From positions 8,684,245 through 8,748,244 of the forward strand of contig OX031066.1 in assembly GCA_943736015.1 (NCBI GenBank): DNA of 64,000 bases, written 5' to 3'. Position 1 is the first letter of the stretch. The number at the start of each line of letters is the position of its first letter. The DNA comes from Tridacna crocea. Taxonomy: Eukaryota > Mollusca > Bivalvia > Cardiida > Cardiidae. The translations under genes and the position numbers were made by a program. A model generated the notes under the pieces. That model was not told where the DNA came from, did no database searches, and saw only the letters and a program-made list of their open reading frames with translations. Below are positions 1 through 64,000 of this stretch, piece by piece.

Positions 1-1297
1 CTAAATGGTACTGCAAAACTATTGATTTTTGAAGTACAAAACAAAGCATCCTTATAAACTTAATATCATGTAGACAAACTGTCATGGTATTTAAAGCCAA
101 AAGGCATTCTCAGTTAAATGGAGACACCGATTGTACAACAGATAACTAGTTGGTGTGCTCTTCAGATTACAAAACAATAATCATTTGTGATTTCAACCTG
201 ATTGCCCAGCACTACCGATCTGATAGATTTTGTACAGGAATTGGACCAGTTCGATGGTATCTCACATACCTACTTGTTTTAGCAAACATTTGGATTGATT
301 TTGCCAAAAATGGTTGCACAGTTTGAGAAAAGGTTCCTAAAGTCTTTGAAGAGCTTATAACTGTGAACATGTAGATCTATTTATAAAATCTTGTTTGCGC
401 ATATCACATGAAAACAGTCTCTCTTTTAATAGACTGTCATTAAGTTAATCTGGACCAATTAAGTATCGTGATATTGTATCGTATCGCCTGTCTGATATCG
501 CGATAGTATCGCGATACATTTTTCTTGGCGATACCCAGCTCTAGTCATATACCTTACATTTCTCGCGCATGACGTAACGTTGCTATGCGGAAGGGGTACG
601 CCACGGGGAATAAAGGAAAAGAGCTGTACTGAGTTTTGATAAAGCTCCTCCCAGAAAGGGTTAAAAGCATAAAATAAATAGAATATTTGTTTTTTTCGGT
701 GAAAGATCGAAATTTATTTCATCTCGTGAACAACATCGGTAATATTTTCACGAGTGGCTTGCGCCACTCGTGAAAATATTACCGATGGTGTCCACTCGAT
801 GAAATAAATTTCGATATTACACCGAAAAAAAACAAATATCCTCTATGTCTCATGATTCAATAGATTCATTTGCAAGTTCATTGGTTAAAATTTTACATTG
901 TACACAACATTTATCTGCAGTTCATTAAACGAAGCGACTGGCTACTACACCGTTATTTGTTTTATTGTGACTACTGTTTTGAAATAAAATGTCAATAGTA
1001 GGCAATTCTTTATCGTGAAACGTGTTGGTATGTAATAAAAGGAATATTATGCTGTAGTGACTTTCTTTTACATTTACTTATCGCTGCCTAAGATTAAAAC
1101 AATGGCATCTTGCTCGACCTTCTGTCTTTTGTGATACCAAATTTTCTCACGCTGCTCGAAGTATATACAAGCGCTTGGAAAGTCACTATAGTATTATATT
1201 CCGTACGTATTTCATGGGGGCTGAATACATTGAGCCCAGTGAAGAAATTACTTACTAAACACTCACAAGACTTTTTTTGTATGTTGTATATTTCCAG
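1..1297 (+). other. Intron before the module 1 S6 exon (partial)
   Basis: No pore exon (no SIGYGD coding) is visible, so the module 1 pore exon lies before the window. The stretch holds a mollusc-type repeat with a long palindrome (about 545-845); the remainder is AT-rich with nothing I recognise. Confidence 0.7.
545..845. repeat. Palindrome-bearing repeat, copy 1 (related to 44610-44965)
   Basis: From 683 to 840 the sequence folds on itself: CACGAGTGGC/GCCACTCGTG at the centre (about 763) and GAAATAAATTTCGAT arms outside. The flank (GGGGAATAAAGGAAAAGAG, TACGCCACGG) reappears reverse-complemented at 44860-44960, so this is a dispersed element. Confidence 0.7.
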
Positions 1298-1408
1298 GGG
1301 GCCGGATGTACAGCTTTAGTAGTTGCAGTCATAGCTAGAAAATTAGAACTAAGTAAGGCAGAAAAACATGTTCACAACTTTATGCAGGATACACAGCTTA
1401 CAAAAAAG
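1298..1408 (+). CDS. SK module 1 exon: end of S6 and proximal C-terminus
   Basis: 111-nt exon, phase 0 at both ends, preceded by a tttccag acceptor and followed by gtaag. It encodes 37 residues starting [18 protein letters not shown] and ending DTQLTKK, which match the inner half of SK-channel S6 and the start of the calmodulin-binding region. The start is fixed by the acceptor and by alignment with 34918-35028, which differs at only one residue (Cys here, Ser there, at position 4). An ATG-led frame overlapping its start (1110-1319) is unrelated intron sequence. Confidence 0.95.
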
Positions 1409-4400
1409 GTAAGACTCCATTAAATAGAATTAAAGTGTATTTTGTCGGTTATTTTTTTCAAAAACCTCGTAACCACGGCTATTCCAAGCTTTTTTTAAGG
1501 AAAAGCTGGTCGCTTACTGCTTTTGATAAAAAAAATCTAAACCTATGCTCTTAGTTAGACGATCTTCGACTTATTTTGTTATGGACATTGCTTTAAGATG
1601 ACTAGCTTTAAAACACCCTGAAACATTTCAGGGAAATAACATTTCACCTAGATCTACTTATTTATGCCGCGCTGTATAATTGTCCATACTAACTTTAAAG
1701 TTCATATTTGAGCCAAACAGTATAAAAGTCCATACTACCTTTAAAGGACATGTTTGAGCCAAACAGTGTAAAAGTCTGCACTAACTTAAAAGAACATATT
1801 TGAGCCAAACAGTGTAATAGTCCGCACTAACTTAAAAGAACATATTTGAGCCAAACAGTGTAATAGTCCGTACTACCTTTAAGGAACATATTTGAGCCAA
1901 GAAGTGTAATAGTCCGTACCGCTTTTAAAGACTGTGACATATTTGAGCAGTGTAATAGTCCGTACTACCTTTAAAGAACATATTTGAGCCAAACAGTGTA
2001 ATAGTCCGTACTACCTTTAAAGAACATATTTGAGCCAAACAGTGTAAGAGTCTGTTGTGCCACGCTGTATGATAGTCCGTACGAGGTTAGCATAAAATGG
2101 ACCACGCAGTTTAGTAGTCCTTACAAAATAAAGGACGGCGACCTACGCTCTGTAAAAATGGTTTTAACACATGTTCAAAAAGTATCGATCTAGGTCAGCC
2201 TGCGCAGTCCGCGCAGGCTGACCTAGGTCGATACTATTTTGCAGTTCTTCAATTTTTATATATGTTAAGGGACAAGTCTACCTCATGTTTCAGTCGATTG
2301 TTTGCAAAATCTGATTTTATGGATGCAAAACTATGAGATGGCTTCCATTTCATAATGCACCACGGAGATGCAATAAACCCCTTTTGTGCCAGGGCATGGG
2401 TCAAATATATGTTTAAAAAAATGTCCACTTATTGTCTATACAAGATTTAAAGTGTTGTTAAAATCACCAAGAATTTAACATTTGAACAGTCTCGGAATGG
2501 CTACGGATAATATAAATGTCAAGGTGAATTGAGCAGAACAGGTCAATGCCTTCCAATTATCGAAGACAGAGTTTGAAATTCCGGCGAATGAACTGACCGA
2601 TCCTCTGTCTCAACAATAAGCTCACAGCAATGCCTACACCTTTGAAAGGCGGGGACCAAGATACAAAACGTTTCATCAATTAACGTTTAAGCTCACAGCA
2701 ATTTCTACAACTTTGAAAGGCTGGGGCCAAGATACAAAACGTTTCATCAATTAACGTTATCATTTTCGCACGGCTGCTTTGTTAACACGCCACCTCGTTT
2801 GATAAGAAAATAAAAAAAATATATAATTTTTGATAAAGAATTACTACTTTCTGCTATAGTTTATTTCTTTTCACAAGGTTATGCTTTAGGTGTTCCGGCA
2901 TATTTGATACGTTCAGTGCTAAAGAAGATTTGAGGTGTAGTGTTTTTTTTTTTTAAGTGATTTTTAATTCAGCAAAATTAACGTAACTCATGACCAAACA
3001 ACAAAAATAAAATAGCTTATTCCGAATTCAGAGCATTTGCAGAGTATGCATTAAATGTAAATGAAATGACTGGATTTGATTTTCTCTGCTAAAATAGAAA
3101 ACAGTTTTGGAAAAGTAATAAGGCAAAAAGAGTAGTTACTTTTTTGAGAGCCGCCTTTAGTTGTGTCGCAGTGTTTCGAAAAGTAGTCCGTTGTGAAAGG
3201 CATTATGACCTTCATATACATTTTGATCTTTATCTTGTTAACTCATTACCACACAATCCCTACTTTTGACGCCCCTGAGAAAGAAGGCTTTTGAAAACAC
3301 TGGGAAAAGGAGAAAATGCTGGTAACCAGCATTTTCTCCTTTTCCCACAGTGTTTTCTACCCTTCCCAGAACAAATTTCTATTTTTCAGTCATCTTTATT
3401 TTGTCGTCTGCAAATGCTTTCAATTTAAACCAGTCCAAAATTTTCTCGTGTGGTAATGAGTTAAATCTGTAAAATGAAATGTGCAATTCGATGGTAAAAA
3501 CCCAAACATTGCTCTTTCAAAGTTATATTTTGGGAAAAAAATATATCCTTATCGGACAGTGTAGATCAACGATCAGGCTGCACTTGTTGTGCAGTCTGAT
3601 CCTGATCTACACAATCCGGTCACTGAGTCGGGCTAAGCAACGTAAGGGTTTTTTTTTAAATCTTATAATACCGCGTAATGATCATTGCACTGGGGTCAAG
3701 TGTGTGAGGATATATAGCGTTAGAAAGTACGTTAGAATTGTGTCTACGATACACTATTACCATAATTATTAGCAGAAAATCACATTCGCAGGGTGATTTG
3801 CACAGATAACACCCTATAAACATTATGACCTCTCTGTATCACCACCTGACTTCTTTTACCATCCTGCCTGGAATAATCATCGCATGAACCGCCATTTGAG
3901 ACAATTACCGACAAGTGAATTAGTATAAAAGGTTTGCTTCTATCAATAATATAAAAAAGACAGTTCTGGAATCGATAATCCTTATGCATAATTGGTCTAT
4001 AACTCATACAATTTCTTGGAATCTGTCCAAAACTGGAATTGAGTAATTACAGCCAAGAGCCCCATGTACAGATTGGTTGTCCCACGTGTGCAATCAAATT
4101 TCCATTCAAGTCTTTCATCATGCAAATTCGTTCTTATTGAGATGGAAATATCAAATACCACCAGCATCTGACTTGATGGATGTAAAACCAAAAATTTTAG
4201 ACCCCATATCAGAGTCTAGAAACGAGACCATCTAAAAAATTCTCATTAATGTTTAAATCGTTACATTAATCTACATTATATGCTAACTCTACTTTTTTAC
4301 CAAATAATTCATTTTTTCCAACAATCACGGGGAAAGATGGTGGTAACGAGCATTTTCTCATTTTCCACACAAAGTTTCCTACCCTTAGAAAATGACATTT

Positions 4401-7400
4401 TAGCACTTAGCCAACGTTTGATTTGTCTACTACAAATGGTTTTAAATCGTAGAAGCCTAAATTTTTCCGTATGATAAAATATCAGAGAGTTCTAGAGGTC
4501 AACGTTTCTCTTTATCTGAAATAGAAAATAACAGTTTATCAGCCAATGTTTATATAAAATTGTAATTATACGTTCTCTCTGAACTGGTTCTGCAATAAGT
4601 ACACTATCTTTGGAGCTATAATCTTACAAACCCATAACAAATTGTAAATTCATGATTAGAACTCCTGGATCCGTATTCACCAACCATTCTTTAGATCATT
4701 CTTAGTGATATTCTTCAGAGTTTTGTCAGTATGAAAGTAACAGAACTTCTGATTGGCTAAACCAAATGGTTTAGCCAATCAGAAGTTCTGGTACTTTTTC
4801 GGTCGGAAAATCTTTAATAACAAGACAAAGAGAGCTCTTAAGAATGGTTGGTGAATACGTACCCTGTTTCTGTTGTTTCCTGCGTCGAAGGATCTCATTG
4901 ATACTCTTCGTGTGCATGTGACGTTAAGGACTTTGTAGACAACTACGATCAATTTTAAATAGTGCATTCAAATCCAAAAATCATTGTGCACAGTGAAATT
5001 TTTTAGCAATGTGTTACGTTCTTGGAGGGATCCAAGATTTAATATAATTTCGTCATGCACTATATCGAGGATGTCAGTGCTCAGTAAGACCACATTCTGT
5101 CTAAAGCCAACTAAATCATCAGGTCAGCCAACGCATTCCGTACAGTCTAACCTCAATCGAAACTTTACTATGTGTTAAACCATCTTTTCACTGTGCATGA
5201 CTCTATTATAAGTCTTATAGGCCTGTTACCGAAGGGTCATGTGTTTGTGTAACCATACTCTCCCCGATTTCATACTAGTTTGCTTGCACTAAGACACCAT
5301 ATTTGTCGATATTTAATTTGTGTTTTTATCGTCATTCATACGTGTATTGGTAACTATATGTTATTAGCGCATCATTATTGCTCATAGTCTAATGATTCAA
5401 AGCCAGTAGGTCTGAATAATTTATAGCGATTATTTTCGCCTTGTTCTGTATTACACGGCATATTTTCTGTATAGAAGAAAACAATAAATGTCGCCATATA
5501 TGCAGACCCGATTTGAACTCATTGATCTAATTAGTATCGAAATCAATCACTAATGCACTGATTAATTTCATGCAGCGTTTTTATTACGAAACATATACTG
5601 TAATTTGTCAGAAAAGCTTTGCACTGGAAATAGAGATAGCTTGCAGTTAAGTCAACTTTTGAACCCTGACTGCACAGAATTACTTTGCTTCCTACAGGTC
5701 AGGAAAGCTTTAGAAAATATTTAAGTAAGAGGTTGCTACTAATCCGGAACTTTATCCCTTTTTCTTTTTTTTAGAAATTTAAAGATTTCAAAGACATATC
5801 ATTTTAGTAATTTTGTTTAGTCTTTAGGTGCTTTCGGTATGGACTAGTTTTAGTTTTTCATTGTCTATTCGAATTTTTCTCTGTATAAGAAGTTACTCGA
5901 ATTGTGATATTTGTCTTTGAAGCATAGAAAACATTTTCACAAAGGGAGAAAATGTGAGTTGCCACTATTTAATCCTTTTCTAAAAAAAAATAACATGTTT
6001 CTCAGTAAGGCTCGTTTATGCATTAGGTTGTCTGTAAAAGCTGAAAAAAAAATATTTTCCATTGTATTATTTCAGTTAAAAAACGCGGCAGCAAACGTAT
6101 TACGGGAGACTTGGCTTATTTACCGCCATACCAAGTTAGTTAAGCGAGTCAACCCGAGTAAAGTTAGAACTCACCAACGAAAGTTTCTGCAAGCCATCCA
6201 CTGGTATGTATACGTACAACAGTCATATTTGCTTTCAGCATGCATAAAGGGACATTCGGACATTTGCGTAAAGTGCCGTTTCGGATCAGCCTGCGCAGTC
6301 TGCGCAGGCTGATTCGAGATGGCACTTTACGATTGCATTAGATTATGTACTACAGCATACTTGCACAAAACAGAAAATTACATAAAAAAGAAAGTGCCAT
6401 TTTCGATTAGCCTGCGCGGACTGCACAGTTTGATACGAGACAATACTTTACGCACATGTCCGAATGGCCCGCCAGGGTGACTCAGTGGTGAGCGTGTCGG
6501 ACTCATGACCTGGTGGTTGTGAGTTCGACACTCGGTTGAGGCGAACTTTCTTTCCGGCGTATTTTCGCCTCTCACCTCTGCTGAAGCATGCGAGAAAAGT
6601 AGTCGGTGGCTTTGGAAAGAAAGTAGTGCAAGTACCGGTGTGAGAAAGCCAGGAAACACATGTGCGTCACCGACCGCCATGATATGACCTTAGCTGTTAA
6701 AGTGGCGTTAAACCACAATACAACCAACCTGTCCGAATGCCCATTTTTGCGTGTTGCAGGCCAATTATACGACTCTTGCTCAATGACATGGGACTTATAT
6801 GTGTCTCCAAAACGTATCCACCCAGGTCAGCCTGCGCAATACGGGCAAACTGACCTTGGTCGATACATTTTGCTATTCATCATTCTTATATATGTCCAAG
6901 GATCATTCGTATTACCTAATGATTCAATTGATCCATTGATCCATCAAACTGATTTGGTGGATCCATAATTCTGTATTATACTTCAAAAGAAATTTCTCGT
7001 GATCTGATTGGATAATATTGGATCTGATTGGATAATATGCCTCGAACATTTGTACCATGTAAACTGGTAAAACCAACGTAAAACTAACAGTTTCCCTTTC
7101 GGGAGCCCCGTATACATGACTAGACTATCAACGCAACATTCAAAATGGATTAACCCATTACCACACAATCCCTACTTTTGACGCCCCTGAGAAAGAACCC
7201 TTTTGAAAACACTGTGAGAAAAGGAGAAAATGCTGGTAACCAGCATTTTCTCCTTTTCCCACAGTGTTTTCTACCCTTCCCAGAACAAATTTCAATTTTT
7301 CAGTCACCTTTATTTTGTCATCTGCAAATGCTTTGAATTCGGGCCAGTGTAAATTTTTCTTGTGTGGTAAAGAGTTAAGATTTTCATCAACATTTTGCGC

Positions 7401-10400
7401 ACGTTTTAGCACGTATTACCAAGGGTTCACTGACGTCAGTTCCGATTGACGTCAGTTTTCATTGAATTGGTGCATTCAGAAGGGAAATTCTACTTCGTCA
7501 ACGTACTCAATTTTCAAACAAAAAAAAAAACAGGTAAAATTCGCTTCACAAATGTTGGAATGGTAAAACTTTTCATTATAATAAATTTGTTATATGGTCA
7601 GGTGGCAGGGGACATGGAAACATGTTCACGGCTGTGACAAATCATGTCGCCCCTCGCCTTCGGCTCGGGGAGACATGATTAACCATAGCCGTGAATACGT
7701 TTCCAAGTCCCCTGCTACCCGACCGTAAAACTAATAATGTATATATTGACATGCTTTGAACAATGTATCAAACTGCCATTTGTAAGAGGTGGCATGTCTA
7801 CATATACGTTGTTTGCATCTGAGTCCCGAGTGTAAAATTTCAACATTGCTCGTGACATTTACTTTGAACTCGTGCCTGGTCTAAAAGTATCGATAGGGCA
7901 AGCCATACCAGAAATTGCAACATCTATATCTTTTAAACTCGCTAACATCACTGGCTTCGCATGTGTGGCGTTGCCCAATCAAAGCAAGCGAATGGGATTT
8001 GCTAACATCATATTTCATTTTTGACTTCGCCAGATATTTTCCGTTTGATTAACAACTGCATGCCAAAAATCGATTCATTGATATCAACGGCTTGATGCGC
8101 GAGATAAACGGAAGTGCATTAATTTGACGGGTCTGAAAACACGCTTTAGCGATAACGTTTTCAAATCTCTCTCGAAAACGACATGTTATTCACTAGAGGC
8201 AACATTTTTTTACGACATTTGATAAATTATCCATTTAGTGACGATACATTTTAAAAGCTTTTTACGCGGAAATTGTAATTTTGGAAACGAAATATGTCTA
8301 GATAAAGTTCATAATCGTCTTGGTCAAAATACATAACAACGAACGTAAATACGATGTAGTCTCGACTGCTAGATTGTATTGTACTCAATTCTACGAACTT
8401 TTTTTTTCGGTGAAGCTGAATGCGCCAGATTTTAACCAAATTCTTTTTAGTGATACAGGATGATTATATAGTAACTTACCACTGATCAAAAACATGCACA
8501 TTTTATTAATCTATGCAAAGACCAAGCTATGCCGATCATAGCAGAAAGAATAAAAAGCGCGGGAAAAGCTTTTATATGCCATATGTTTTAATTCAGACTG
8601 TCAATTGGCTAAAACTCCTGTAACAAACGGCCGAACGTTACAGGCAAGGTTTTCAAGAAGAACGTTATTTTTCAACAGTGAAGTTGGTTGGTTGGTTGGT
8701 TGTATTGGGGTTTAACGCCACTTTAACAGCTAAGGTCATATCATGGCGGTCGGTGACGCACATGTGTTTCCTGGCTTTCTCATACCGGTACTTACACAAC
8801 TTTCTTTCCAAAGCCACCAACTACTTTTCTCACATGCTTCAGCAGAGGTGAAAGGCGAAAATTCAAAACTGAAGAGGCACTATCAAAAAAGGAGATCTAG
8901 AATATGATTAAGGAGACTTGCTTATTCATGACAATCCTGCACCTCACAATTTTGCAGCTGTTCAGAATTCCCTTGAAATGCTAAAGGCGGTACATCCACC
9001 CTACTGTTCCGGCGTCAGCCCGTGTGACTTTTTTTCTCTTTCTCTGAGTGAAGAAAACTTCCTGTGGACGTCAAATAGGACCTAGAGGTGCCTTGGGAAG
9101 TGCACATTATCTATGTCTCATGGTGCAGCCTGCACAATGGATTTCCAGACTTGAAAATTGTATTTCTGTCATGGAAGGCTATCTCGGAGGGATGAAATGA
9201 AAGAAATATATTCATTTGAAATAATGCGTCACACAGACAACCAGTGACAAAATTAAATGAGTGGCCCTCGTAATGTTGAAAACAGCGGTTAAAAAAATAC
9301 AGAAATGAAAAAAGCAATTTCTTGTGAAATGCGATGGGTCTTACCCAGGATAACTTTCTGTTATAGGGAAGTAAATAGTAAATTGTGTTACATTTAAGGG
9401 TAAAGAATTTAAATAATTTCACTGCCGATGTCGGTTTGGATAGATTTTGCGGACCACACAGATCAAAATCAAACTGCACAAAATGTGCATTCTGGTTTTG
9501 GTTATTCATCACTCGCTACCTGATGTCTAGCTTTAACAAAAATTATCCTCATTTTGAGAGAAAAAAACGTTTAGGTCTCCAAAAACACTTGGGTTCATTT
9601 GGCTGGCATCGAAAAAGTTAAGGGTCATTTGATTGATAAAGGATGACTAATTCTATAATGGAAGGAACTGATCCACGGTGATCTTTAATTACCACGTCTA
9701 ATACTATCTTCAAGGGAGAGGAGGGAAATATGATATCTTGATTGACAGGCTTCCTGGTTATCTATGTAAAACCTAATCAATCTTTAATTTATATCTATTA
9801 ATAATTCATATAGTACTTACTGTGGCGAAGGCATGTTTTGTTCAGTTCCTGGCATGTGATGTACTTATAAAAAAAGTGCTGAGATAGAAAACCAGGATAG
9901 GAATGCATGTATCAGCGAGATCATTTTAGTCTACCCTCTCTGCAAAATACATATCGCCGGTTTGCTTCCAAAACCTCGTAACTACAGCTTGTAACGAGCT
10001 GTAGTTACGAGGTTTTGGAAGCAAACCGACGATATGTCACACGAAAAAGGAAAATTTTGAAATTCCATACAATCAATTTGACGAAAACAGATCAAAGATA
10101 GTGCTGGTCAATTTAAGTTGATAGTTCAAAAATGATTGTATAGTAAGGTTCATACAGAAAAAAATCATAAAAGCGAAAAGTGTCGATACTGGTCAGTCCG
10201 CGCAGACTGACCAGTATCGACACTTTTCTCAGTTCACAGATACGAGTAGTCCCTTGTGGTTTTTGTAGTAGTCCCCTATGACGGGTCACATATAGAAGGC
10301 AGGAACAAGGAAATAGAAGCTGAAATTTTTGCTGGCCTATCTACCAAGCGGTCATTGATCTCTCCAGTTCAACTTTCACCAACAGACCTGTTATTGTCAT

Positions 10401-13400
10401 AGCCACAGACGGAATTCTTTCTTAACCCTTTCATAGCCTCAAGCGAAAACGAAGACTTTGCAGGCCAAAAGGAGACTGCACAGAAGTTGAAGCCTTATTT
10501 ATTATTTATACCTTTCGCTTTTTCAGCGAAGCCACTGACGAAATCGACATAAAGTTCAGTTGATTTTATTTTGAGCCGATTTAAGTTGACCTCTCCTCGA
10601 TACTTAAAATACTTATACACAATTAAATGTGTCGAGTATATTTGATTAAAAAAAAAAACTTAACGTAATTCTGATATTTGGATAAACAGACACGTAAAAT
10701 GTGTATTGTTGGTATGATGCATTTAAAATTTCGATAGCGCGCGCTGCGCATCAGAAAAAAATTCGGAGACGCCATATTTCTGGCAGAAGGACATAATTGC
10801 ACACCCGTAGCGGCTGATGTTTGCAATTTGGGGAAACGTTTTTTTTTTTTGACTTGGTTGATAAAGCGACCGTTTGCTCCATAGCAGGCCGAGCCCGGTA
10901 GGTCAGTAGATAACATGCAGGGCTTAAACTCCGGCGTCCCTGTTTCAATTTCTAGCCAAACGAATGTCTTTCCGAACAACGATGATAATCATTGCGACAT
11001 GATTCATTCTTCTTTCACCGCTTAATATTGCATAGACGATGTTTATGTTCGAGAGCAGCCAATGGCTTGCAAATCTGTTAAGTGAAGTACTGATACAAGG
11101 GACTAAGACAAGTAGGGACAGGGGTACTAGCCGCAATGCAGCGTTAATAATATGGCCTACAAAACACGAAAAGGGGCATTTGGACATTTGCGTAAAGTGT
11201 CGTCTTGGATCAATCTGTGCAATCCGAAACGACACTTTCCGTTTTAATGTAATATTCTGTTTTGCACAAGTCTACTGAGGAACAAAATCTATTATTATAC
11301 TGCAAAGAAAATTCTTGTGATCTGATTGGTTAACATGCCGGAAACATATATCATGTACCCTAGCAAAGACCACGTAAAGCCAGTTTCCCTTTTGAACGCC
11401 CTGTAAACATCACTACACGTGCAACGCAACATCCAAAATGTCGGCGTTGATCGATCACTAGAGTGCACATTTATGCATCAAACTGCACGTGTTAGTGACA
11501 TCAGTTTTCAAGGACGTCAGTTTTCATTGAATTGGGGCACACAGAAGGGAATTTCTAGTTCGTCAGCATACTCGATTCGTGAAATTATAAAACAGGAAAA
11601 TTTCACTTAACGCGCTTTGCAGTATAATAAATTCGTTGTACGGTCAGGTAGCAGGGGGTTTGGAACCTTGTTCACGGCTGTGGTGAATCATGTCGCCACC
11701 TCGCCTTCGGCTCCGGGCTACATGGTTCACCACATCCGTGAACAAGTTTCCAAGACCCCTGCCAACTGGCCGTCCAACTAATAATGTAGTCGTAATGTGC
11801 CGACTCGGATTAGCCTGCGCAAACTGCGCAGGCTGATCCGAAACGACACTTTACGCAAATGTCCGAACACCCATTTTCGCGCGTGCAGCCCATATTAAAA
11901 AAAAAGAAACCTTTAAAAAAGCTCCAACGTTTGCGATTCGAACAGAGGTTTAAATCAGTACCTGGCGGTATTGCCACACTCTCTTCAGAGAGCCAGAGAG
12001 TATGTCAAGGCCAATATTTACCAACCTTCGTAATTATTTTCCTTTCTTATACCTTATTCCTGCTCTTGATTTAGAAAGTAAAACAAATTTTAATGCTTAA
12101 CCAACTAGCTTAGCCAATCGGAAATTGCACGAATTTGAAATTTCGACAACGCTTGCGAATTAGGTTTAAAAAGTAATTGAGAATGTTTGGAGGTATGACG
12201 ATGAAGTGACTAAGGGTGCTATTTAATTAGACAACGTCGCCCTGGCGACAGAAATAATCTATCTGATTTCCAGACAGATTTCAAGCTATTTCAAACAATC
12301 TAGGCAGCTGATTTCATTTGAGACCTATGTTAAATTAAAAAAAAAAAGATGAATCTATATAATATGAAACCATTTCCATGGTAACAGTTTTAATCAACGT
12401 TTTGGATGTGCTTTTTTTGCTTCAGTTAAAATCGAGAGAAAAAACAAAACAAAACTGATATTATTCAAAGCTTGATAACTTATTTTCACTGAAGAAACGC
12501 CATCCCCTGTTTCAGCAAAAATACGACGTCCTTTTGCTCTACACATTTGGTCAGATTGACGTTTATTCTGCTGGATGAATGAGCGAACAATATTAAGTTA
12601 GTGAAAAAAAACTAATTACGGCTTGATCAAAGGGTTTTTTTCCTTTTCACGATATTTCACTAACAACGAATAGATCCGAGGTCTGGCTGCACGTTCGATG
12701 CAGCCTGTTCTTACTCTTAACTGTCCCGCAAGCAGTCTCCGAACGCAAATAACATGCTGAAGGTTGATACATGTACATGTATTTTGGTTCTTTCCTTAAT
12801 GCGTTTTTCTTGATTAGATATATAGTTGAAGATCCAGTATCTAAGGAACGCCAATCTTTAAGCAGTAAGGATGAAGCTGTTTCTAATGTGTATATGACAC
12901 CTTTTGATAGCATTGAAAACATTGTGGCAAAAGGTGAAATTGCTCGTCACGAGCAATTTCACCTTTTGCCACAATGTTTTCAAAAGGTTGCGTAGAAATG
13001 ACTGTCTGTGGAGCCAATAGTTAAGTGGTGTATGAGTGACTTTATCAAGGCCCAATACACCCATTCATAGCTGAACTTGCCCATGGCTAGCGAATCTAAT
13101 CTATGGCCCTATGCCTGCCGTGCATGCGTGCGTAGATGTGTCCGTGTGTGTGTTAACTTTTATTTCAAACAACTTCTCTGAAACCAAAGAACTAAGCCTC
13201 CTTCAAATGACCTTGCCGAGATCCGCAACAGAGTTTGATTTCATCTAGAACTACTGCTGCCATGGCAACAAAACAGAAGTATAATGAAGAGCATGTAAAA
13301 ACTTAATTATAACTCCAAAACCACTCTCCAGAGTCCTCTGCTGAATTGCATTATTATTTTGATTTAGGTTCACGTATTTTACACTTGTTAATTTGATTCT

Positions 13401-16013
13401 AATAAGTCAAAGAATATGACTACTGCTGGGTTAACTTCACTTCACGTCTGAACAAGTTTTTGTTAAGCTTACAGTGACCAAAGGGAAATAAATCCCTTTT
13501 CATGTGAGATTTAGCTTTCCATTTAGTTCGAGTTAATTTTCAGTCTTTACTAGTCTAATTGTATATTCAAACTTTCCGGAGAGAATATATTCAGTTTTGT
13601 TATTGATGATTCCATTTTGATATTGAAGATTATTCCTTCATGCGAGGAATTTTAAACGTCAAAGAAAGTTATAAGTATTCCATTTATCCGAAAGCTTTCT
13701 ATTTATATAAAAAGCTTTTTTGTCAACGCAAATTCTTTAAAATCTATTTCGTTTGAGCTTGTTTTCACGTTTTATTGACCTTTATAATAAATGACATTTG
13801 AGAAGACCCTCCTCATATTACAATACAAGATGTGTATTCCAATTATGGCAAATTAGTTTATCGGACAGTAGAGAAATACAGACCTATCACATTACTCGTG
13901 TGCTGTTTAGATCCATTTTGGGGCTGCATTGTTTTCCTAGAAATGATGAAAGTCAAAGCTCCAGATAGAGGAAGTGATTTTGATTTAAAGATTGAAAATA
14001 TTAATCATTCTCCGCTAAACCCTATGTTGTGGGTACTCATTAGAATCGTCTCATCGAGACGATTCTAATGAGTACCCACAACATAAGGTTTGAAAGAGAA
14101 ATAAGGGATTTAGAATGCCATCACTCCTTCTTATGTGGAGCTCTGTGAAAGTCCTTGCAAAAATACTCATTTTGGTGTTACTTTTAACGTTGTTTTGATC
14201 TTATACGTCGGAAATCTAGAATTGGTTTAGTAAGCTTATTGTGCAAAGTACTTTAAAAGAAACACCTGAAAGCACGGATGGAATTCTGAGATAAATTTGC
14301 GCGGGAAGTGCTATTCAAGCTTCAGTTTCTTTTTGCACGGTGCTGACTTATACTGGTTGGAAATAGGAACGATATGAATAGATGTGTTATTGTCATTATG
14401 AAGATGACAATCGCATATGAAGGCATTCAGTCCCATTCAATCAGAATTACTCGTACGTGTCCTCGTGAAATGTAAGATTATTTAGAATTTTTGGGCACAA
14501 TGCTAAATTATATTCGATGAGAGCACTGCAGAACCAGTATGTATTTTGGACGATGTGACAGCCTGTGCGAATCCTTTTGAATTCAGTTTTGTACCAAAGA
14601 ATAAAAAAAGTCCTCGTTAAATCACACTCACGTATTGAATTAAAACAAGGAATATGAGATATTATCCTTATATTATTATTAGAACGAAAACAGACCGGGC
14701 TATGTACGAATAATGTTCATGACTCAAAAAGGATTTTGGTAAACTACTCGTCCATACAGGTATCAACGTTCTAGGTTCAAACTTCGTTCAGTAAAATTCA
14801 TATTTAAGAATCTAGGCTCGTTCTGAAAATTCCGTATCCGGGATTCTAGCTGGATTTAGATAGTTTGTACTCAAGTGGTATTTTAAAATAGATTTTACTG
14901 GTCTAAATGATTTAGGCGTTAAGAAATTATGTTCTTTTTTCTTTTTTAGTTTACGTCGAATCAAAATGGACCAGAGAAAACTGATGGAGAACCAAAGCTC
15001 CTTAATAGATTTGGCTAAGGTAAGATGTTAAATTACATAAAGAGGCCATGATCTGTGATAAAGGAGTTTAATGCATCTACACAAGAGTAACCCTGTGTCA
15101 CCCTGCGCACTCCGTTTCGTGTGACCCGGGTCTAAATTGTTCTGCGATTGGTAAATCTTCTGCATAGAGGATGAACATTCTGCCTCATATTTCAACTAAT
15201 TAAAGACAACACCCTTTTACCGAAGCATCGCTGAGTCATGTAAATATGATCTATGCTCTAGCAAAAGGGGGCTTAATACATCTCCGTGATCCAAGCATGG
15301 CATCATTATAGCAATGGACCAACAAACTTCATTGGGTATAACAACTGGCCAGGTTTTGGGGGAGAACGGTCATTTGAAATACAGAGAAAAAATAAAGAAG
15401 CAAAAAATTCGACCTATGTCAGCCTGCGCAGACTGCGCAGGCTGACATGGTCGATACTTTTTGCAAATGCATTAGGCTCCCTTTTAACAGAGCATGACTC
15501 ATAACTACATTTATTTATTCCTCTTCTTTTTCTTCTTTTACACACTCGTCCAGTACTCCATAATTTTGTTGTAATTTGTACAGTAAGACCTCATTCATAC
15601 AATACATTTTATGACAGAGTCGTTCGGTCGGTAGGCGAATCCATCAGAGCACCATTCGAATTCTTACCAATGCAACATTTGAAAAAAAAAACCTCAGATA
15701 ATGTACTTCCTGTTATTTTTGATGACTTTAGGAAATCTGGGTATCATTTATCAGATTCGTTCGCTTTAGTATATGTAGGGTGAAATCAGTGTGTCAGATG
15801 ATACACTGACGCCTGCAACAACAGGAGTCTTTCGTCTGAAAGAAATCAAAGCACTGAAACACCCAAATACTTCAGTTTTGGTTAAGCTTGATGAAGTTCT
15901 TAATTTCATATATTTTTATAATCTTGTGATCGTTTCTCCGGTTTTTGTTTAAGTTTTAAACGAATAATTTTACATTTCATTTACGGCTAAACTTTTCTAA
16001 TATCAATCGATAC

Positions 16014-16064
<51 letters not shown>

Positions 16065-19000
16065 ATTGGTATATGAAACTCTAAAATTATCTGTATGCGT
16101 ACTTTTTTTTCGTGACTCAAAAAAAAGTGATTGTTGGGGTTTTTGTATCCATTGTTGCAAATTGTATTCAACTGCTTTGTATGAAACATGAACCTTCGAA
16201 ACGATCCCGTAATTTAAACCCGTAAAGTTTAAAAGCACGAAATTACCGACCATGGAACGAGAGAAACAATGTATTTACAAAAACTTATTGTTGATTATCA
16301 TTGTATTTTGCACTAGCATATGTTTGATCCCCAATCTTTTTTCCTCCGTGGTGTCGTTCAACGTGTTTTATCCTTCTTGATTAAGATGTTGTTAGACAGT
16401 CATGTTTATCACATTTATCCTTTTCTTTCCCCTTCTTAATATTATAACACTGCTTACCATTTACTTATTTTTTCTACAGATTTTTATGAAGGGAGTAACT
16501 TCTTTATTTTTTTAATCCACATAGACCTAAGATAGTTTGGCATTGTAAATAAGTAATAAATGCCATGCAAAAAATTGGAACAGTTTGTCAAACACTATGT
16601 ATTGTGAACATAATTACAATAATTTATAACAAAAATTCAAACATACGTATCCATAGATCGGTTTTAAAATACAATTTGGCTTTAAAATGGACAAGGAAAA
16701 GATAATCCTGAACAAAATTTGTCTCTTATGCGGACAGGATATATTCTATATCAAAATACAAAGCTGGCTGACATAAGGTATCCAGTACAGAAAAGCCTCT
16801 AAAGTCACAACAAAAATTGCAATTTCACAAATCTGGTGTTCAAAAGTGAAAGAGGTGAAAAAAAAAAATTGATTTGAGTGTATAAAAGATTCAAAAGCTA
16901 ATAAGAGGCAAAGGAAAGGATATTGGTGAATTTTTCATACCATTAGGTTAGGTAGATTTCGTCGTTTTGCAGCAGACCTTTTTTTTAAAAAAAGAAATGG
17001 TCAACGAAGTGCTATAGAAGTATTTGTATATGAAACCTCATTTCATGTTAATACATACCGAGGATATTTTCAAAGTAATAATATACAAATCAATTTCAGT
17101 TTGTAAATAGATAAAAGCATTCAATGACGTGTTTCATATTGCTAGTTTTGAAACAAGGCGAGACTCTTTCAAACTATTTTTGTATTTATCACGTGGTTTT
17201 CTGTACGGTTCTTGCTGGCAGAGTAAGTCGAAATGGAGCACCCTTACATAAGTCATGAAGTCTAGTACTGGTAAATCCAGGAAGCATAAATTATGAATGA
17301 AGTAAATTGTCGTCATGATAAACTTGAAAACCTAGTTAAATGGGTTTAAAATTCATTCAAATTCAAGCAAGAATATATCGTTTACTTCATGGAGATTTAT
17401 GTTTGAAATATTGAAAAAACGGTTTTCCAATTCAATTGCGGGTAGACATGTTCTACAGAAGCGGTTGTTTTCTTTTCCTTTTTGTTTGTTTGTTTCTTAT
17501 GGTAAATTTGAACGTATTTAAGTGAGTTTTTACTTGAACTAGATGCATTACTATTATACGTTCTTATTTTTCTCTATTTCTTTTGAAGTCTTTCTTAATT
17601 CAAACGAAATGTTCACCACTCATCCAATCCTTTGCTTTTAGAACCTCGAAGTGAATGGGCTGTATACGGGAAACAGCGTCTATATCTCTAAACCTCTATG
17701 CGATTATCAACAGGTTTGACTAGTTTTTTTGTGTCTGAGGCAGATAACAGTACTAACACCATTGTGTGGTTAATGGTTTTCATTAACACTTAGTGCCTCA
17801 AAGGCAATTTTGTATAGTTTCTTTTTTTTTTTAATTTGCAGATAAAGATCAGAATATGCATCCTGAAACTGAAGCAACCGAGTGAAATAGTTTTGGAGAT
17901 GCATAAAAAAAACTTGAAATTAATAGTCATGGATTTTTATACTATAGTTAATAACATCAAGGGTGAAAAATAAGTAAATTGGTTTTACTTAGTTCATTGG
18001 AAAGATTCTTGTGCTCAAGTTTCAAAGAGTTCTCTTTATTTACAATATCTCAAAATATTCAGGGTAGTGATAATCCTAAATGAGTCAAAGTTTGAAATGC
18101 ACGATAATTACCATGTGGTTTTCGCTCACACTGCCCAAAAAAGAGAGCTGCATATGAAATAATCTTTGACAAAGAGACCGTTAACTGGTTCTTTGAATTG
18201 CAAAAGGCAACCAAATGATCTGCATAGCTTTTCCAGTGAGATGTCTTGTTTAAACGGAGTAGGAATTGTGATCATCAGCTGCTTTGTTTTTCCCCAGCTT
18301 TTTTTTACCCGTTGTTATTAATTAAGCATGGCCCGTGTCATATTTTTAGTGTTTCATTTTTTTCCTTTATAGAATGCGACCTGCATACTTTAGTTTTTTT
18401 TTTTTATATCCATAATTAGTAAGTATGTGAGTCATTTGTTTTGCATAAAAAGTCTGCCAACAAGATCTTTTCAACTACGTTAGTACCTCCTGCACTACTT
18501 TTTTTTCCGTTGTACCAGACTGTTTTAATTATTTACAAGGCAATATGAAATTAGATCCGTCCATATTGAAAGCATTTGCAGACAGCAGATAAAGTGTGGC
18601 CAGCATGATAGGTTTTATAGTGAAAGAATGGACAACGTTTTGGAGAAGGAAGGAAATGTTAGTCACCAGCATTTTCTTTTGTAAATACAATGTTTTCAAA
18701 AGACTTTTCGTCAGAGTCGTTTACAGCAGTCATTGTGTTGCGAAGGGTTAAATCACTGGAGCGAACCGATGAACGGATTGTAAAGGTATTTTTTAATGTC
18801 ATCCGGTATAAAACCTTACTTTCTGATTGTTAAACTCTAGTTAATAGTGATATTTTAAATTTATCGGGCATAAATTTACTTCAAATGACGTTCAAAATTT
18901 GCCTGATGAATTAGTATTTTTTTCTAGTTTTAAGTTTAGGTAAATATTTTCCTATGAATCTTTGCCCAAACAGTGCAATTGGATTTCTCTCTGAAAGTGA

Positions 19001-21391
19001 TACTAGTATGGGAGCCCATTGGGGGGAAAAAACAAAGATGACCTGATACAAGCCATTTTTTGCATTAATGCATTTGCCAATTAGTTCATTTCGACCAAGC
19101 ATCTGACTCTATATGCTACCCTCTAGATTCTGAAATCTGTCAAACTTGTGTCCCACGTGCGAGGAAACCTGGGCCAGCCGAAATGGCAAAAGATAGCGAA
19201 ACGTGTTAACTATTACTACACAAATAAGTTACAAAACCGTAGAAACAATATATCTTTTTTGTCAGTTTTGTTTGCTATCAGTCGGCCACTATACTACTGC
19301 ATGCAAAGTGGTGCAAAGTGGTAATATGTATAAAGGGCAGCTAAGGTTACAATGCAACGTATGAATGGTAGTATTTATTGTGAATCGCATTAGCCCAAAC
19401 AAGATGTCTGCAATTATCACACTGCTTGCTTTGAAGTTAGACTACGATTTCAAAATTTGAAGAGAAGAGACTAAGGTCTGAAAATTTTAAGATATGTGCC
19501 GACATACCAGTCTCTGGAAGAAAATCCGAAAGATAAAGCTAAATTGAGACAAGTTACTTCCTTTAAAAATTAAAGCTACCTGTTCATGGCGTGTTCTACT
19601 TCGATAAAAATGGGACAGTGATTTATTTTGAATTATTAATCCAAACTAGAAACTAGAATATGTGTTACAATAATAAATAGGTATATTTCAAAACTATGTA
19701 TATTTCATAGATTATTTCATGTATTCCCATATTTAAGACAGTAGCAGATCTAATTGCAAGTCTGCGTAATTATAAAAGTTCCAACACTTTTTAAATGCTT
19801 GTCTGCCCCAGCCATTATTTCGAATTTCATTAATAAGTTTCAATTTCTACGATACTCATTTGAAAACAACCTTTTGATGTTACTTGTATTGAAGTAAGCT
19901 GTTTACAATGCACAATTTCATGCGTAATGTAGTACTCATGTAACCTTGTTGTAACCATAAAAGAGCTTGGATTTAAGCTTTAGTTTGACATAACTGAAAT
20001 TTAACTGGAATTTCTGTAACTCGATCTTAACGCCGTCCGTTACCTAGGAGTAAACTTACAAAAAAGGTATGTTTGCAGCGAAGCCGACGAAAGATATATC
20101 GAACGTATTCATTTGGCAGCGTTATCTAGGGTTCTGAGATATGTAGACTAGGAATCTTCAATAGAATGTGTTACAGGCAACACAAAGCTAAATAGTCCTT
20201 ATGTCTTGATAATATTTGAAAATGATTGTGTTGTCTTTGTCTTTCTGTTGACAGTTTCCTTTATATTAAAGAATTATATGGAGTCACATGGCACGTGCTC
20301 AGAAAGATTTGAAATTATTTAATTGATTGGCTATCTTGAAATATTGGAAATCAAGTCAAACAATATAACTCATAGTCTGTTTTAACAATTTATATTTTTC
20401 AGACACAGACCCACATTGAGAACATGGTGAGTGAAATGTCAGGAAATGCACACAACCTGGAGAAAAGGGTAAACAAAATCGAGGAGAAACTACAATCTCT
20501 ACAGGTATTCTGTATTCTTTGTAAAGTAAAAACATTATTTAGGAAAACAGCTAAGCAGTTTCATAAACTATTTTGTTGAAGGAGTGCATAATGAATTATT
20601 TTTAGTTTTGAAACTTGAGAAACAGAAAAAGAACACATGTGTATAAGTTCTTCGAAAAACATTTATATGTCTGACACCAAACAAACAAAGACTAGTTTCG
20701 AGCTTTTACTTAAAAACATTACCAGAGGTAAAAATATCAGCAAGTATAGTAATTGTTTTCTTTTATATGTTTCATATTAAACCTATACACGTATGCATTC
20801 TGCAAAGACAGGTTAAGAATGGCAAAAGCTATAGACAGTCATCAACTACTTCAAAACACCATACCTAAATTTGATCTGTCGCTTGTAAATGACAATCTCT
20901 CAGTTTGCCATGTTTTCGAGTGCCTGTAAAGTTATCTCTTTCAACTTTGTTCTGGAAGACACAGGGTGTCGAATTCTTTTAACTTAGGTAATATAACTCA
21001 TTCGGTTTGTTAAATATTTTCTTTATGACATAGGTTGAAACCGTCAAAAAGCGTTTTATGTCTCTTTCAGAATCAAATGGATATGTTGCCAAACATAATT
21101 GTAGACAAACTTACTGCTCGTCGTCCAGATAGCCTTTCTGAAAGACCTGCTGATCCGAGACCTATTCCGGAATTTCGGGCATATAGTCGACTTTCTCCTC
21201 CCAGGAGGCGGCGCTTGTTCACTGCGCAAGTATCCGCTCCAGTTCAACCTATTCTTTCACCCCCAGGCCCAATGCCAAAATCCTCGTCACAAACACCACA
21301 ACATGCAAGTAGTATGTCTCAGCTGACACGTCAGTCAACCCTTCCAGAAACATCTCTAGAATATGCTCAATCTGGATTTACTAAGGACTGA
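1298..21391 (+). CDS. SK (KCNN-type) Ca2+-activated K+ channel, module 1, 3' part of gene (6 exons, partial)
   Basis: Spliced coding region joined from 1298-1408, 6076-6203, 14950-15019, 17642-17713, 20403-20504 and 21071-21391. It encodes the end of S6, the calmodulin-binding domain ([15 protein letters not shown]), helix B (KMDQRKL), an extra 24-residue segment, a coiled coil and a C-terminal tail ending at TGA. In the SK family constitutively bound calmodulin on this region opens a K+-selective plasma-membrane channel when cytosolic Ca2+ rises. All junctions are AG/GT and the phases (0,0,2,0,0,0) keep one frame. The N-terminus, S1-S5 and pore are not in the window and should lie upstream. 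A homologous second module follows at 32447-57294. Family assignment is near certain from sequence; orthology to a particular vertebrate KCNN is not resolvable. Confidence 0.95.
1680..2060 (+). repeat. Minisatellite, ~46-bp unit, about 8 copies
   Basis: Tandem units with the core CATATTTGAGCCAAACAGTG followed by TAATAGTCCGTACTACCTTT. Outer units are more diverged; one unit near 1920-1970 carries an internal change. The signature of a VNTR. Confidence 0.9.
2137..2403. mobile_element. GTCAGCCTGCGCAG-type MITE, copy
   Basis: Perfect palindrome at about 2185-2238 (AGTATCGA..CTAGGTCAGCCTGCGCAG and complement). The right end CCCCTTTTGTGCCAGGGCATG matches the ends of copies at 15251, 25517, 43917 and 46004. 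Left end indistinct. Confidence 0.7.
2622..2757 (+). repeat. Direct tandem duplication of ~67 bp
   Basis: The block TAAGCTCACAGCAAT to TTCATCAATTAACGTT occurs twice head to tail with a few substitutions. Confidence 0.88.
3242..3460. mobile_element. TTAA hairpin MITE (family A), intact copy
   Basis: 219 bp flanked by TTAA at 3238-3241 and 3461-3464. Ends are CTCATTACCACACAAT and its inverted counterpart; the centre is a no-loop palindrome (GAGAAAATGCTGGTAACCAG...). The TTAA duplication is what piggyBac-type transposases leave; assignment to that superfamily is inference. Confidence 0.9.
3555..3630. repeat. TGTAGATCA palindromic element (family D)
   Basis: CAGTGTAGATCAACGATCAG paired with its inverted copy around a GCACTTGTTGTGC centre. 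Related short palindromes occur at 28405, 36590, 43000, 47030 and 53780. Confidence 0.75.
4673..4859. mobile_element. TATTCACCAACC hairpin MITE (family E)
   Basis: Nearly full-length inverted repeat, with TATTCACCAACCATTCTT at one end, its complement at the other, and GGCTAAACCAAATGGTTTAGCC at the centre. Copies at 41905-42095 and 61834-62031. Confidence 0.88.
6076..6203 (+). CDS. SK module 1 exon: calmodulin-binding domain (helix A and linker)
   Basis: 128-nt exon starting phase 0 after ttatttcag and ending two bases into a codon before gtatgt. It encodes [16 protein letters not shown], then [20 protein letters not shown] and FLQAIH. This is the hallmark SK calmodulin-binding segment, including the conserved Trp and the basic cluster that contacts the calmodulin C-lobe in known SK structures. 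The basic KLVKR stretch is kept here, whereas module 2 has a Pro in it. The 2628-codon-wide intron before it and the 8.7-kb intron after it are filled with repeats. The longer frame 5911-6312 only contains this exon by chance. Confidence 0.95.
6236..6765. mobile_element. Two-hairpin MITE (family B), interrupted by a SINE
   Basis: Left hairpin CGGATCAGCCTGCGCAG.. at 6285-6312, a second hairpin at 6395-6450, and the right end GCGTGTTGCAGGCCA. The right arm is split by the SINE 6467-6729; removing it rejoins TGTCCGAATG with CCCATTTTTGCG as in the uninterrupted copies. Confidence 0.85.
6467..6729 (+). mobile_element. tRNA-derived SINE, full length, 10-bp target duplication
   Basis: Flanked by TGTCCGAATG at 6457-6466 and 6730-6739. 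The 5' part is tRNA-like with an A-box-like TGACTCAGTGG and a B-box-like GTTGTGAGTTCGACAC, needed for RNA polymerase III transcription. A body follows and the 3' end is ACCACAATACAACCAACC. SINEs have no protein and rely on a partner LINE, which I do not see here. Confidence 0.92.
6800..6935. mobile_element. GTCAGCCTGCGC-type MITE fragment
   Basis: CCCAGGTCAGCCTGCGCAAT and TTGGTCGATACATTTTGC, then the family's TATATGTCCAAGGATCATT tail. Partial and diverged. Confidence 0.6.
6967..7735 (+). mobile_element. ~0.5-kb hairpin-ended repeat, copy 1, with nested TTAA MITE
   Basis: The left part (TGATCTGATTGG, CAACGCAACATTCAAAATG) and right part (GACGTCAGTTTTCATTGAATT, GGTCAGGTGGCAGGGG) align with 11286-11780. 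The right end is a long palindrome about 7590-7730 around CTCGCCTTCGGCTCGGG. A family A MITE sits inside. Superfamily unknown. Confidence 0.8.
7154..7374. mobile_element. TTAA hairpin MITE (family A), intact copy
   Basis: Flanked by TTAA at 7150-7153 and 7375-7378, with standard ends and central palindrome. Inserted into the hairpin-ended repeat at 6967-7735; the related copy at 11286 lacks it. Confidence 0.9.
8684..8863 (-). mobile_element. tRNA-derived SINE, 5'-truncated
   Basis: Reverse-complement of the 3' two-thirds of the SINE at 6467-6729 (shared TAAGGTCATATCATGGCGGT, TTTCCTGGCTTTCTCA). It ends with repeated GGTT units and lacks the tRNA-like head, as expected from incomplete reverse transcription. 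Confidence 0.88.
8915..9060 (+). pseudogene. Mariner-type transposase relic
   Basis: The frame starting near 8915 reads [20 protein letters not shown], then [20 protein letters not shown]. The HDN..PH block, PPY and SP.D match the catalytic-domain blocks of Tc1/mariner transposases, including the likely last catalytic Asp. Upstream it breaks at a stop, and no intact frame or terminal repeats are visible. Only a fragment of the ~340-residue protein remains. Confidence 0.72.
9950..10036. repeat. Near-perfect 87-bp palindrome
   Basis: CATATCGCCGGTTTGCTTCC... mirrored by ...GGAAGCAAACCGACGATATG with CTGTAGTTACGAGGTTTTGG arms. Probably a small foldback element. CCTCGTAACCACGGCT at 1467 may be a relative. 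Confidence 0.85.
10175..10227. repeat. Perfect short palindrome
   Basis: GAAAAGTGTCGATACTGGTC facing its complement around AGTCCGCGCAGACT. Possibly the decayed core of the GTCAGCCTGCGC family. Confidence 0.8.
11155..11895. mobile_element. Two-hairpin MITE (family B), interrupted
   Basis: The left end ACACGAAAAGGGGCATTTGG with hairpin lies at 11160-11240, and the right hairpin AGCCTGCGCAAACTGCGCAG with TTACGCAAATGTCCGAACAC at 11795-11880. About 0.5 kb of another element separates them. Confidence 0.8.
11286..11780 (+). mobile_element. ~0.5-kb hairpin-ended repeat, copy 2
   Basis: Collinear with 6967-7735 but without the nested MITE: TTGTGATCTGATTGG, CAACGCAACATCCAAAATG, GTCAGTTTTCATTGAATTGG, then the palindrome 11636-11780 with CTCGCCTTCGGCTCCGG at its centre. 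Sits inside a family B MITE. Confidence 0.82.
12913..12983. repeat. Perfect 35-bp-arm palindrome
   Basis: TTGAAAACATTGTGGCAAAA... meets its exact complement over a single base (12948). The AACATTGTGG..AAAGG layout recalls the core of the TTAA MITE family, so it may be a distant member. Confidence 0.9.
14024..14084. repeat. Perfect palindrome, 29-bp arms, 3-base loop
   Basis: ATGTTGTGGGTACTCATTAG... and exact complement around ATC (14053-14055). No other copy noticed in the window. Confidence 0.92.
14950..15019 (+). CDS. SK module 1 exon: helix B of calmodulin-binding domain
   Basis: 70-nt exon after ttttttag, followed by gtaag. Its first base completes the codon split in the previous exon (TG+T gives Cys). 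It then encodes [23 protein letters not shown], matching the second calmodulin-contacting helix of SK channels. It is identical in length and phase to 47182-47251 and shares 18 of 23 residues. Too short for ordinary open-frame searches. Confidence 0.93.
15251..15500. mobile_element. GTCAGCCTGCGCAG-type MITE (family C)
   Basis: The ends ATGCTCTAGCAAAAGGGGGC and CTCCCTTTTAACAGAGCATG are inverted, with the palindrome CAGCCTGCGCAGACTGCGCA near 15420-15445. Confidence 0.82.
16017..16058. repeat. (GA)n microsatellite
   Basis: About 21 uninterrupted GA units. Confidence 0.97.
17642..17713 (+). CDS. SK module 1 extra 24-codon exon
   Basis: 72-nt, phase 0/0 exon with a gcttttag acceptor and a gtttga donor. 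It encodes [18 protein letters not shown] and then LCDYQQ. It has no counterpart between LAK and TQ in vertebrate SK proteins as I know them, yet module 2 has a 72-nt partner (49455-49526) with 14 of 24 identical residues and the same neighbours. That conservation is the evidence that it is coding. As an in-frame cassette it could be included or skipped. Function unknown. Confidence 0.85.
17714..20402 (+). other. Module 1 intron (2.7 kb)
   Basis: Only a decayed TTAA hairpin MITE is recognisable (about 18533-18767: GAAAGCATTTGCAGAC, CACCAGCATTTTCTTTTG). The rest is AT-rich with no feature seen. Confidence 0.65.
20403..20504 (+). CDS. SK module 1 exon: C-terminal coiled coil
   Basis: 102-nt phase 0/0 exon after tatttttcag and before gtattc. 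It encodes [18 protein letters not shown] and then [16 protein letters not shown], with heptad-like spacing of hydrophobic residues. It aligns with the SK segment starting TQN..MISDLNERSEDFEKRI, the predicted distal coiled coil thought to aid assembly. It shares 17 of 34 residues with 54958-55059, so it is less conserved than the calmodulin-binding exons. Confidence 0.92.
20505..21070 (+). other. Module 1 last intron (566 bp)
   Basis: Bounded by gtattc and ctttcag. No repeat or other feature recognised. Confidence 0.8.
21071..21391 (+). CDS. SK module 1 terminal exon: proline-rich basic C-terminal tail
   Basis: Last exon, after tctctttcag, 106 codons plus TGA at 21389-21391. It opens with [14 protein letters not shown], shared in outline with module 2 ([14 protein letters not shown]). 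It then diverges into a low-complexity tail with a basic run (SPPRRRRLF), several Pro-rich stretches ([13 protein letters not shown]) and a Ser/Thr/Gln-rich end finishing GFTKD. The tail is probably disordered and may carry regulatory or docking sites; that is inference. The start comes from the acceptor, since the ATG at 21035 lies in the intron. Confidence 0.92.
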   Translation, partial: NQMDMLPNIIVDKLTARRPDSLSERPADPRPIPEFRAYSRLSPPRRRRLFTAQVSAPVQPILSPPGPMPKSSSQTPQHASSMSQLTRQSTLPETSLEYAQSGFTKD

Positions 21392-21534
21392 AGATGAACA
21401 TTGTCTAGAGAAAAGAATCGTGTGAATAGTTAAGACACCCCATTCAACAATACAACAACAACATTAGAGTGAATTTCATCAATCAGTAAGTAGCAGATTG
21501 CGTTCGGGGGAAGGAAACTCATCTGCCTGCTCCA

Positions 21535-21540
21535 AATAAA
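21535..21540 (+). promoter_or_regulatory. Candidate polyadenylation signal, module 1
   Basis: AATAAA about 145 bases after the module 1 stop; another lies at 21663-21668. The hexamer is common in AT-rich DNA, so this is only a candidate 3' end. Confidence 0.35.
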
Positions 21541-24209
21541 TGCTAATACTGACATCCTATTCCATGTGCACTGGGATGATTCGAAGGGATATTAAAGTGG
21601 GGGCTGGTGACAGAAGTCTCAGATGGCCAGAGAGGTACAAGATGGCAACAAGTCGAGGGGGAAATAAAACATAGGCAGACCACGGACGTTTACTGTCAGA
21701 GTAACGCAGAGATCGAAAGAAAAGCATGTATCATCTTGAAAGAAACACATGTATCGACCAGTCCTGACGATGCTTGGAATTCTTTTCAGTGGTCGAGATA
21801 TGTGAGGTAGAAAGGCTTAGAGTAATCAAATCCTTTTCACAAGACTAAACTTCAAATACTATTATATATGGAAACCATAATGTACGAGACGTTTTATTTG
21901 TGTGCTTTGGATTATAGAATCTAAGACAGTAATAATTCTGAGACGAGTGCATAAATATTATTTAATTAATAAGGGTATAATAGAAAGAAAGGAGAAACTA
22001 GCATCTATAAATTCAAAGAATGGATGTGAAATATGGAGAAGTATGCCAAAATCTGACTACCATAAATAAATGGTTAAAAGAAGAATGTTTTCAAGAAAAG
22101 GGAATTGCAATGTGCAAAATCAAGAAAGGAAAACGCGAAAATATAACAGTGCAATGAAAAACGCAGTGTTTATGTTTGACATTTAGTTTCATGGTGGTTG
22201 CATGATTTTTTTAGCATGAGCCGAATTGTGGAAAGATGAAAACCAATATGCAACACAAATGTCTTCTTTGTTTTCAACGTTCTTAGGGACGCATCTTTTA
22301 ACCAACCTGAAATAGTAATCAGATATGAAGTTTTATCTTTTAAAGTTTTTTTTTATGTATTATCTTGTGTTGGTGTTACTCCAAATTAGGCCAAATCATT
22401 TCTCATGTCAGGTTTCTTGAACCATCATTTGAAGTTCTTATAGAGTTTGCTTAAAGCATTAAAACGGGTTCTGACATAAAACTCGATGTCTTTGATAGGC
22501 ATCAGAGATTCAAGTTCTTCTCTGAAAGTATGTTTGACCCTGAGTAAGCCCTTTTTCGGGTGTAAGTAACTTGAAATTCTGTCAAATGCCAGGGTTTATG
22601 CAGATTTTATTTGGAACCCATTTATTTTAGAACTTATCAATCAGACTATAATATGTATGAGACCTGGTTGCCACTACCGAAGCCATTGGTCAGTAAGGGA
22701 ATATGGATTAGTGTGTTCTTAACAGAAAACATAGAATATGGATAATACTTTATCCGGCTGAAAGATCATTTGATGATCATGAAGATGAGATATTGTTAGT
22801 ATAGTTCAGATATACTCCTGACATACCTGTATAATGGCTTTCAAATATATGTTAATTATTATCTGATGTACTTTTTAAGTGTTCCGGCAGAATTTGAAAT
22901 AACACCAACCACAATTCCAGCCATATGTCTTTTCTGACTAAATTTGAAATAGTTATCATGTACATGTATATTCAATATAATAGTGATATAACATTTACTT
23001 ACTTAAAAAGCCGAATGAACCCTTACTTTAGCCACTAATATTGTTCTATTTGGATATTATACTTAAACGTTTGTTTTAGTGTGAAAATAGTAGCAACATG
23101 GATCAAAGTCTGCATCAGAAATTATATAAAAAGAAAACATTTGTGTTGCAATCCGTTTTTGGTCAAGCCTAAAATATCGTTAATTTGACTTGACTAAATG
23201 TGACTATTCACTCAAGTGGAATACTGTATCAGTAGCAGAACCGGTGTAATACCAATTCGTTACTAGAATGAATAAAGTGGGCTTAAATGGAGAAGCGACT
23301 GGTAGATACATGTACTTAGCCAAAATGTAAATGTAAAGGTATAGACATTTACTGCTCTTTTCGGACAAAGAGCACGAAAAAGGCAATGAAGTAGGCAAAG
23401 ATTGTCAGGTGGTGAAAAGGTGACACGTTTATTTGACTCAGACATTGTTCCACAGGCCGAAGACTAGTTGGTTCATGAGTATCATGCGTCATTTAGTGTC
23501 TTGAAGGTTTTGTTTTTCATTGCACAGCTTTTTTCAGATAATCATGAGACTTTTTACTAAGTTTACCGTCGATTCTAACTTACTTTCCTTTCTTTGATTT
23601 TTCCTATGTGTTGTATCTTATTTTGGTTGGGTTTTCTATCAGAAGACACTATTCTATTCTAATCAGAAAAAATGTGAGCACATAACCAGGTACGATGCAG
23701 CCGCTTTTAATAACTACGACCTTAACAAATCTGTAATTGGCATCTGTGCAAAATCTTTAAAGGAAACGATAAAAAAAAGAAAAGGGTGACATTTATCTCA
23801 GTGGGGTGTCTCTTATTTGCCTGTTGTGCTCTCAAAATGGTCTACTCCAAAGAAAAGGGTGAGGGGGTTAGAAGCAGGTATGCACCTTGAATTTCAATAA
23901 ACTCACACAAGAAATTAACAAGTATTTCTGTATTGATTCAAGTGAGATAGAGATGTGATAAGTAAGAATTTTCGTACGAAAAGAGCCATTTTGTTTCAAT
24001 GTTGGGTATACTCTTGTTACAAATGAAGCATTTATTTGTTTACAGGAGTTTACTTATGTATCGGTATCCCAAGGTGTGTCCAAAGCTGTATATAAAGCAA
24101 GTGCTTTATTTTACTTGTAATGACTCTAGAGAAAAAAATCTCTCAGTATCAGACATTTCGTCATATTTTACATGGCCCAGAATGATTTACAAAGCTGCTA
24201 ATTACTTAA

Positions 24210-24431
24210 CCCATTACCACACAATCCCTACTTTTGACGCCCCTGACAAAGAAGCCTTTTGAAAACACTGTGGGAAAAGGAGAAAATGCTGGTAACCAGC
24301 ATTTTCTCCTTTTCCCACAGTGTTTTCTACCCTTCCCAGAACAAATTTCAATTTTTCAGTCAGCTTTATTTTGTCGTCTGCAAATGCTTTCAATATGGAC
24401 CAATCTAAACTTTTTCCCGTGTGGTAAAGAG
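24210..24431. mobile_element. TTAA hairpin MITE (family A), intact copy
   Basis: TTAA at 24206-24209 and 24432-24435; CCCATTACCACACAATCCCT end and central palindrome. Confidence 0.9.
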
Positions 24432-25516
24432 TTAAGCTGCGTTACGGATTGCTTTTTCGAATTAGTTGAATGAATTTATATGAAAGTTTTTCCTAATATA
24501 CAAAACCAACTGAATCAATGTTTTATTCAATTTTCTGCGACGGATTATTTAAGTTCTGACAATTCCCTACACATTATCACAAGATTATGGTTATATACAA
24601 TTTATTTTGTCAAGCAGACATGCTGAAAATTCACAAATGGGGAAAAGTTTCCACCAAAGTCCACCTACCTAAGCTAATATGGGTCGGTACTTTTTTACAG
24701 ATTATCAGATGCTTTAAACGACTCATATATTATGATATGTATATAAAATGAATTTATTGAGCATTTGTAATATTTTTAGTTTTCATTTTTTAAAAAATCG
24801 TAAATATAAAAACAGGCGTTCAAACACTGAATTTTGAGTTGGCTTTGTCTTATTTTACAAGGGATTATGTGAAAGAGTATATTGACTTAAGAAAAGACAT
24901 ACAAGGGGATACTTGATGCTTTATTTACTGATTATCTGCCTCGCTCTCTTTGATCATAGCGTTTTTTTTCTGCAAATTTATTTCCGTAGGCAAGATATAA
25001 CAGTGCAATTACATCCAGGGATGCATTTGAAGGTTATTACAGTATTAACGGTACGGAGACCCCTTTATTGGCTGTTTTGAAAGAAGGTTATCTAGGACTC
25101 TTTGAATAGAACGAAGTTATAAATGGCTGAATAATATTAAAACATTAATTATGTTATTTTCCTCTTTGTCATAGGGAGTCTAAACGGCTTGGGCGAGGCA
25201 GGCGATATAATTAAGTTCTTTAAGTTTTCTGACTATTTCAAATTCATATATCCTATGGGACCTCTTGTCTTATAGGAAGCAGAACATTAACGAGTTGCAC
25301 ACCAACTGCACAAGCTGGCATAGATCGATACCTTTTGCAGATGCTTTCCCAGAGCATGACTGCTATACTTACATTAGAGTTTTATTCTTTCCCATAGCTT
25401 CTGAATCATTCCTGGTGTTCATAAATATATAAAAAAAATATCATTAGAGATGACCCTTCTTGGGTTCAAGATAAAAAGTGTACAACATTCACTCACATTA
25501 CTTGATACATGTGATT

Positions 25517-25773
25517 GAGCAATGCTCTGAGAAAAAAAGGGGGCTTAATGCATCTCCATGATACATCATACCAAAAAAGGTATCAAATATTTATGGATTT
25601 GTAAAATCTATTTGGTAATATAATCGACCAAATTATAGGGTCAACTTTTCCTTTGACATTCATAAAATTGACCAGGTCAAGGTCAGCCTGTCTGCCTATG
25701 CAGACTGAGCAGGTTGATCGGGGTCGATACCTCTTGCAGAATTATCACGCCCCCTTTTTTTCCAGAGAGGCAC
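25517..25773. mobile_element. GTCAGCCTGCGC-type MITE (family C), with partial copy at 25290-25390
   Basis: GAGCAATGCTCTGAGAAAAA and CCCTTTTTTTCCAGAG ends with GGTCAGCCTGTCTGCC...GGTCGATACCTC centre. A fragment (CATAGATCGATACCTTTTGC) lies just upstream. Confidence 0.72.
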
Positions 25774-26304
25774 ATAATAGTCGTGTAAAATAATTCCTTC
25801 AGGGATTGTTATTTGTATTTCAGTGTTGTTATGTGATCTTATTCACAATAAGATCTTACTTATTTAAATGGACAGGCGTTCAATATATTAAGTTAGGGAG
25901 AAAAAAACAGTTTTGTAACTTGTTCATTTTTAAGTCTTATAATGCAGCAATTTTCTTTCAAATTTGTCCATTTAAAAGTATTTTGCAGAGAATATAAATA
26001 CTGGCCACCACATTTTTTCCACAGAAAGCTTTCTTTCTTATTTTGGATTTTTGGTGGACGGTTGAAAAGAACGCGATTCTTCATACTTTAATATCTGTGA
26101 TTGTAATTTTCCCATGGAACAAAAAGGGGCAGCAGTTACTAGTTACTCGAATAATTGATCAGTTCTGATATTTTACTTTTCATATGGTAGATCAATGCAA
26201 AGTAAGAAAAAAACAGAACTCGAATCATTCGATTCCTACGTGTTATCGCTTCCTGTGATTACCGAAATCCTATTGTGATCTTATTGTGAATAAGTAGTAT
26301 TACT

Positions 26305-26402
26305 TACATTATTATTATTATTATTATTGATATTATTATCATTATTATGATTATCATCATCATCATCATTATCATTAGTATTATCATTATCATCATCATC
26401 AT
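26305..26402. repeat. ATT/ATC trinucleotide microsatellite
   Basis: Imperfect run of ATT, ATC and ATG triplets. Confidence 0.95.
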
Positions 26403-26872
26403 TTTAATTACCTGTTTTTTTTTTGTTTTTTTTTCACTTGAAGTTCTTTTGTTTATATTTTACAAAAGAATTTTTTAGCAGTGAACCAATTCTTTAAACC
26501 ATTGGCTCGCAGGTTATGCAAGACCGTTCAAAGTGCAAGAAAGGACAAACATTTGAAGAAAAACGTAACGTTAATTTACTGGTTACTTCTGCAATAAATT
26601 ACAAAATCTATTTTTATAACTCTCTGTACACAGGAACACGGTATACAGTTAACTGTCTAAGTGGTTACACATACAAAAAAAATCTTATTGAACAAATTGC
26701 TTCTCCTTTTGCACACTATAGTGTTTTTCTTTTTTAAATAGTCCAACTGCAAAATCACAAATTGTTTTGGCAAATTTATATGTGTATTTCAACAGCTTTT
26801 CTGGTTACGGCCGTTTGCAACTTGAAGAAATCAATACTTCAGACCATTCTCTTATCTAAACACATACAAAAA

Positions 26873-26875
<3 letters not shown>

Positions 26876-26939
<64 letters not shown>
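26876..26939. repeat. (CT)n microsatellite
   Basis: About 32 CT units without interruption. Confidence 0.97.
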
Positions 26940-26941
<2 letters not shown>

Positions 26942-27159
26942 GCGTTTCTTCTTCGCAAATTTCAAGAAATCTTCTTGACATGTCCCTGTTGAACAATATA
27001 AAAGAATTATTTATAAGGCGTATCACCGTTTTCATTTCTAGAGATAAAACCTTTTGTTGGACGTAACTTGTAAGTTACTAGTATCTAACACCAACTTCAA
27101 TGATGAATGGTTCTATACAGCCAATCTGACTATGTTATATAATGGTTTTACAACAAATG

Positions 27160-27421
27160 GTCTGCAACACGCGAAAAGAGGCATTCGGACATTTGCTTAG
27201 AACGTCGTTTCAGATCAGCCTGTGCAGTCTGCACGAGCTAATCCGAGACGGCACTTTTCGACTTCATTAGATTTTGTGCAATAGAAGACTTGCGCAAAAC
27301 AGAAAATTACATAAAAACGGAAACTGTCGTTTCGGATTAGTTTGCGGGGACTGCGCAGGCTGATCCGAAACGACATTTTACGCAAATGTCCTAATGCCTC
27401 TTTTCGCATGTTGCACGCTAA
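27160..27421. mobile_element. Two-hairpin MITE (family B), uninterrupted
   Basis: The left end TCTGCAACACGCGAAAAGAG and right end CTCTTTTCGCATGTTGCACG are inverted, with hairpins near 27215-27250 and 27335-27375. It serves as an empty-site reference for the interrupted copies. Confidence 0.88.
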
Positions 27422-28118
27422 TTGATGTTTTTGTCCTAGAAGGTTTGTTGATGGAACTAAACACCACAACTAATTTATTTGTCTGGAGAAACGTTCGAGT
27501 GTCAGACAAGGTGAATAATTTTTGTTTGTCTGTAACACAGACCTCACTATTGAAGTTTCGAAATTGTGAAGACAACTTAACAGATTACCGTACAATGTAG
27601 ATCAAAGACCATGCCCCGCACTCCAAGCATTCTTAAGGTAGTGGACCTGTAAGAGGCCTAGTACAGCATAGCATAATTTTTTTTCTTGAAACTTGATAAA
27701 GACAGATTTGTACAGATATAATACGTTTGCACATTTTTAACCGACCAGAAATTCCTTCCTTGCCTATCTTAAAATTATTTGTTGATACCTTAGCTAGTTT
27801 CCAGAAAAGGGAGGTAATCATCATATTCATTTGTAATGAAAATATAGTGGTTTTAAATTCATAAGTGATAATTCTATGAAAGACAAAAAGGAAAAAGTGG
27901 CTCGGTGAAAGTAGAACAGTAGTACTTATTTTTAATCTTATCAAATTTTCTAGGATAATATTAGAGTGGAAATGGCTGTTTTCTATTATGGGTCAACTAC
28001 TTTTACACCATACTTTGACGTTTACGCAAATGAAATCCTTATTTTCAAAGTAAAGCAGTTTTTACATGGATAACTCCATTAGAAATTGCCTTACTTTCCA
28101 AAGGTAGGATAATATTAA

Positions 28119-28345
28119 CCCTTATTTTGCCTAAATGACAAAATTTCCGACTGGTCCAAAATGAAAGCACTTGCAGACGACAAAATAAACGTAACTCAAA
28201 AATTGAAATTTGTTTCCAGCAGGGTAGAGAAACATTGTGGGGAAAAAGGGAAAATGCTGGTTACCAGCATTTTCTCCTTTTCCCACAATGTTTTCAAAAG
28301 GTTTTTATCTCAGTGTCATAAAAACCAGGGATTATTTGGTAAAGG
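28119..28345. mobile_element. TTAA hairpin MITE (family A), diverged
   Basis: TTAA at 28115-28118 and 28346-28349; central palindrome with GGTTACC; ends more substituted than in other copies. Confidence 0.82.
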
Positions 28346-28404
28346 GTTAACTGAAACTTTCAAGCAGATTGTAAAATCTCGATGGATGCTTTATATTTTG
28401 GAGG

Positions 28405-28500
28405 AAAATATATTCTTATCGGACACTGTAGATCAAAGATCAGACTGCACGTTCTATGCAGTCTGATCTTGATGTACACTGTCTGCGAAAGGTCAGTCAG
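28405..28500. repeat. TGTAGATCA palindromic element (family D)
   Basis: CACTGTAGATCAAAGATCAG opposed to CAGTCTGATCTTGATGTACA. Confidence 0.75.
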
Positions 28501-28769
28501 TCATGCATAGCTGCATAAGAATTAAGATTGGCGTTTAGAATATGAGTGAATATTGGCCCTAACCCCAGTCTATATAAATGAATAAATAAATGAATAAAAA
28601 AAACCCTGAATATATATATGGTCAGTGTGATATCGATCTGCACTATTTACATTAGCAAAGAGCGATATGTTTTATCTTCAAATGTCTTTATGTAGTGGCG
28701 AATCAAACAGTTTTATGACATCTTTTTATTCAAATCTATTTTGTTATTTCCGTAAGGTCATATACTTAA

Positions 28770-28988
28770 CTCTTTACCACACAAGAAAATTTTAGACTTG
28801 TCCAAATTGAAAGCATTTGCAGACGACAAATTAAAGGTGACTGAAAAATTGAAATTTGTTCCGGGAAGGGTAGAAAACACTGTGGGAAAAGGAAAAAATG
28901 CTGGTTACCAGCATTTTCTCCTTTTCCCAGTGTTTTCAAATGGCTTCTTTCTCAGGGGTGTCAAAAGTAGGGATTGTGTGGTAATGGG
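28770..28988. mobile_element. TTAA hairpin MITE (family A), intact copy
   Basis: TTAA at 28766-28769 and 28989-28992; orientation opposite to the copies at 3242, 7154 and 24210. Confidence 0.9.
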
Positions 28989-29588
28989 TTAAGTAACCCT
29001 TTCAGCGATGTATGCGAAAACGACGGTTTTTGCGGGCAGTATAGGCCAAGATCAGACTGCACAAAACGTATAGCCTGATCGTAGATCTATAGCGCATGCT
29101 TGTACTAACCAAGCATACAGGAGAACGTTCTGAACTCTCTGATGAACGTTATGATTTGTATTGTTAGATCCTTACAGAGGTCGAAGTTACATATTTGGTA
29201 TTAAAAGAGTTGTAAGGGCTGACGCTTTTAAAATGGACCAGTCTATGATTTTGTCAAAAGAAATACCACTTATAATGAGGGCTTGTTGGAGTTATTGTTG
29301 TGTTTTGTACATACTTGAACTAAATCGGCATTATGTGATGTTAAACGTTGGACAGAGTGAGTTTATATTATATTGTATTTGTTATCACTTTGTTCTTACA
29401 ATCTCAATTAAAATCTTATTTTGCTACCGAGTTTAGTGTTTAATTATCGACTCATATTTCAGTTAGAGGGACTATTTTTTTAGGTGTGCATGTTAGTGTG
29501 TTGTGTCTCATACTGAAAGGTTTACCAGGTACATTGACATATGTGACTGAAACGAGCATTTCAGTGTAACAACTGATAAATTTTTTAA

Positions 29589-29809
29589 CTCATTACCAAA
29601 TGACAATATTTTAGGCTTGTCCAAATCGAAAGCATTTGCAGACGACAAAATAAAAGTGACTGAAAATTTGAAATTTGTTTTGTAAAGGATAAAAAACATT
29701 GTGGGAAAAGGAGAAAATGCGGGTTACCAGCATTTTTTCCTTTCCCCAAAATGTTTTCTAAAGGCTTCTTTGTCAGGGTCGTCAAAAGTAGGAATTGTGT
29801 GGTAATGGG
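29589..29809. mobile_element. TTAA hairpin MITE (family A), intact copy
   Basis: TTAA at 29585-29588 and 29810-29813. The central palindrome has mismatches (ATGCGGGTTACCAGCATTTT). Confidence 0.9.
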
Positions 29810-30358
29810 TTAAATATTACTTTTGGCAACGATTAAGTTGAATTAAATAGAAAATTACCACAATAAGTGAAAAGTCGGATTCAAAATTTGTTCACAAACC
29901 AAGACAAATACATGTGATGCCTTTATACATACACAAAATGCAGTTTGTGACAATGACGGTACGCCAACAGATACACCTTCTGCTTTTTGGTGAAACTAGA
30001 CATCAAGATCACTTGACTGGATTATGAACCTGATTTGTGTTACATTTTAGTCTTGTTATGGATAGCTGACAAAAATTGAGTCTTATAACCAAACATTAAT
30101 TTTGCAGTATTATTTATATATGAGGAATAAGTGATGAGTATTCTTTACAGTTGAAATACATGTAAATTAAAGCATTAAAAAGCATGACAGAGAACTTGTA
30201 CAGAAGATATAAGGACGTACAGAGAAGGAACAGTGAATAGAAACGAAAGACAGATGCAACAAAAATAGATTCTGGCTGATAGAATTATATAACCTCACAG
30301 CATTATCAAACATGGAAATCCGAGCACCTTGAAATGAAAGCTAGCTCTTGTTATCACA

Positions 30359-30632
30359 TGGCTTGCAGAACAGGAAAAATGGCATTCGGACATTTACGTA
30401 AAATGTCACGTCGAATCAGCCGGCGTAATCTGTGCTAATCAGGCTAATCTGAGAGAGCATTTTACGATTACATTACATTTTCTGCAACAGTAAACTTGTG
30501 CAAAACAGAAAAAGTACATAAAATGGAAAGTGTCGTTTCGTGTTAATTAACCTTCGCGAATTGCGCAGGCTGATCCGAGACCATACGTTACGCAAACATC
30601 CGAATACCCTTATACGCATATTGCAGGCCACA
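30359..30632. mobile_element. Two-hairpin MITE (family B), diverged
   Basis: TGGCTTGCAGAACAGG and CGCATATTGCAGGCCA ends; CGGACATTTACGTAAAATG and AGACCATACGTTACGCAAAC arms. Confidence 0.82.
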
Positions 30633-30668
30633 TCGTCAGCAAGTTAATTTCTGTGAATATTCTTTTAA

Positions 30669-30886
30669 CTCATTACCAAACAACATTTTAGGCTTGTCCA
30701 AATCGAAAGCATTTGCAGATGACAAAATAAAAGTGACTGAAAAATTGAAATTTGTCTTGTGAAGGGTAGAAAACATTGTGGGAAAAGGAGAAAATGCTGG
30801 TTACCAGCATTTTCTCCTTTTCCCACAAAGTTTTCTAAAGGCTTCTTTCTCAGGGGCGTCAAAAGTAGGGATCGTGTGGTAATGGG
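30669..30886. mobile_element. TTAA hairpin MITE (family A), intact copy
   Basis: TTAA at 30665-30668 and 30887-30890; same orientation as the preceding three copies, making a run of four within 2.8 kb. Confidence 0.9.
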
Positions 30887-32446
30887 TTAATACATCCTGC
30901 GTTGTGGTGGTTCAGGATGAAATTTCACGTACGAGTTTCTTTTAAGGTATTTCAATAATTTTCTAAGATTCATATTTTTTTCTTATTTTTGTATAGATAA
31001 TATTTAGGTACTAAACTAAAAGAATCTGGCTTAAAACAATTAGGTCACCAGAATTATCTTTTAAAGTAAATACATATTAATTTTAAATCAAGGTTGTTGG
31101 TTATAATAAACCAATCCATAGCAAATAAATGTAATTCTGATGTAAGCATTTAAACCATTAACAAAAGAGTAATTTTGAAGTCGTATAAAATTGACGCGTT
31201 TGCAGACTCTTAACCAAAACTTGACATTCATGTATCACAGTCCTTTTATGGACCAGAAATCATTTTGCCAAATTGAGAGATCAATCATTAGGAACAATTT
31301 CGCCTTTTACATCAATGTTTTCTAATGTTGTCTGCTGCAGACTCATCAAGCTCAGGAATAACCTGGTAAATGAGAAAAAAAGTTACAGTCCCTTGTTTTC
31401 TGTGAGTCTTTACCAAGTAAGTGACCTTATTTTGGACTAGGCCAAACTCTGAGTATCTGCATCTGAAAAAGGTGTTTTAGGTTGACGATACGTCTGCAAG
31501 GTACAGCCCTTGTAGTATCACCTGTGCCCATATTTCCGTTGTTAGGTAACACAATTAGGTGGTTCAGTTCCACTTTTAGTCTGATCTTTGGAAAGCGTAA
31601 TTTCGGGTTCTTACCTCGTACATGATTATTCGGCTTGATTTAAATACTTTTTTCTTCGTTTTGCTGACATGAAACGATCCGTTTTAGGTCTTGATTTATC
31701 CATTCTGCAGACATTTCCAACGTGCCAAGTTTCACTGTGTTAGGTGTGTTTTCGAGTAAAAGTTGACCGTGATAGTTACAAGAAGCGCGATTATGGAAAC
31801 TGTCGCTAACATCATTAAATACAGATACTTTTCAGCGGGGATTACTCATATTTGAGTTTAGCAATACTTTTGCTGCTTGTCTAATGATAGGTAATTCAAT
31901 GCATTCCGAAGGATAGGTCAAAACCATCTCAGGGTTTCGCTTTGAAAATACGAAAAATCTTCGTTTCTATCCTCAAAGGAAAATAATTTATATTTTAAAA
32001 AAATCTATTTATTACGCCACAGTTGTTGTTACCATCTTGACTTTGTTTCCCTCCTCAAATTGCCGAGAAAACCATATCGTCACATCCAGCATCTACGTTG
32101 TCTTAGACTTCGAATGATTCTCAGGTCAAATATCTTCACGAGATGACGAAACCTTTAGACTTACATAAACTGAAAGCGTTTGCAGATGATTAAATAAATG
32201 TGACTCCAATGATTGGCTTTGATCTTTAAACAACTAAGCAAATTGTGGAATAAGTCTTAATTGCTGGTTATCGGATTGATCTCCTTTTCCCACATTTTCT
32301 CCAGTTCTCAAACATAGAATTGTGTGGTGAAATGTTAAATTGCAAAACATGATTGTGGTCTTTATGTTGTCGAAGCATATCAACTTGATGTATCAATTCT
32401 GTGTTAGAACCAAGTACTGTAATCCTTATTTCTGTTGTAATTACAG

Positions 32447-32585
32447 TCCGCTGGATCCGAACCAACATGACAACATTCTAAATTCAATGTGGATGATTGC
32501 CATTACATTTCTGTCCATCGGTTACGGCGATGTGGTTCCAAACACATATTGTGGCAGGATGGTTGCCATAGCAACAGGTGTCATG
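32447..32585 (+). CDS. SK module 2 exon: pore loop and selectivity filter
   Basis: 139-nt exon after gtaattacag and before gtaagc; enters in phase 2, leaves in phase 0. It encodes [15 protein letters not shown], then [20 protein letters not shown] and [11 protein letters not shown]. The SIGYGD filter and VPNTYCG are diagnostic of SK channels, and the position of both introns matches the vertebrate KCNN pore exon as I recall it. The turret ([10 protein letters not shown]) differs from vertebrates; in SK channels this outer-pore region affects apamin binding. An open frame of 95 codons surrounds it but the conserved part is only this exon. Confidence 0.96.
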
Positions 32586-35500
32586 GTAAGCAAGCTTATT
32601 CGTGTTCATAGAGCAGACGAAATCTGAAATTCAGTTTTAAATCTAACGATTTCCATATTGTAGAGCCCAGTCACACCATGTTCTTTGGTAAACAAAAAAA
32701 AAATCTGTCACAATTTATACTATTTACAAGGTTCCCTTTGTTGACTTAATGACATAGGATTTGTTATCCGAATGTCATGGGTTCGACCCTTTATACATGC
32801 GCAAGACTTTTCGTACGTGTCACGTAAAAGAACATTATATCGGCAGGTACATTTGTAAACTCGTCAAGTCTTGTTTTTGTTATCTCTTCTTCGATGACAT
32901 CATCTGAAAGTATACTGTCACACGTTTTTTGAAAGATACACAAATTTTCTTTTTATTGATTAAGATACATTTTCATTGAGTACTTTGTGTTGGACTATTT
33001 AGCCACTGAAAATCCCACTAAAATTCACATTAATCGGTCGACTTTGGCGACTACAAGTTTCTGTTTCTGCTATCTTGGGCAAAAGCCCGCAGTAAAGTTT
33101 TAAGACGCAGAGATGATGTCAGAACCTCATATCGATGCTCTAGAATGTTTATTCTTACATTATTTACTTCTTTTTGATAAGACAGAGCCTTCGAAACCAA
33201 AGAAATAAAAATGTAATAAAACTGAGGACTTAGAACCCAATAGACGACTTAGTGTTCCCATATTTTAGTTAGATATTTGGACTGATGTTTTACCCACTGA
33301 CACAAAAATAAAGGATAATAAGCATATTTTCTTTTGTCTAATGTGACTGAAATATATATACTATGTGCAATAAAGTCCATGTATAAAGGCGTTAGAGGCA
33401 GAAGGCCGAACTGGCAACAAATCATTCGTCATTCCTTTTATAATTCGAATCTGTTTCCTTTTTCAAAATATTGTAATGTAGTGAAATTGTGTCATATTTC
33501 ATTGATAAAATGATGTAAATAACAGTTATAATACGCTAAGTAATGACTTTTAATACCATTTTTTTCATATTGAACCTGATTCTGAGCTACAGTGTTCAAC
33601 GAAAAACTTCATATCAAAGTTTCATTTGAAAGAGCTTAATCTATGTACATGTAGAAATAATTCTATGTTAAATTTCGATCCGCCCTAAATTATAACACTA
33701 TTCAATTAAATATTCATTTATTATTTTTTTTTTTTATATTAAAATGAAACCAAATCTAAACAATTTCTACCGAGTCAAAGAGATCTGGCGAAGCCAATAC
33801 CTACTGCTTGAGAATGTTCTGTAGAAAACATGATTGCTGCTTATATAAGACTCTTAAATATGTCGCGATCATTGTCTCTAAAACAGGGCCAAGCAAAAGA
33901 AAATATGTCGCGATCATTGTCTCTAAAACAGGGCCAAGCAAAAGAAACTGAAGGAAAAAGGCCTGAAAAAAGTGAAAATGTAAAACAAGGTCAGGATTAG
34001 TAGCTAAACGTATATCTCACAAATAAAAGACATCTAAGACAACAAAAATAACACTGTAACAGAAGCATATAATCTTTGGAAACACTAATATTACTGATAA
34101 GTAAAGCTAACATTAGTTTTTGACCTGATGAGGAGACATTAAGATAATGGCATGTGCTTTTACGCAGTTCTTTTTCAAACATATCCTTGTTGAACCAAAT
34201 GTTAACCATCGAAAATGTTTATAGTATAATATTTTTGTTACTTATATGGGTCAAGCAATGTTGTTGGATTGTTTTCAATTACTCCAGAGCTTTAAAGAAT
34301 GAAATTATTGTGTGACCCTTGGTTTACTTGTATTTCATCGAAACATCCAATTGGATAAGCTTGTAAAAATCTTTGGGATCATTTTACATCAATACACATG
34401 TTTTTACATGTATCGAATTTGCTCCTTTACAATTATTTTATCGTTGTTTTAATCGGTACTCTCTCACTGAAAATTGAAAACTGTATTTTTAGCTAATACT
34501 TGTGGCTTTTTTAGGAAACTATTGAAATGTCGACTAAACATTACTAGTGGTGACGACGTAAAGTTCCAGGTATACAGTAAGTCTACAGTCGCAACCGGGT
34601 GATTTTCGGGTACAATTAAACACCCTTTTGAGCACTATATCAATGTTAGAAACATTTTAAAAGAGGTCCAAAGGGCTAAAGAATATTTTGGGACATGATA
34701 CAAATCCATAAAACCCCTAGGATTCTCTTCCAGCTCTTCATATATATCGTCAATCTTAATGTTCCTTTACTTATACTTAAGCAAGACACCAAAGACACCA
34801 GGCTTGTACTTTTGAAATTAAGGACACTTGTAAATAGTTCAGCTGCCATGACTATATGATATTAAAAGCGGCATAAATAACAGTGTGTCATTCAGCTAAT
34901 GGATCTTTCTTTTACAGGGTGCTGGAAGTACAGCTTTAGTTGTCGCTGTTATTGCACGAAAGCTTGAGCTGAGCAAGGCCGAAAAGCACGTTCACAATTT
35001 TATGCAAGATACACAGCTGACGAAAAAGGTATAACCAGTTTTATACAGGATAATAAGAGACTCTTACTTGTGCTAATGGGCTCTTTAATTTTTGTGTGAT
35101 AACATTCTTTTGTCATTTTCACTGAGGATTTCTCCGCAAAGGATAAATACAAACACAATACTCGACATACAGACAGTTTTTTCTTACGTAATTGCGGCAT
35201 GTGGAGTAAAAGCAAATAGTTGCAACAGCCATGTACATTTTAGAATGTAAATGAAATAATGGTATTAATATAACCGTGATTTTTTTTTTCAAACTTTTTT
35301 AATTTCATTAGTTGTTAAGGTGTCCATCACAAACATCTATTTGAAATATTTAAGCGAATTGATAAAAAAGATATTGCGCATATAATCTTGCATGTGAGAA
35401 GAAATTCTAATAAACGAATGAATGACTGTATCGTTCAGCGAGCTTCCTGTCAGCTTGATAAGGCTTTGATGGACGAGTTTGATAATATATTTTTCTCGAT

Positions 35501-38500
35501 AAACTCAACGAATGCTTTATTCTTTTTATCACATAACTTATTTTACGTATATAGACAAGTAAGTAAAAGCCAGCCTACTTTTCTGTAAATAGTATAAAAT
35601 GACGTCACATATGACATGGCATAATGCATATCTTAGACGAATGTAACATATATAGAATCTGACATGAGTTGGCTTTTGAGATAAGATTTTATTAAAAGAG
35701 TCTATGGAAATGTTATTAAGTGAGCCTTTGGCTAGCTGAATAACATTTTCCTTGATGAGTTTTATAAAACATTTTATCTCAAACGCCCACAAGTGTCAGA
35801 TTCTTTTTATCACATAACGATATTTCACGATATATAGATCAGATGATGCAAAAATATTCATAAATGCACCCGCGGTATTTTACACGAGACCCAGTGACTT
35901 ATATGAAATGCTTATATAAAATGACGTCAAAAATGACGTCACGCAAGTGTGATATCAAACGTGTATAAGATAAGAAAATTCATGATGGGTATATTTCACT
36001 GAAAACAAGGGAGGTTATGTGATAAAAGAAGAGTGTAGATGCCTCTATCACACTGAAAACTCGTGGCCCATGAGCAATAGCAGTTTTCATACTAGTGCAC
36101 CAATAGCATTTTTCATATGGTGCTATAATTTTAACCAAGAAAGGATTTAAGGGAAGATAATCCAACATTATTACATTAATGTTTGGTCGCATCTGTTGGT
36201 GTGGTAGCTAATCATCTGTAAATGAGCTTTGTAATTATATTGTCATTTCCTAATCGCAACCTTTTTGGATAATTCTGACTGAAATTACTTTTGAAAAACG
36301 AGTACTGAATATGTGAAATATGCCCAAACCTATTTTAATTTTCCCAATTTGACACCATCTTTCCCAGGATGTCATCAAAAATACTACAACACATAACTAT
36401 TTTTGTGTATGAGATTGTTTCCTATTTTAATGATATTAATATGAATGCATTGTAAAATGATCTATGATGCAATAGAATTCGAATAACAGAATTCTATTGC
36501 CTTTGAAATTAACATCGGAAAATGTTAATAGTTCTCAGCTCGAGATTATCCATAGATCATGTTGCGTAGTATGTAATCTTTGCTAACAGCATAGATCTAG
36601 CTCAGATTGCACAGAACATGCAGTCTGATCTTTGATCTACACTGACCTCTTCATATTGAAATGAGAATATGTAGCAATTTTATTTGTTTGCTTATATAAA
36701 AAGTACGATCAATTAATTCAGCATTCAAGATAAGTGCTAAGTATTACAAAGATGAATCGGAGATTTGAAGTTAACTCTTTACCACACGACAAAATTTTAG
36801 ACTGGTTCAAATTGAAAGCATTTGCAGATGACAAAATAAAGGTGACTGAAAAATTGAAATTTGATCTGGGAAGGGTAGAAAACACTGTGGGAAAAGGAGA
36901 AAATGCTGGTTACCAGCATTTTCTCCTTTTCCTACTGTGTTTTCAGAAGGCTTCTTTCACAGAGGCGTCAAAAGTAGGGACTGTGTGGTAATGGGTTAAT
37001 TGGAGTGGAGCAGTTTCTGCATTCTCATGGATGTTTTGATACAGAAATCACAGAAATCATTAAACAGTATGTACATATATCAAAGTCTGTACACATTCGT
37101 TGCAGTCTGAACTTGATTAACTCTGTAAACAAAAGCGTTTACCATCACCAACGAATGAATTTATAACATAACTGAACGATACACTTTACGAATTTGTATG
37201 GGACGGCACTGCTAAAATTAAACAAACTGTTTTCACAAAGAATTACATGGAAGGAGATCTAAAATGTTTGATGTCAATAGTTATAATTAAAGTATGAAAA
37301 TTAAAGGATAAGAAAACTAGTTGCTTGTGGTAAAAGTTTTCATAAATTCATAAATGATTTAATTGACACACACAAACTATTAATTTTGGAATTTACTTTG
37401 AGAAAATCAATAAAATAAAGAATGATTTCTGGATTGATATTTTAAAATCTTTTATGGTATTTATCTCGAAATATAGTTTTACAAAATTGTTGGATATGGA
37501 AAACATATCTGTTTTTCATTGAAATATATTGGTAGATTCTAAACACATTTGTAATAAAATATTGTACGATTGTGGTATAAGATGAGTAAAAGACGTTTTA
37601 AATGCAGGCGGAAGTTTAAAAAATTGGGTGGACATAAAAAATGACAAGAAACAATGAGCGTTTTCTTTTAATTTCTATAGCATTATAGCTTCAGTTAAAA
37701 CTTTTTTTTTAAACATCATATTTCATTAAAAAAAGATGCTTTAAAAGGATATTACACTCTTTCTATTAGTTGTTATTTCTTCCATATTTCTAACTAAAAT
37801 TGACATTAATAAAAATGTTCATAATACCTTGATGCACAACGATGAAATACCTTCGAGCAGACATAAATGGTACTCATTTACGAAGTAAATATTGATTGGA
37901 AACAAGTGCATGGAAATGTGTTTAAAGACGTTTATGACAAATTCTTCCAACGGACAGATTTTTTTAAACTTTGCACATACAAAGCTCATCATGTCTCTTG
38001 TAGATGACAATGGAAAAAAAGGGGGGTACCCGTGCTCGTTTCTGAGAAATTCGCTTTTGAAAAAGGTATATACAGTTCCAAAATTCAGCATATACTGAAT
38101 TTAACACGCTTTCCTTTAATAGTCAATTAAACCGGAAAATTACCAGAATAATATACAAATATACATCAATTTAAAGAAAAATAATTCAGTTTTGCACAAA
38201 AAACAAGAAAAAGCCTGATTCTGAGCATGGTAAATGTACCAATATGCATTTTATATATAGACCATTGAGTGAAAAAGGTAGATAATTTGACCGGGTTAAG
38301 GGTTAATCTTCAATAAAAACATACTTTCTGACGGACAGATTTTTTTTTTTGAATTTCCACAATCATAGTACTTATAAATCTTGACAATAAGAAAAAATAA
38401 AAATGGCACCTACCCGTGCCTCTTTCCCCAGGAAACAGGGATGAAGGTCATGTTGGAAGTTAATTTTATAATTATATATGTTCAGCAGACATAGAGAGAA

Positions 38501-39909
38501 AGAAGAAATTGCTCATGCTCATTAAAAGTGATTTCTCCTTTTCCAACATTAATTTGGATCCTATACTCCTTAAAAAATTGAACATAGCCTATATACCTCA
38601 AATTCATATCAAACCCCTTCATTATCTACATGTAGTTCTTTTTTATAAATTTGCATACATGATTACGGCCATACTAAAAAGAAATGTATGTGGAAAAATG
38701 TGATAAAAGCTCGGCAGACATGATGGAAAAAGGAAAAAATTATTCAGTAGAAGAAATTTCTCCTTTTCCCACAGTATTTTTCAAAGAGGAAATAGTTATA
38801 CTTCAAGAAATAGGTATACTTCAACAGCTTCAATTTTCTGCATGTTTCATTGTTTGCTGTGTAACTGGATTTTTTTTCCAGCTAGTTCTTTACCAGTCAT
38901 ATCATCCTTACACTGGCAGGCCAGTTTTGATGCTATCAGCTTATACCTGAAAGGATAGCATGACAACTGGCCTGCCATTGTCAAAAAAAACGTCAGAAGC
39001 TGTATCATTTTCCCTGTTGGATGGCCGACATTGCGTAAAAATTTCCTTTTCCACGACAAATAAGCATTCGTTTTGATGAAAACTTACCCATTTTATTTCG
39101 ACCATTGAATAATATGGCTGGTGCATCCGTATTGGTACCATCCGTAGAATGTTCTACTTGTAAAATTGCACCATTGGTCAGCTGTTACCACTGCCATTTG
39201 TGTGAAAAATACACAATAGCGCTGATAGTTTAACTATCTGTGAGAAATACACATGCGCAGTATGGATGCGCGTGAACATTTATACCAAACGTCGTTAAAT
39301 GCACAAAAGGTACTTATACATAATGGTTTCAGCAAGAATAATACATTGAATAATTCCAACAAATTCTTTGCTTTTTAAAATGAAATTGATAGATACCAAC
39401 TTATGTTCATTTTCTAAACGATATGAAGAAATTATTCTACATTTATTCCGTGACAATTGCTTTTAAATAATATTGAAACAATATTAAGTACATTTGACCA
39501 TACTCTACAATTTGACAGTCGCATTTATTTAGGCACATATACACCAAATGTACAATTGGACAGGTTACTTTTAATCTTAAAGTCTAAAATATCTCTATCA
39601 CTATGGGATTAAACAAAAATTACCTCCAATGATCGGCTTAAAGAATACTGTAAATCTTAGCTTGAATATTCACACAAAATGTTTCACACAAAATCACACG
39701 AAGTTGACAAATATCACATGACAATTATAGAGCATGTTTTTAAAGTCTCCTATGGCCAGTATAGTTTACAGGTAAACATTATAACGAATAGCTATATCAT
39801 TTTTAAAACAAATTCCAGTTTCATTACTCCATATCCACACTCCACTCACCCAAACACGCATATACTTGCACCTTTGTATGTAGTTTCCATTCTGATTTCT
39901 GCTCTCTAA

Positions 39910-39975
<66 letters not shown>

Positions 39976-42900
39976 AATAAAGCCACATTCATGTGATGTG
40001 AAAATTTTTATCACAAGAGGGCCAAGATGGCGCTGGATCGCTTACCTAATTTTTTGAGCGGAATATATCCATTTTTTTTTTCAAAATCTAATCAGCCATT
40101 TTAGAGAGGAAAAGTTTTTTTAAGAATTTCTTCATGTCTGTATAGTGTAAATAGCCCACAACCATCAGAGCCATGTTTCTTGATGGATGAAACTTTCTCG
40201 AGCAATTTTTAAAAGGGTCAGCTAAGAATATTTCTGTGAAATTATTTTTCAGAATCTGATCAGTCGTTTCGTAGAAGTAGAATTTTAAAGAATTTCTTCC
40301 TGGCCATATAGTGCTAGTAGCCCCCATTCACAAGAGCCATGTTTATTGACGGATCAAAATTTTGCGAAGAAATTATTTCAAATTCTGACTAGCCTTTTCA
40401 GAGAAGAAGAATTTTTAAGGATTTCTCCATTTCCGTATAGTGCAAGACGCCCCCATCCACCAGAGCAATGATTATTGACGGATCAAATTTTTGCGAACAT
40501 ATTTTGAAAAGGGACATCCAAGGACCATCTCTGTGAAATTATTACAAAAACCTAACCAACCGTTTCAGAGAAGAAGAATTTTTAAGAATTCTTTCATTTC
40601 TGTATACAGCAAGTAGCCCCCATTCATCAGAGCCACATTTCTTGACTGATCAAAATTTCACGATCAAGTCTTGAAAAGGGTCAGCCAAGGAACATCTGTG
40701 TGAAATTATTTTAAAATCTGTCCAGTGGTTTTAGAGGAGAAGATTTCAAAAAAAAAAATCCTAGAAAATTTCATTTGGTTGCCATGGCAACCAAAGTTTT
40801 TGATGGAATCAAATTCTGTGAACAATTTTTAGAGGACCCCCAAAGGAACATTCCAGCCAAGTTTGGTCCAAATTAGCCCAGTGATTTAGGAGGAGTTGAT
40901 GTTTAAAAAATTGGAATTGTTGACAACACACGACGCACGACGTACTGACGCACGACGTATGCCTGACACCTGGTGATCCTAAAGGCGCCCCTTGAGGACG
41001 CTGTGCCCAGATGAGCTAAAAAAAATACAATCCTTGTTAGTTATATGACATGTTTTGTTTAAGAATACTATAAACATATTTTTAAATGGCTATTATCTCT
41101 AACATTATTAGTGTCATTAGCATAAAAATATCATTGACAAACCTACTAACATTGAATTGTATGGTTTGATGGGAGATGGCAAGGACTCCCAACATACCAG
41201 TTGATGTGGCAAATAAGAAATCTGAACAAAACAATTAATGTAAGAAAGCGTCCTTTTCTTGCCTAGCATGTATGTTGTTTTCTGATAAAGGCATTCCTAA
41301 ATGAGAGACCAATGTATTAATTTCTCACAAGATTCCCTCAGCATTCTCTATATTTTGACAAGATTTAAGGATATTTGGAATACATTGAAATATGCAGAAA
41401 ATGACAGCCTTCTTGTTGTGTGCAACAACTGCATTAACAGTAGATATAAAAATAGAAAATGTCACCTTATTGGTAATGTCCAAAACTCTCTACCAAACAA
41501 CAATTCTGGACTAGACCAAAATGAAAACATGTGCAGATGATAAAATAATTGTAGTTCAGTTGATGATTTCTGTCTTTGATGTAACAGAAGACATTGTCGT
41601 GAATAGAAAAAAATACTTGTTGCAAATGGTAGTGTCAACCCTTCTTTCGTCGAGGTCGTTGAAACTCGGGATTGTGTGGTAAAGGTTTTAAAAAGAAACA
41701 CAAAAAAAAAATAAGAAAAATAGAAAACGATATCCATTAGCATGCTATGCTAGGTAGAGAGAAAGCCAGGAAACACTGAATCCGTCATCAGTTATTTAAA
41801 CACTTTTAGACCTAAATTATTTTAGAACCTGGTTTAAAAACAAAAGAAAATGTGTAAAAGTTTCTGAGAATACAAATCGGGAGTTGGAAAAACAGTCCTG
41901 AATCCCTATTCACCAACCATTCTTAAGAACGTTCTTTGTCTTAATCTTCAAGATTTTCTAACTGTGAAAGTAACAGGACTTCTGATTGGCTAAACCAATT
42001 GGTTTAGCCAATCAGAAGTCCTGTTACTTTCACATTGACAAAATTCTGAAGAATAAGCCAAAGAATGTTCTTAAGAACGGTTTGTAAATACGGATCCAGC
42101 TGATAATACAAATAGGGAGTTGGCAGATCTACAAGTATAACCCTTATGTAGTGTTCCACAGTACCTCCAAAGTACAGTAGTAAAGAACAGCTGATAGTTG
42201 GGAAAAACTTAACGAGTAAGCTACCCTTTAGAAATAATTAACTCTGACAGTTCAAAATAAATTTACTCAACCTCTTTCGACGACTCTAAATGCAAACTAT
42301 TGAAATTTACAAAGATTTTGATTGAAAAGCCTTGACCACATAAACAGACGGTCTAGATCAAAGATTAGACTGCATGTCCGCAAAAGTCACTGTTTTGGCT
42401 TATGGTGCCGAAGGGGCTAAAGCACTGCTAAAAAGGTTTAGGAAAAAGAAATCGTGGAAAAAAATCCCAGGACAAAAAAAAACGATTTTTTTCGTTGACG
42501 TATAGGTATAAAATTCGGACAATGTCCTACAGTGCCCTAAACTTGGACCAATGGAAGCTGAGGAACGCTGAGTGATTTTCTTTTACTAGATAACGCAAAT
42601 ATATCGTTGAAAACCTATCAGAGACAAAAAAAAATATCATGGAATGAAAAATTCCTATAACAAAACAAATCAGGATCTTGAAGATCGTCAAGTGAGCGAG
42701 GTTAAACAATTTCTTTGTAATTTGCGTTAATTTATGGGCCTTTTTTAAAGTGGATGTTTATTGCCTTGTGGTTGACGTAATTCCTAATTACTCGACAGAA
42801 ATTTAGACTTTTCCAACCTCAAAGAGTTTTAGACGACATATATGTGGCTTAGACGTTGAAACGTTCTTTATAAGGCTGGACAATGAAGTAAGGAAAGGAG

Positions 42901-45900
42901 GGAGAAAATGTTGGTTTCCTGCGTTTTCTTCTTTTTAGCACAATGTCTTAAATGCATCTATCTGTTTAAATTGTCTGTATATATCGTCTGGGTCGTTAAC
43001 CCTTTGGCTACTAAGCGCGACTCACTGACCTTTTGCGGACACTGTAGATCAAGATCAGACTGCACAGAACGTGCAGTCTGATCTTGGATCTACATTGTCC
43101 GATAAATAGAGGATAATCAACTGGTTGCTTTTGATATGAAAAATATCTCACGAGGATGCGTTGTTAGGCGTTGAAAAAACGAGTGCGCAGCACGAGTTTT
43201 TTTAACGCCTTACGACGCATCCGAGTAATTTTGCGTTTGTAAGTCGAAAAAAATGTAGTCGAAAAAAAAAAGTAGTTCCCAAATTACGGCAGGAAGTTAA
43301 AGTGAAAGTTGATATCGTCACTAGTGATGATATCAAAATTTATTACACTAGGAAATTCCAGGATTTCACTGCTAGGTATATAATAAAAAGGAACTTTACG
43401 CCTTTAAACGTAACTTTGAAATGGATATATTTGGCTTTTTATTCTTTGATGAAAATTTCAATTTAGTTATTGAGCAGGATAGAGGTTGAAACATTGGATC
43501 GTTCGGTAAAGTGTTATGACCGTAAATTGATGGAACTAAGCTGTTTATGGAGTAAGAGTGTTAATGATTGTGATGAAGGAAATTTAAATTCTCGGCTTTT
43601 GCCACATTAGGAATTTAAAAGTCGGATTAGTCGCCGAAATAGGAAAATGGGTTTGGGAGAAAATCGGATTAGCGGAGAGCAATTTTGGATGAAGACTTTT
43701 TCAATGGAGGCTCCGAGAAAAAAATACAGAGAGAAAATAATGACTTTCATTGAGACAATTTTAATCCAATTTCATGCAAATACGACGCTTTTTTTTTCTT
43801 TAGCAATGCAGTAAATGCGTTTTGAAAACTTTAAGGAAAAACGAGCAATTGCTTGTTTGGGATCACTACCTGCTTTTCATTTAATATCTTCTGCTCAAGA
43901 ATATTAAGAAAATATGAGCCATGCCCTGTGAAAAGGAGGCTCGGAGTATCTGCGAAAAGTATCGACCCAGGTCAGCCTGCAAGGACCTGAGCCGAAACTT
44001 TTCGTCTAGTTTCTGTTTGTCCAAGGACCATTTTACCTCATGATTCAGTCGATTTTTATACCAAGCATGTCATCACAAGGTCATGAATTTATACATCTAT
44101 GATCATGTGACTACTTGCCCGGTTTCATGCAAACATATAGATGCATTAAGCCCCCTTTTTTGCCAGAGAATGAGTCATCCATTTTCGTTGAACTCTTTAC
44201 CACACGACAAAATTTTAGACTGGTTCAAATTGAAAGCATTTGCAGACAACAAAATAAAGGTGACTGAAAAATTGAAATTTGATCTGGGAAGGGTAGAAAA
44301 CACTGTGGGAAAAGGAGAAAATGCTGGTTACCAGCATTTTCTCCTTTTCCTACAGAGTTTTCAAAATGCTTCTTTCTCAGGGGCGTCAAAAGTAGAGATT
44401 GAGTGGTAATGGGTTAATAGTGTTTGTATCACAGCACCAGTCTTTGGTTTGTCGGAAATTTGCACATACATATATGTGTTAATCCTGAAACTACTACATG
44501 CGTGAACCTCAAACAAAACTTTCAGCTAGTAATTGTTGTTAACGCAGAACCCCCTCAACCACCTTTAAGTGTTACCATTCTTTTCAAGATTAATGGAAGT
44601 CAAACAAGGAAAAATTATGTCTCCCCTCTCCCCTCCGTCAGGCCCGGGCGACATACTGTCTTTCCCCGTGCTTCCATCTGTCCGTCACAAATTGTGTCCG
44701 CCCTATAACTCGAAAACCTTTCAAGATATTTTGATAAAACTTGATGTTGATATCCACTCGTTGAAATGAATTTCAGTCTTCCACTAAAAAAACAGCAACA
44801 AGTATTTTAATTATTTCATGCTTTTAATCGTTTTTGGGGGAACTTAATAAAAATCTAGACCAGTTCTTTTCGGTTATTCCCCGTGGCGTACCCCCCCCCC
44901 CCTTTGCAAAGGAACGCATGAAAATATTACGTCAAGCACGAGAAAAATAAGATAAATTACGCCATATTTCCATCTGGTTGTGAGGAAGGCGCCTTTTACT
45001 TAGGTAATTAGTAACTGTTTCCACCTTCAATTGAAGAGTTAGAATATAAAAATCGGTAATTTCACTGGTCGTAACCGTAAATCAAAAAGTATTCCACCGA
45101 TATGTCTCGATAACGTACTGGAAAGCATGAAATAATGAGTCCTCTTTTCTAAGTTTAGGATCAAATAGTGGGCTGAGGAATTTGATCCTTTAACCATAAT
45201 ACGGATATATTGCCGACTGCACTGAAGATATTGATCATATTCCCAGATGTAAGTATTTCTTCTATCGGTTACAGATGAAAAACGCAGCTGCAAACGTTCT
45301 CAGAGAGACCTGGTTGATATACAAGTATACAAAACTAGTGCCGAAAGTTAACGCTGGCAAGATAAGGTCGCACCAGAGAAGATTCCTACAGGCTATACAA
45401 CAGTGAGTGTTGACACATTTTTGTCTCGGCTGCTTTTGTAGAATAGATCGAGGCATTGGGTATTGTCATAGTCCTGATGTCATCTACGCCATCGTTCTTT
45501 GGAAGCCTTTGCAACTTTTTTTTACATCTTTGTATATTTCCATATAACCCAGAATTTGAAACTGGTCCAAATTGAAGACGCTTGCAGACAACAAAATAAA
45601 CGTAACTCAAAAAATAAAGTTGTTCCCAGTATGGTAGTATACATTGTTGGAAAAGGAGAAAATGCAGGTCACCAGCTTTTTCTCCTTTCCCTCAGTGTTT
45701 CGAAAGGCTTCTTTATCAGGGTCGTAAATACTAGGGATCTTTTGGTAAAGAGTTAAAGATGTTTCCAACTCACTTTTGTTGTTGACTATCAAAAGGAGAG
45801 CACATGCTAGTAAGTCAGATTACGCTGAGGTTATTTTGACACAGGCATTTCTCTTTGATTACCTATAATTCCCATGGAAAAAAAGCAACGGAAACGAGCG

Positions 45901-48900
45901 TTGGTACCCGTATGTGATGGTCCTGTTCAGCGCTACTTTCATCTGTCTGCACCTGCTCTTCATAGCATTTCTGCCATATCACGGGGAGAACTCACTTATT
46001 AATGAGCCGTGCCTTGTAAAAAAGGGGACTTAATGCATCTGCAAAGACTAGCGATCCATGTCAACCTACCCAGTCTGCTCTGGCTGACATCGGTATAGAC
46101 CTTTACTCTTGGTCAATGTTCCTCATGTGACGGACCATTTCACCTCGAGATTCAATGGGTTGTTTGATGTTATAGATTGCATAATTTTGTAATGATTGAT
46201 TTGAAATCATGCATCACAGAGATGCATTGAATGCCCTTTTCCAGAGCATGGCTCTACTATGGCTTGCAACACGCGAAAAGGGTCATTCGGACATTTGCGT
46301 AAGTGTCGTTCCGGATCAACCTGTGCAATCTGGGCAGACTGATCCGAATCGATACTTTCCGTTTCTATGTAATTTTCTGTTTCACGAAAGTCTACCGTAG
46401 GGTAAAAGCTAATGTAGTCGTAGAGGTCCGTCTCGGATTAGCCTGCGCGAACTGCGCAGGCTGATCCGAGACGACACTTTACGCAAATGTCCGAATTCCC
46501 CTTTTCGCGTGTTGGAAGCCATATTATTTCGTCTGAACTTGGCAGGGGTTCTACATTGCATCTCATAAGGACATTCCAAGGAGACGAACGTTTCTTCTTT
46601 TTTTCCACAATGATTTCAAAATGATTGCACCTTGCATTTCTTTAAAAAGCGATTGTTTTATAAAGGACCAAGACTAGGTTTGTGTTTTGTGTTTGGCGGA
46701 GACATAATGGGTTTTCCTTTTTCCATTTCTGGATTAAGACACAGATTAATAATTGGTTGTATGATATAAATCATGATAGTATCCTAGGGGTGACCTTAAA
46801 AGCTAGATGAAATAATGAAACAGACGTTTTCTCTTAGGCATGAAAAAAATACGGATACTTACATTTCAATAACGCTTTCCATTCTTTTTATACACATAAA
46901 AAAGTTGATATGTTTCGGATATATTTCTCTGCTTTAACCCTGAGGATATCACATTAGTTCATTGAAAAAAGAAATAGGTAAAATCCCAAATACTGCGATT
47001 TTAAAGTCCTAATCGACTAAAAGATTTCTTTGTACGGGTAGTGTAGATCAAAGATCTGCCTGCACATTCTTTTCAGTCTGATGTTGATCTACACTAACTG
47101 CAAAAGCAACAAAAACTAGAGCCAGTGCTTTAAAGCTTTAAACGGACATCCTTTACCTCAATTGGAAGTCTTCTTTTCCAGATTAAGACAGATTAAAATG
47201 GACCAAAGAAAGCTCAATGAAAACCAGACCACACTTATTGATATGGCAAAGGTAGCTGTATGTTTTTGTCAAATATGCTTGTTGACCTTGTTTGTTTCAT
47301 GTGTGTTTTATACTATGTGTTTGTGTCTTTCTATATCCCATCTGTCTCTGCCTTTCCCAGCATAATTCTTGCTTTCTACAAGCTAATACCGTGTGTTATC
47401 TTAAAATGACCTGTTTGTTTTCTCTGCGTTCTTGCTGTCTGTACCTTTCCCATACCTCTTTTGGCTTTCATGCAGTTGATACCATGTGTGGTGTTTAAAC
47501 CGTTTGTTCGTATGTTTCTAAATTCCCTCCTCCTCACTCGGTAGAATTTAGACTTTCTCCGATCTGGTGCTAGTTTAACAATGATTATATTTCTCTATAT
47601 TTATACATCTCTTGAGCGAAACATTAGTGAAAGGTGTAGTTTTTCTTTTAAAAAAGTGAACAAATCCATTCAAACTCGTCAACACCGTCTAGTAGGGAAA
47701 GATAGGAATAATTAATTATCAGGCTGTGTATTCTAAGTGTTATATTACCTTTGAAATAAACAAGGTTCGATCTTATCACAAAAGAAACCCTGCTAGGATT
47801 GACAATTGAATTGTGGATGTTGGAAAATATTAAAGAAATTTAGGCGTTTTTAGAAATTTCAATATCTGACAAAATCCTGATCCTAGGCACTGTTTTCCAA
47901 AGTAATACAACTTCAGAAATAAGGAGACATTGGACTAACGGAAACAATTCGTTTTCCCCAGGCAATCAACTGTTTCTCTTACTGAAGTACTGTTTCTCTA
48001 AAATAAGAATAAAAGAACAGAACATATCTGTATGTACTATTTCCATTTTCTTTTTTTCTTTATTTTTTGTTTCTTAGACATTAGACTTGCTAAATCAACT
48101 CATCATTTATAAGCAATATAAATGTCTTTGACCGCAGTATTGTTTCTTTGAAATACAAATGTAAGTGAAAGGAAAGCAAGAAGCACCTCTACATGTTATT
48201 TCAATATTTCACTAGCTAGAATGAGATTAAAAGTGAGCTCCTATAGCTACGCTGAAATTGTTTGTCTATTGTCCTAGTTGACGAGGATAATGTCAAAGTG
48301 TCTACTGCAAATTTATTCAAGAGGTACATGTACATGTAGCGAGTGCATATAGAAATGCCGTTCTCAAATCGATACCATTATCTTATTTGTGTTCGTGTTT
48401 TCGCCTCATCCATCATTTTGTCTGTCTTCTACCTTTCTTAATGTCTTTTTTGGAATATCAGATATGATTAAATGGGATAAAACTTGGCACTTATTTTTAA
48501 CGACTCCCGGCATATTTCGTGAATATTTTCAGAGTAAACAACCGTGTCGGAAAATGACGAATGATGTTGGATATTCAACTCAAAGTATATCGCCGATTTG
48601 ATTCCTCCCCAGATACATTAATTCATTTTTATCACACAGTCCCATGTTGTAGCTACAATGACGAAAAGACTCTTGAAAACATTGTGGACAAAGGAGAAAA
48701 AGCTGATAATCAGCATTTTCTCCCTTTCCCATATTGTTTTTACGATGTCAAAGACAAATTCCCATATTTCAGAAATATTTGATCTGCAGCTGCATGTGCT
48801 TTTAATTTGGACAAGTGCATTTTTTTTCCGTTTAGTGAAGAATTAACTTGTTTTCTTATCTGTCCTCTTTTCTTGTTTTGGCTCTGTCATTATGGCGTAT

Positions 48901-51900
48901 ATATTTTGCTACCATTGTAAATTATCATGTATAGCAAATCATTGTACCCTTAGCTCCCTCAGTCAATTCAATCTACTCCTCTGGTATATTATGTGACATG
49001 TGTCACATTTATTGTTCCATGCAGTCTGAGCTTATTTACTTTGCAAGCTAAAGTACCTTAGACTGATACAGTGGTCTTTCATTATACTTACAAACTCGCC
49101 TATCTGACTCTTAATCAAACTCTTGAGATAATAATTATAACCATTAAGTTGGCGGCTAGGTTTTTGATATTTGTTTTTTTCCTCAGAAAGGCTAAAACAA
49201 GCTATTCTCATCTTGATCATAAGATATTGAATGAATGAATGAACTGATGCAAAAAGCAATTAAAGTGTATAACATACTGTTTGCGTAGCGTGTATACATA
49301 CAGACAACAATGTTCCCTCCTTTTTCAGGTGTCGAAAGTAGAATCGTATTCTTGGTCTTATTTGAGTTAAACGTATTCTTTTGAATTTAATATGATATCT
49401 GACTTTTCTTATTTGATTTCTTCTTTCTACTTCTGCGTCCTCCTTTCCTTTTAGACTTTTGGAGTTACCGGTTTGTATAATGGGAACAGGCTTTACATCT
49501 CAAAACCTATACCTGAATACCAGCAGGTTTGGCTTCATAGTATCTATTAACAAACATATATATCATCTCTGTGCCATATATATATATACTAACCCGCTGT
49601 TAATCATGTAGTTTTACTTGGACGTTGTTTGCTTGCAGTACAGTGCTGAGTAGAGTAGAATTTTCAGACAATGATGGTTTTAGTTGCGTGATATAGTTCT
49701 GCTGCATTAAAAGAGAAGCAAGATAAAAGTCTTTCTTTGAATAGTCTCTAATCAGTAACAATTCTCACCAACTACCGTAAATGCTTTTTTGCCTCTGCTC
49801 TTAATTCGTTCTGTTTATAGGCATCTAGATGACTAATCATTGAATTTGAATTATTAAACTTACATTCAGAACAATTAATGAATATATACCTTGATTACCT
49901 TAATATCTCTTCAAGTCGTGTTTTCAACTTTACCTTTCTAAGGTATTATGTATTTCTGTAATAGCTTTAGAATTCATGTTGTCAGTTTAGTGCTTAGGTT
50001 TCTCTTCGAAGGCATTTTTGTAACTAATTGCCACTAGGTTACCAGTAAAATTTTATTGTATTTATTTCATAAACCATTAATCCACAATGCTCAATACAGG
50101 TAATTTTATATCCCCCATCCCCACCCCCCACACAAAAAAATGAACAATTATTGAGCACAATAAATCATTCATTTCATCAAAGATATTTTTTTTTGTCTGA
50201 CAGGACTTTTTGCCAAATCGTTATTCAAACTAATTAGAGATAACTGTTTTTCTATCTGTAGTATCCTTTACAATAGTATAGCGTGTTTTTGAACTCAATG
50301 ATTAGCCATTAAAATCGATCTTTGGGTTTTTTGCTCATCTAAAGGCACGTGGAAAGTTACATCAATGTCGCTGTCAAGATAATGGGATGCTTGTAATCAG
50401 TTTGCACGTTTGAAAAACCAATGGAAAACAGGGATCTTCACGCCTTTTAGCCATGCTCTATGAAAAGGGGGATTAATGAAACTGCGAAAAGTATCGACCC
50501 AGGTCAGCCTGACCTGTGCCAAATCTTTACGCTATCGGTCAAGTTCATGTATGTCAAAGGGCCTCAGGATTAAATCGGATGTTAAAAAGGGAAGTTATTA
50601 TGAATAGATAAGTAATTCGTGTCTTGCTTGGTACCATGGATCACAGAGATTTCGCCTTTATTTTAGCAAAGAATAACCGAAGAAGGTGGTAAGTGGTATC
50701 AATAAATATCGATCGATGGTTTTCCTAGAATACCAGAATCAGACATCCTTTCAGGTGTTCTATCAGCCATACAAACATAAATATGTCCTCGACGTGCATC
50801 TGTTTCATATTTGATGTCATTTATTTCTAATACCTCTCTCTGCTTTCCTTTGTCTATTTCCTTTTATTTTGTCGTCTGGCTATGTATCAAGTGTAATTTT
50901 GTTTTCTGCAGTATATCATTTTGACTATTTTTAATAATTTTCACTCTGTTAAATAAACCAAGTAATATATGGGTTTATCTTTTAACTACCCAAATATCCA
51001 TGCAATATCACCCATGATATATATATATATATTTTTATATACCACGGTTATTTTTAGAACAATGATATACCATGGATATTTATAGAACAGCACATGCCAG
51101 AACTACTTTCGACCTAAAACATGACCTCTTGTTGGCATTTTGTCAATACACAAATCCATGCAAGGAAACAGTCACAGATCTATGCAAGACAACAGTCGCT
51201 ATACAAAAAATCTATAGAATAAAAACAGAACTTTTGCTGTCTTTATTTAAATTAAACAAATACAGAATATGTCACTCTGCAGATCTGGTGTAGTTGTGTA
51301 GGCAGATAAATTGCTGACAGTCTTCAATAACTCCATGCCTTATTTCAGTTATAATTTTGAGTTGTCTTGCACTGAAATTAGAAAAATTATAAATTGAATG
51401 CCTAATTATGAGAAAGAAAATCAGCAAAGTAACCCTTTACATCATAATTATGTCTTTTTCAGAGTAAGCATACTTTTTCAGTATAAAACATTGCAGTAAT
51501 GGAAAATTGTCTTGCTATGAGCACATTTTCTTGATTTTCTGAATGAAGATTTACAGAATAGCACAGTGACTATGAGAGTGGCAAATCTACTCGAGGGGAA
51601 GAGTTTCCTTGATAATGTTGGCATATTTGATTTTCTTTCTCATACATACTTCAAAACAATATATCCCTTTAGCGCACAATTCCAAATTATCCACCATAGG
51701 GAAGAAAGGTTTTTAAACAGTACAAGGAGGAGGATGAAAAAATTTTGTTATGCACATTTTATCCATTTCCCACATTGTTTTCAATATGAGAAAAAATACG
51801 TAATGTACATGTAACTCTTGACAAAAATTATACAACAGTCCAAATTGAAATCATTTGCAGATGACGAATTTAACTTGCATCTTGAAATTAGTTTTGAAAC

Positions 51901-54900
51901 GAGTAGAAAATATTGTGGAAACCGGAAAAAATATGGTCAGATATTTTGGCAAACACAGGCAGCTGTGTCAGCTACCTTTCACTGGCTTTCAGGTCTTGAA
52001 AATCACTGTCCTCCACCCAGTAATAGCGTGTCTCAAATCTCCACAGCCCAATCTCAGCTTTCAAATTAATTCGCATTTGCAAATGAAGCAAGAGCCCATG
52101 AAAATCCAGTGTGTGAAGCCCAAGTAACTCGACCCGCCATACAAGAAACAGCTGCATATTCCAAACTTGAATAACTCCACTAGGAATAGTAGTTTGACAA
52201 TTCCAATGTTCTACGGAACCGTATTAAACGTCGGCACATTAAATGTTTATCCATATCAGAATCTATCTGATCAATAGAATTGTCAAAAACTCCATGTACT
52301 TTTCTCCTCTCCTACGTTTAAATTTCAATGATTTGCACTACACGACCGTTTGAAAGTACACAAACAGTTTGCCGGTTACCCGTGACATATTTTTTTAGGC
52401 GACGGCTTATCCAACGTATTTCTAGTCAAATGCACACTTGATTTCTGTTACAATATTGAAAAAAATTCAATTTCTGTAGGTTTGGTTTTTTGAAAACGTT
52501 TGATTGAGTACAAAAACGAATAAACATCTTGAACGTCTTTCTTTGTGCAGGCTTTATACGTCTATGAGTAAGTTGTTTGTATATTAGATTAAAAGCGCGT
52601 GCTGTGTCATTAGCTAATTTGCATATAGTGATAAATCCGTGTTTTTTCTGTTGAATAATAAACAGGAATAACAAAAACCGACCAATCAGACGTTGAAAGA
52701 TAAATAGAATACGTACCTAGTGTTGTAGAATATCAAAAATATCTAACTCGGTTGTGAGAAATGATTATTGTCTCGCCAAGGCTCGACAATTATCAATTCT
52801 CCCAACCTCGTTAGATATTTTTGATATTCTACAACACTAGGTACGTATTCTTTATTTATTTAGCCTAAGCATGGCAAATTATTAGCCAGTGTAGGTGCCA
52901 GATAAGATGCATGTTCTTCGGTTCGTAAACTTGCTTTGAAGTGAAGGTTAAAGCACTATTGAGCTAACATTTTCCTGTATTAAATCTTCAAAACTATTCT
53001 CCGATTTCGCACAGCATGATCACTTTTGATCTACGTATTTCCTCACTTCCGTGCTTTGTATTTTGAAACCATTATTATTATTATTATTCAGATATGCTGA
53101 AAATTTTAAAGTAAGAAACTGCTCAGTAGGTACCTATGTGAATTTTCTTTAAGGATGTTCTGAGGCAAAAAAACATCAATAGAATCAAGTATTTTGGATT
53201 CTTCTAAAACATTTCTGAATAAATACAATGTCAACTGCCCAGAACAAGTCCACATGATCTTAAAATCAGTTATATCTCTGGTCCAAACATGAATACGGAA
53301 TATAAGTCAAGTATTTCTTGCAACTGAACTTGAGAAAAAAAGGTCAATGTATTTCTCCAGAAATCTATGTGTTATATTTTGTATCCCTCTTTATAGTGTC
53401 ATTCACCGTAATACCTTTTGATGCATTTAAATAAAAGATGAGAAAAAACCCTTCGTTTGTCTTATTCTATTTTGGCCATGAACGATGTTTTTGATGATGT
53501 CAGCTGAATCTGAGGGATTCGGCAATATTTTGAGTTCATTCCTGAAAGTTTAAAACAGTTTCCTGCTGTATTTATGGCGAAAAGATAATTGAGCCTTTCC
53601 GCCTTTGCTTATCATTACGCTTTATTCATCTATGATATTTGATTATTATAGACTAAAGGACTGATAGATGACCCCGCACAACGTAACCCTTAACCTGCTA
53701 CATGTAAATGAAGGAAACGAGATTTTAAAACATAGCAATAATAGAAATTGTGCTAATTCAAAGGCATTTTGAAGAGAAGATATCTTAACGTCGGACAATG
53801 TTGATTCAAGATCAGGCTGCACATTCTCTGCAGTCTGACCTTGATCTACAGTCTTCTAAAGGTCTTTGAGTCGCACTTGGCAGCCTAATGGTTAATTGGT
53901 ATCTGGATTCTAAAATGTTTGAATTACCTCTTGCGGAGTGGAGCAGTGTGTCAATACACGTAATGGTATAAAGGATGTTTCATTTGTCCAGTAGACATTT
54001 TAATTTAAGCTATATGTGTCTTAAAATCTGTTTCTTTTTTAACCCGTAGATGAGTTAGAAGAATCGAAAAGGATTATTTACAAATGCAAAAGAAATGGAA
54101 TAAAAGTATACAGTCAAGTAATATCAGTGCACCGTAAAAAAAAGATGTTCCATGCAGCACAGCCTCCAATCGATTTGTCCATAGACTGTTGCTGTTCGCA
54201 AAGCGTTATTTCTTATGTGTAATGAACTAGAAAACCTCTTACGTATACAGTGGACACATTTTTGTGGTTGCATAAATAACCAATTAAAGCTGTACTGTTG
54301 TGCTGTAGTGTATTTAGTTTCGTTTGTAGTTAGATTATGCGAAAGACTCATGTTAAGCAAATTTTGGTTCTTTGAAAAGTCCCAAGAACTTCATTTAAAA
54401 GCTTTTTTCTTCATACCGATCTGTTTCTGCCTTATCATTCAGCTGCGGTGATTCAAAGGATATATCTGAAATATATTGAAATTTGTTGGATAACGCTTCC
54501 TGTATTATATAAAAAGACGGACGGAGAAATAACAGTTAAACCAACAGATTTGTTCTAAGACATAACGATAGACCAATACAATCATAAAATCTTACTTTAA
54601 ATTTGTCTCCATAATCTATTACTCTCGATAATTATGAAACCAGGGAAATAGCAATTATGATGCTAAGCTAAGTGAACTGTAGAAAATGTCATGTTTTAAA
54701 AGATACTATAGCGGCAAAAAAAAATCTGGTTGTAAAATACATTTAAATTCAGATCATACTTTTTAAAGGTATGGGAATTATTGTGAAGATGGCTATCTAT
54801 TACTGTACGGTCGGTCAAAGTATTTATTAGAAGCACATGTATCGTGCATTTTTGGCCTGTAATGGCCCCTCATATGAGATGCTACATTTTCAATGGTGAC

Positions 54901-57294
54901 GAATGCAATATTTTTAGGTTTTATTGGACTTAGCTCTCATTTTCTATTTTCTTATAGACACAATCACATATAGAAGACATGGTGCTAAGTATGACTACAA
55001 GTACCAACAATCTTGAGAAAAGAATTGATAAAATAGAAGACAGTATCGTAGCATTTCAGGTAAAGTATTCGCTATCAATTATTAATTTTTTAACCACTGA
55101 ACATATCAAATGATCACAAATTCCTTTTGATAAATTTCCACCTCACAAAAAAAAAAGAGGTCGAAAATTCTAAAAGGACATGGAAGCTGATCTATTACTT
55201 TCAAAAAGTTTTTTTTACAACATTAAGCATATGCAGATATGACAAGCTTTTGAAAGAAATAACAATCATATGAGGGGAGGTCAATAAGTTCGTAGAACTC
55301 GGTATTTTTCTATACAATTCAAAATTTCTTCTTTCATTATTTGGCAGTATAAACCTCTGTCAGTTGAATTATAACGGCCATTTAGTCAGCTCTTACTTTT
55401 TCTTTTGCTCTTACTTTTTGTTGGAAAACCTATACCCATCGGCAAAATGGAAAGTCAGAAGTCACTCTGTAGCAAACTTGAGCTCATTATCGTCCGGAAA
55501 TATCGCTCCAAGTCAGTGGGATATCAATTTTCAGAACAGACAATAATCATTTGAGGACAGGTCTGGACTGTATGGTAGGTAATTTAACTGATCGAGCTTG
55601 CACTCACGAATAGCCGCTTGTGCAACTCTGGACTTGTGCTCTGAACTCAATATTCTGACTTTTCATTTTTGTCTATGGGTATAGGTTTTGTAACAAAAAG
55701 TAAGAGCAGAACTGTAAAGTGTTGACTGAATGGCTTTCATCATTCAACTGGCAAGGGTTTATACTGCACAAAAATAAAAGAAAAACATTTGAATTGTAAA
55801 GAAAAATACCGGGTTCTACGAACTTATCGACCTCCCCTCGTAGTAAATGTAGTAAGTTTCCACAGTTCGTGTTATCGTCTCATGATCGAAAACGTAAGCA
55901 ACTTAGTATTAATAAAGATCTCAGATATTGCCCTTTATGTTTAACTGAAAATATTGTAGAAATAGTAAACTTTATTATCATTTTTTTAATTAATTCCCCT
56001 GCGTATGATTATCTCCGGACGATATACGTTAAACAATTTTGTTAAAGGTATGAGGGCGCTCCGTTCAACCTTTTACGACACAATTTCAACAAATGAAACT
56101 GATAAAATGATTAGGATAGACAACTTTTTGCTTCAAGCATTTTCATATAGATTTCTGGTACAAAAAAAAGCAACTACGAATTGAAATGCATCTTCAAAAC
56201 ACCTTATTGACCTTGTCACATGTGCAAACAGATTTACCTGTCGAACTTCTATACACTTTACACCGCTAGATTTTTTTGGCTAATTTAACATGCAAATAAT
56301 TTTTTTTTATCAAGAAAAAAGTTTTTGTACGCATATATTTGGAAAATGGCTTCACTCAAAAGACTGCTTTCAAAATAGAACAGTGTAAGGGGTGTATATT
56401 TAGGTTTAAAAAAAAAGAAACATTATTGCTAATGCTGGTGTACCTGTAAAAGTAAACTCTCAGTAGTGAATAAAATGACTTGAATAAAAAAATGAATTAA
56501 TCAATTGATAGAGAAATAACTATAACTTGGTGAAAAGGACACTTATGTGCTTAAAACCAACGTTATGGCAATGGAGTTTTCACCATTTTGACATAAAAAA
56601 AAAACATTGTAAATGGCAAAGACTCCATTTTGATATTTCTGCGCTTCCATGATATTCTTTTAGTAACTGTTAAGTTTTTGGAGTTCCTTTTGACCTAAAC
56701 AATCTTAACAAAGAGTATTGTGAGTTATACAAGTTGAGATGATACGTGATTCGATTATAACAAAAAGAATATTCTTTTCTTACGGAGCAAACTTTTATGT
56801 CCAGACATTATTGCAGAATTTCAATTGTTGAATTTTGTCGATTTTTTGTTGTCATTTATTGTTTAGTTTTCTATTTTTTAAACAGTTTGAAGCTCATATG
56901 TTCATATGTTGCCATTTTACGTGAGCTTCGAGATTGATTTCTTTTCTTTGTGTTTCAGGCACAAATGGATATGCTACCCAGTATGGTTATCGATAGAATT
57001 TTGCTCAGGCATCCAGCTCCCATTCCAGATAAGAATAAATTGGACAGACTGTCAAAATCTAAACCTTTGAATAACGGGATTATTTCCGCCAAACAACGTA
57101 GCCTTTCTACTCCGCTAAATCCTATCCAGTCCTCTATAGATATTTCACCTATTTCTCCTCCTGCTAGTTTGCAAGTATCTCCTTCTTACCACAGATTTGT
57201 CGAGTCGCCATCGGATCATTCTCCTGCCACAACTGACCAATCAGTTCACTCAAACAGTCCAAAATCACACATAGACTCTCCAACTCGTTGTTGA
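32447..57294 (+). CDS. SK (KCNN-type) Ca2+-activated K+ channel, module 2, pore to C-terminus (7 exons)
   Basis: Spliced region joined from 32447-32585, 34918-35028, 45275-45402, 47182-47251, 49455-49526, 54958-55059 and 56959-57294. It encodes the pore helix and filter SIGYGD, S6, the calmodulin-binding domain, helix B, the extra 24-residue segment, a coiled coil and a Ser/Pro-rich tail ending at TGA. Every junction is AG/GT and the frame is open. The first exon enters two bases into a codon, so an upstream exon (S5 end) must exist, but I see no S1-S5 coding sequence between 21.4 and 32.4 kb. Either the upstream exons are shared with module 1 as an alternative 3' cassette, or this is a separate copy with its 5' exons lost or unrecognised. 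The intact frame and functional motifs argue against a dead copy. Confidence 0.94.
32586..34917 (+). other. Module 2 intron (2.3 kb)
   Basis: AT-rich; the only feature recognised is a 45-bp direct duplication at 33857-33946. Confidence 0.75.
33857..33946 (+). repeat. Perfect 45-bp tandem duplication
   Basis: AATATGTCGCGATCATTGTC through GGCCAAGCAAAAGA occurs twice head to tail without differences, suggesting a recent event. Confidence 0.93.
34918..35028 (+). CDS. SK module 2 exon: end of S6 and proximal C-terminus
   Basis: 111-nt phase 0/0 exon after cttttacag and before gtataa. It encodes [18 protein letters not shown] through DTQLTKK. Thirty-six of 37 residues equal module 1 while most third codon positions differ, showing an old duplication under strong protein-level selection. 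The single change is Ser for Cys in S6; vertebrate SK channels have Cys there. Confidence 0.96.
36590..36650. repeat. TGTAGATCA-type palindrome (family D), diverged
   Basis: ATCTAGCTCAGATTGCACAG opposed to GCAGTCTGATCTTTGATCTA. Confidence 0.65.
36775..36995. mobile_element. TTAA hairpin MITE (family A), intact copy
   Basis: TTAA at 36771-36774 and 36996-36999. Its 85-codon frame is an accident of the repeat; similar frames recur in other copies. Confidence 0.9.
38914..38977. repeat. Imperfect hairpin
   Basis: TGGCAGGCCAGTTTTGATGC facing GCATGACAACTGGCCTGCCA. Confidence 0.8.
39915..39975. repeat. (CT)n microsatellite
   Basis: About 30 CT units with one TT interruption at 39961. Confidence 0.96.
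40015..41022 (+). repeat. Dispersed mollusc-type repeat with degenerate ~115-170-bp internal units
   Basis: Starts AGAGGGCCAAGATGGCGCTG. Units share TTTCAGAGAAGAAGAATTTT, GCCCCCAT.CA.CAGAGCCA and TTGACGGATCAAAATTT. It ends with ACGACGCACGACG motifs and GATGAGCTAAAAAA. I know this style of repeat as widespread in molluscs; no coding frame is preserved. Confidence 0.75.
41905..42095. mobile_element. TATTCACCAACC hairpin MITE (family E)
   Basis: CTATTCACCAACCATTCTTA end, central GGCTAAACCAATTGGTTTAG palindrome, long complementary arms (CAGGACTTCTGATT / AATCAGAAGTCCTG). Confidence 0.9.
43000..43100. repeat. TGTAGATCA palindromic element (family D)
   Basis: ACTGTAGATCAAGATCAGAC faces GTCTGATCTTGGATCTACAT. 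Preceded by CCCTTTGGCTACTAAGCG. Confidence 0.82.
43107..43225. mobile_element. GGATGCGTTG hairpin element, 3'-truncated copy
   Basis: Shares AGAGGATAATCAACTGGTT and the palindrome CGAGGATGCGTTGTTAGGCG ... CGCCTTACGACGCATCCGAG with 58098-58262, but the outer right arm is missing here. Confidence 0.82.
43917..44180. mobile_element. GTCAGCCTGC-type MITE (family C), core reduced
   Basis: GCCATGCCCTGTGAAAAGG and TAAGCCCCCTTTTTTGCCAG ends. The central palindrome is shortened to CAGGTCAGCCTGCAAGGACC. Abuts a TTAA MITE. Confidence 0.75.
44193..44413. mobile_element. TTAA hairpin MITE (family A)
   Basis: Right TTAA at 44414-44417; the left target site reads TGAA (44189-44192), a point change. Frame-bearing like the copy at 36775. 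Confidence 0.88.
44610..44965 (-). repeat. Palindrome-repeat relative (of 545-845)
   Basis: TTATTCCCCGTGGCGTACCC and ATATCCACTCGTTGAAAT correspond in reverse to 545-845. The left part (CATCTGTCCGTCACAAATTG, CTATAACTCGAAAACC) is a common mollusc repeat style. Includes a C14 run near 44890. Confidence 0.65.
45275..45402 (+). CDS. SK module 2 exon: calmodulin-binding domain
   Basis: 128-nt exon after cggttacag, ending two bases into a codon before gtgagt. It encodes [16 protein letters not shown], then [20 protein letters not shown] and FLQAIQ. It shares 31 of 42 residues with module 1. The notable change is Pro within KLVPK, where module 1 and vertebrate SK proteins have Lys. This sits in the linker after helix A and could alter the calmodulin clamp. 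It is preceded by a 10.2-kb intron. Confidence 0.95.
45541..45755. mobile_element. TTAA hairpin MITE (family A), diverged
   Basis: GGTCCAAATTGAAGACGCTT, GGAGAAAATGCAGGTCACCA and GGTAAAGAGTTAA right end. Left target site not clear. Confidence 0.78.
46004..46254. mobile_element. GTCAGCCTG-type MITE (family C)
   Basis: GAGCCGTGCCTTGTAAAAAA and CCAGAGCATGGCTC ends; TAATGCATCTGC inside; the core palindrome is diverged (TCAACCTACCCAGTCTGCTC). Confidence 0.78.
46260..46528. mobile_element. Two-hairpin MITE (family B), best-preserved copy
   Basis: TGGCTTGCAACACGCGAAAA and TTTTCGCGTGTTGGAAGCCA are inverted ends. The two internal hairpins are at about 46305-46345 and 46430-46480 (TAGCCTGCGCGAACTGCGCA). 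Confidence 0.9.
47030..47110. repeat. TGTAGATCA palindromic element (family D)
   Basis: AGTGTAGATCAAAGATCTGC against CAGTCTGATGTTGATCTACA, 70 bases before the helix B exon. Confidence 0.75.
47182..47251 (+). CDS. SK module 2 exon: helix B
   Basis: 70-nt exon after tcttttccag, before gtagct. Its first base completes a Gln codon (CA+A), followed by [23 protein letters not shown]. Same length and phase as 14950-15019. The adjoining open frame 47162-47365 reads through the donor into intron and is not the true coding extent. Confidence 0.94.
47252..49454 (+). other. Module 2 intron (2.2 kb)
   Basis: One decayed TTAA MITE (about 48626-48800: ACATTGTGGACAAAGGAGAA, CAGCATTTTCTCCC). Nothing else recognised. 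Confidence 0.65.
49455..49526 (+). CDS. SK module 2 extra 24-codon exon
   Basis: 72-nt phase 0/0 exon after cttttag, before gtttgg. It encodes [18 protein letters not shown] and then IPEYQQ. Fourteen of 24 residues match module 1; the shared core is GLY.GN..YISKP...YQQ. Both modules place it between helix B and the coiled coil. Its in-frame size makes it a candidate optional exon in both. Confidence 0.86.
52707..52850. mobile_element. Foldback element, ~144 bp
   Basis: GAATACGTACCTAGTGTTGT...ATATTTTTGATATTCTACAA...GTACGTATTC; the arms pair over most of their length around AAGGCTCGACAATTAT. A/T-rich flanks (AAATA / TTTATTTATT) resemble each other. Confidence 0.85.
53780..53880. repeat. TGTAGATCA-type palindrome (family D)
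   Basis: GTTGATTCAAGATCAGGCTG opposed to GCAGTCTGACCTTGATCTAC around GCACATTCTCTGC. Confidence 0.72.
54958..55059 (+). CDS. SK module 2 exon: C-terminal coiled coil
   Basis: 102-nt phase 0/0 exon after tcttatag, before gtaaag. It encodes [18 protein letters not shown] and then [16 protein letters not shown]. Heptad-like hydrophobics and the conserved LEKR..KIE mark it as the partner of 20403-20504. Confidence 0.93.
55060..56958 (+). other. Module 2 last intron (1.9 kb)
   Basis: Contains the foldback transposon 55271-55848. From 55860 to 56950 it is AT-rich with nothing recognised. Confidence 0.7.
55271..55848. mobile_element. Foldback DNA transposon with ~170-bp inverted ends, mariner-like
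   Basis: The outer ends GAGGGGAGGTCAATAAGTTC and GAACTTATCGACCTCCCCTC are inverted and flanked by TA. The arms continue inward imperfectly to CTCTTACTTTTTGTTGGAAA / TTTTGTAACAAAAAGTAAGAG near 55430 and 55685. The TA flank and the AAGTTCGTAGAAC-like end suggest Tc1/mariner; I see no transposase motifs in the middle ~230 bp. Confidence 0.8.
56959..57294 (+). CDS. SK module 2 terminal exon: Ser/Pro-rich tail
   Basis: Last exon after tgtttcag, 111 codons plus TGA. It begins [19 protein letters not shown], then becomes Ser/Pro-rich ([32 protein letters not shown] end) with many SP/TP pairs that could be proline-directed phosphorylation sites. Beyond the first ~15 residues I see no alignment with the module 1 tail, so the two isoforms or paralogs would have different distal tails. 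The ATG at 56950 lies before the acceptor and is not the start. Confidence 0.92.
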   Translation, partial: AQMDMLPSMVIDRILLRHPAPIPDKNKLDRLSKSKPLNNGIISAKQRSLSTPLNPIQSSIDISPISPPASLQVSPSYHRFVESPSDHSPATTDQSVHSNSPKSHIDSPTRC

Positions 57295-57380
57295 AAATAT
57301 ACTTTATCTCCGAGAGAAAATGTGTTTTTTTTTTGTATTTTACCATATACAAAAAAAGTTCTGTTTTGAGGACGTGCAAA

Positions 57381-57386
57381 ATTAAA
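57381..57386 (+). promoter_or_regulatory. Candidate polyadenylation signal variant, module 2
   Basis: ATTAAA 87 bases after the module 2 stop. A canonical AATAAA is seen only much later (58872). Weak, position-based evidence. Confidence 0.25.
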
Positions 57387-57567
57387 AGTCTTTTGGATGA
57401 AAGATTTCTCTTATAACTTGGACGAGAAGAAGAAGATTCAGCCGAAAGTAAGGAATCCGTGTAATAGTATTCCTTCATGTAACATTCCTTAAAAAAAGTC
57501 CAGACTGGTCCGGTAGATAACTTCCTCATTCGAAATTAGATTCTGAGGTGCAGCAAGTTTTTTTATA

Positions 57568-57840
57568 CCACCCATAACGAAGTGAAGGCGGTATACTGGA
57601 ATCGCTATGGCTGTCCGTCCGTCTGTTGCTCTGTCCGTAGACATAAATTTGTCCGGCGAATTACTCAGACAGTTTTTAGGTACCGAACTCAAATTTACAC
57701 AAAATGTTTTATATGAAGTTGTGCACGTGCAATTTCCATGCTGCAATTTATTGCGGAATTATCTCCCCTTTTCTGTAACAAAGACATGTTACGTGACAAG
57801 GAGCCGTTGGGGGTATGATCACGTTTAGTGATAGTTCTAG
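57568..57840. repeat. Mollusc-type TCCGTCCGTCTGTTGCTC repeat in module 2 3' UTR
   Basis: ATACCACCCATAACGAAGTG, GGCGGTATACTGGAATCGCT, then GTCCGTCCGTCTG. I recognise this as a dispersed invertebrate repeat style; within the window only the segment at 44600-44760 is similar in kind. Confidence 0.55.
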
Positions 57841-58097
57841 TTGTTTATCCTATAAAAAGCACGATTTCTTGCCAACATAGTTTTTGTTTGGGATTTTGTT
57901 TCATGTAAATAATTATTATTTTATAAATGAGTTAATGAATCAGCATTATGTTTTTCTTATACTTCAATGTCTGGTTAATCTCGATACAATTATAGAAGTC
58001 TGAAAAATCTCCGCCGCATTTGTTAAAGTAACACTTGTGTAGTGTTTTGTTGTTAGTTCTATTGATATGTAGAATCTTTATTGACTTTGAATGCTAG

Positions 58098-58262
58098 TGA
58101 TATATAGAGGATAATCAACTGGTTATTTTTGATATGAAAAATATCTCACGAGGATGCGTTGTTAGGCGTTGAAAAAACGAGTGCGCATCACGAGTTTTTT
58201 TAACGCCTTACGACGCATCCGAGAGAGATATTTTTCATATTAAAAATGACCAGTTGAGTATT
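58098..58262. mobile_element. GGATGCGTTG hairpin element, complete copy
   Basis: The ends TATAGAGGATAATCAACTGG and CCAGTTGAGTATTCTATTTA are inverted, and GATATGAAAAATATCTC... pairs with GAGATATTTTTCATATTAA. The centre is AAAAACGAGTGCGCATCACG. Confidence 0.87.
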
Positions 58263-58308
58263 CTATTTATTATATACCTTATTAACATTATTACTTTTAA
58301 TTTTTTCG

Positions 58309-58452
58309 ATTCAAAGGCATTTTCTCCTTTTCCCACAATGTTTTGTACCATTCACAAAACTAATTTCTAATTTTCAGTCACTTTCATTTTGTCATCTGCA
58401 AATGCTTTCGATTTGGACAAGCCTAAAATATTGTCGTGTGGTAATGAGTGAA
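58309..58452. mobile_element. TTAA hairpin MITE (family A), half copy
   Basis: Begins at the central palindrome (GGCATTTTCTCCTTTTCCCA) and runs to TCGTGTGGTAATGAGTGAAA; the other half is absent. Confidence 0.82.
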
Positions 58453-59036
58453 ACATGTTTACTGTACATTTATTTAGATGCAGCACACCTTGTTATATGC
58501 CAAATGTTGTAAACTACTAAAGTGGGGAAAACTATGCTTTGTTTCTCTCATCTATTTAATGACGTATCGAATGTGCATGAAAGCCATGTCTATTGTTCAT
58601 GGTTGATACAGAAGTAAAGCCTTGTTAGCCATATGTTTTTTTCATTTATGTAATCTTATAGTCAATAGACTGAGTGATCCAAATGTTTTGTTAATTGAGG
58701 GAAATATGTTAACAGTCAGTTACGTTATCTTATTGTTGTCGGTCATGTGATATGAATTGTTATAAAACCTTGTGATAACTGTATTGATGCTAAGCTATTG
58801 CCTCACATATATCACTTCTTATATTATCTATAAAAGGTCAAAACAGTCAACCGCTCTTTAAAATATTCAAAAATAAACATTACTATACTTTAGAAAGCGA
58901 TTGCATGATTTTAAACAAAATTACACTAATGTCTTCTTCCTAGCTTTTTCTTTTGGAGAGTGGTTTAATCTCGTCTCATTAATGATCAGTTGATTTTAAT
59001 GCTTCTTATATTAAAGGGAAAATAATTCTGAAACAA

Positions 59037-59300
59037 GAGTACTGCATGCGGAGGCCAACTCTAAGTTGTGGTTGCTCGATTTTCAATGAAAATTTTAAGT
59101 CGGGTACGAATGTCGAAAAACTTTGATTGTAACATTATCTTCTCTTGTTGTATGAGTTATCCCTATCATTAGTTAAAAAAATTAGTCTTACTTAGTAGAT
59201 ATCCTCAGTAATTATAGGGAGATTACAAAATGTCTAAGTGTTTGGATGATGCCACAAACGACGCATACGACGTGCACGACGCCTGGGCTACGGTAATACC
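59037..59300 (+). repeat. Fragment of mollusc-type dispersed repeat
   Basis: AGAGTACTGCATGCGGAGGC start and ACGACGCATACGACGTGCAC end, similar in layout to the ends of the array at 40015-41022. Confidence 0.5.
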
Positions 59301-59654
59301 TTCACGTTTTCTTAGAAAACAGTCCAATTATAGAATGCAACGTTGTTTTAATTTTCATGAAAATTTCCCTGATATTTGTAAATCTTAGAAAATTTTTCAG
59401 CAAATTTAGTTTCGTTTGCTTAATCTTTTAGCTTGGACATCCAGAATTATTGAAAGAGTTATAGAGTAAGAAATTTTACGTTTCTTATCTTATTTGGTAC
59501 CTTTTGTAGATATAAATCAATTCCAAGTTGTTAATGAAATACTGACATCTTGTCAGAGAGGTACGATTAAAGTAAAAACTTATATCAACATCGCTATGTG
59601 TGTTTTCTTTTGTGTGTGTCTGTGTGTATGTGTATTTTTTCCCCTCTCTCTCTC

Positions 59655-59866
59655 TCTCTCTCTCTCTGAATGGTGTTTTTCGGTCATATCACCGCGAAAG
59701 CTAACATATTCATGTTTTCCTGGGTTTCACCAGTACAAGTCTGGGGCTCTGAAGTGTCTTGCCCAGGGGCATTCTTGTAAAAAAGCCAAGTGGAGCCAGT
59801 GAGGCTCAAACCCGGGGCCTCCAGGTCGCGAGTCCCAGACTTAGCCTCTTAGCCACACGCGACCCC
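59655..59866 (-). mobile_element. Second tRNA-derived SINE family
   Basis: On the reverse strand it starts GGGGTCGCGTGTGGCTAAGA, with an A-box-like TGGCTAAGAGG and a B-box-like GGGTTTGAGCC. A body follows (CAAGACACTTCAGAGCCCC, ACCCAGGAAAACATGAATAT) and it ends in a (GA)n run (59644-59667). The head resembles a tRNA but the rest does not, so a SINE, not a tRNA gene. Confidence 0.78.
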
Positions 59867-60447
59867 TTCGTTTTTTTGTTGTTGTTGCTTTTTTTCAAAA
59901 TCAGCCATCCATTTGGTTACGACTAATTGCATGGTTAGTCTAAACGAGAACTGAATTCAAAGTGCTAGATGCAGTCCTTTACTCTCCAATTCGATTTTTT
60001 GGAAGTTATTTTTACAGATTCCATTCATATCTGCCTGTAAAACAATGAAATGGCTTTGTTCACGTCAGCGATCGCCGAGTCCAGTAACATTTACAGGTTT
60101 TCTGATTGTCTGAAACAAATTATGGCCTTTAGAGTGTACACAGTGTCTTTAAAAATCTGACCGGGTAAGCTTCCTGATAACCCAATTAGGCTCATTTTGA
60201 ATTCCTCCATGGTATTTCGAAGATAATCATTATGATCAACTTGCAAGAGAATAGAACAACTATAAAATGTGGCCTCTATCTAGTACAGAATGTTATTCGA
60301 AGATTTGACCAGGTGACTTACTTTTCTATCTCACATTAATCATTTTCGACCACCTTCAAGATGTAAGCGAGACAAACATTCTGTGCAACCACATGTCGTG
60401 AGTTTTTTTTTTTTTTACTAAAAACATGGCCTTTAGACGGTGCCTAA

Positions 60448-61083
60448 AGGGCCCCATACACGTTCAAAAAAGTCGTCAAAATTTTGTATCAAAATTTTGT
60501 TATCAAAATGTAAAATGTCCACACACGATTCAATGTTTTTTTCCATAAAAAATTCAGTATTGTCAAAAACTTCGGCATGGATGCAACAGTGGCCGTAGCA
60601 CTTGTGTACGGTTTGGACAATGAACCGCCTCGGCATCGACGGAAATGGTCGAAAGACTGGTTTTTGAAACGGCAAACGTACAGCCACGTGAACCTTCTCA
60701 GAGGACTTTGTCTAAAAGAACCAGAGGACTTCCGTAATTTCCTTAGGATGGATCTCCAATCCTTCGATGAATCACTGGACCTTGTCAAGCCATTGATATT
60801 GAAAGAAGAGACTGTGATGTGTTCATCCATACCACCAAGTGAACGCTTGTCCATCACACTGAGGTACCTGGCATCTCAGGATCGAAATGAAATTTTGATG
60901 AAAATTTTGACAAACCCCACACACGCATAAAAATTTTGTCGACTCTTCAAACAATATCAAAGTGATTCGATATGTCAAAATTTGGGTTCAAAATTTTCAC
61001 ATAATTTTTCTTACATCAAAACACCCTACACACGATCAAATTTTGTATAAAAATTTTGACTTTTTTACCGTGCATGGGGCCCT
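60448..61083 (+). mobile_element. PIF/Harbinger transposon, internally deleted (636 bp)
   Basis: Terminal inverted repeats AGGGCCCCATACACGTTCAA and (reverse complement of the right end) AGGGCCCCATGCACGGTAAA, continuing AAAAGTC..CAAAATTTT. It is flanked by TAA at 60445-60447 and 61084-61086, the 3-bp TWA duplication typical of this superfamily. CACACACGAT and CAAAATTTTG motifs recur beneath both ends. It carries only the N-terminal part of the transposase. Confidence 0.9.
60577..60930 (+). pseudogene. Harbinger (HARBI1/ALP1-like) transposase, N-terminal fragment
   Basis: Frame of 117 codons starting MDATVAVALVYG. Residues from ~19 read RHRRKWSKDWFLKRQTYSHV, then LLRGLCLKEPEDFRNFLRMD and PSERLSITLRYLAS. 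This matches the region before the DDE nuclease in HARBI1-like proteins (W...WL..R...G.Y..L...L....DF.NFLRM and L.ITLRYLA). After RYLAS the frame enters non-coding subterminal repeat (NEILMKILTNPTHA), so the nuclease domain has been deleted. The open reading frame is retained but cannot encode a full transposase of about 350 residues. Confidence 0.82.
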
Positions 61084-61833
61084 TAACGTTATTTCAAGAT
61101 TTGACCTGGCCGACCCGACGTTATCCATTTTCAGAGACATTTGAGATATCATCAAGACAAACATTCGGAACAACTTTCATAAGTATTGGAAGTTAAACGA
61201 GGCTTTCAGAGTGTAGACATTTTTTTTTTTCAAAGATCAGACCAATTGATCAACTTTTTGGCTAGAGGTGACCAATTATTCATACCCGTCTTGGATATGA
61301 GGACAATCTTTCTGTCCGACTTTTCCGTGTATTGGACAGAAAATATGGCCTCAATGTGTGCACAGGGTCTTTTACAGATTTGACTTTATGACATCCGAAA
61401 ATTATTGTGACAGGAACCATTTCCATATCCATCCGAGATATTAAAAGAAATCATTCCACGAGTACCACATTGAAAATGTCGCCTGCAGAGAGTACACCAG
61501 GTAATAGTTGGCGAAGCACGACGTATGAAGCACGATCACAAAAGCTCACTTTGAGCGCTTTAGTTTGTCTAGGTTCAACTGAGCTAAAAATGAAATCGGA
61601 ATGAATGGGAAAAATTCTACAAAATAAGTAGTAATTATGACCATGAATCGATGTTTGAACACTATCTCAATAATTTACACTTTTCCACCTTTTCCCTCGG
61701 GTGTGTCAGGTTTGGAATAAAGTAAAAACATGAATCATTAGAAGTTGCTGATCCCCAAACTGCTCCCCGTCACATGACGTGCACGTGCATGTAATTCAGA
61801 AGCACAAATGTGACGTAACTGAAAAATACACCA

Positions 61834-62031
61834 GGGCCTGTATTCACCAACCATCCTTCAGAACGTTCTTTGTCTTATTCTTCAAGATTTTCTGACTGTG
61901 AAAGTAGCAGAACTGCTGATTGGCTAAACCATTTGGTTTAGCCAATCACAAGTTCTGCTACTTTCACAATGATGAAATTTTGAAGAATAAGACTAAGAAT
62001 ACTTTTAAGAATAGTTGGTGAATACAGGCCC
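61834..62031. mobile_element. TATTCACCAACC hairpin MITE (family E)
   Basis: The ends GGGCCTGTATTCACCAACCA and GTTGGTGAATACAGGCCC are perfectly inverted; the centre is GGCTAAACCATTTGGTTTAG. The cleanest of three copies. Confidence 0.92.
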
Positions 62032-62103
62032 AAAAGTACATAGCCAGGATACTTAAGGCAATGAATACAGGCCCAAAAGTACATAGCCAGGGTACTTAAG
62101 GCA
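62021..62103 (+). repeat. Direct duplication of ~42 bp at a MITE end
   Basis: GAATACAGGCCCAAAAGTAC through AGGATACTTAAGGCA occurs twice; the first copy includes the last bases of the family E element. Confidence 0.88.
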
Positions 62104-62117
62104 AAAACAATAAATGA

Positions 62118-62372
62118 GATATACTCTGAGTAAAGGGAGTTTAGTGCATCTGCGGAAAGTGTAGACAGATCTCAGTCTGTGCAGGCTGATTAGGGTCGGA
62201 AGGTTTGCTTTCGGTAATTTTTCTGCTTGTCCAAGGACAATTCTATTTCATAATCCAGCCGCTTCATGGGCAAATTGATTTTAAGGATCATTTAATTTTA
62301 TGGATGAGTAATTATGTTATGATTTACCTGGTTTAACCTTTCCCTTTAGTCAGAGCATGGCTCAGATGTATT
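62118..62372. mobile_element. GTCAGCCTG-type MITE (family C), diverged
   Basis: ATACTCTGAGTAAAGGGAGT and CCCTTTAGTCAGAGCATGGC ends; core CAGATCTCAGTCTGTGCAGG reduced. Confidence 0.7.
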
Positions 62373-62929
62373 TGATTTGTTTAAGTCTACAATTTTGTCA
62401 TATTGTATAGAGTTGATCTCTGGATCACAGCATAAATAAAGCTTTATTGCATTTATACTTTTTATTTCATTGAATATGAGTTCATACGAAACATACAAAT
62501 AAACCTTTAACTAAACTAGTGACAGTATCCTTTCAAGATAACAATTACTTTGATTATCATGTTTGGCATACATAGTTTAACATAAAATGAGTACAATAAT
62601 ATGCGTATATGCTGCAATATTTTTATCTTTTCTGAAAGCAACCCATTGAAAGATCAACAATAACATCAAAGTTACATATGCGCGTATTAAGCAGAATAGC
62701 CAATTTCTAAATCTTTCAACATGTTTTCGTCGTATGTTTTATTTGGGGTGTTGCAAGTGAGGCCAATGTTTCAAGTCTTCTAAACATTTTCAATTTGAGT
62801 TTATATTTTGCAAGGAAAGGATTAGTACCAGACATAGTTGATGAAAATGGCTTCAGAACATACGGAATTGCTTAATTTTACAACAGTATAAATGCAACAA
62901 ATCATATGGCAGTGGCAAACTTTTGAAAA

Positions 62930-64000
62930 CATTTTTGAGCAATAGGGCCATGATGACCCTGAAGTCGCTCACCTGATTCTTTTGAATTAACATGATCCAA
63001 TTTCAGTCCCTTTCAAGCTATCCTGACAAACATTCTATCGAGCTTTCATAATTATTGGACTGGAAATTTGGCTTATATCTTTAGCACAAGCTTTTTCTAG
63101 AATTTCCCTCATTGAGCTACTTTTTTAGTCAAACATAGCATATTTTCCCGTTGTAAATAATATCAAATTAAAGATCACAGCCACTTTTCGTAAGTATTAG
63201 ACAATAATGTGGCTTCAAGGTATTTCCAAGATTTGAATTGGTTTTACCCACGTGATCCCTTTCCAGTTTCATTACATTGAAAATAACGACAAACATCCTA
63301 CTTTTCATCAGTAATGGACATACAATGATGACTCTATAGCTACATAAACTATTTTAAAGATGTGACCAGGTTATCTAGTTTTGGAACCGATATGACCCAT
63401 TTTCAATCTAATTTACGGTATCCTTATCACAAACATTCTGCCCAACTTTCATTGGTATTTGGCTGAAAATGTGGCCTGTAGTGGTTATACAATGTTTTTT
63501 GTAATATTTGAATCTGCAACCTAGTTTTTGACCCAACATAACCCATTTGCAAACTCGTCCAAGAAATTATCGAGACATTCTGACTAAGTTTCATGAGCAT
63601 TGAACTGAAAATACCGCTTCTAAAGCGAACACAAGGTCTTTTTTTTCTAAGATTTGACCAAGTGACCCATGTTGAAAACACGTCCGAGATATCATGAAGA
63701 CAAACATACTAACTAACTCTTTAGAGCTTTGAATTGCAACTGATGCCTTCAGAGCTTACACAAGGTTTTCTAAGATTTGACCTTGTGACCTACTTTTTGA
63801 TAACCCATTTTTTTTCATAACCAATTTTCAAGCACCTACGTGATATCATCATGACAAATATTCAGGCCAAATTTCAAGAGTTTTGGTTTGAAAAGGTGTC
63901 CTCTAGAGTGTACTAAAGGTGTTTCTCAGATTTGACCTAGAGATCTACTTTTTGACCCAACATGACCCATATTAAAGGACGTTCAAAATATCTTCATGGC
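62930..64000 (+). repeat. GATTTGACC-type degenerate tandem repeat, runs off the window
   Basis: Starts GGGCCATGATGACCCTGAAG TCGCTCACC. It is followed by about eight units of 110-130 bp containing GACAAACATTCTG, AAGTTTCATGAG.ATT and TTTGACC.AGTGACC.. / TTTTTGACCCAACATGACCC. No usable frame. Confidence 0.8.

Follow-up and report, generated by a model that had tools for sequence, protein, structure and literature searches.

An SK-type potassium channel locus of Tridacna crocea with one recognised S1-S5 half and two tandem pore-to-tail exon modules, a candidate for splicing of alternative channel halves

Ion-channel genes are known to diversify via swaps of single internal exons or via whole-gene duplication; in the locus described here, half a channel, comprising the selectivity filter, the inner gate, the calmodulin domain and the tail, has been doubled and kept. 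In Drosophila Shaker, a common core is spliced to alternative C-terminal ends which include S6. The Drosophila genes mod(mdg4), lola and CG1637, which also serve for comparison below, do not encode ion channels. Ion channels are enriched for swaps of tandem exons (PMC9741552, section 16), and the single channel gene NALCN swaps its selectivity filter by the alternative use of exons 15 or 31 in invertebrates, a snail included (PMC3557258). Among invertebrate SK genes, kcnl-2 of C. elegans has variant ends, with two starts and with two stops only 68 bp apart (PMC3769271), and in the oyster, an SK gene family is named among the expanded families in a passage of PMC10225672 that does not deal with gene structure. 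Among the matches listed in a literature search that covered titles and the starts of abstracts, most subscription papers being outside its scope, none concerned an SK locus of the kind described here.

The window, i.e., the whole stretch of DNA that was analysed, comprises 64,000 nucleotides (contig C11, positions 8684245-8748244) of an assembly of 1.05 Gb in 31 contigs. Window coordinates are C11 positions minus 8684244; 0 and negative values are upstream of the window.

Layout of the locus and predicted splice forms

The plus strand of the window carries six exons of a first module (1298-21391) and seven exons of a second module (32447-57294) with canonical splice sites, all in-window introns of both modules being GT...AG (Table 1). 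Most probably, the locus represents a single gene for a calcium-activated potassium channel of the SK type (KCNN-like), ~186 kb in length between the first Met and the last stop. A sequence-only reading of the window had reported two exon sets on the same strand, with their own stop codons, equal lengths (111, 128, 70, 72 and 102 nt) and equal phases, all of which an exon check confirmed. It had also predicted the pore exon of module 1 upstream of base 1, and the exon is indeed located there, a probe search having found none within 1-1297. As for the common S1-S5 half which it had postulated, the 140 kb of upstream sequence that was read contains a single S1, S2 and S3-S5 set, which shares its strand with both modules and ends in a phase-2 donor that is compatible with both pore exons.

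Table 1. Coordinates of features at the locus and of four other SK-like genes (window coordinates, unless a contig is named).
Feature	Position	Strand	Remarks
N-terminus/S1 exon	-128924..-128040	+	upstream of window
S2 exon	-54843..-54748	+	upstream of window
S3-S5 exon	-27812..-27394	+	upstream of window; donor AG/GTAAGT, phase 2
Module 1 pore exon, 139 nt	-4825..-4687	+	4.8 kb before base 1; filter AIGYGDIVP
Module 1 exon, 111 nt	1298..1408	+	S6 and linker to calmodulin domain
Module 1 exon, 128 nt	6076..6203	+	calmodulin-binding domain (Pfam)
Module 1 exon, 70 nt	14950..15019	+	end of calmodulin-binding domain (Pfam)
Module 1 extra exon, 72 nt	17642..17713	+	phase 0-0; weak donor GTTTGA, score -0.53
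Module 1 exon, 102 nt	20403..20504	+	tail; corresponds to the part of SK2 that follows the calmodulin domain
Module 1 last coding exon, 321 nt	21071..21391	+	stop TGA; AATAAA at 21535 and 21663
Module 2 pore exon, 139 nt	32447..32585	+	phase 2 to 0; filter SIGYGDVVP
Module 2 exon, 111 nt	34918..35028	+	S6 and linker
Module 2 exon, 128 nt	45275..45402	+	calmodulin-binding domain (Pfam)
Module 2 exon, 70 nt	47182..47251	+	
Module 2 extra exon, 72 nt	49455..49526	+	phase 0-0; weak donor GTTTGG, score -0.14
Module 2 exon, 102 nt	54958..55059	+	
Module 2 last coding exon, 336 nt	56959..57294	+	stop TGA; ATTAAA at 57381
GAGAAAATGCTGGTWACCAGCATTTTCTC-core repeats	~3279-3425, 7154-7333, 24202-24414, 28140-28350, 28786-28996, 29605-29816, 30682-30890, 36879-36974, 44297-44392		
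Tandem array, 46-nt unit x 8.2	1677-2052		between module 1 111- and 128-nt exons
Tandem array, 296-nt unit x 1.8	40117-40710		between module 2 111- and 128-nt exons
SK-like gene L001	C5:64461598		intronless, S1 to calmodulin region
SK-like gene L002	C10:27006730		intronless, S1 to calmodulin region
SK-like gene L003	C10:36002345		intronless, S1 to calmodulin region
SK-like gene L004	C10:57690245		intronless, S1 to calmodulin region

With the pore exons included, six of the seven exon pairs of the two modules are equal in length (139, 111, 128, 70, 72 and 102 nt) and in phase, only the last pair differing (321 vs 336 nt). Agreement in length and phase between homologous exons is characteristic of mutually exclusive exons; in the strict sense, however, these form an internal cluster between further exons, as set out in a passage of PMC3228551, while here each module reaches its own stop. 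In alternative terminal exon groups, each group ends with a stop and a poly(A) site of its own. Here, AATAAA or ATTAAA lies near both stops, yet poly(A) motif matches number eight (module 1) and five (module 2) in the 4 kb after the stops as against 15 in a 4-kb control intron stretch, so that the motifs prove nothing.

Membership in the SK family is indicated by the K+ filter GYGD and the linker from S6 to the calmodulin-binding domain (CaMBD), both of which are present in either module, and module 2 aligns with SK2 structures at an E value of 2.3e-68. Pfam recognises the calmodulin-binding domain in both modules and the pore in module 2 on in-window exons. When the upstream half is joined to each module and the tails are removed, both composite chains (616 residues each) exceed the Pfam cut-offs for SK_channel (PF03530), Ion_trans_2 (PF07885) and CaMBD (PF02888), with PF00520 remaining just below its cut-off (24.7 and 24.9 of 25 bits).

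The phase-2 donor of the S3-S5 exon ends in AG, which is completed to AGC by pore exon 1 and to AGT by pore exon 2, both encoding Ser. The resulting composite frames of 780 (module 1) and 785 (module 2) amino acids have no internal stop. If both pores are placed in one mRNA, a stop is met at residue 520, and if neither is included, at residue 473; hence, the 139-nt length of the pore exons forces a choice, with one pore per frame.

Architecture and constraint make it probable that one gene splices a shared S1-S5 half onto either of two complete pore-to-tail cassettes and that both joins are used in RNA. An old partial tandem duplication would have created two complete alternative 3' halves, with the shared exons (N-terminus, S1, S2 and S3-S5) terminating at one phase-2 donor. 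In the nearer form, this donor would be spliced to pore exon 1 over a distance of 22.6 kb, and the transcript would end at the stop and poly(A) site of module 1; in the farther form, module 1 would be skipped in favour of pore exon 2, at a distance of 59.8 kb, and the transcript would end with module 2. Introns of these lengths are long, which we count against the explanation. The two predicted subunits would have S1-S5 in common and diverge shortly ahead of the pore, all the way to the C-terminus; presumably, they would not be alike in gating, drug sensitivity or location, and they could co-assemble. As a first guess, the choice might be regulated through splicing that is coupled to the selection of a poly(A) site.

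Intronic elements that could guide the choice were not found by blastn of the pore-exon flanks or by intron-by-intron comparison. The two flanks gave 25 rows, one of them the exon pair itself, the strongest others lying on repeat copies and the remainder being weak. In paired introns, 11-18 of the first and of the last 40 nt are identical, and blastn between them gave matches in introns 2, 3 and 5, which we take for repeats, and none in introns 1, 4 and 6. A short repeat family with the palindromic core GAGAAAATGCTGGTWACCAGCATTTTCTC, which looks like a MITE-type element, is scattered in the introns and in the gap between the modules, and each module contains a tandem array (Table 1). A tRNA scan of the window found none.

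In genomic order, six hybrid joins that lead out of module 1 into module 2 are possible, of which five keep the frame open; the closed one leads from the 128-nt exon of module 1 (6203) to the 70-nt exon of module 2 (47182), with a TGA across the junction that may be due to chance. The locus could, thus conceived, have two tracks, in which splicing also switches at inner junctions from the first module to the second to give graded in-frame chimeras, and mixed tetramers tune pore, calcium sensing and tail independently, the arrangement being preserved since the old duplication; we regard this extension as unlikely.

We consider it very unlikely that module 2 has a promoter and a short 5' exon of its own, giving rise to a pore-to-tail fragment that regulates full-length subunits. 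In the module 2 pore exon, the filter SIGYGD has been retained together with a phase-2 acceptor compatible with the S5 donor, and without S5 a pore would not be expected to make a channel, all of which argues against a fragment of this kind. Such a 5' exon, on the other hand, would be invisible to homology searches, and dominant-negative SK fragments exist, of which N-terminal ones are cited in a part of PMC3769271.

Age and constraint of the two modules

Over five exons of equal length, 116 of 161 residues are identical between modules 1 and 2, with saturated synonymous sites and a pN of 0.167, and over the pore and the core, identity amounts to 120 of 146 residues. Since synonymous sites are saturated, the modules are old, and a haplotype duplicate or a recent copy was rejected on the same ground. 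In comparison with an SK2 outgroup, five private changes in module 1 and six in module 2 were counted in the 103 residues of the S6/calmodulin core, and the modules are thus about equally constrained. A seven-row tree places them as sisters with branches of 0.11 and 0.10 and a support of 91/96, which is below the starred level of the tool and came with a warning of long branches meeting.

A tblastn search of the window, exon by exon, matched all six paired exons to their counterparts in the opposite module, with E values from ~5e-20 (111-nt exon) to ~6e-6 (last exons). The module 2 pore exon has no partner within the window, and one further match of 13 residues to the 128-nt exon (E 0.026) we take for probable noise. 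The tails are the most diverged, the last exons being 26% identical over 115 aligned positions. In S6, a Cys of module 1 corresponds to a Ser in module 2, with seventeen further differences in the 103-residue core. The Ala/Ser position that precedes IGYG corresponds to a blocker-binding position in KCa3.1, and the pharmacology of the two channels could therefore differ.

Directly after the calmodulin domain, both modules have the 72-nt, phase 0-0 exon encoding 24 residues (...GLYxGNxxYISKPxxxYQQ) to which nothing corresponds in the aligned SK2 chain. Its weak donors (Table 1) are not peculiar to it, considering those of the 102-nt exon of module 1 (-0.19) and of the 111-nt exon of module 2 (0.49). 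The exon may be an optional cassette that is older than the duplication.

Less probable again than a fragment from a private promoter is a non-functional module 2, namely a 5'-truncated duplicate, which the sequence-only reading had put forward as an alternative. As an account of the origin, the idea holds well, because only the 3' half is doubled, as in a partial tandem duplication with 5' truncation. As an account of a dead relic it fails, since module 2 has kept seven intact exons, canonical splice sites and an open frame despite saturated synonymous divergence, its private changes nearly equal those of module 1, and its acceptor phase is still compatible with the S5 donor. Accordingly, neither module shows stops, broken splice sites or relaxed constraint as expected of a pseudogene.

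Search for a second S1-S5 set

A complete tandem gene duplicate has a full exon set in each copy, and no second S1-S5 set was found here. When the gap between the modules (21392-32446) was searched by tblastn with a vertebrate SK probe, no S1-S5 match was obtained, the best E value being 0.5; in the rest of the window, the same probe retrieved no S1-S5 sequence but found the C-terminal exons of both modules and the module 2 pore. As a positive control, the S1-S5 part of the probe was planted in simulated gaps at 40-70% identity in two to six exons, with substitutions only and no indels, and 240 of 240 planted sets were recovered at E<1e-3; hence, the gap search would have found S1-S5, and the absence from the gap carries weight. 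In a second control, the vertebrate SK probe detected the true upstream exons of S1 (E 3e-5), S2 (2e-7) and S3-S5 (4e-58). Pfam read-through, performed without a positive control, gave no family at E<=1 in the three plus-strand frames of 21392-31302 and only two DUF3915 matches below the cut-off (E 0.02-0.03) in the three minus-strand frames of 22498-32400; the plus strand of 31303-32446 was read by Pfam in one frame only and was spanned by tblastn. A second S1-S5 set in the gap was rejected on the basis of tblastn with planted controls and of the Pfam scans. The absence of S1-S5 exons from the ~11 kb before module 2, as had been noted from the letters alone, is thereby borne out, while the alternative of unrecognised 5' exons is ruled out for recognisably SK-like sequence, in the gap by the planted control and in the assembly within the limits of search sensitivity.

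Of the seven places in the assembly that match SK_channel (PF03530), three precede the window on the same strand, while four lie elsewhere. A whole-assembly search with S2-S5 returned six rows, comprising the S2 and S3-S5 exons of the locus and four paralogs, each in a single ORF. With module 2 as the query, 42 rows were obtained, comprising 11 of the 12 corresponding exons at the locus, the same four paralogs and 27 others with partial query match (E 1.4e-4 to 0.7, 23-43% identity), which we read as probable pores of other ion channels; a third module was not among them. All candidates were scored in these searches (16/16 for PF03530, 55/55 for module 2 and 8/8 for S2-S5). The exon of the locus that the module 2 query missed is the 72-nt exon of module 1, and the 70- and 102-nt exons of module 1 were found at E 0.08 and 0.018; as a known exon was missed, short exons elsewhere could escape the whole-genome search.

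The four paralogs are single open frames of 466-485 codons with an identity of 36-52% to the two modules across the pore and the core, and are possibly old retrocopies. Genome-wide, there are five S1-S5 sets, four of them in the single-ORF paralogs, versus six pore-to-CaMBD sets, the surplus set being module 2. A search of prokaryote genome contigs for relatives gave 18 pattern matches, of which none was confirmed, as expected.

These counts bear on the reading as two full tandem SK genes, with S1-S5 exons of module 2 that were missed or misassembled. In its favour, clusters in which several homologous exons occur in combination are, according to a passage of PMC3228551, most probably tandem gene duplicates or trans-spliced genes, and the evidence rests on a single assembly. 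Still, neither the 11-kb gap nor the rest of the window contains S1-S5, the 1.05-Gb assembly yields only the upstream set and the four single-ORF paralogs with pores of their own, and neither the window nor the 140 kb upstream of it contains N runs, which places two full genes among the least probable readings. Equally improbable is that two separate transcripts, one with the common half and one with module 2, are trans-spliced, a mechanism which a passage of PMC3228551 describes for mod(mdg4), lola and CG1637, where alternative terminal exons or groups of exons follow a common half; it would give the same proteins, and the order and strand of the exons permit plain cis-splicing, which is simpler.

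Comparison with described genes

If RNA confirms both joins of the shared half to the two cassettes, one gene would produce two SK channels that agree throughout their S1-S5 half but have distinct pores and tails. It would constitute a natural domain-swap experiment and offer a way to ask how an animal picks between calcium-gated brakes on excitability; furthermore, gene counts based on the pore or on the CaMBD domain would overcount SK genes in such genomes.

Vertebrate SK channels (KCNN1-3, KCa2) have the same domains, and in the 103-residue S6/calmodulin core, 79 residues of module 1 and 78 of module 2 are identical to the SK2 chain. In contrast to them, the locus has two pore-to-tail cassettes behind one S1-S5 set, as well as the 24-residue exon that the SK2 chain aligned lacks. 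In Shaker, the swap begins at S6 and a calcium-sensor domain is not involved, whereas at the locus it would begin before the pore. For kcnl-2, a duplicated pore or calmodulin domain is not mentioned in the part of PMC3769271 that describes its variant ends. The genes mod(mdg4), lola and CG1637 resemble the locus in that a common part is combined with alternative terminal exons or homologous exon groups, but, unlike the cis-splicing proposed here, they are described as trans-spliced (passage in PMC3228551). Finally, NALCN swaps exon 15 for exon 31, whereas the locus would swap seven exons, from the pore to the stop.
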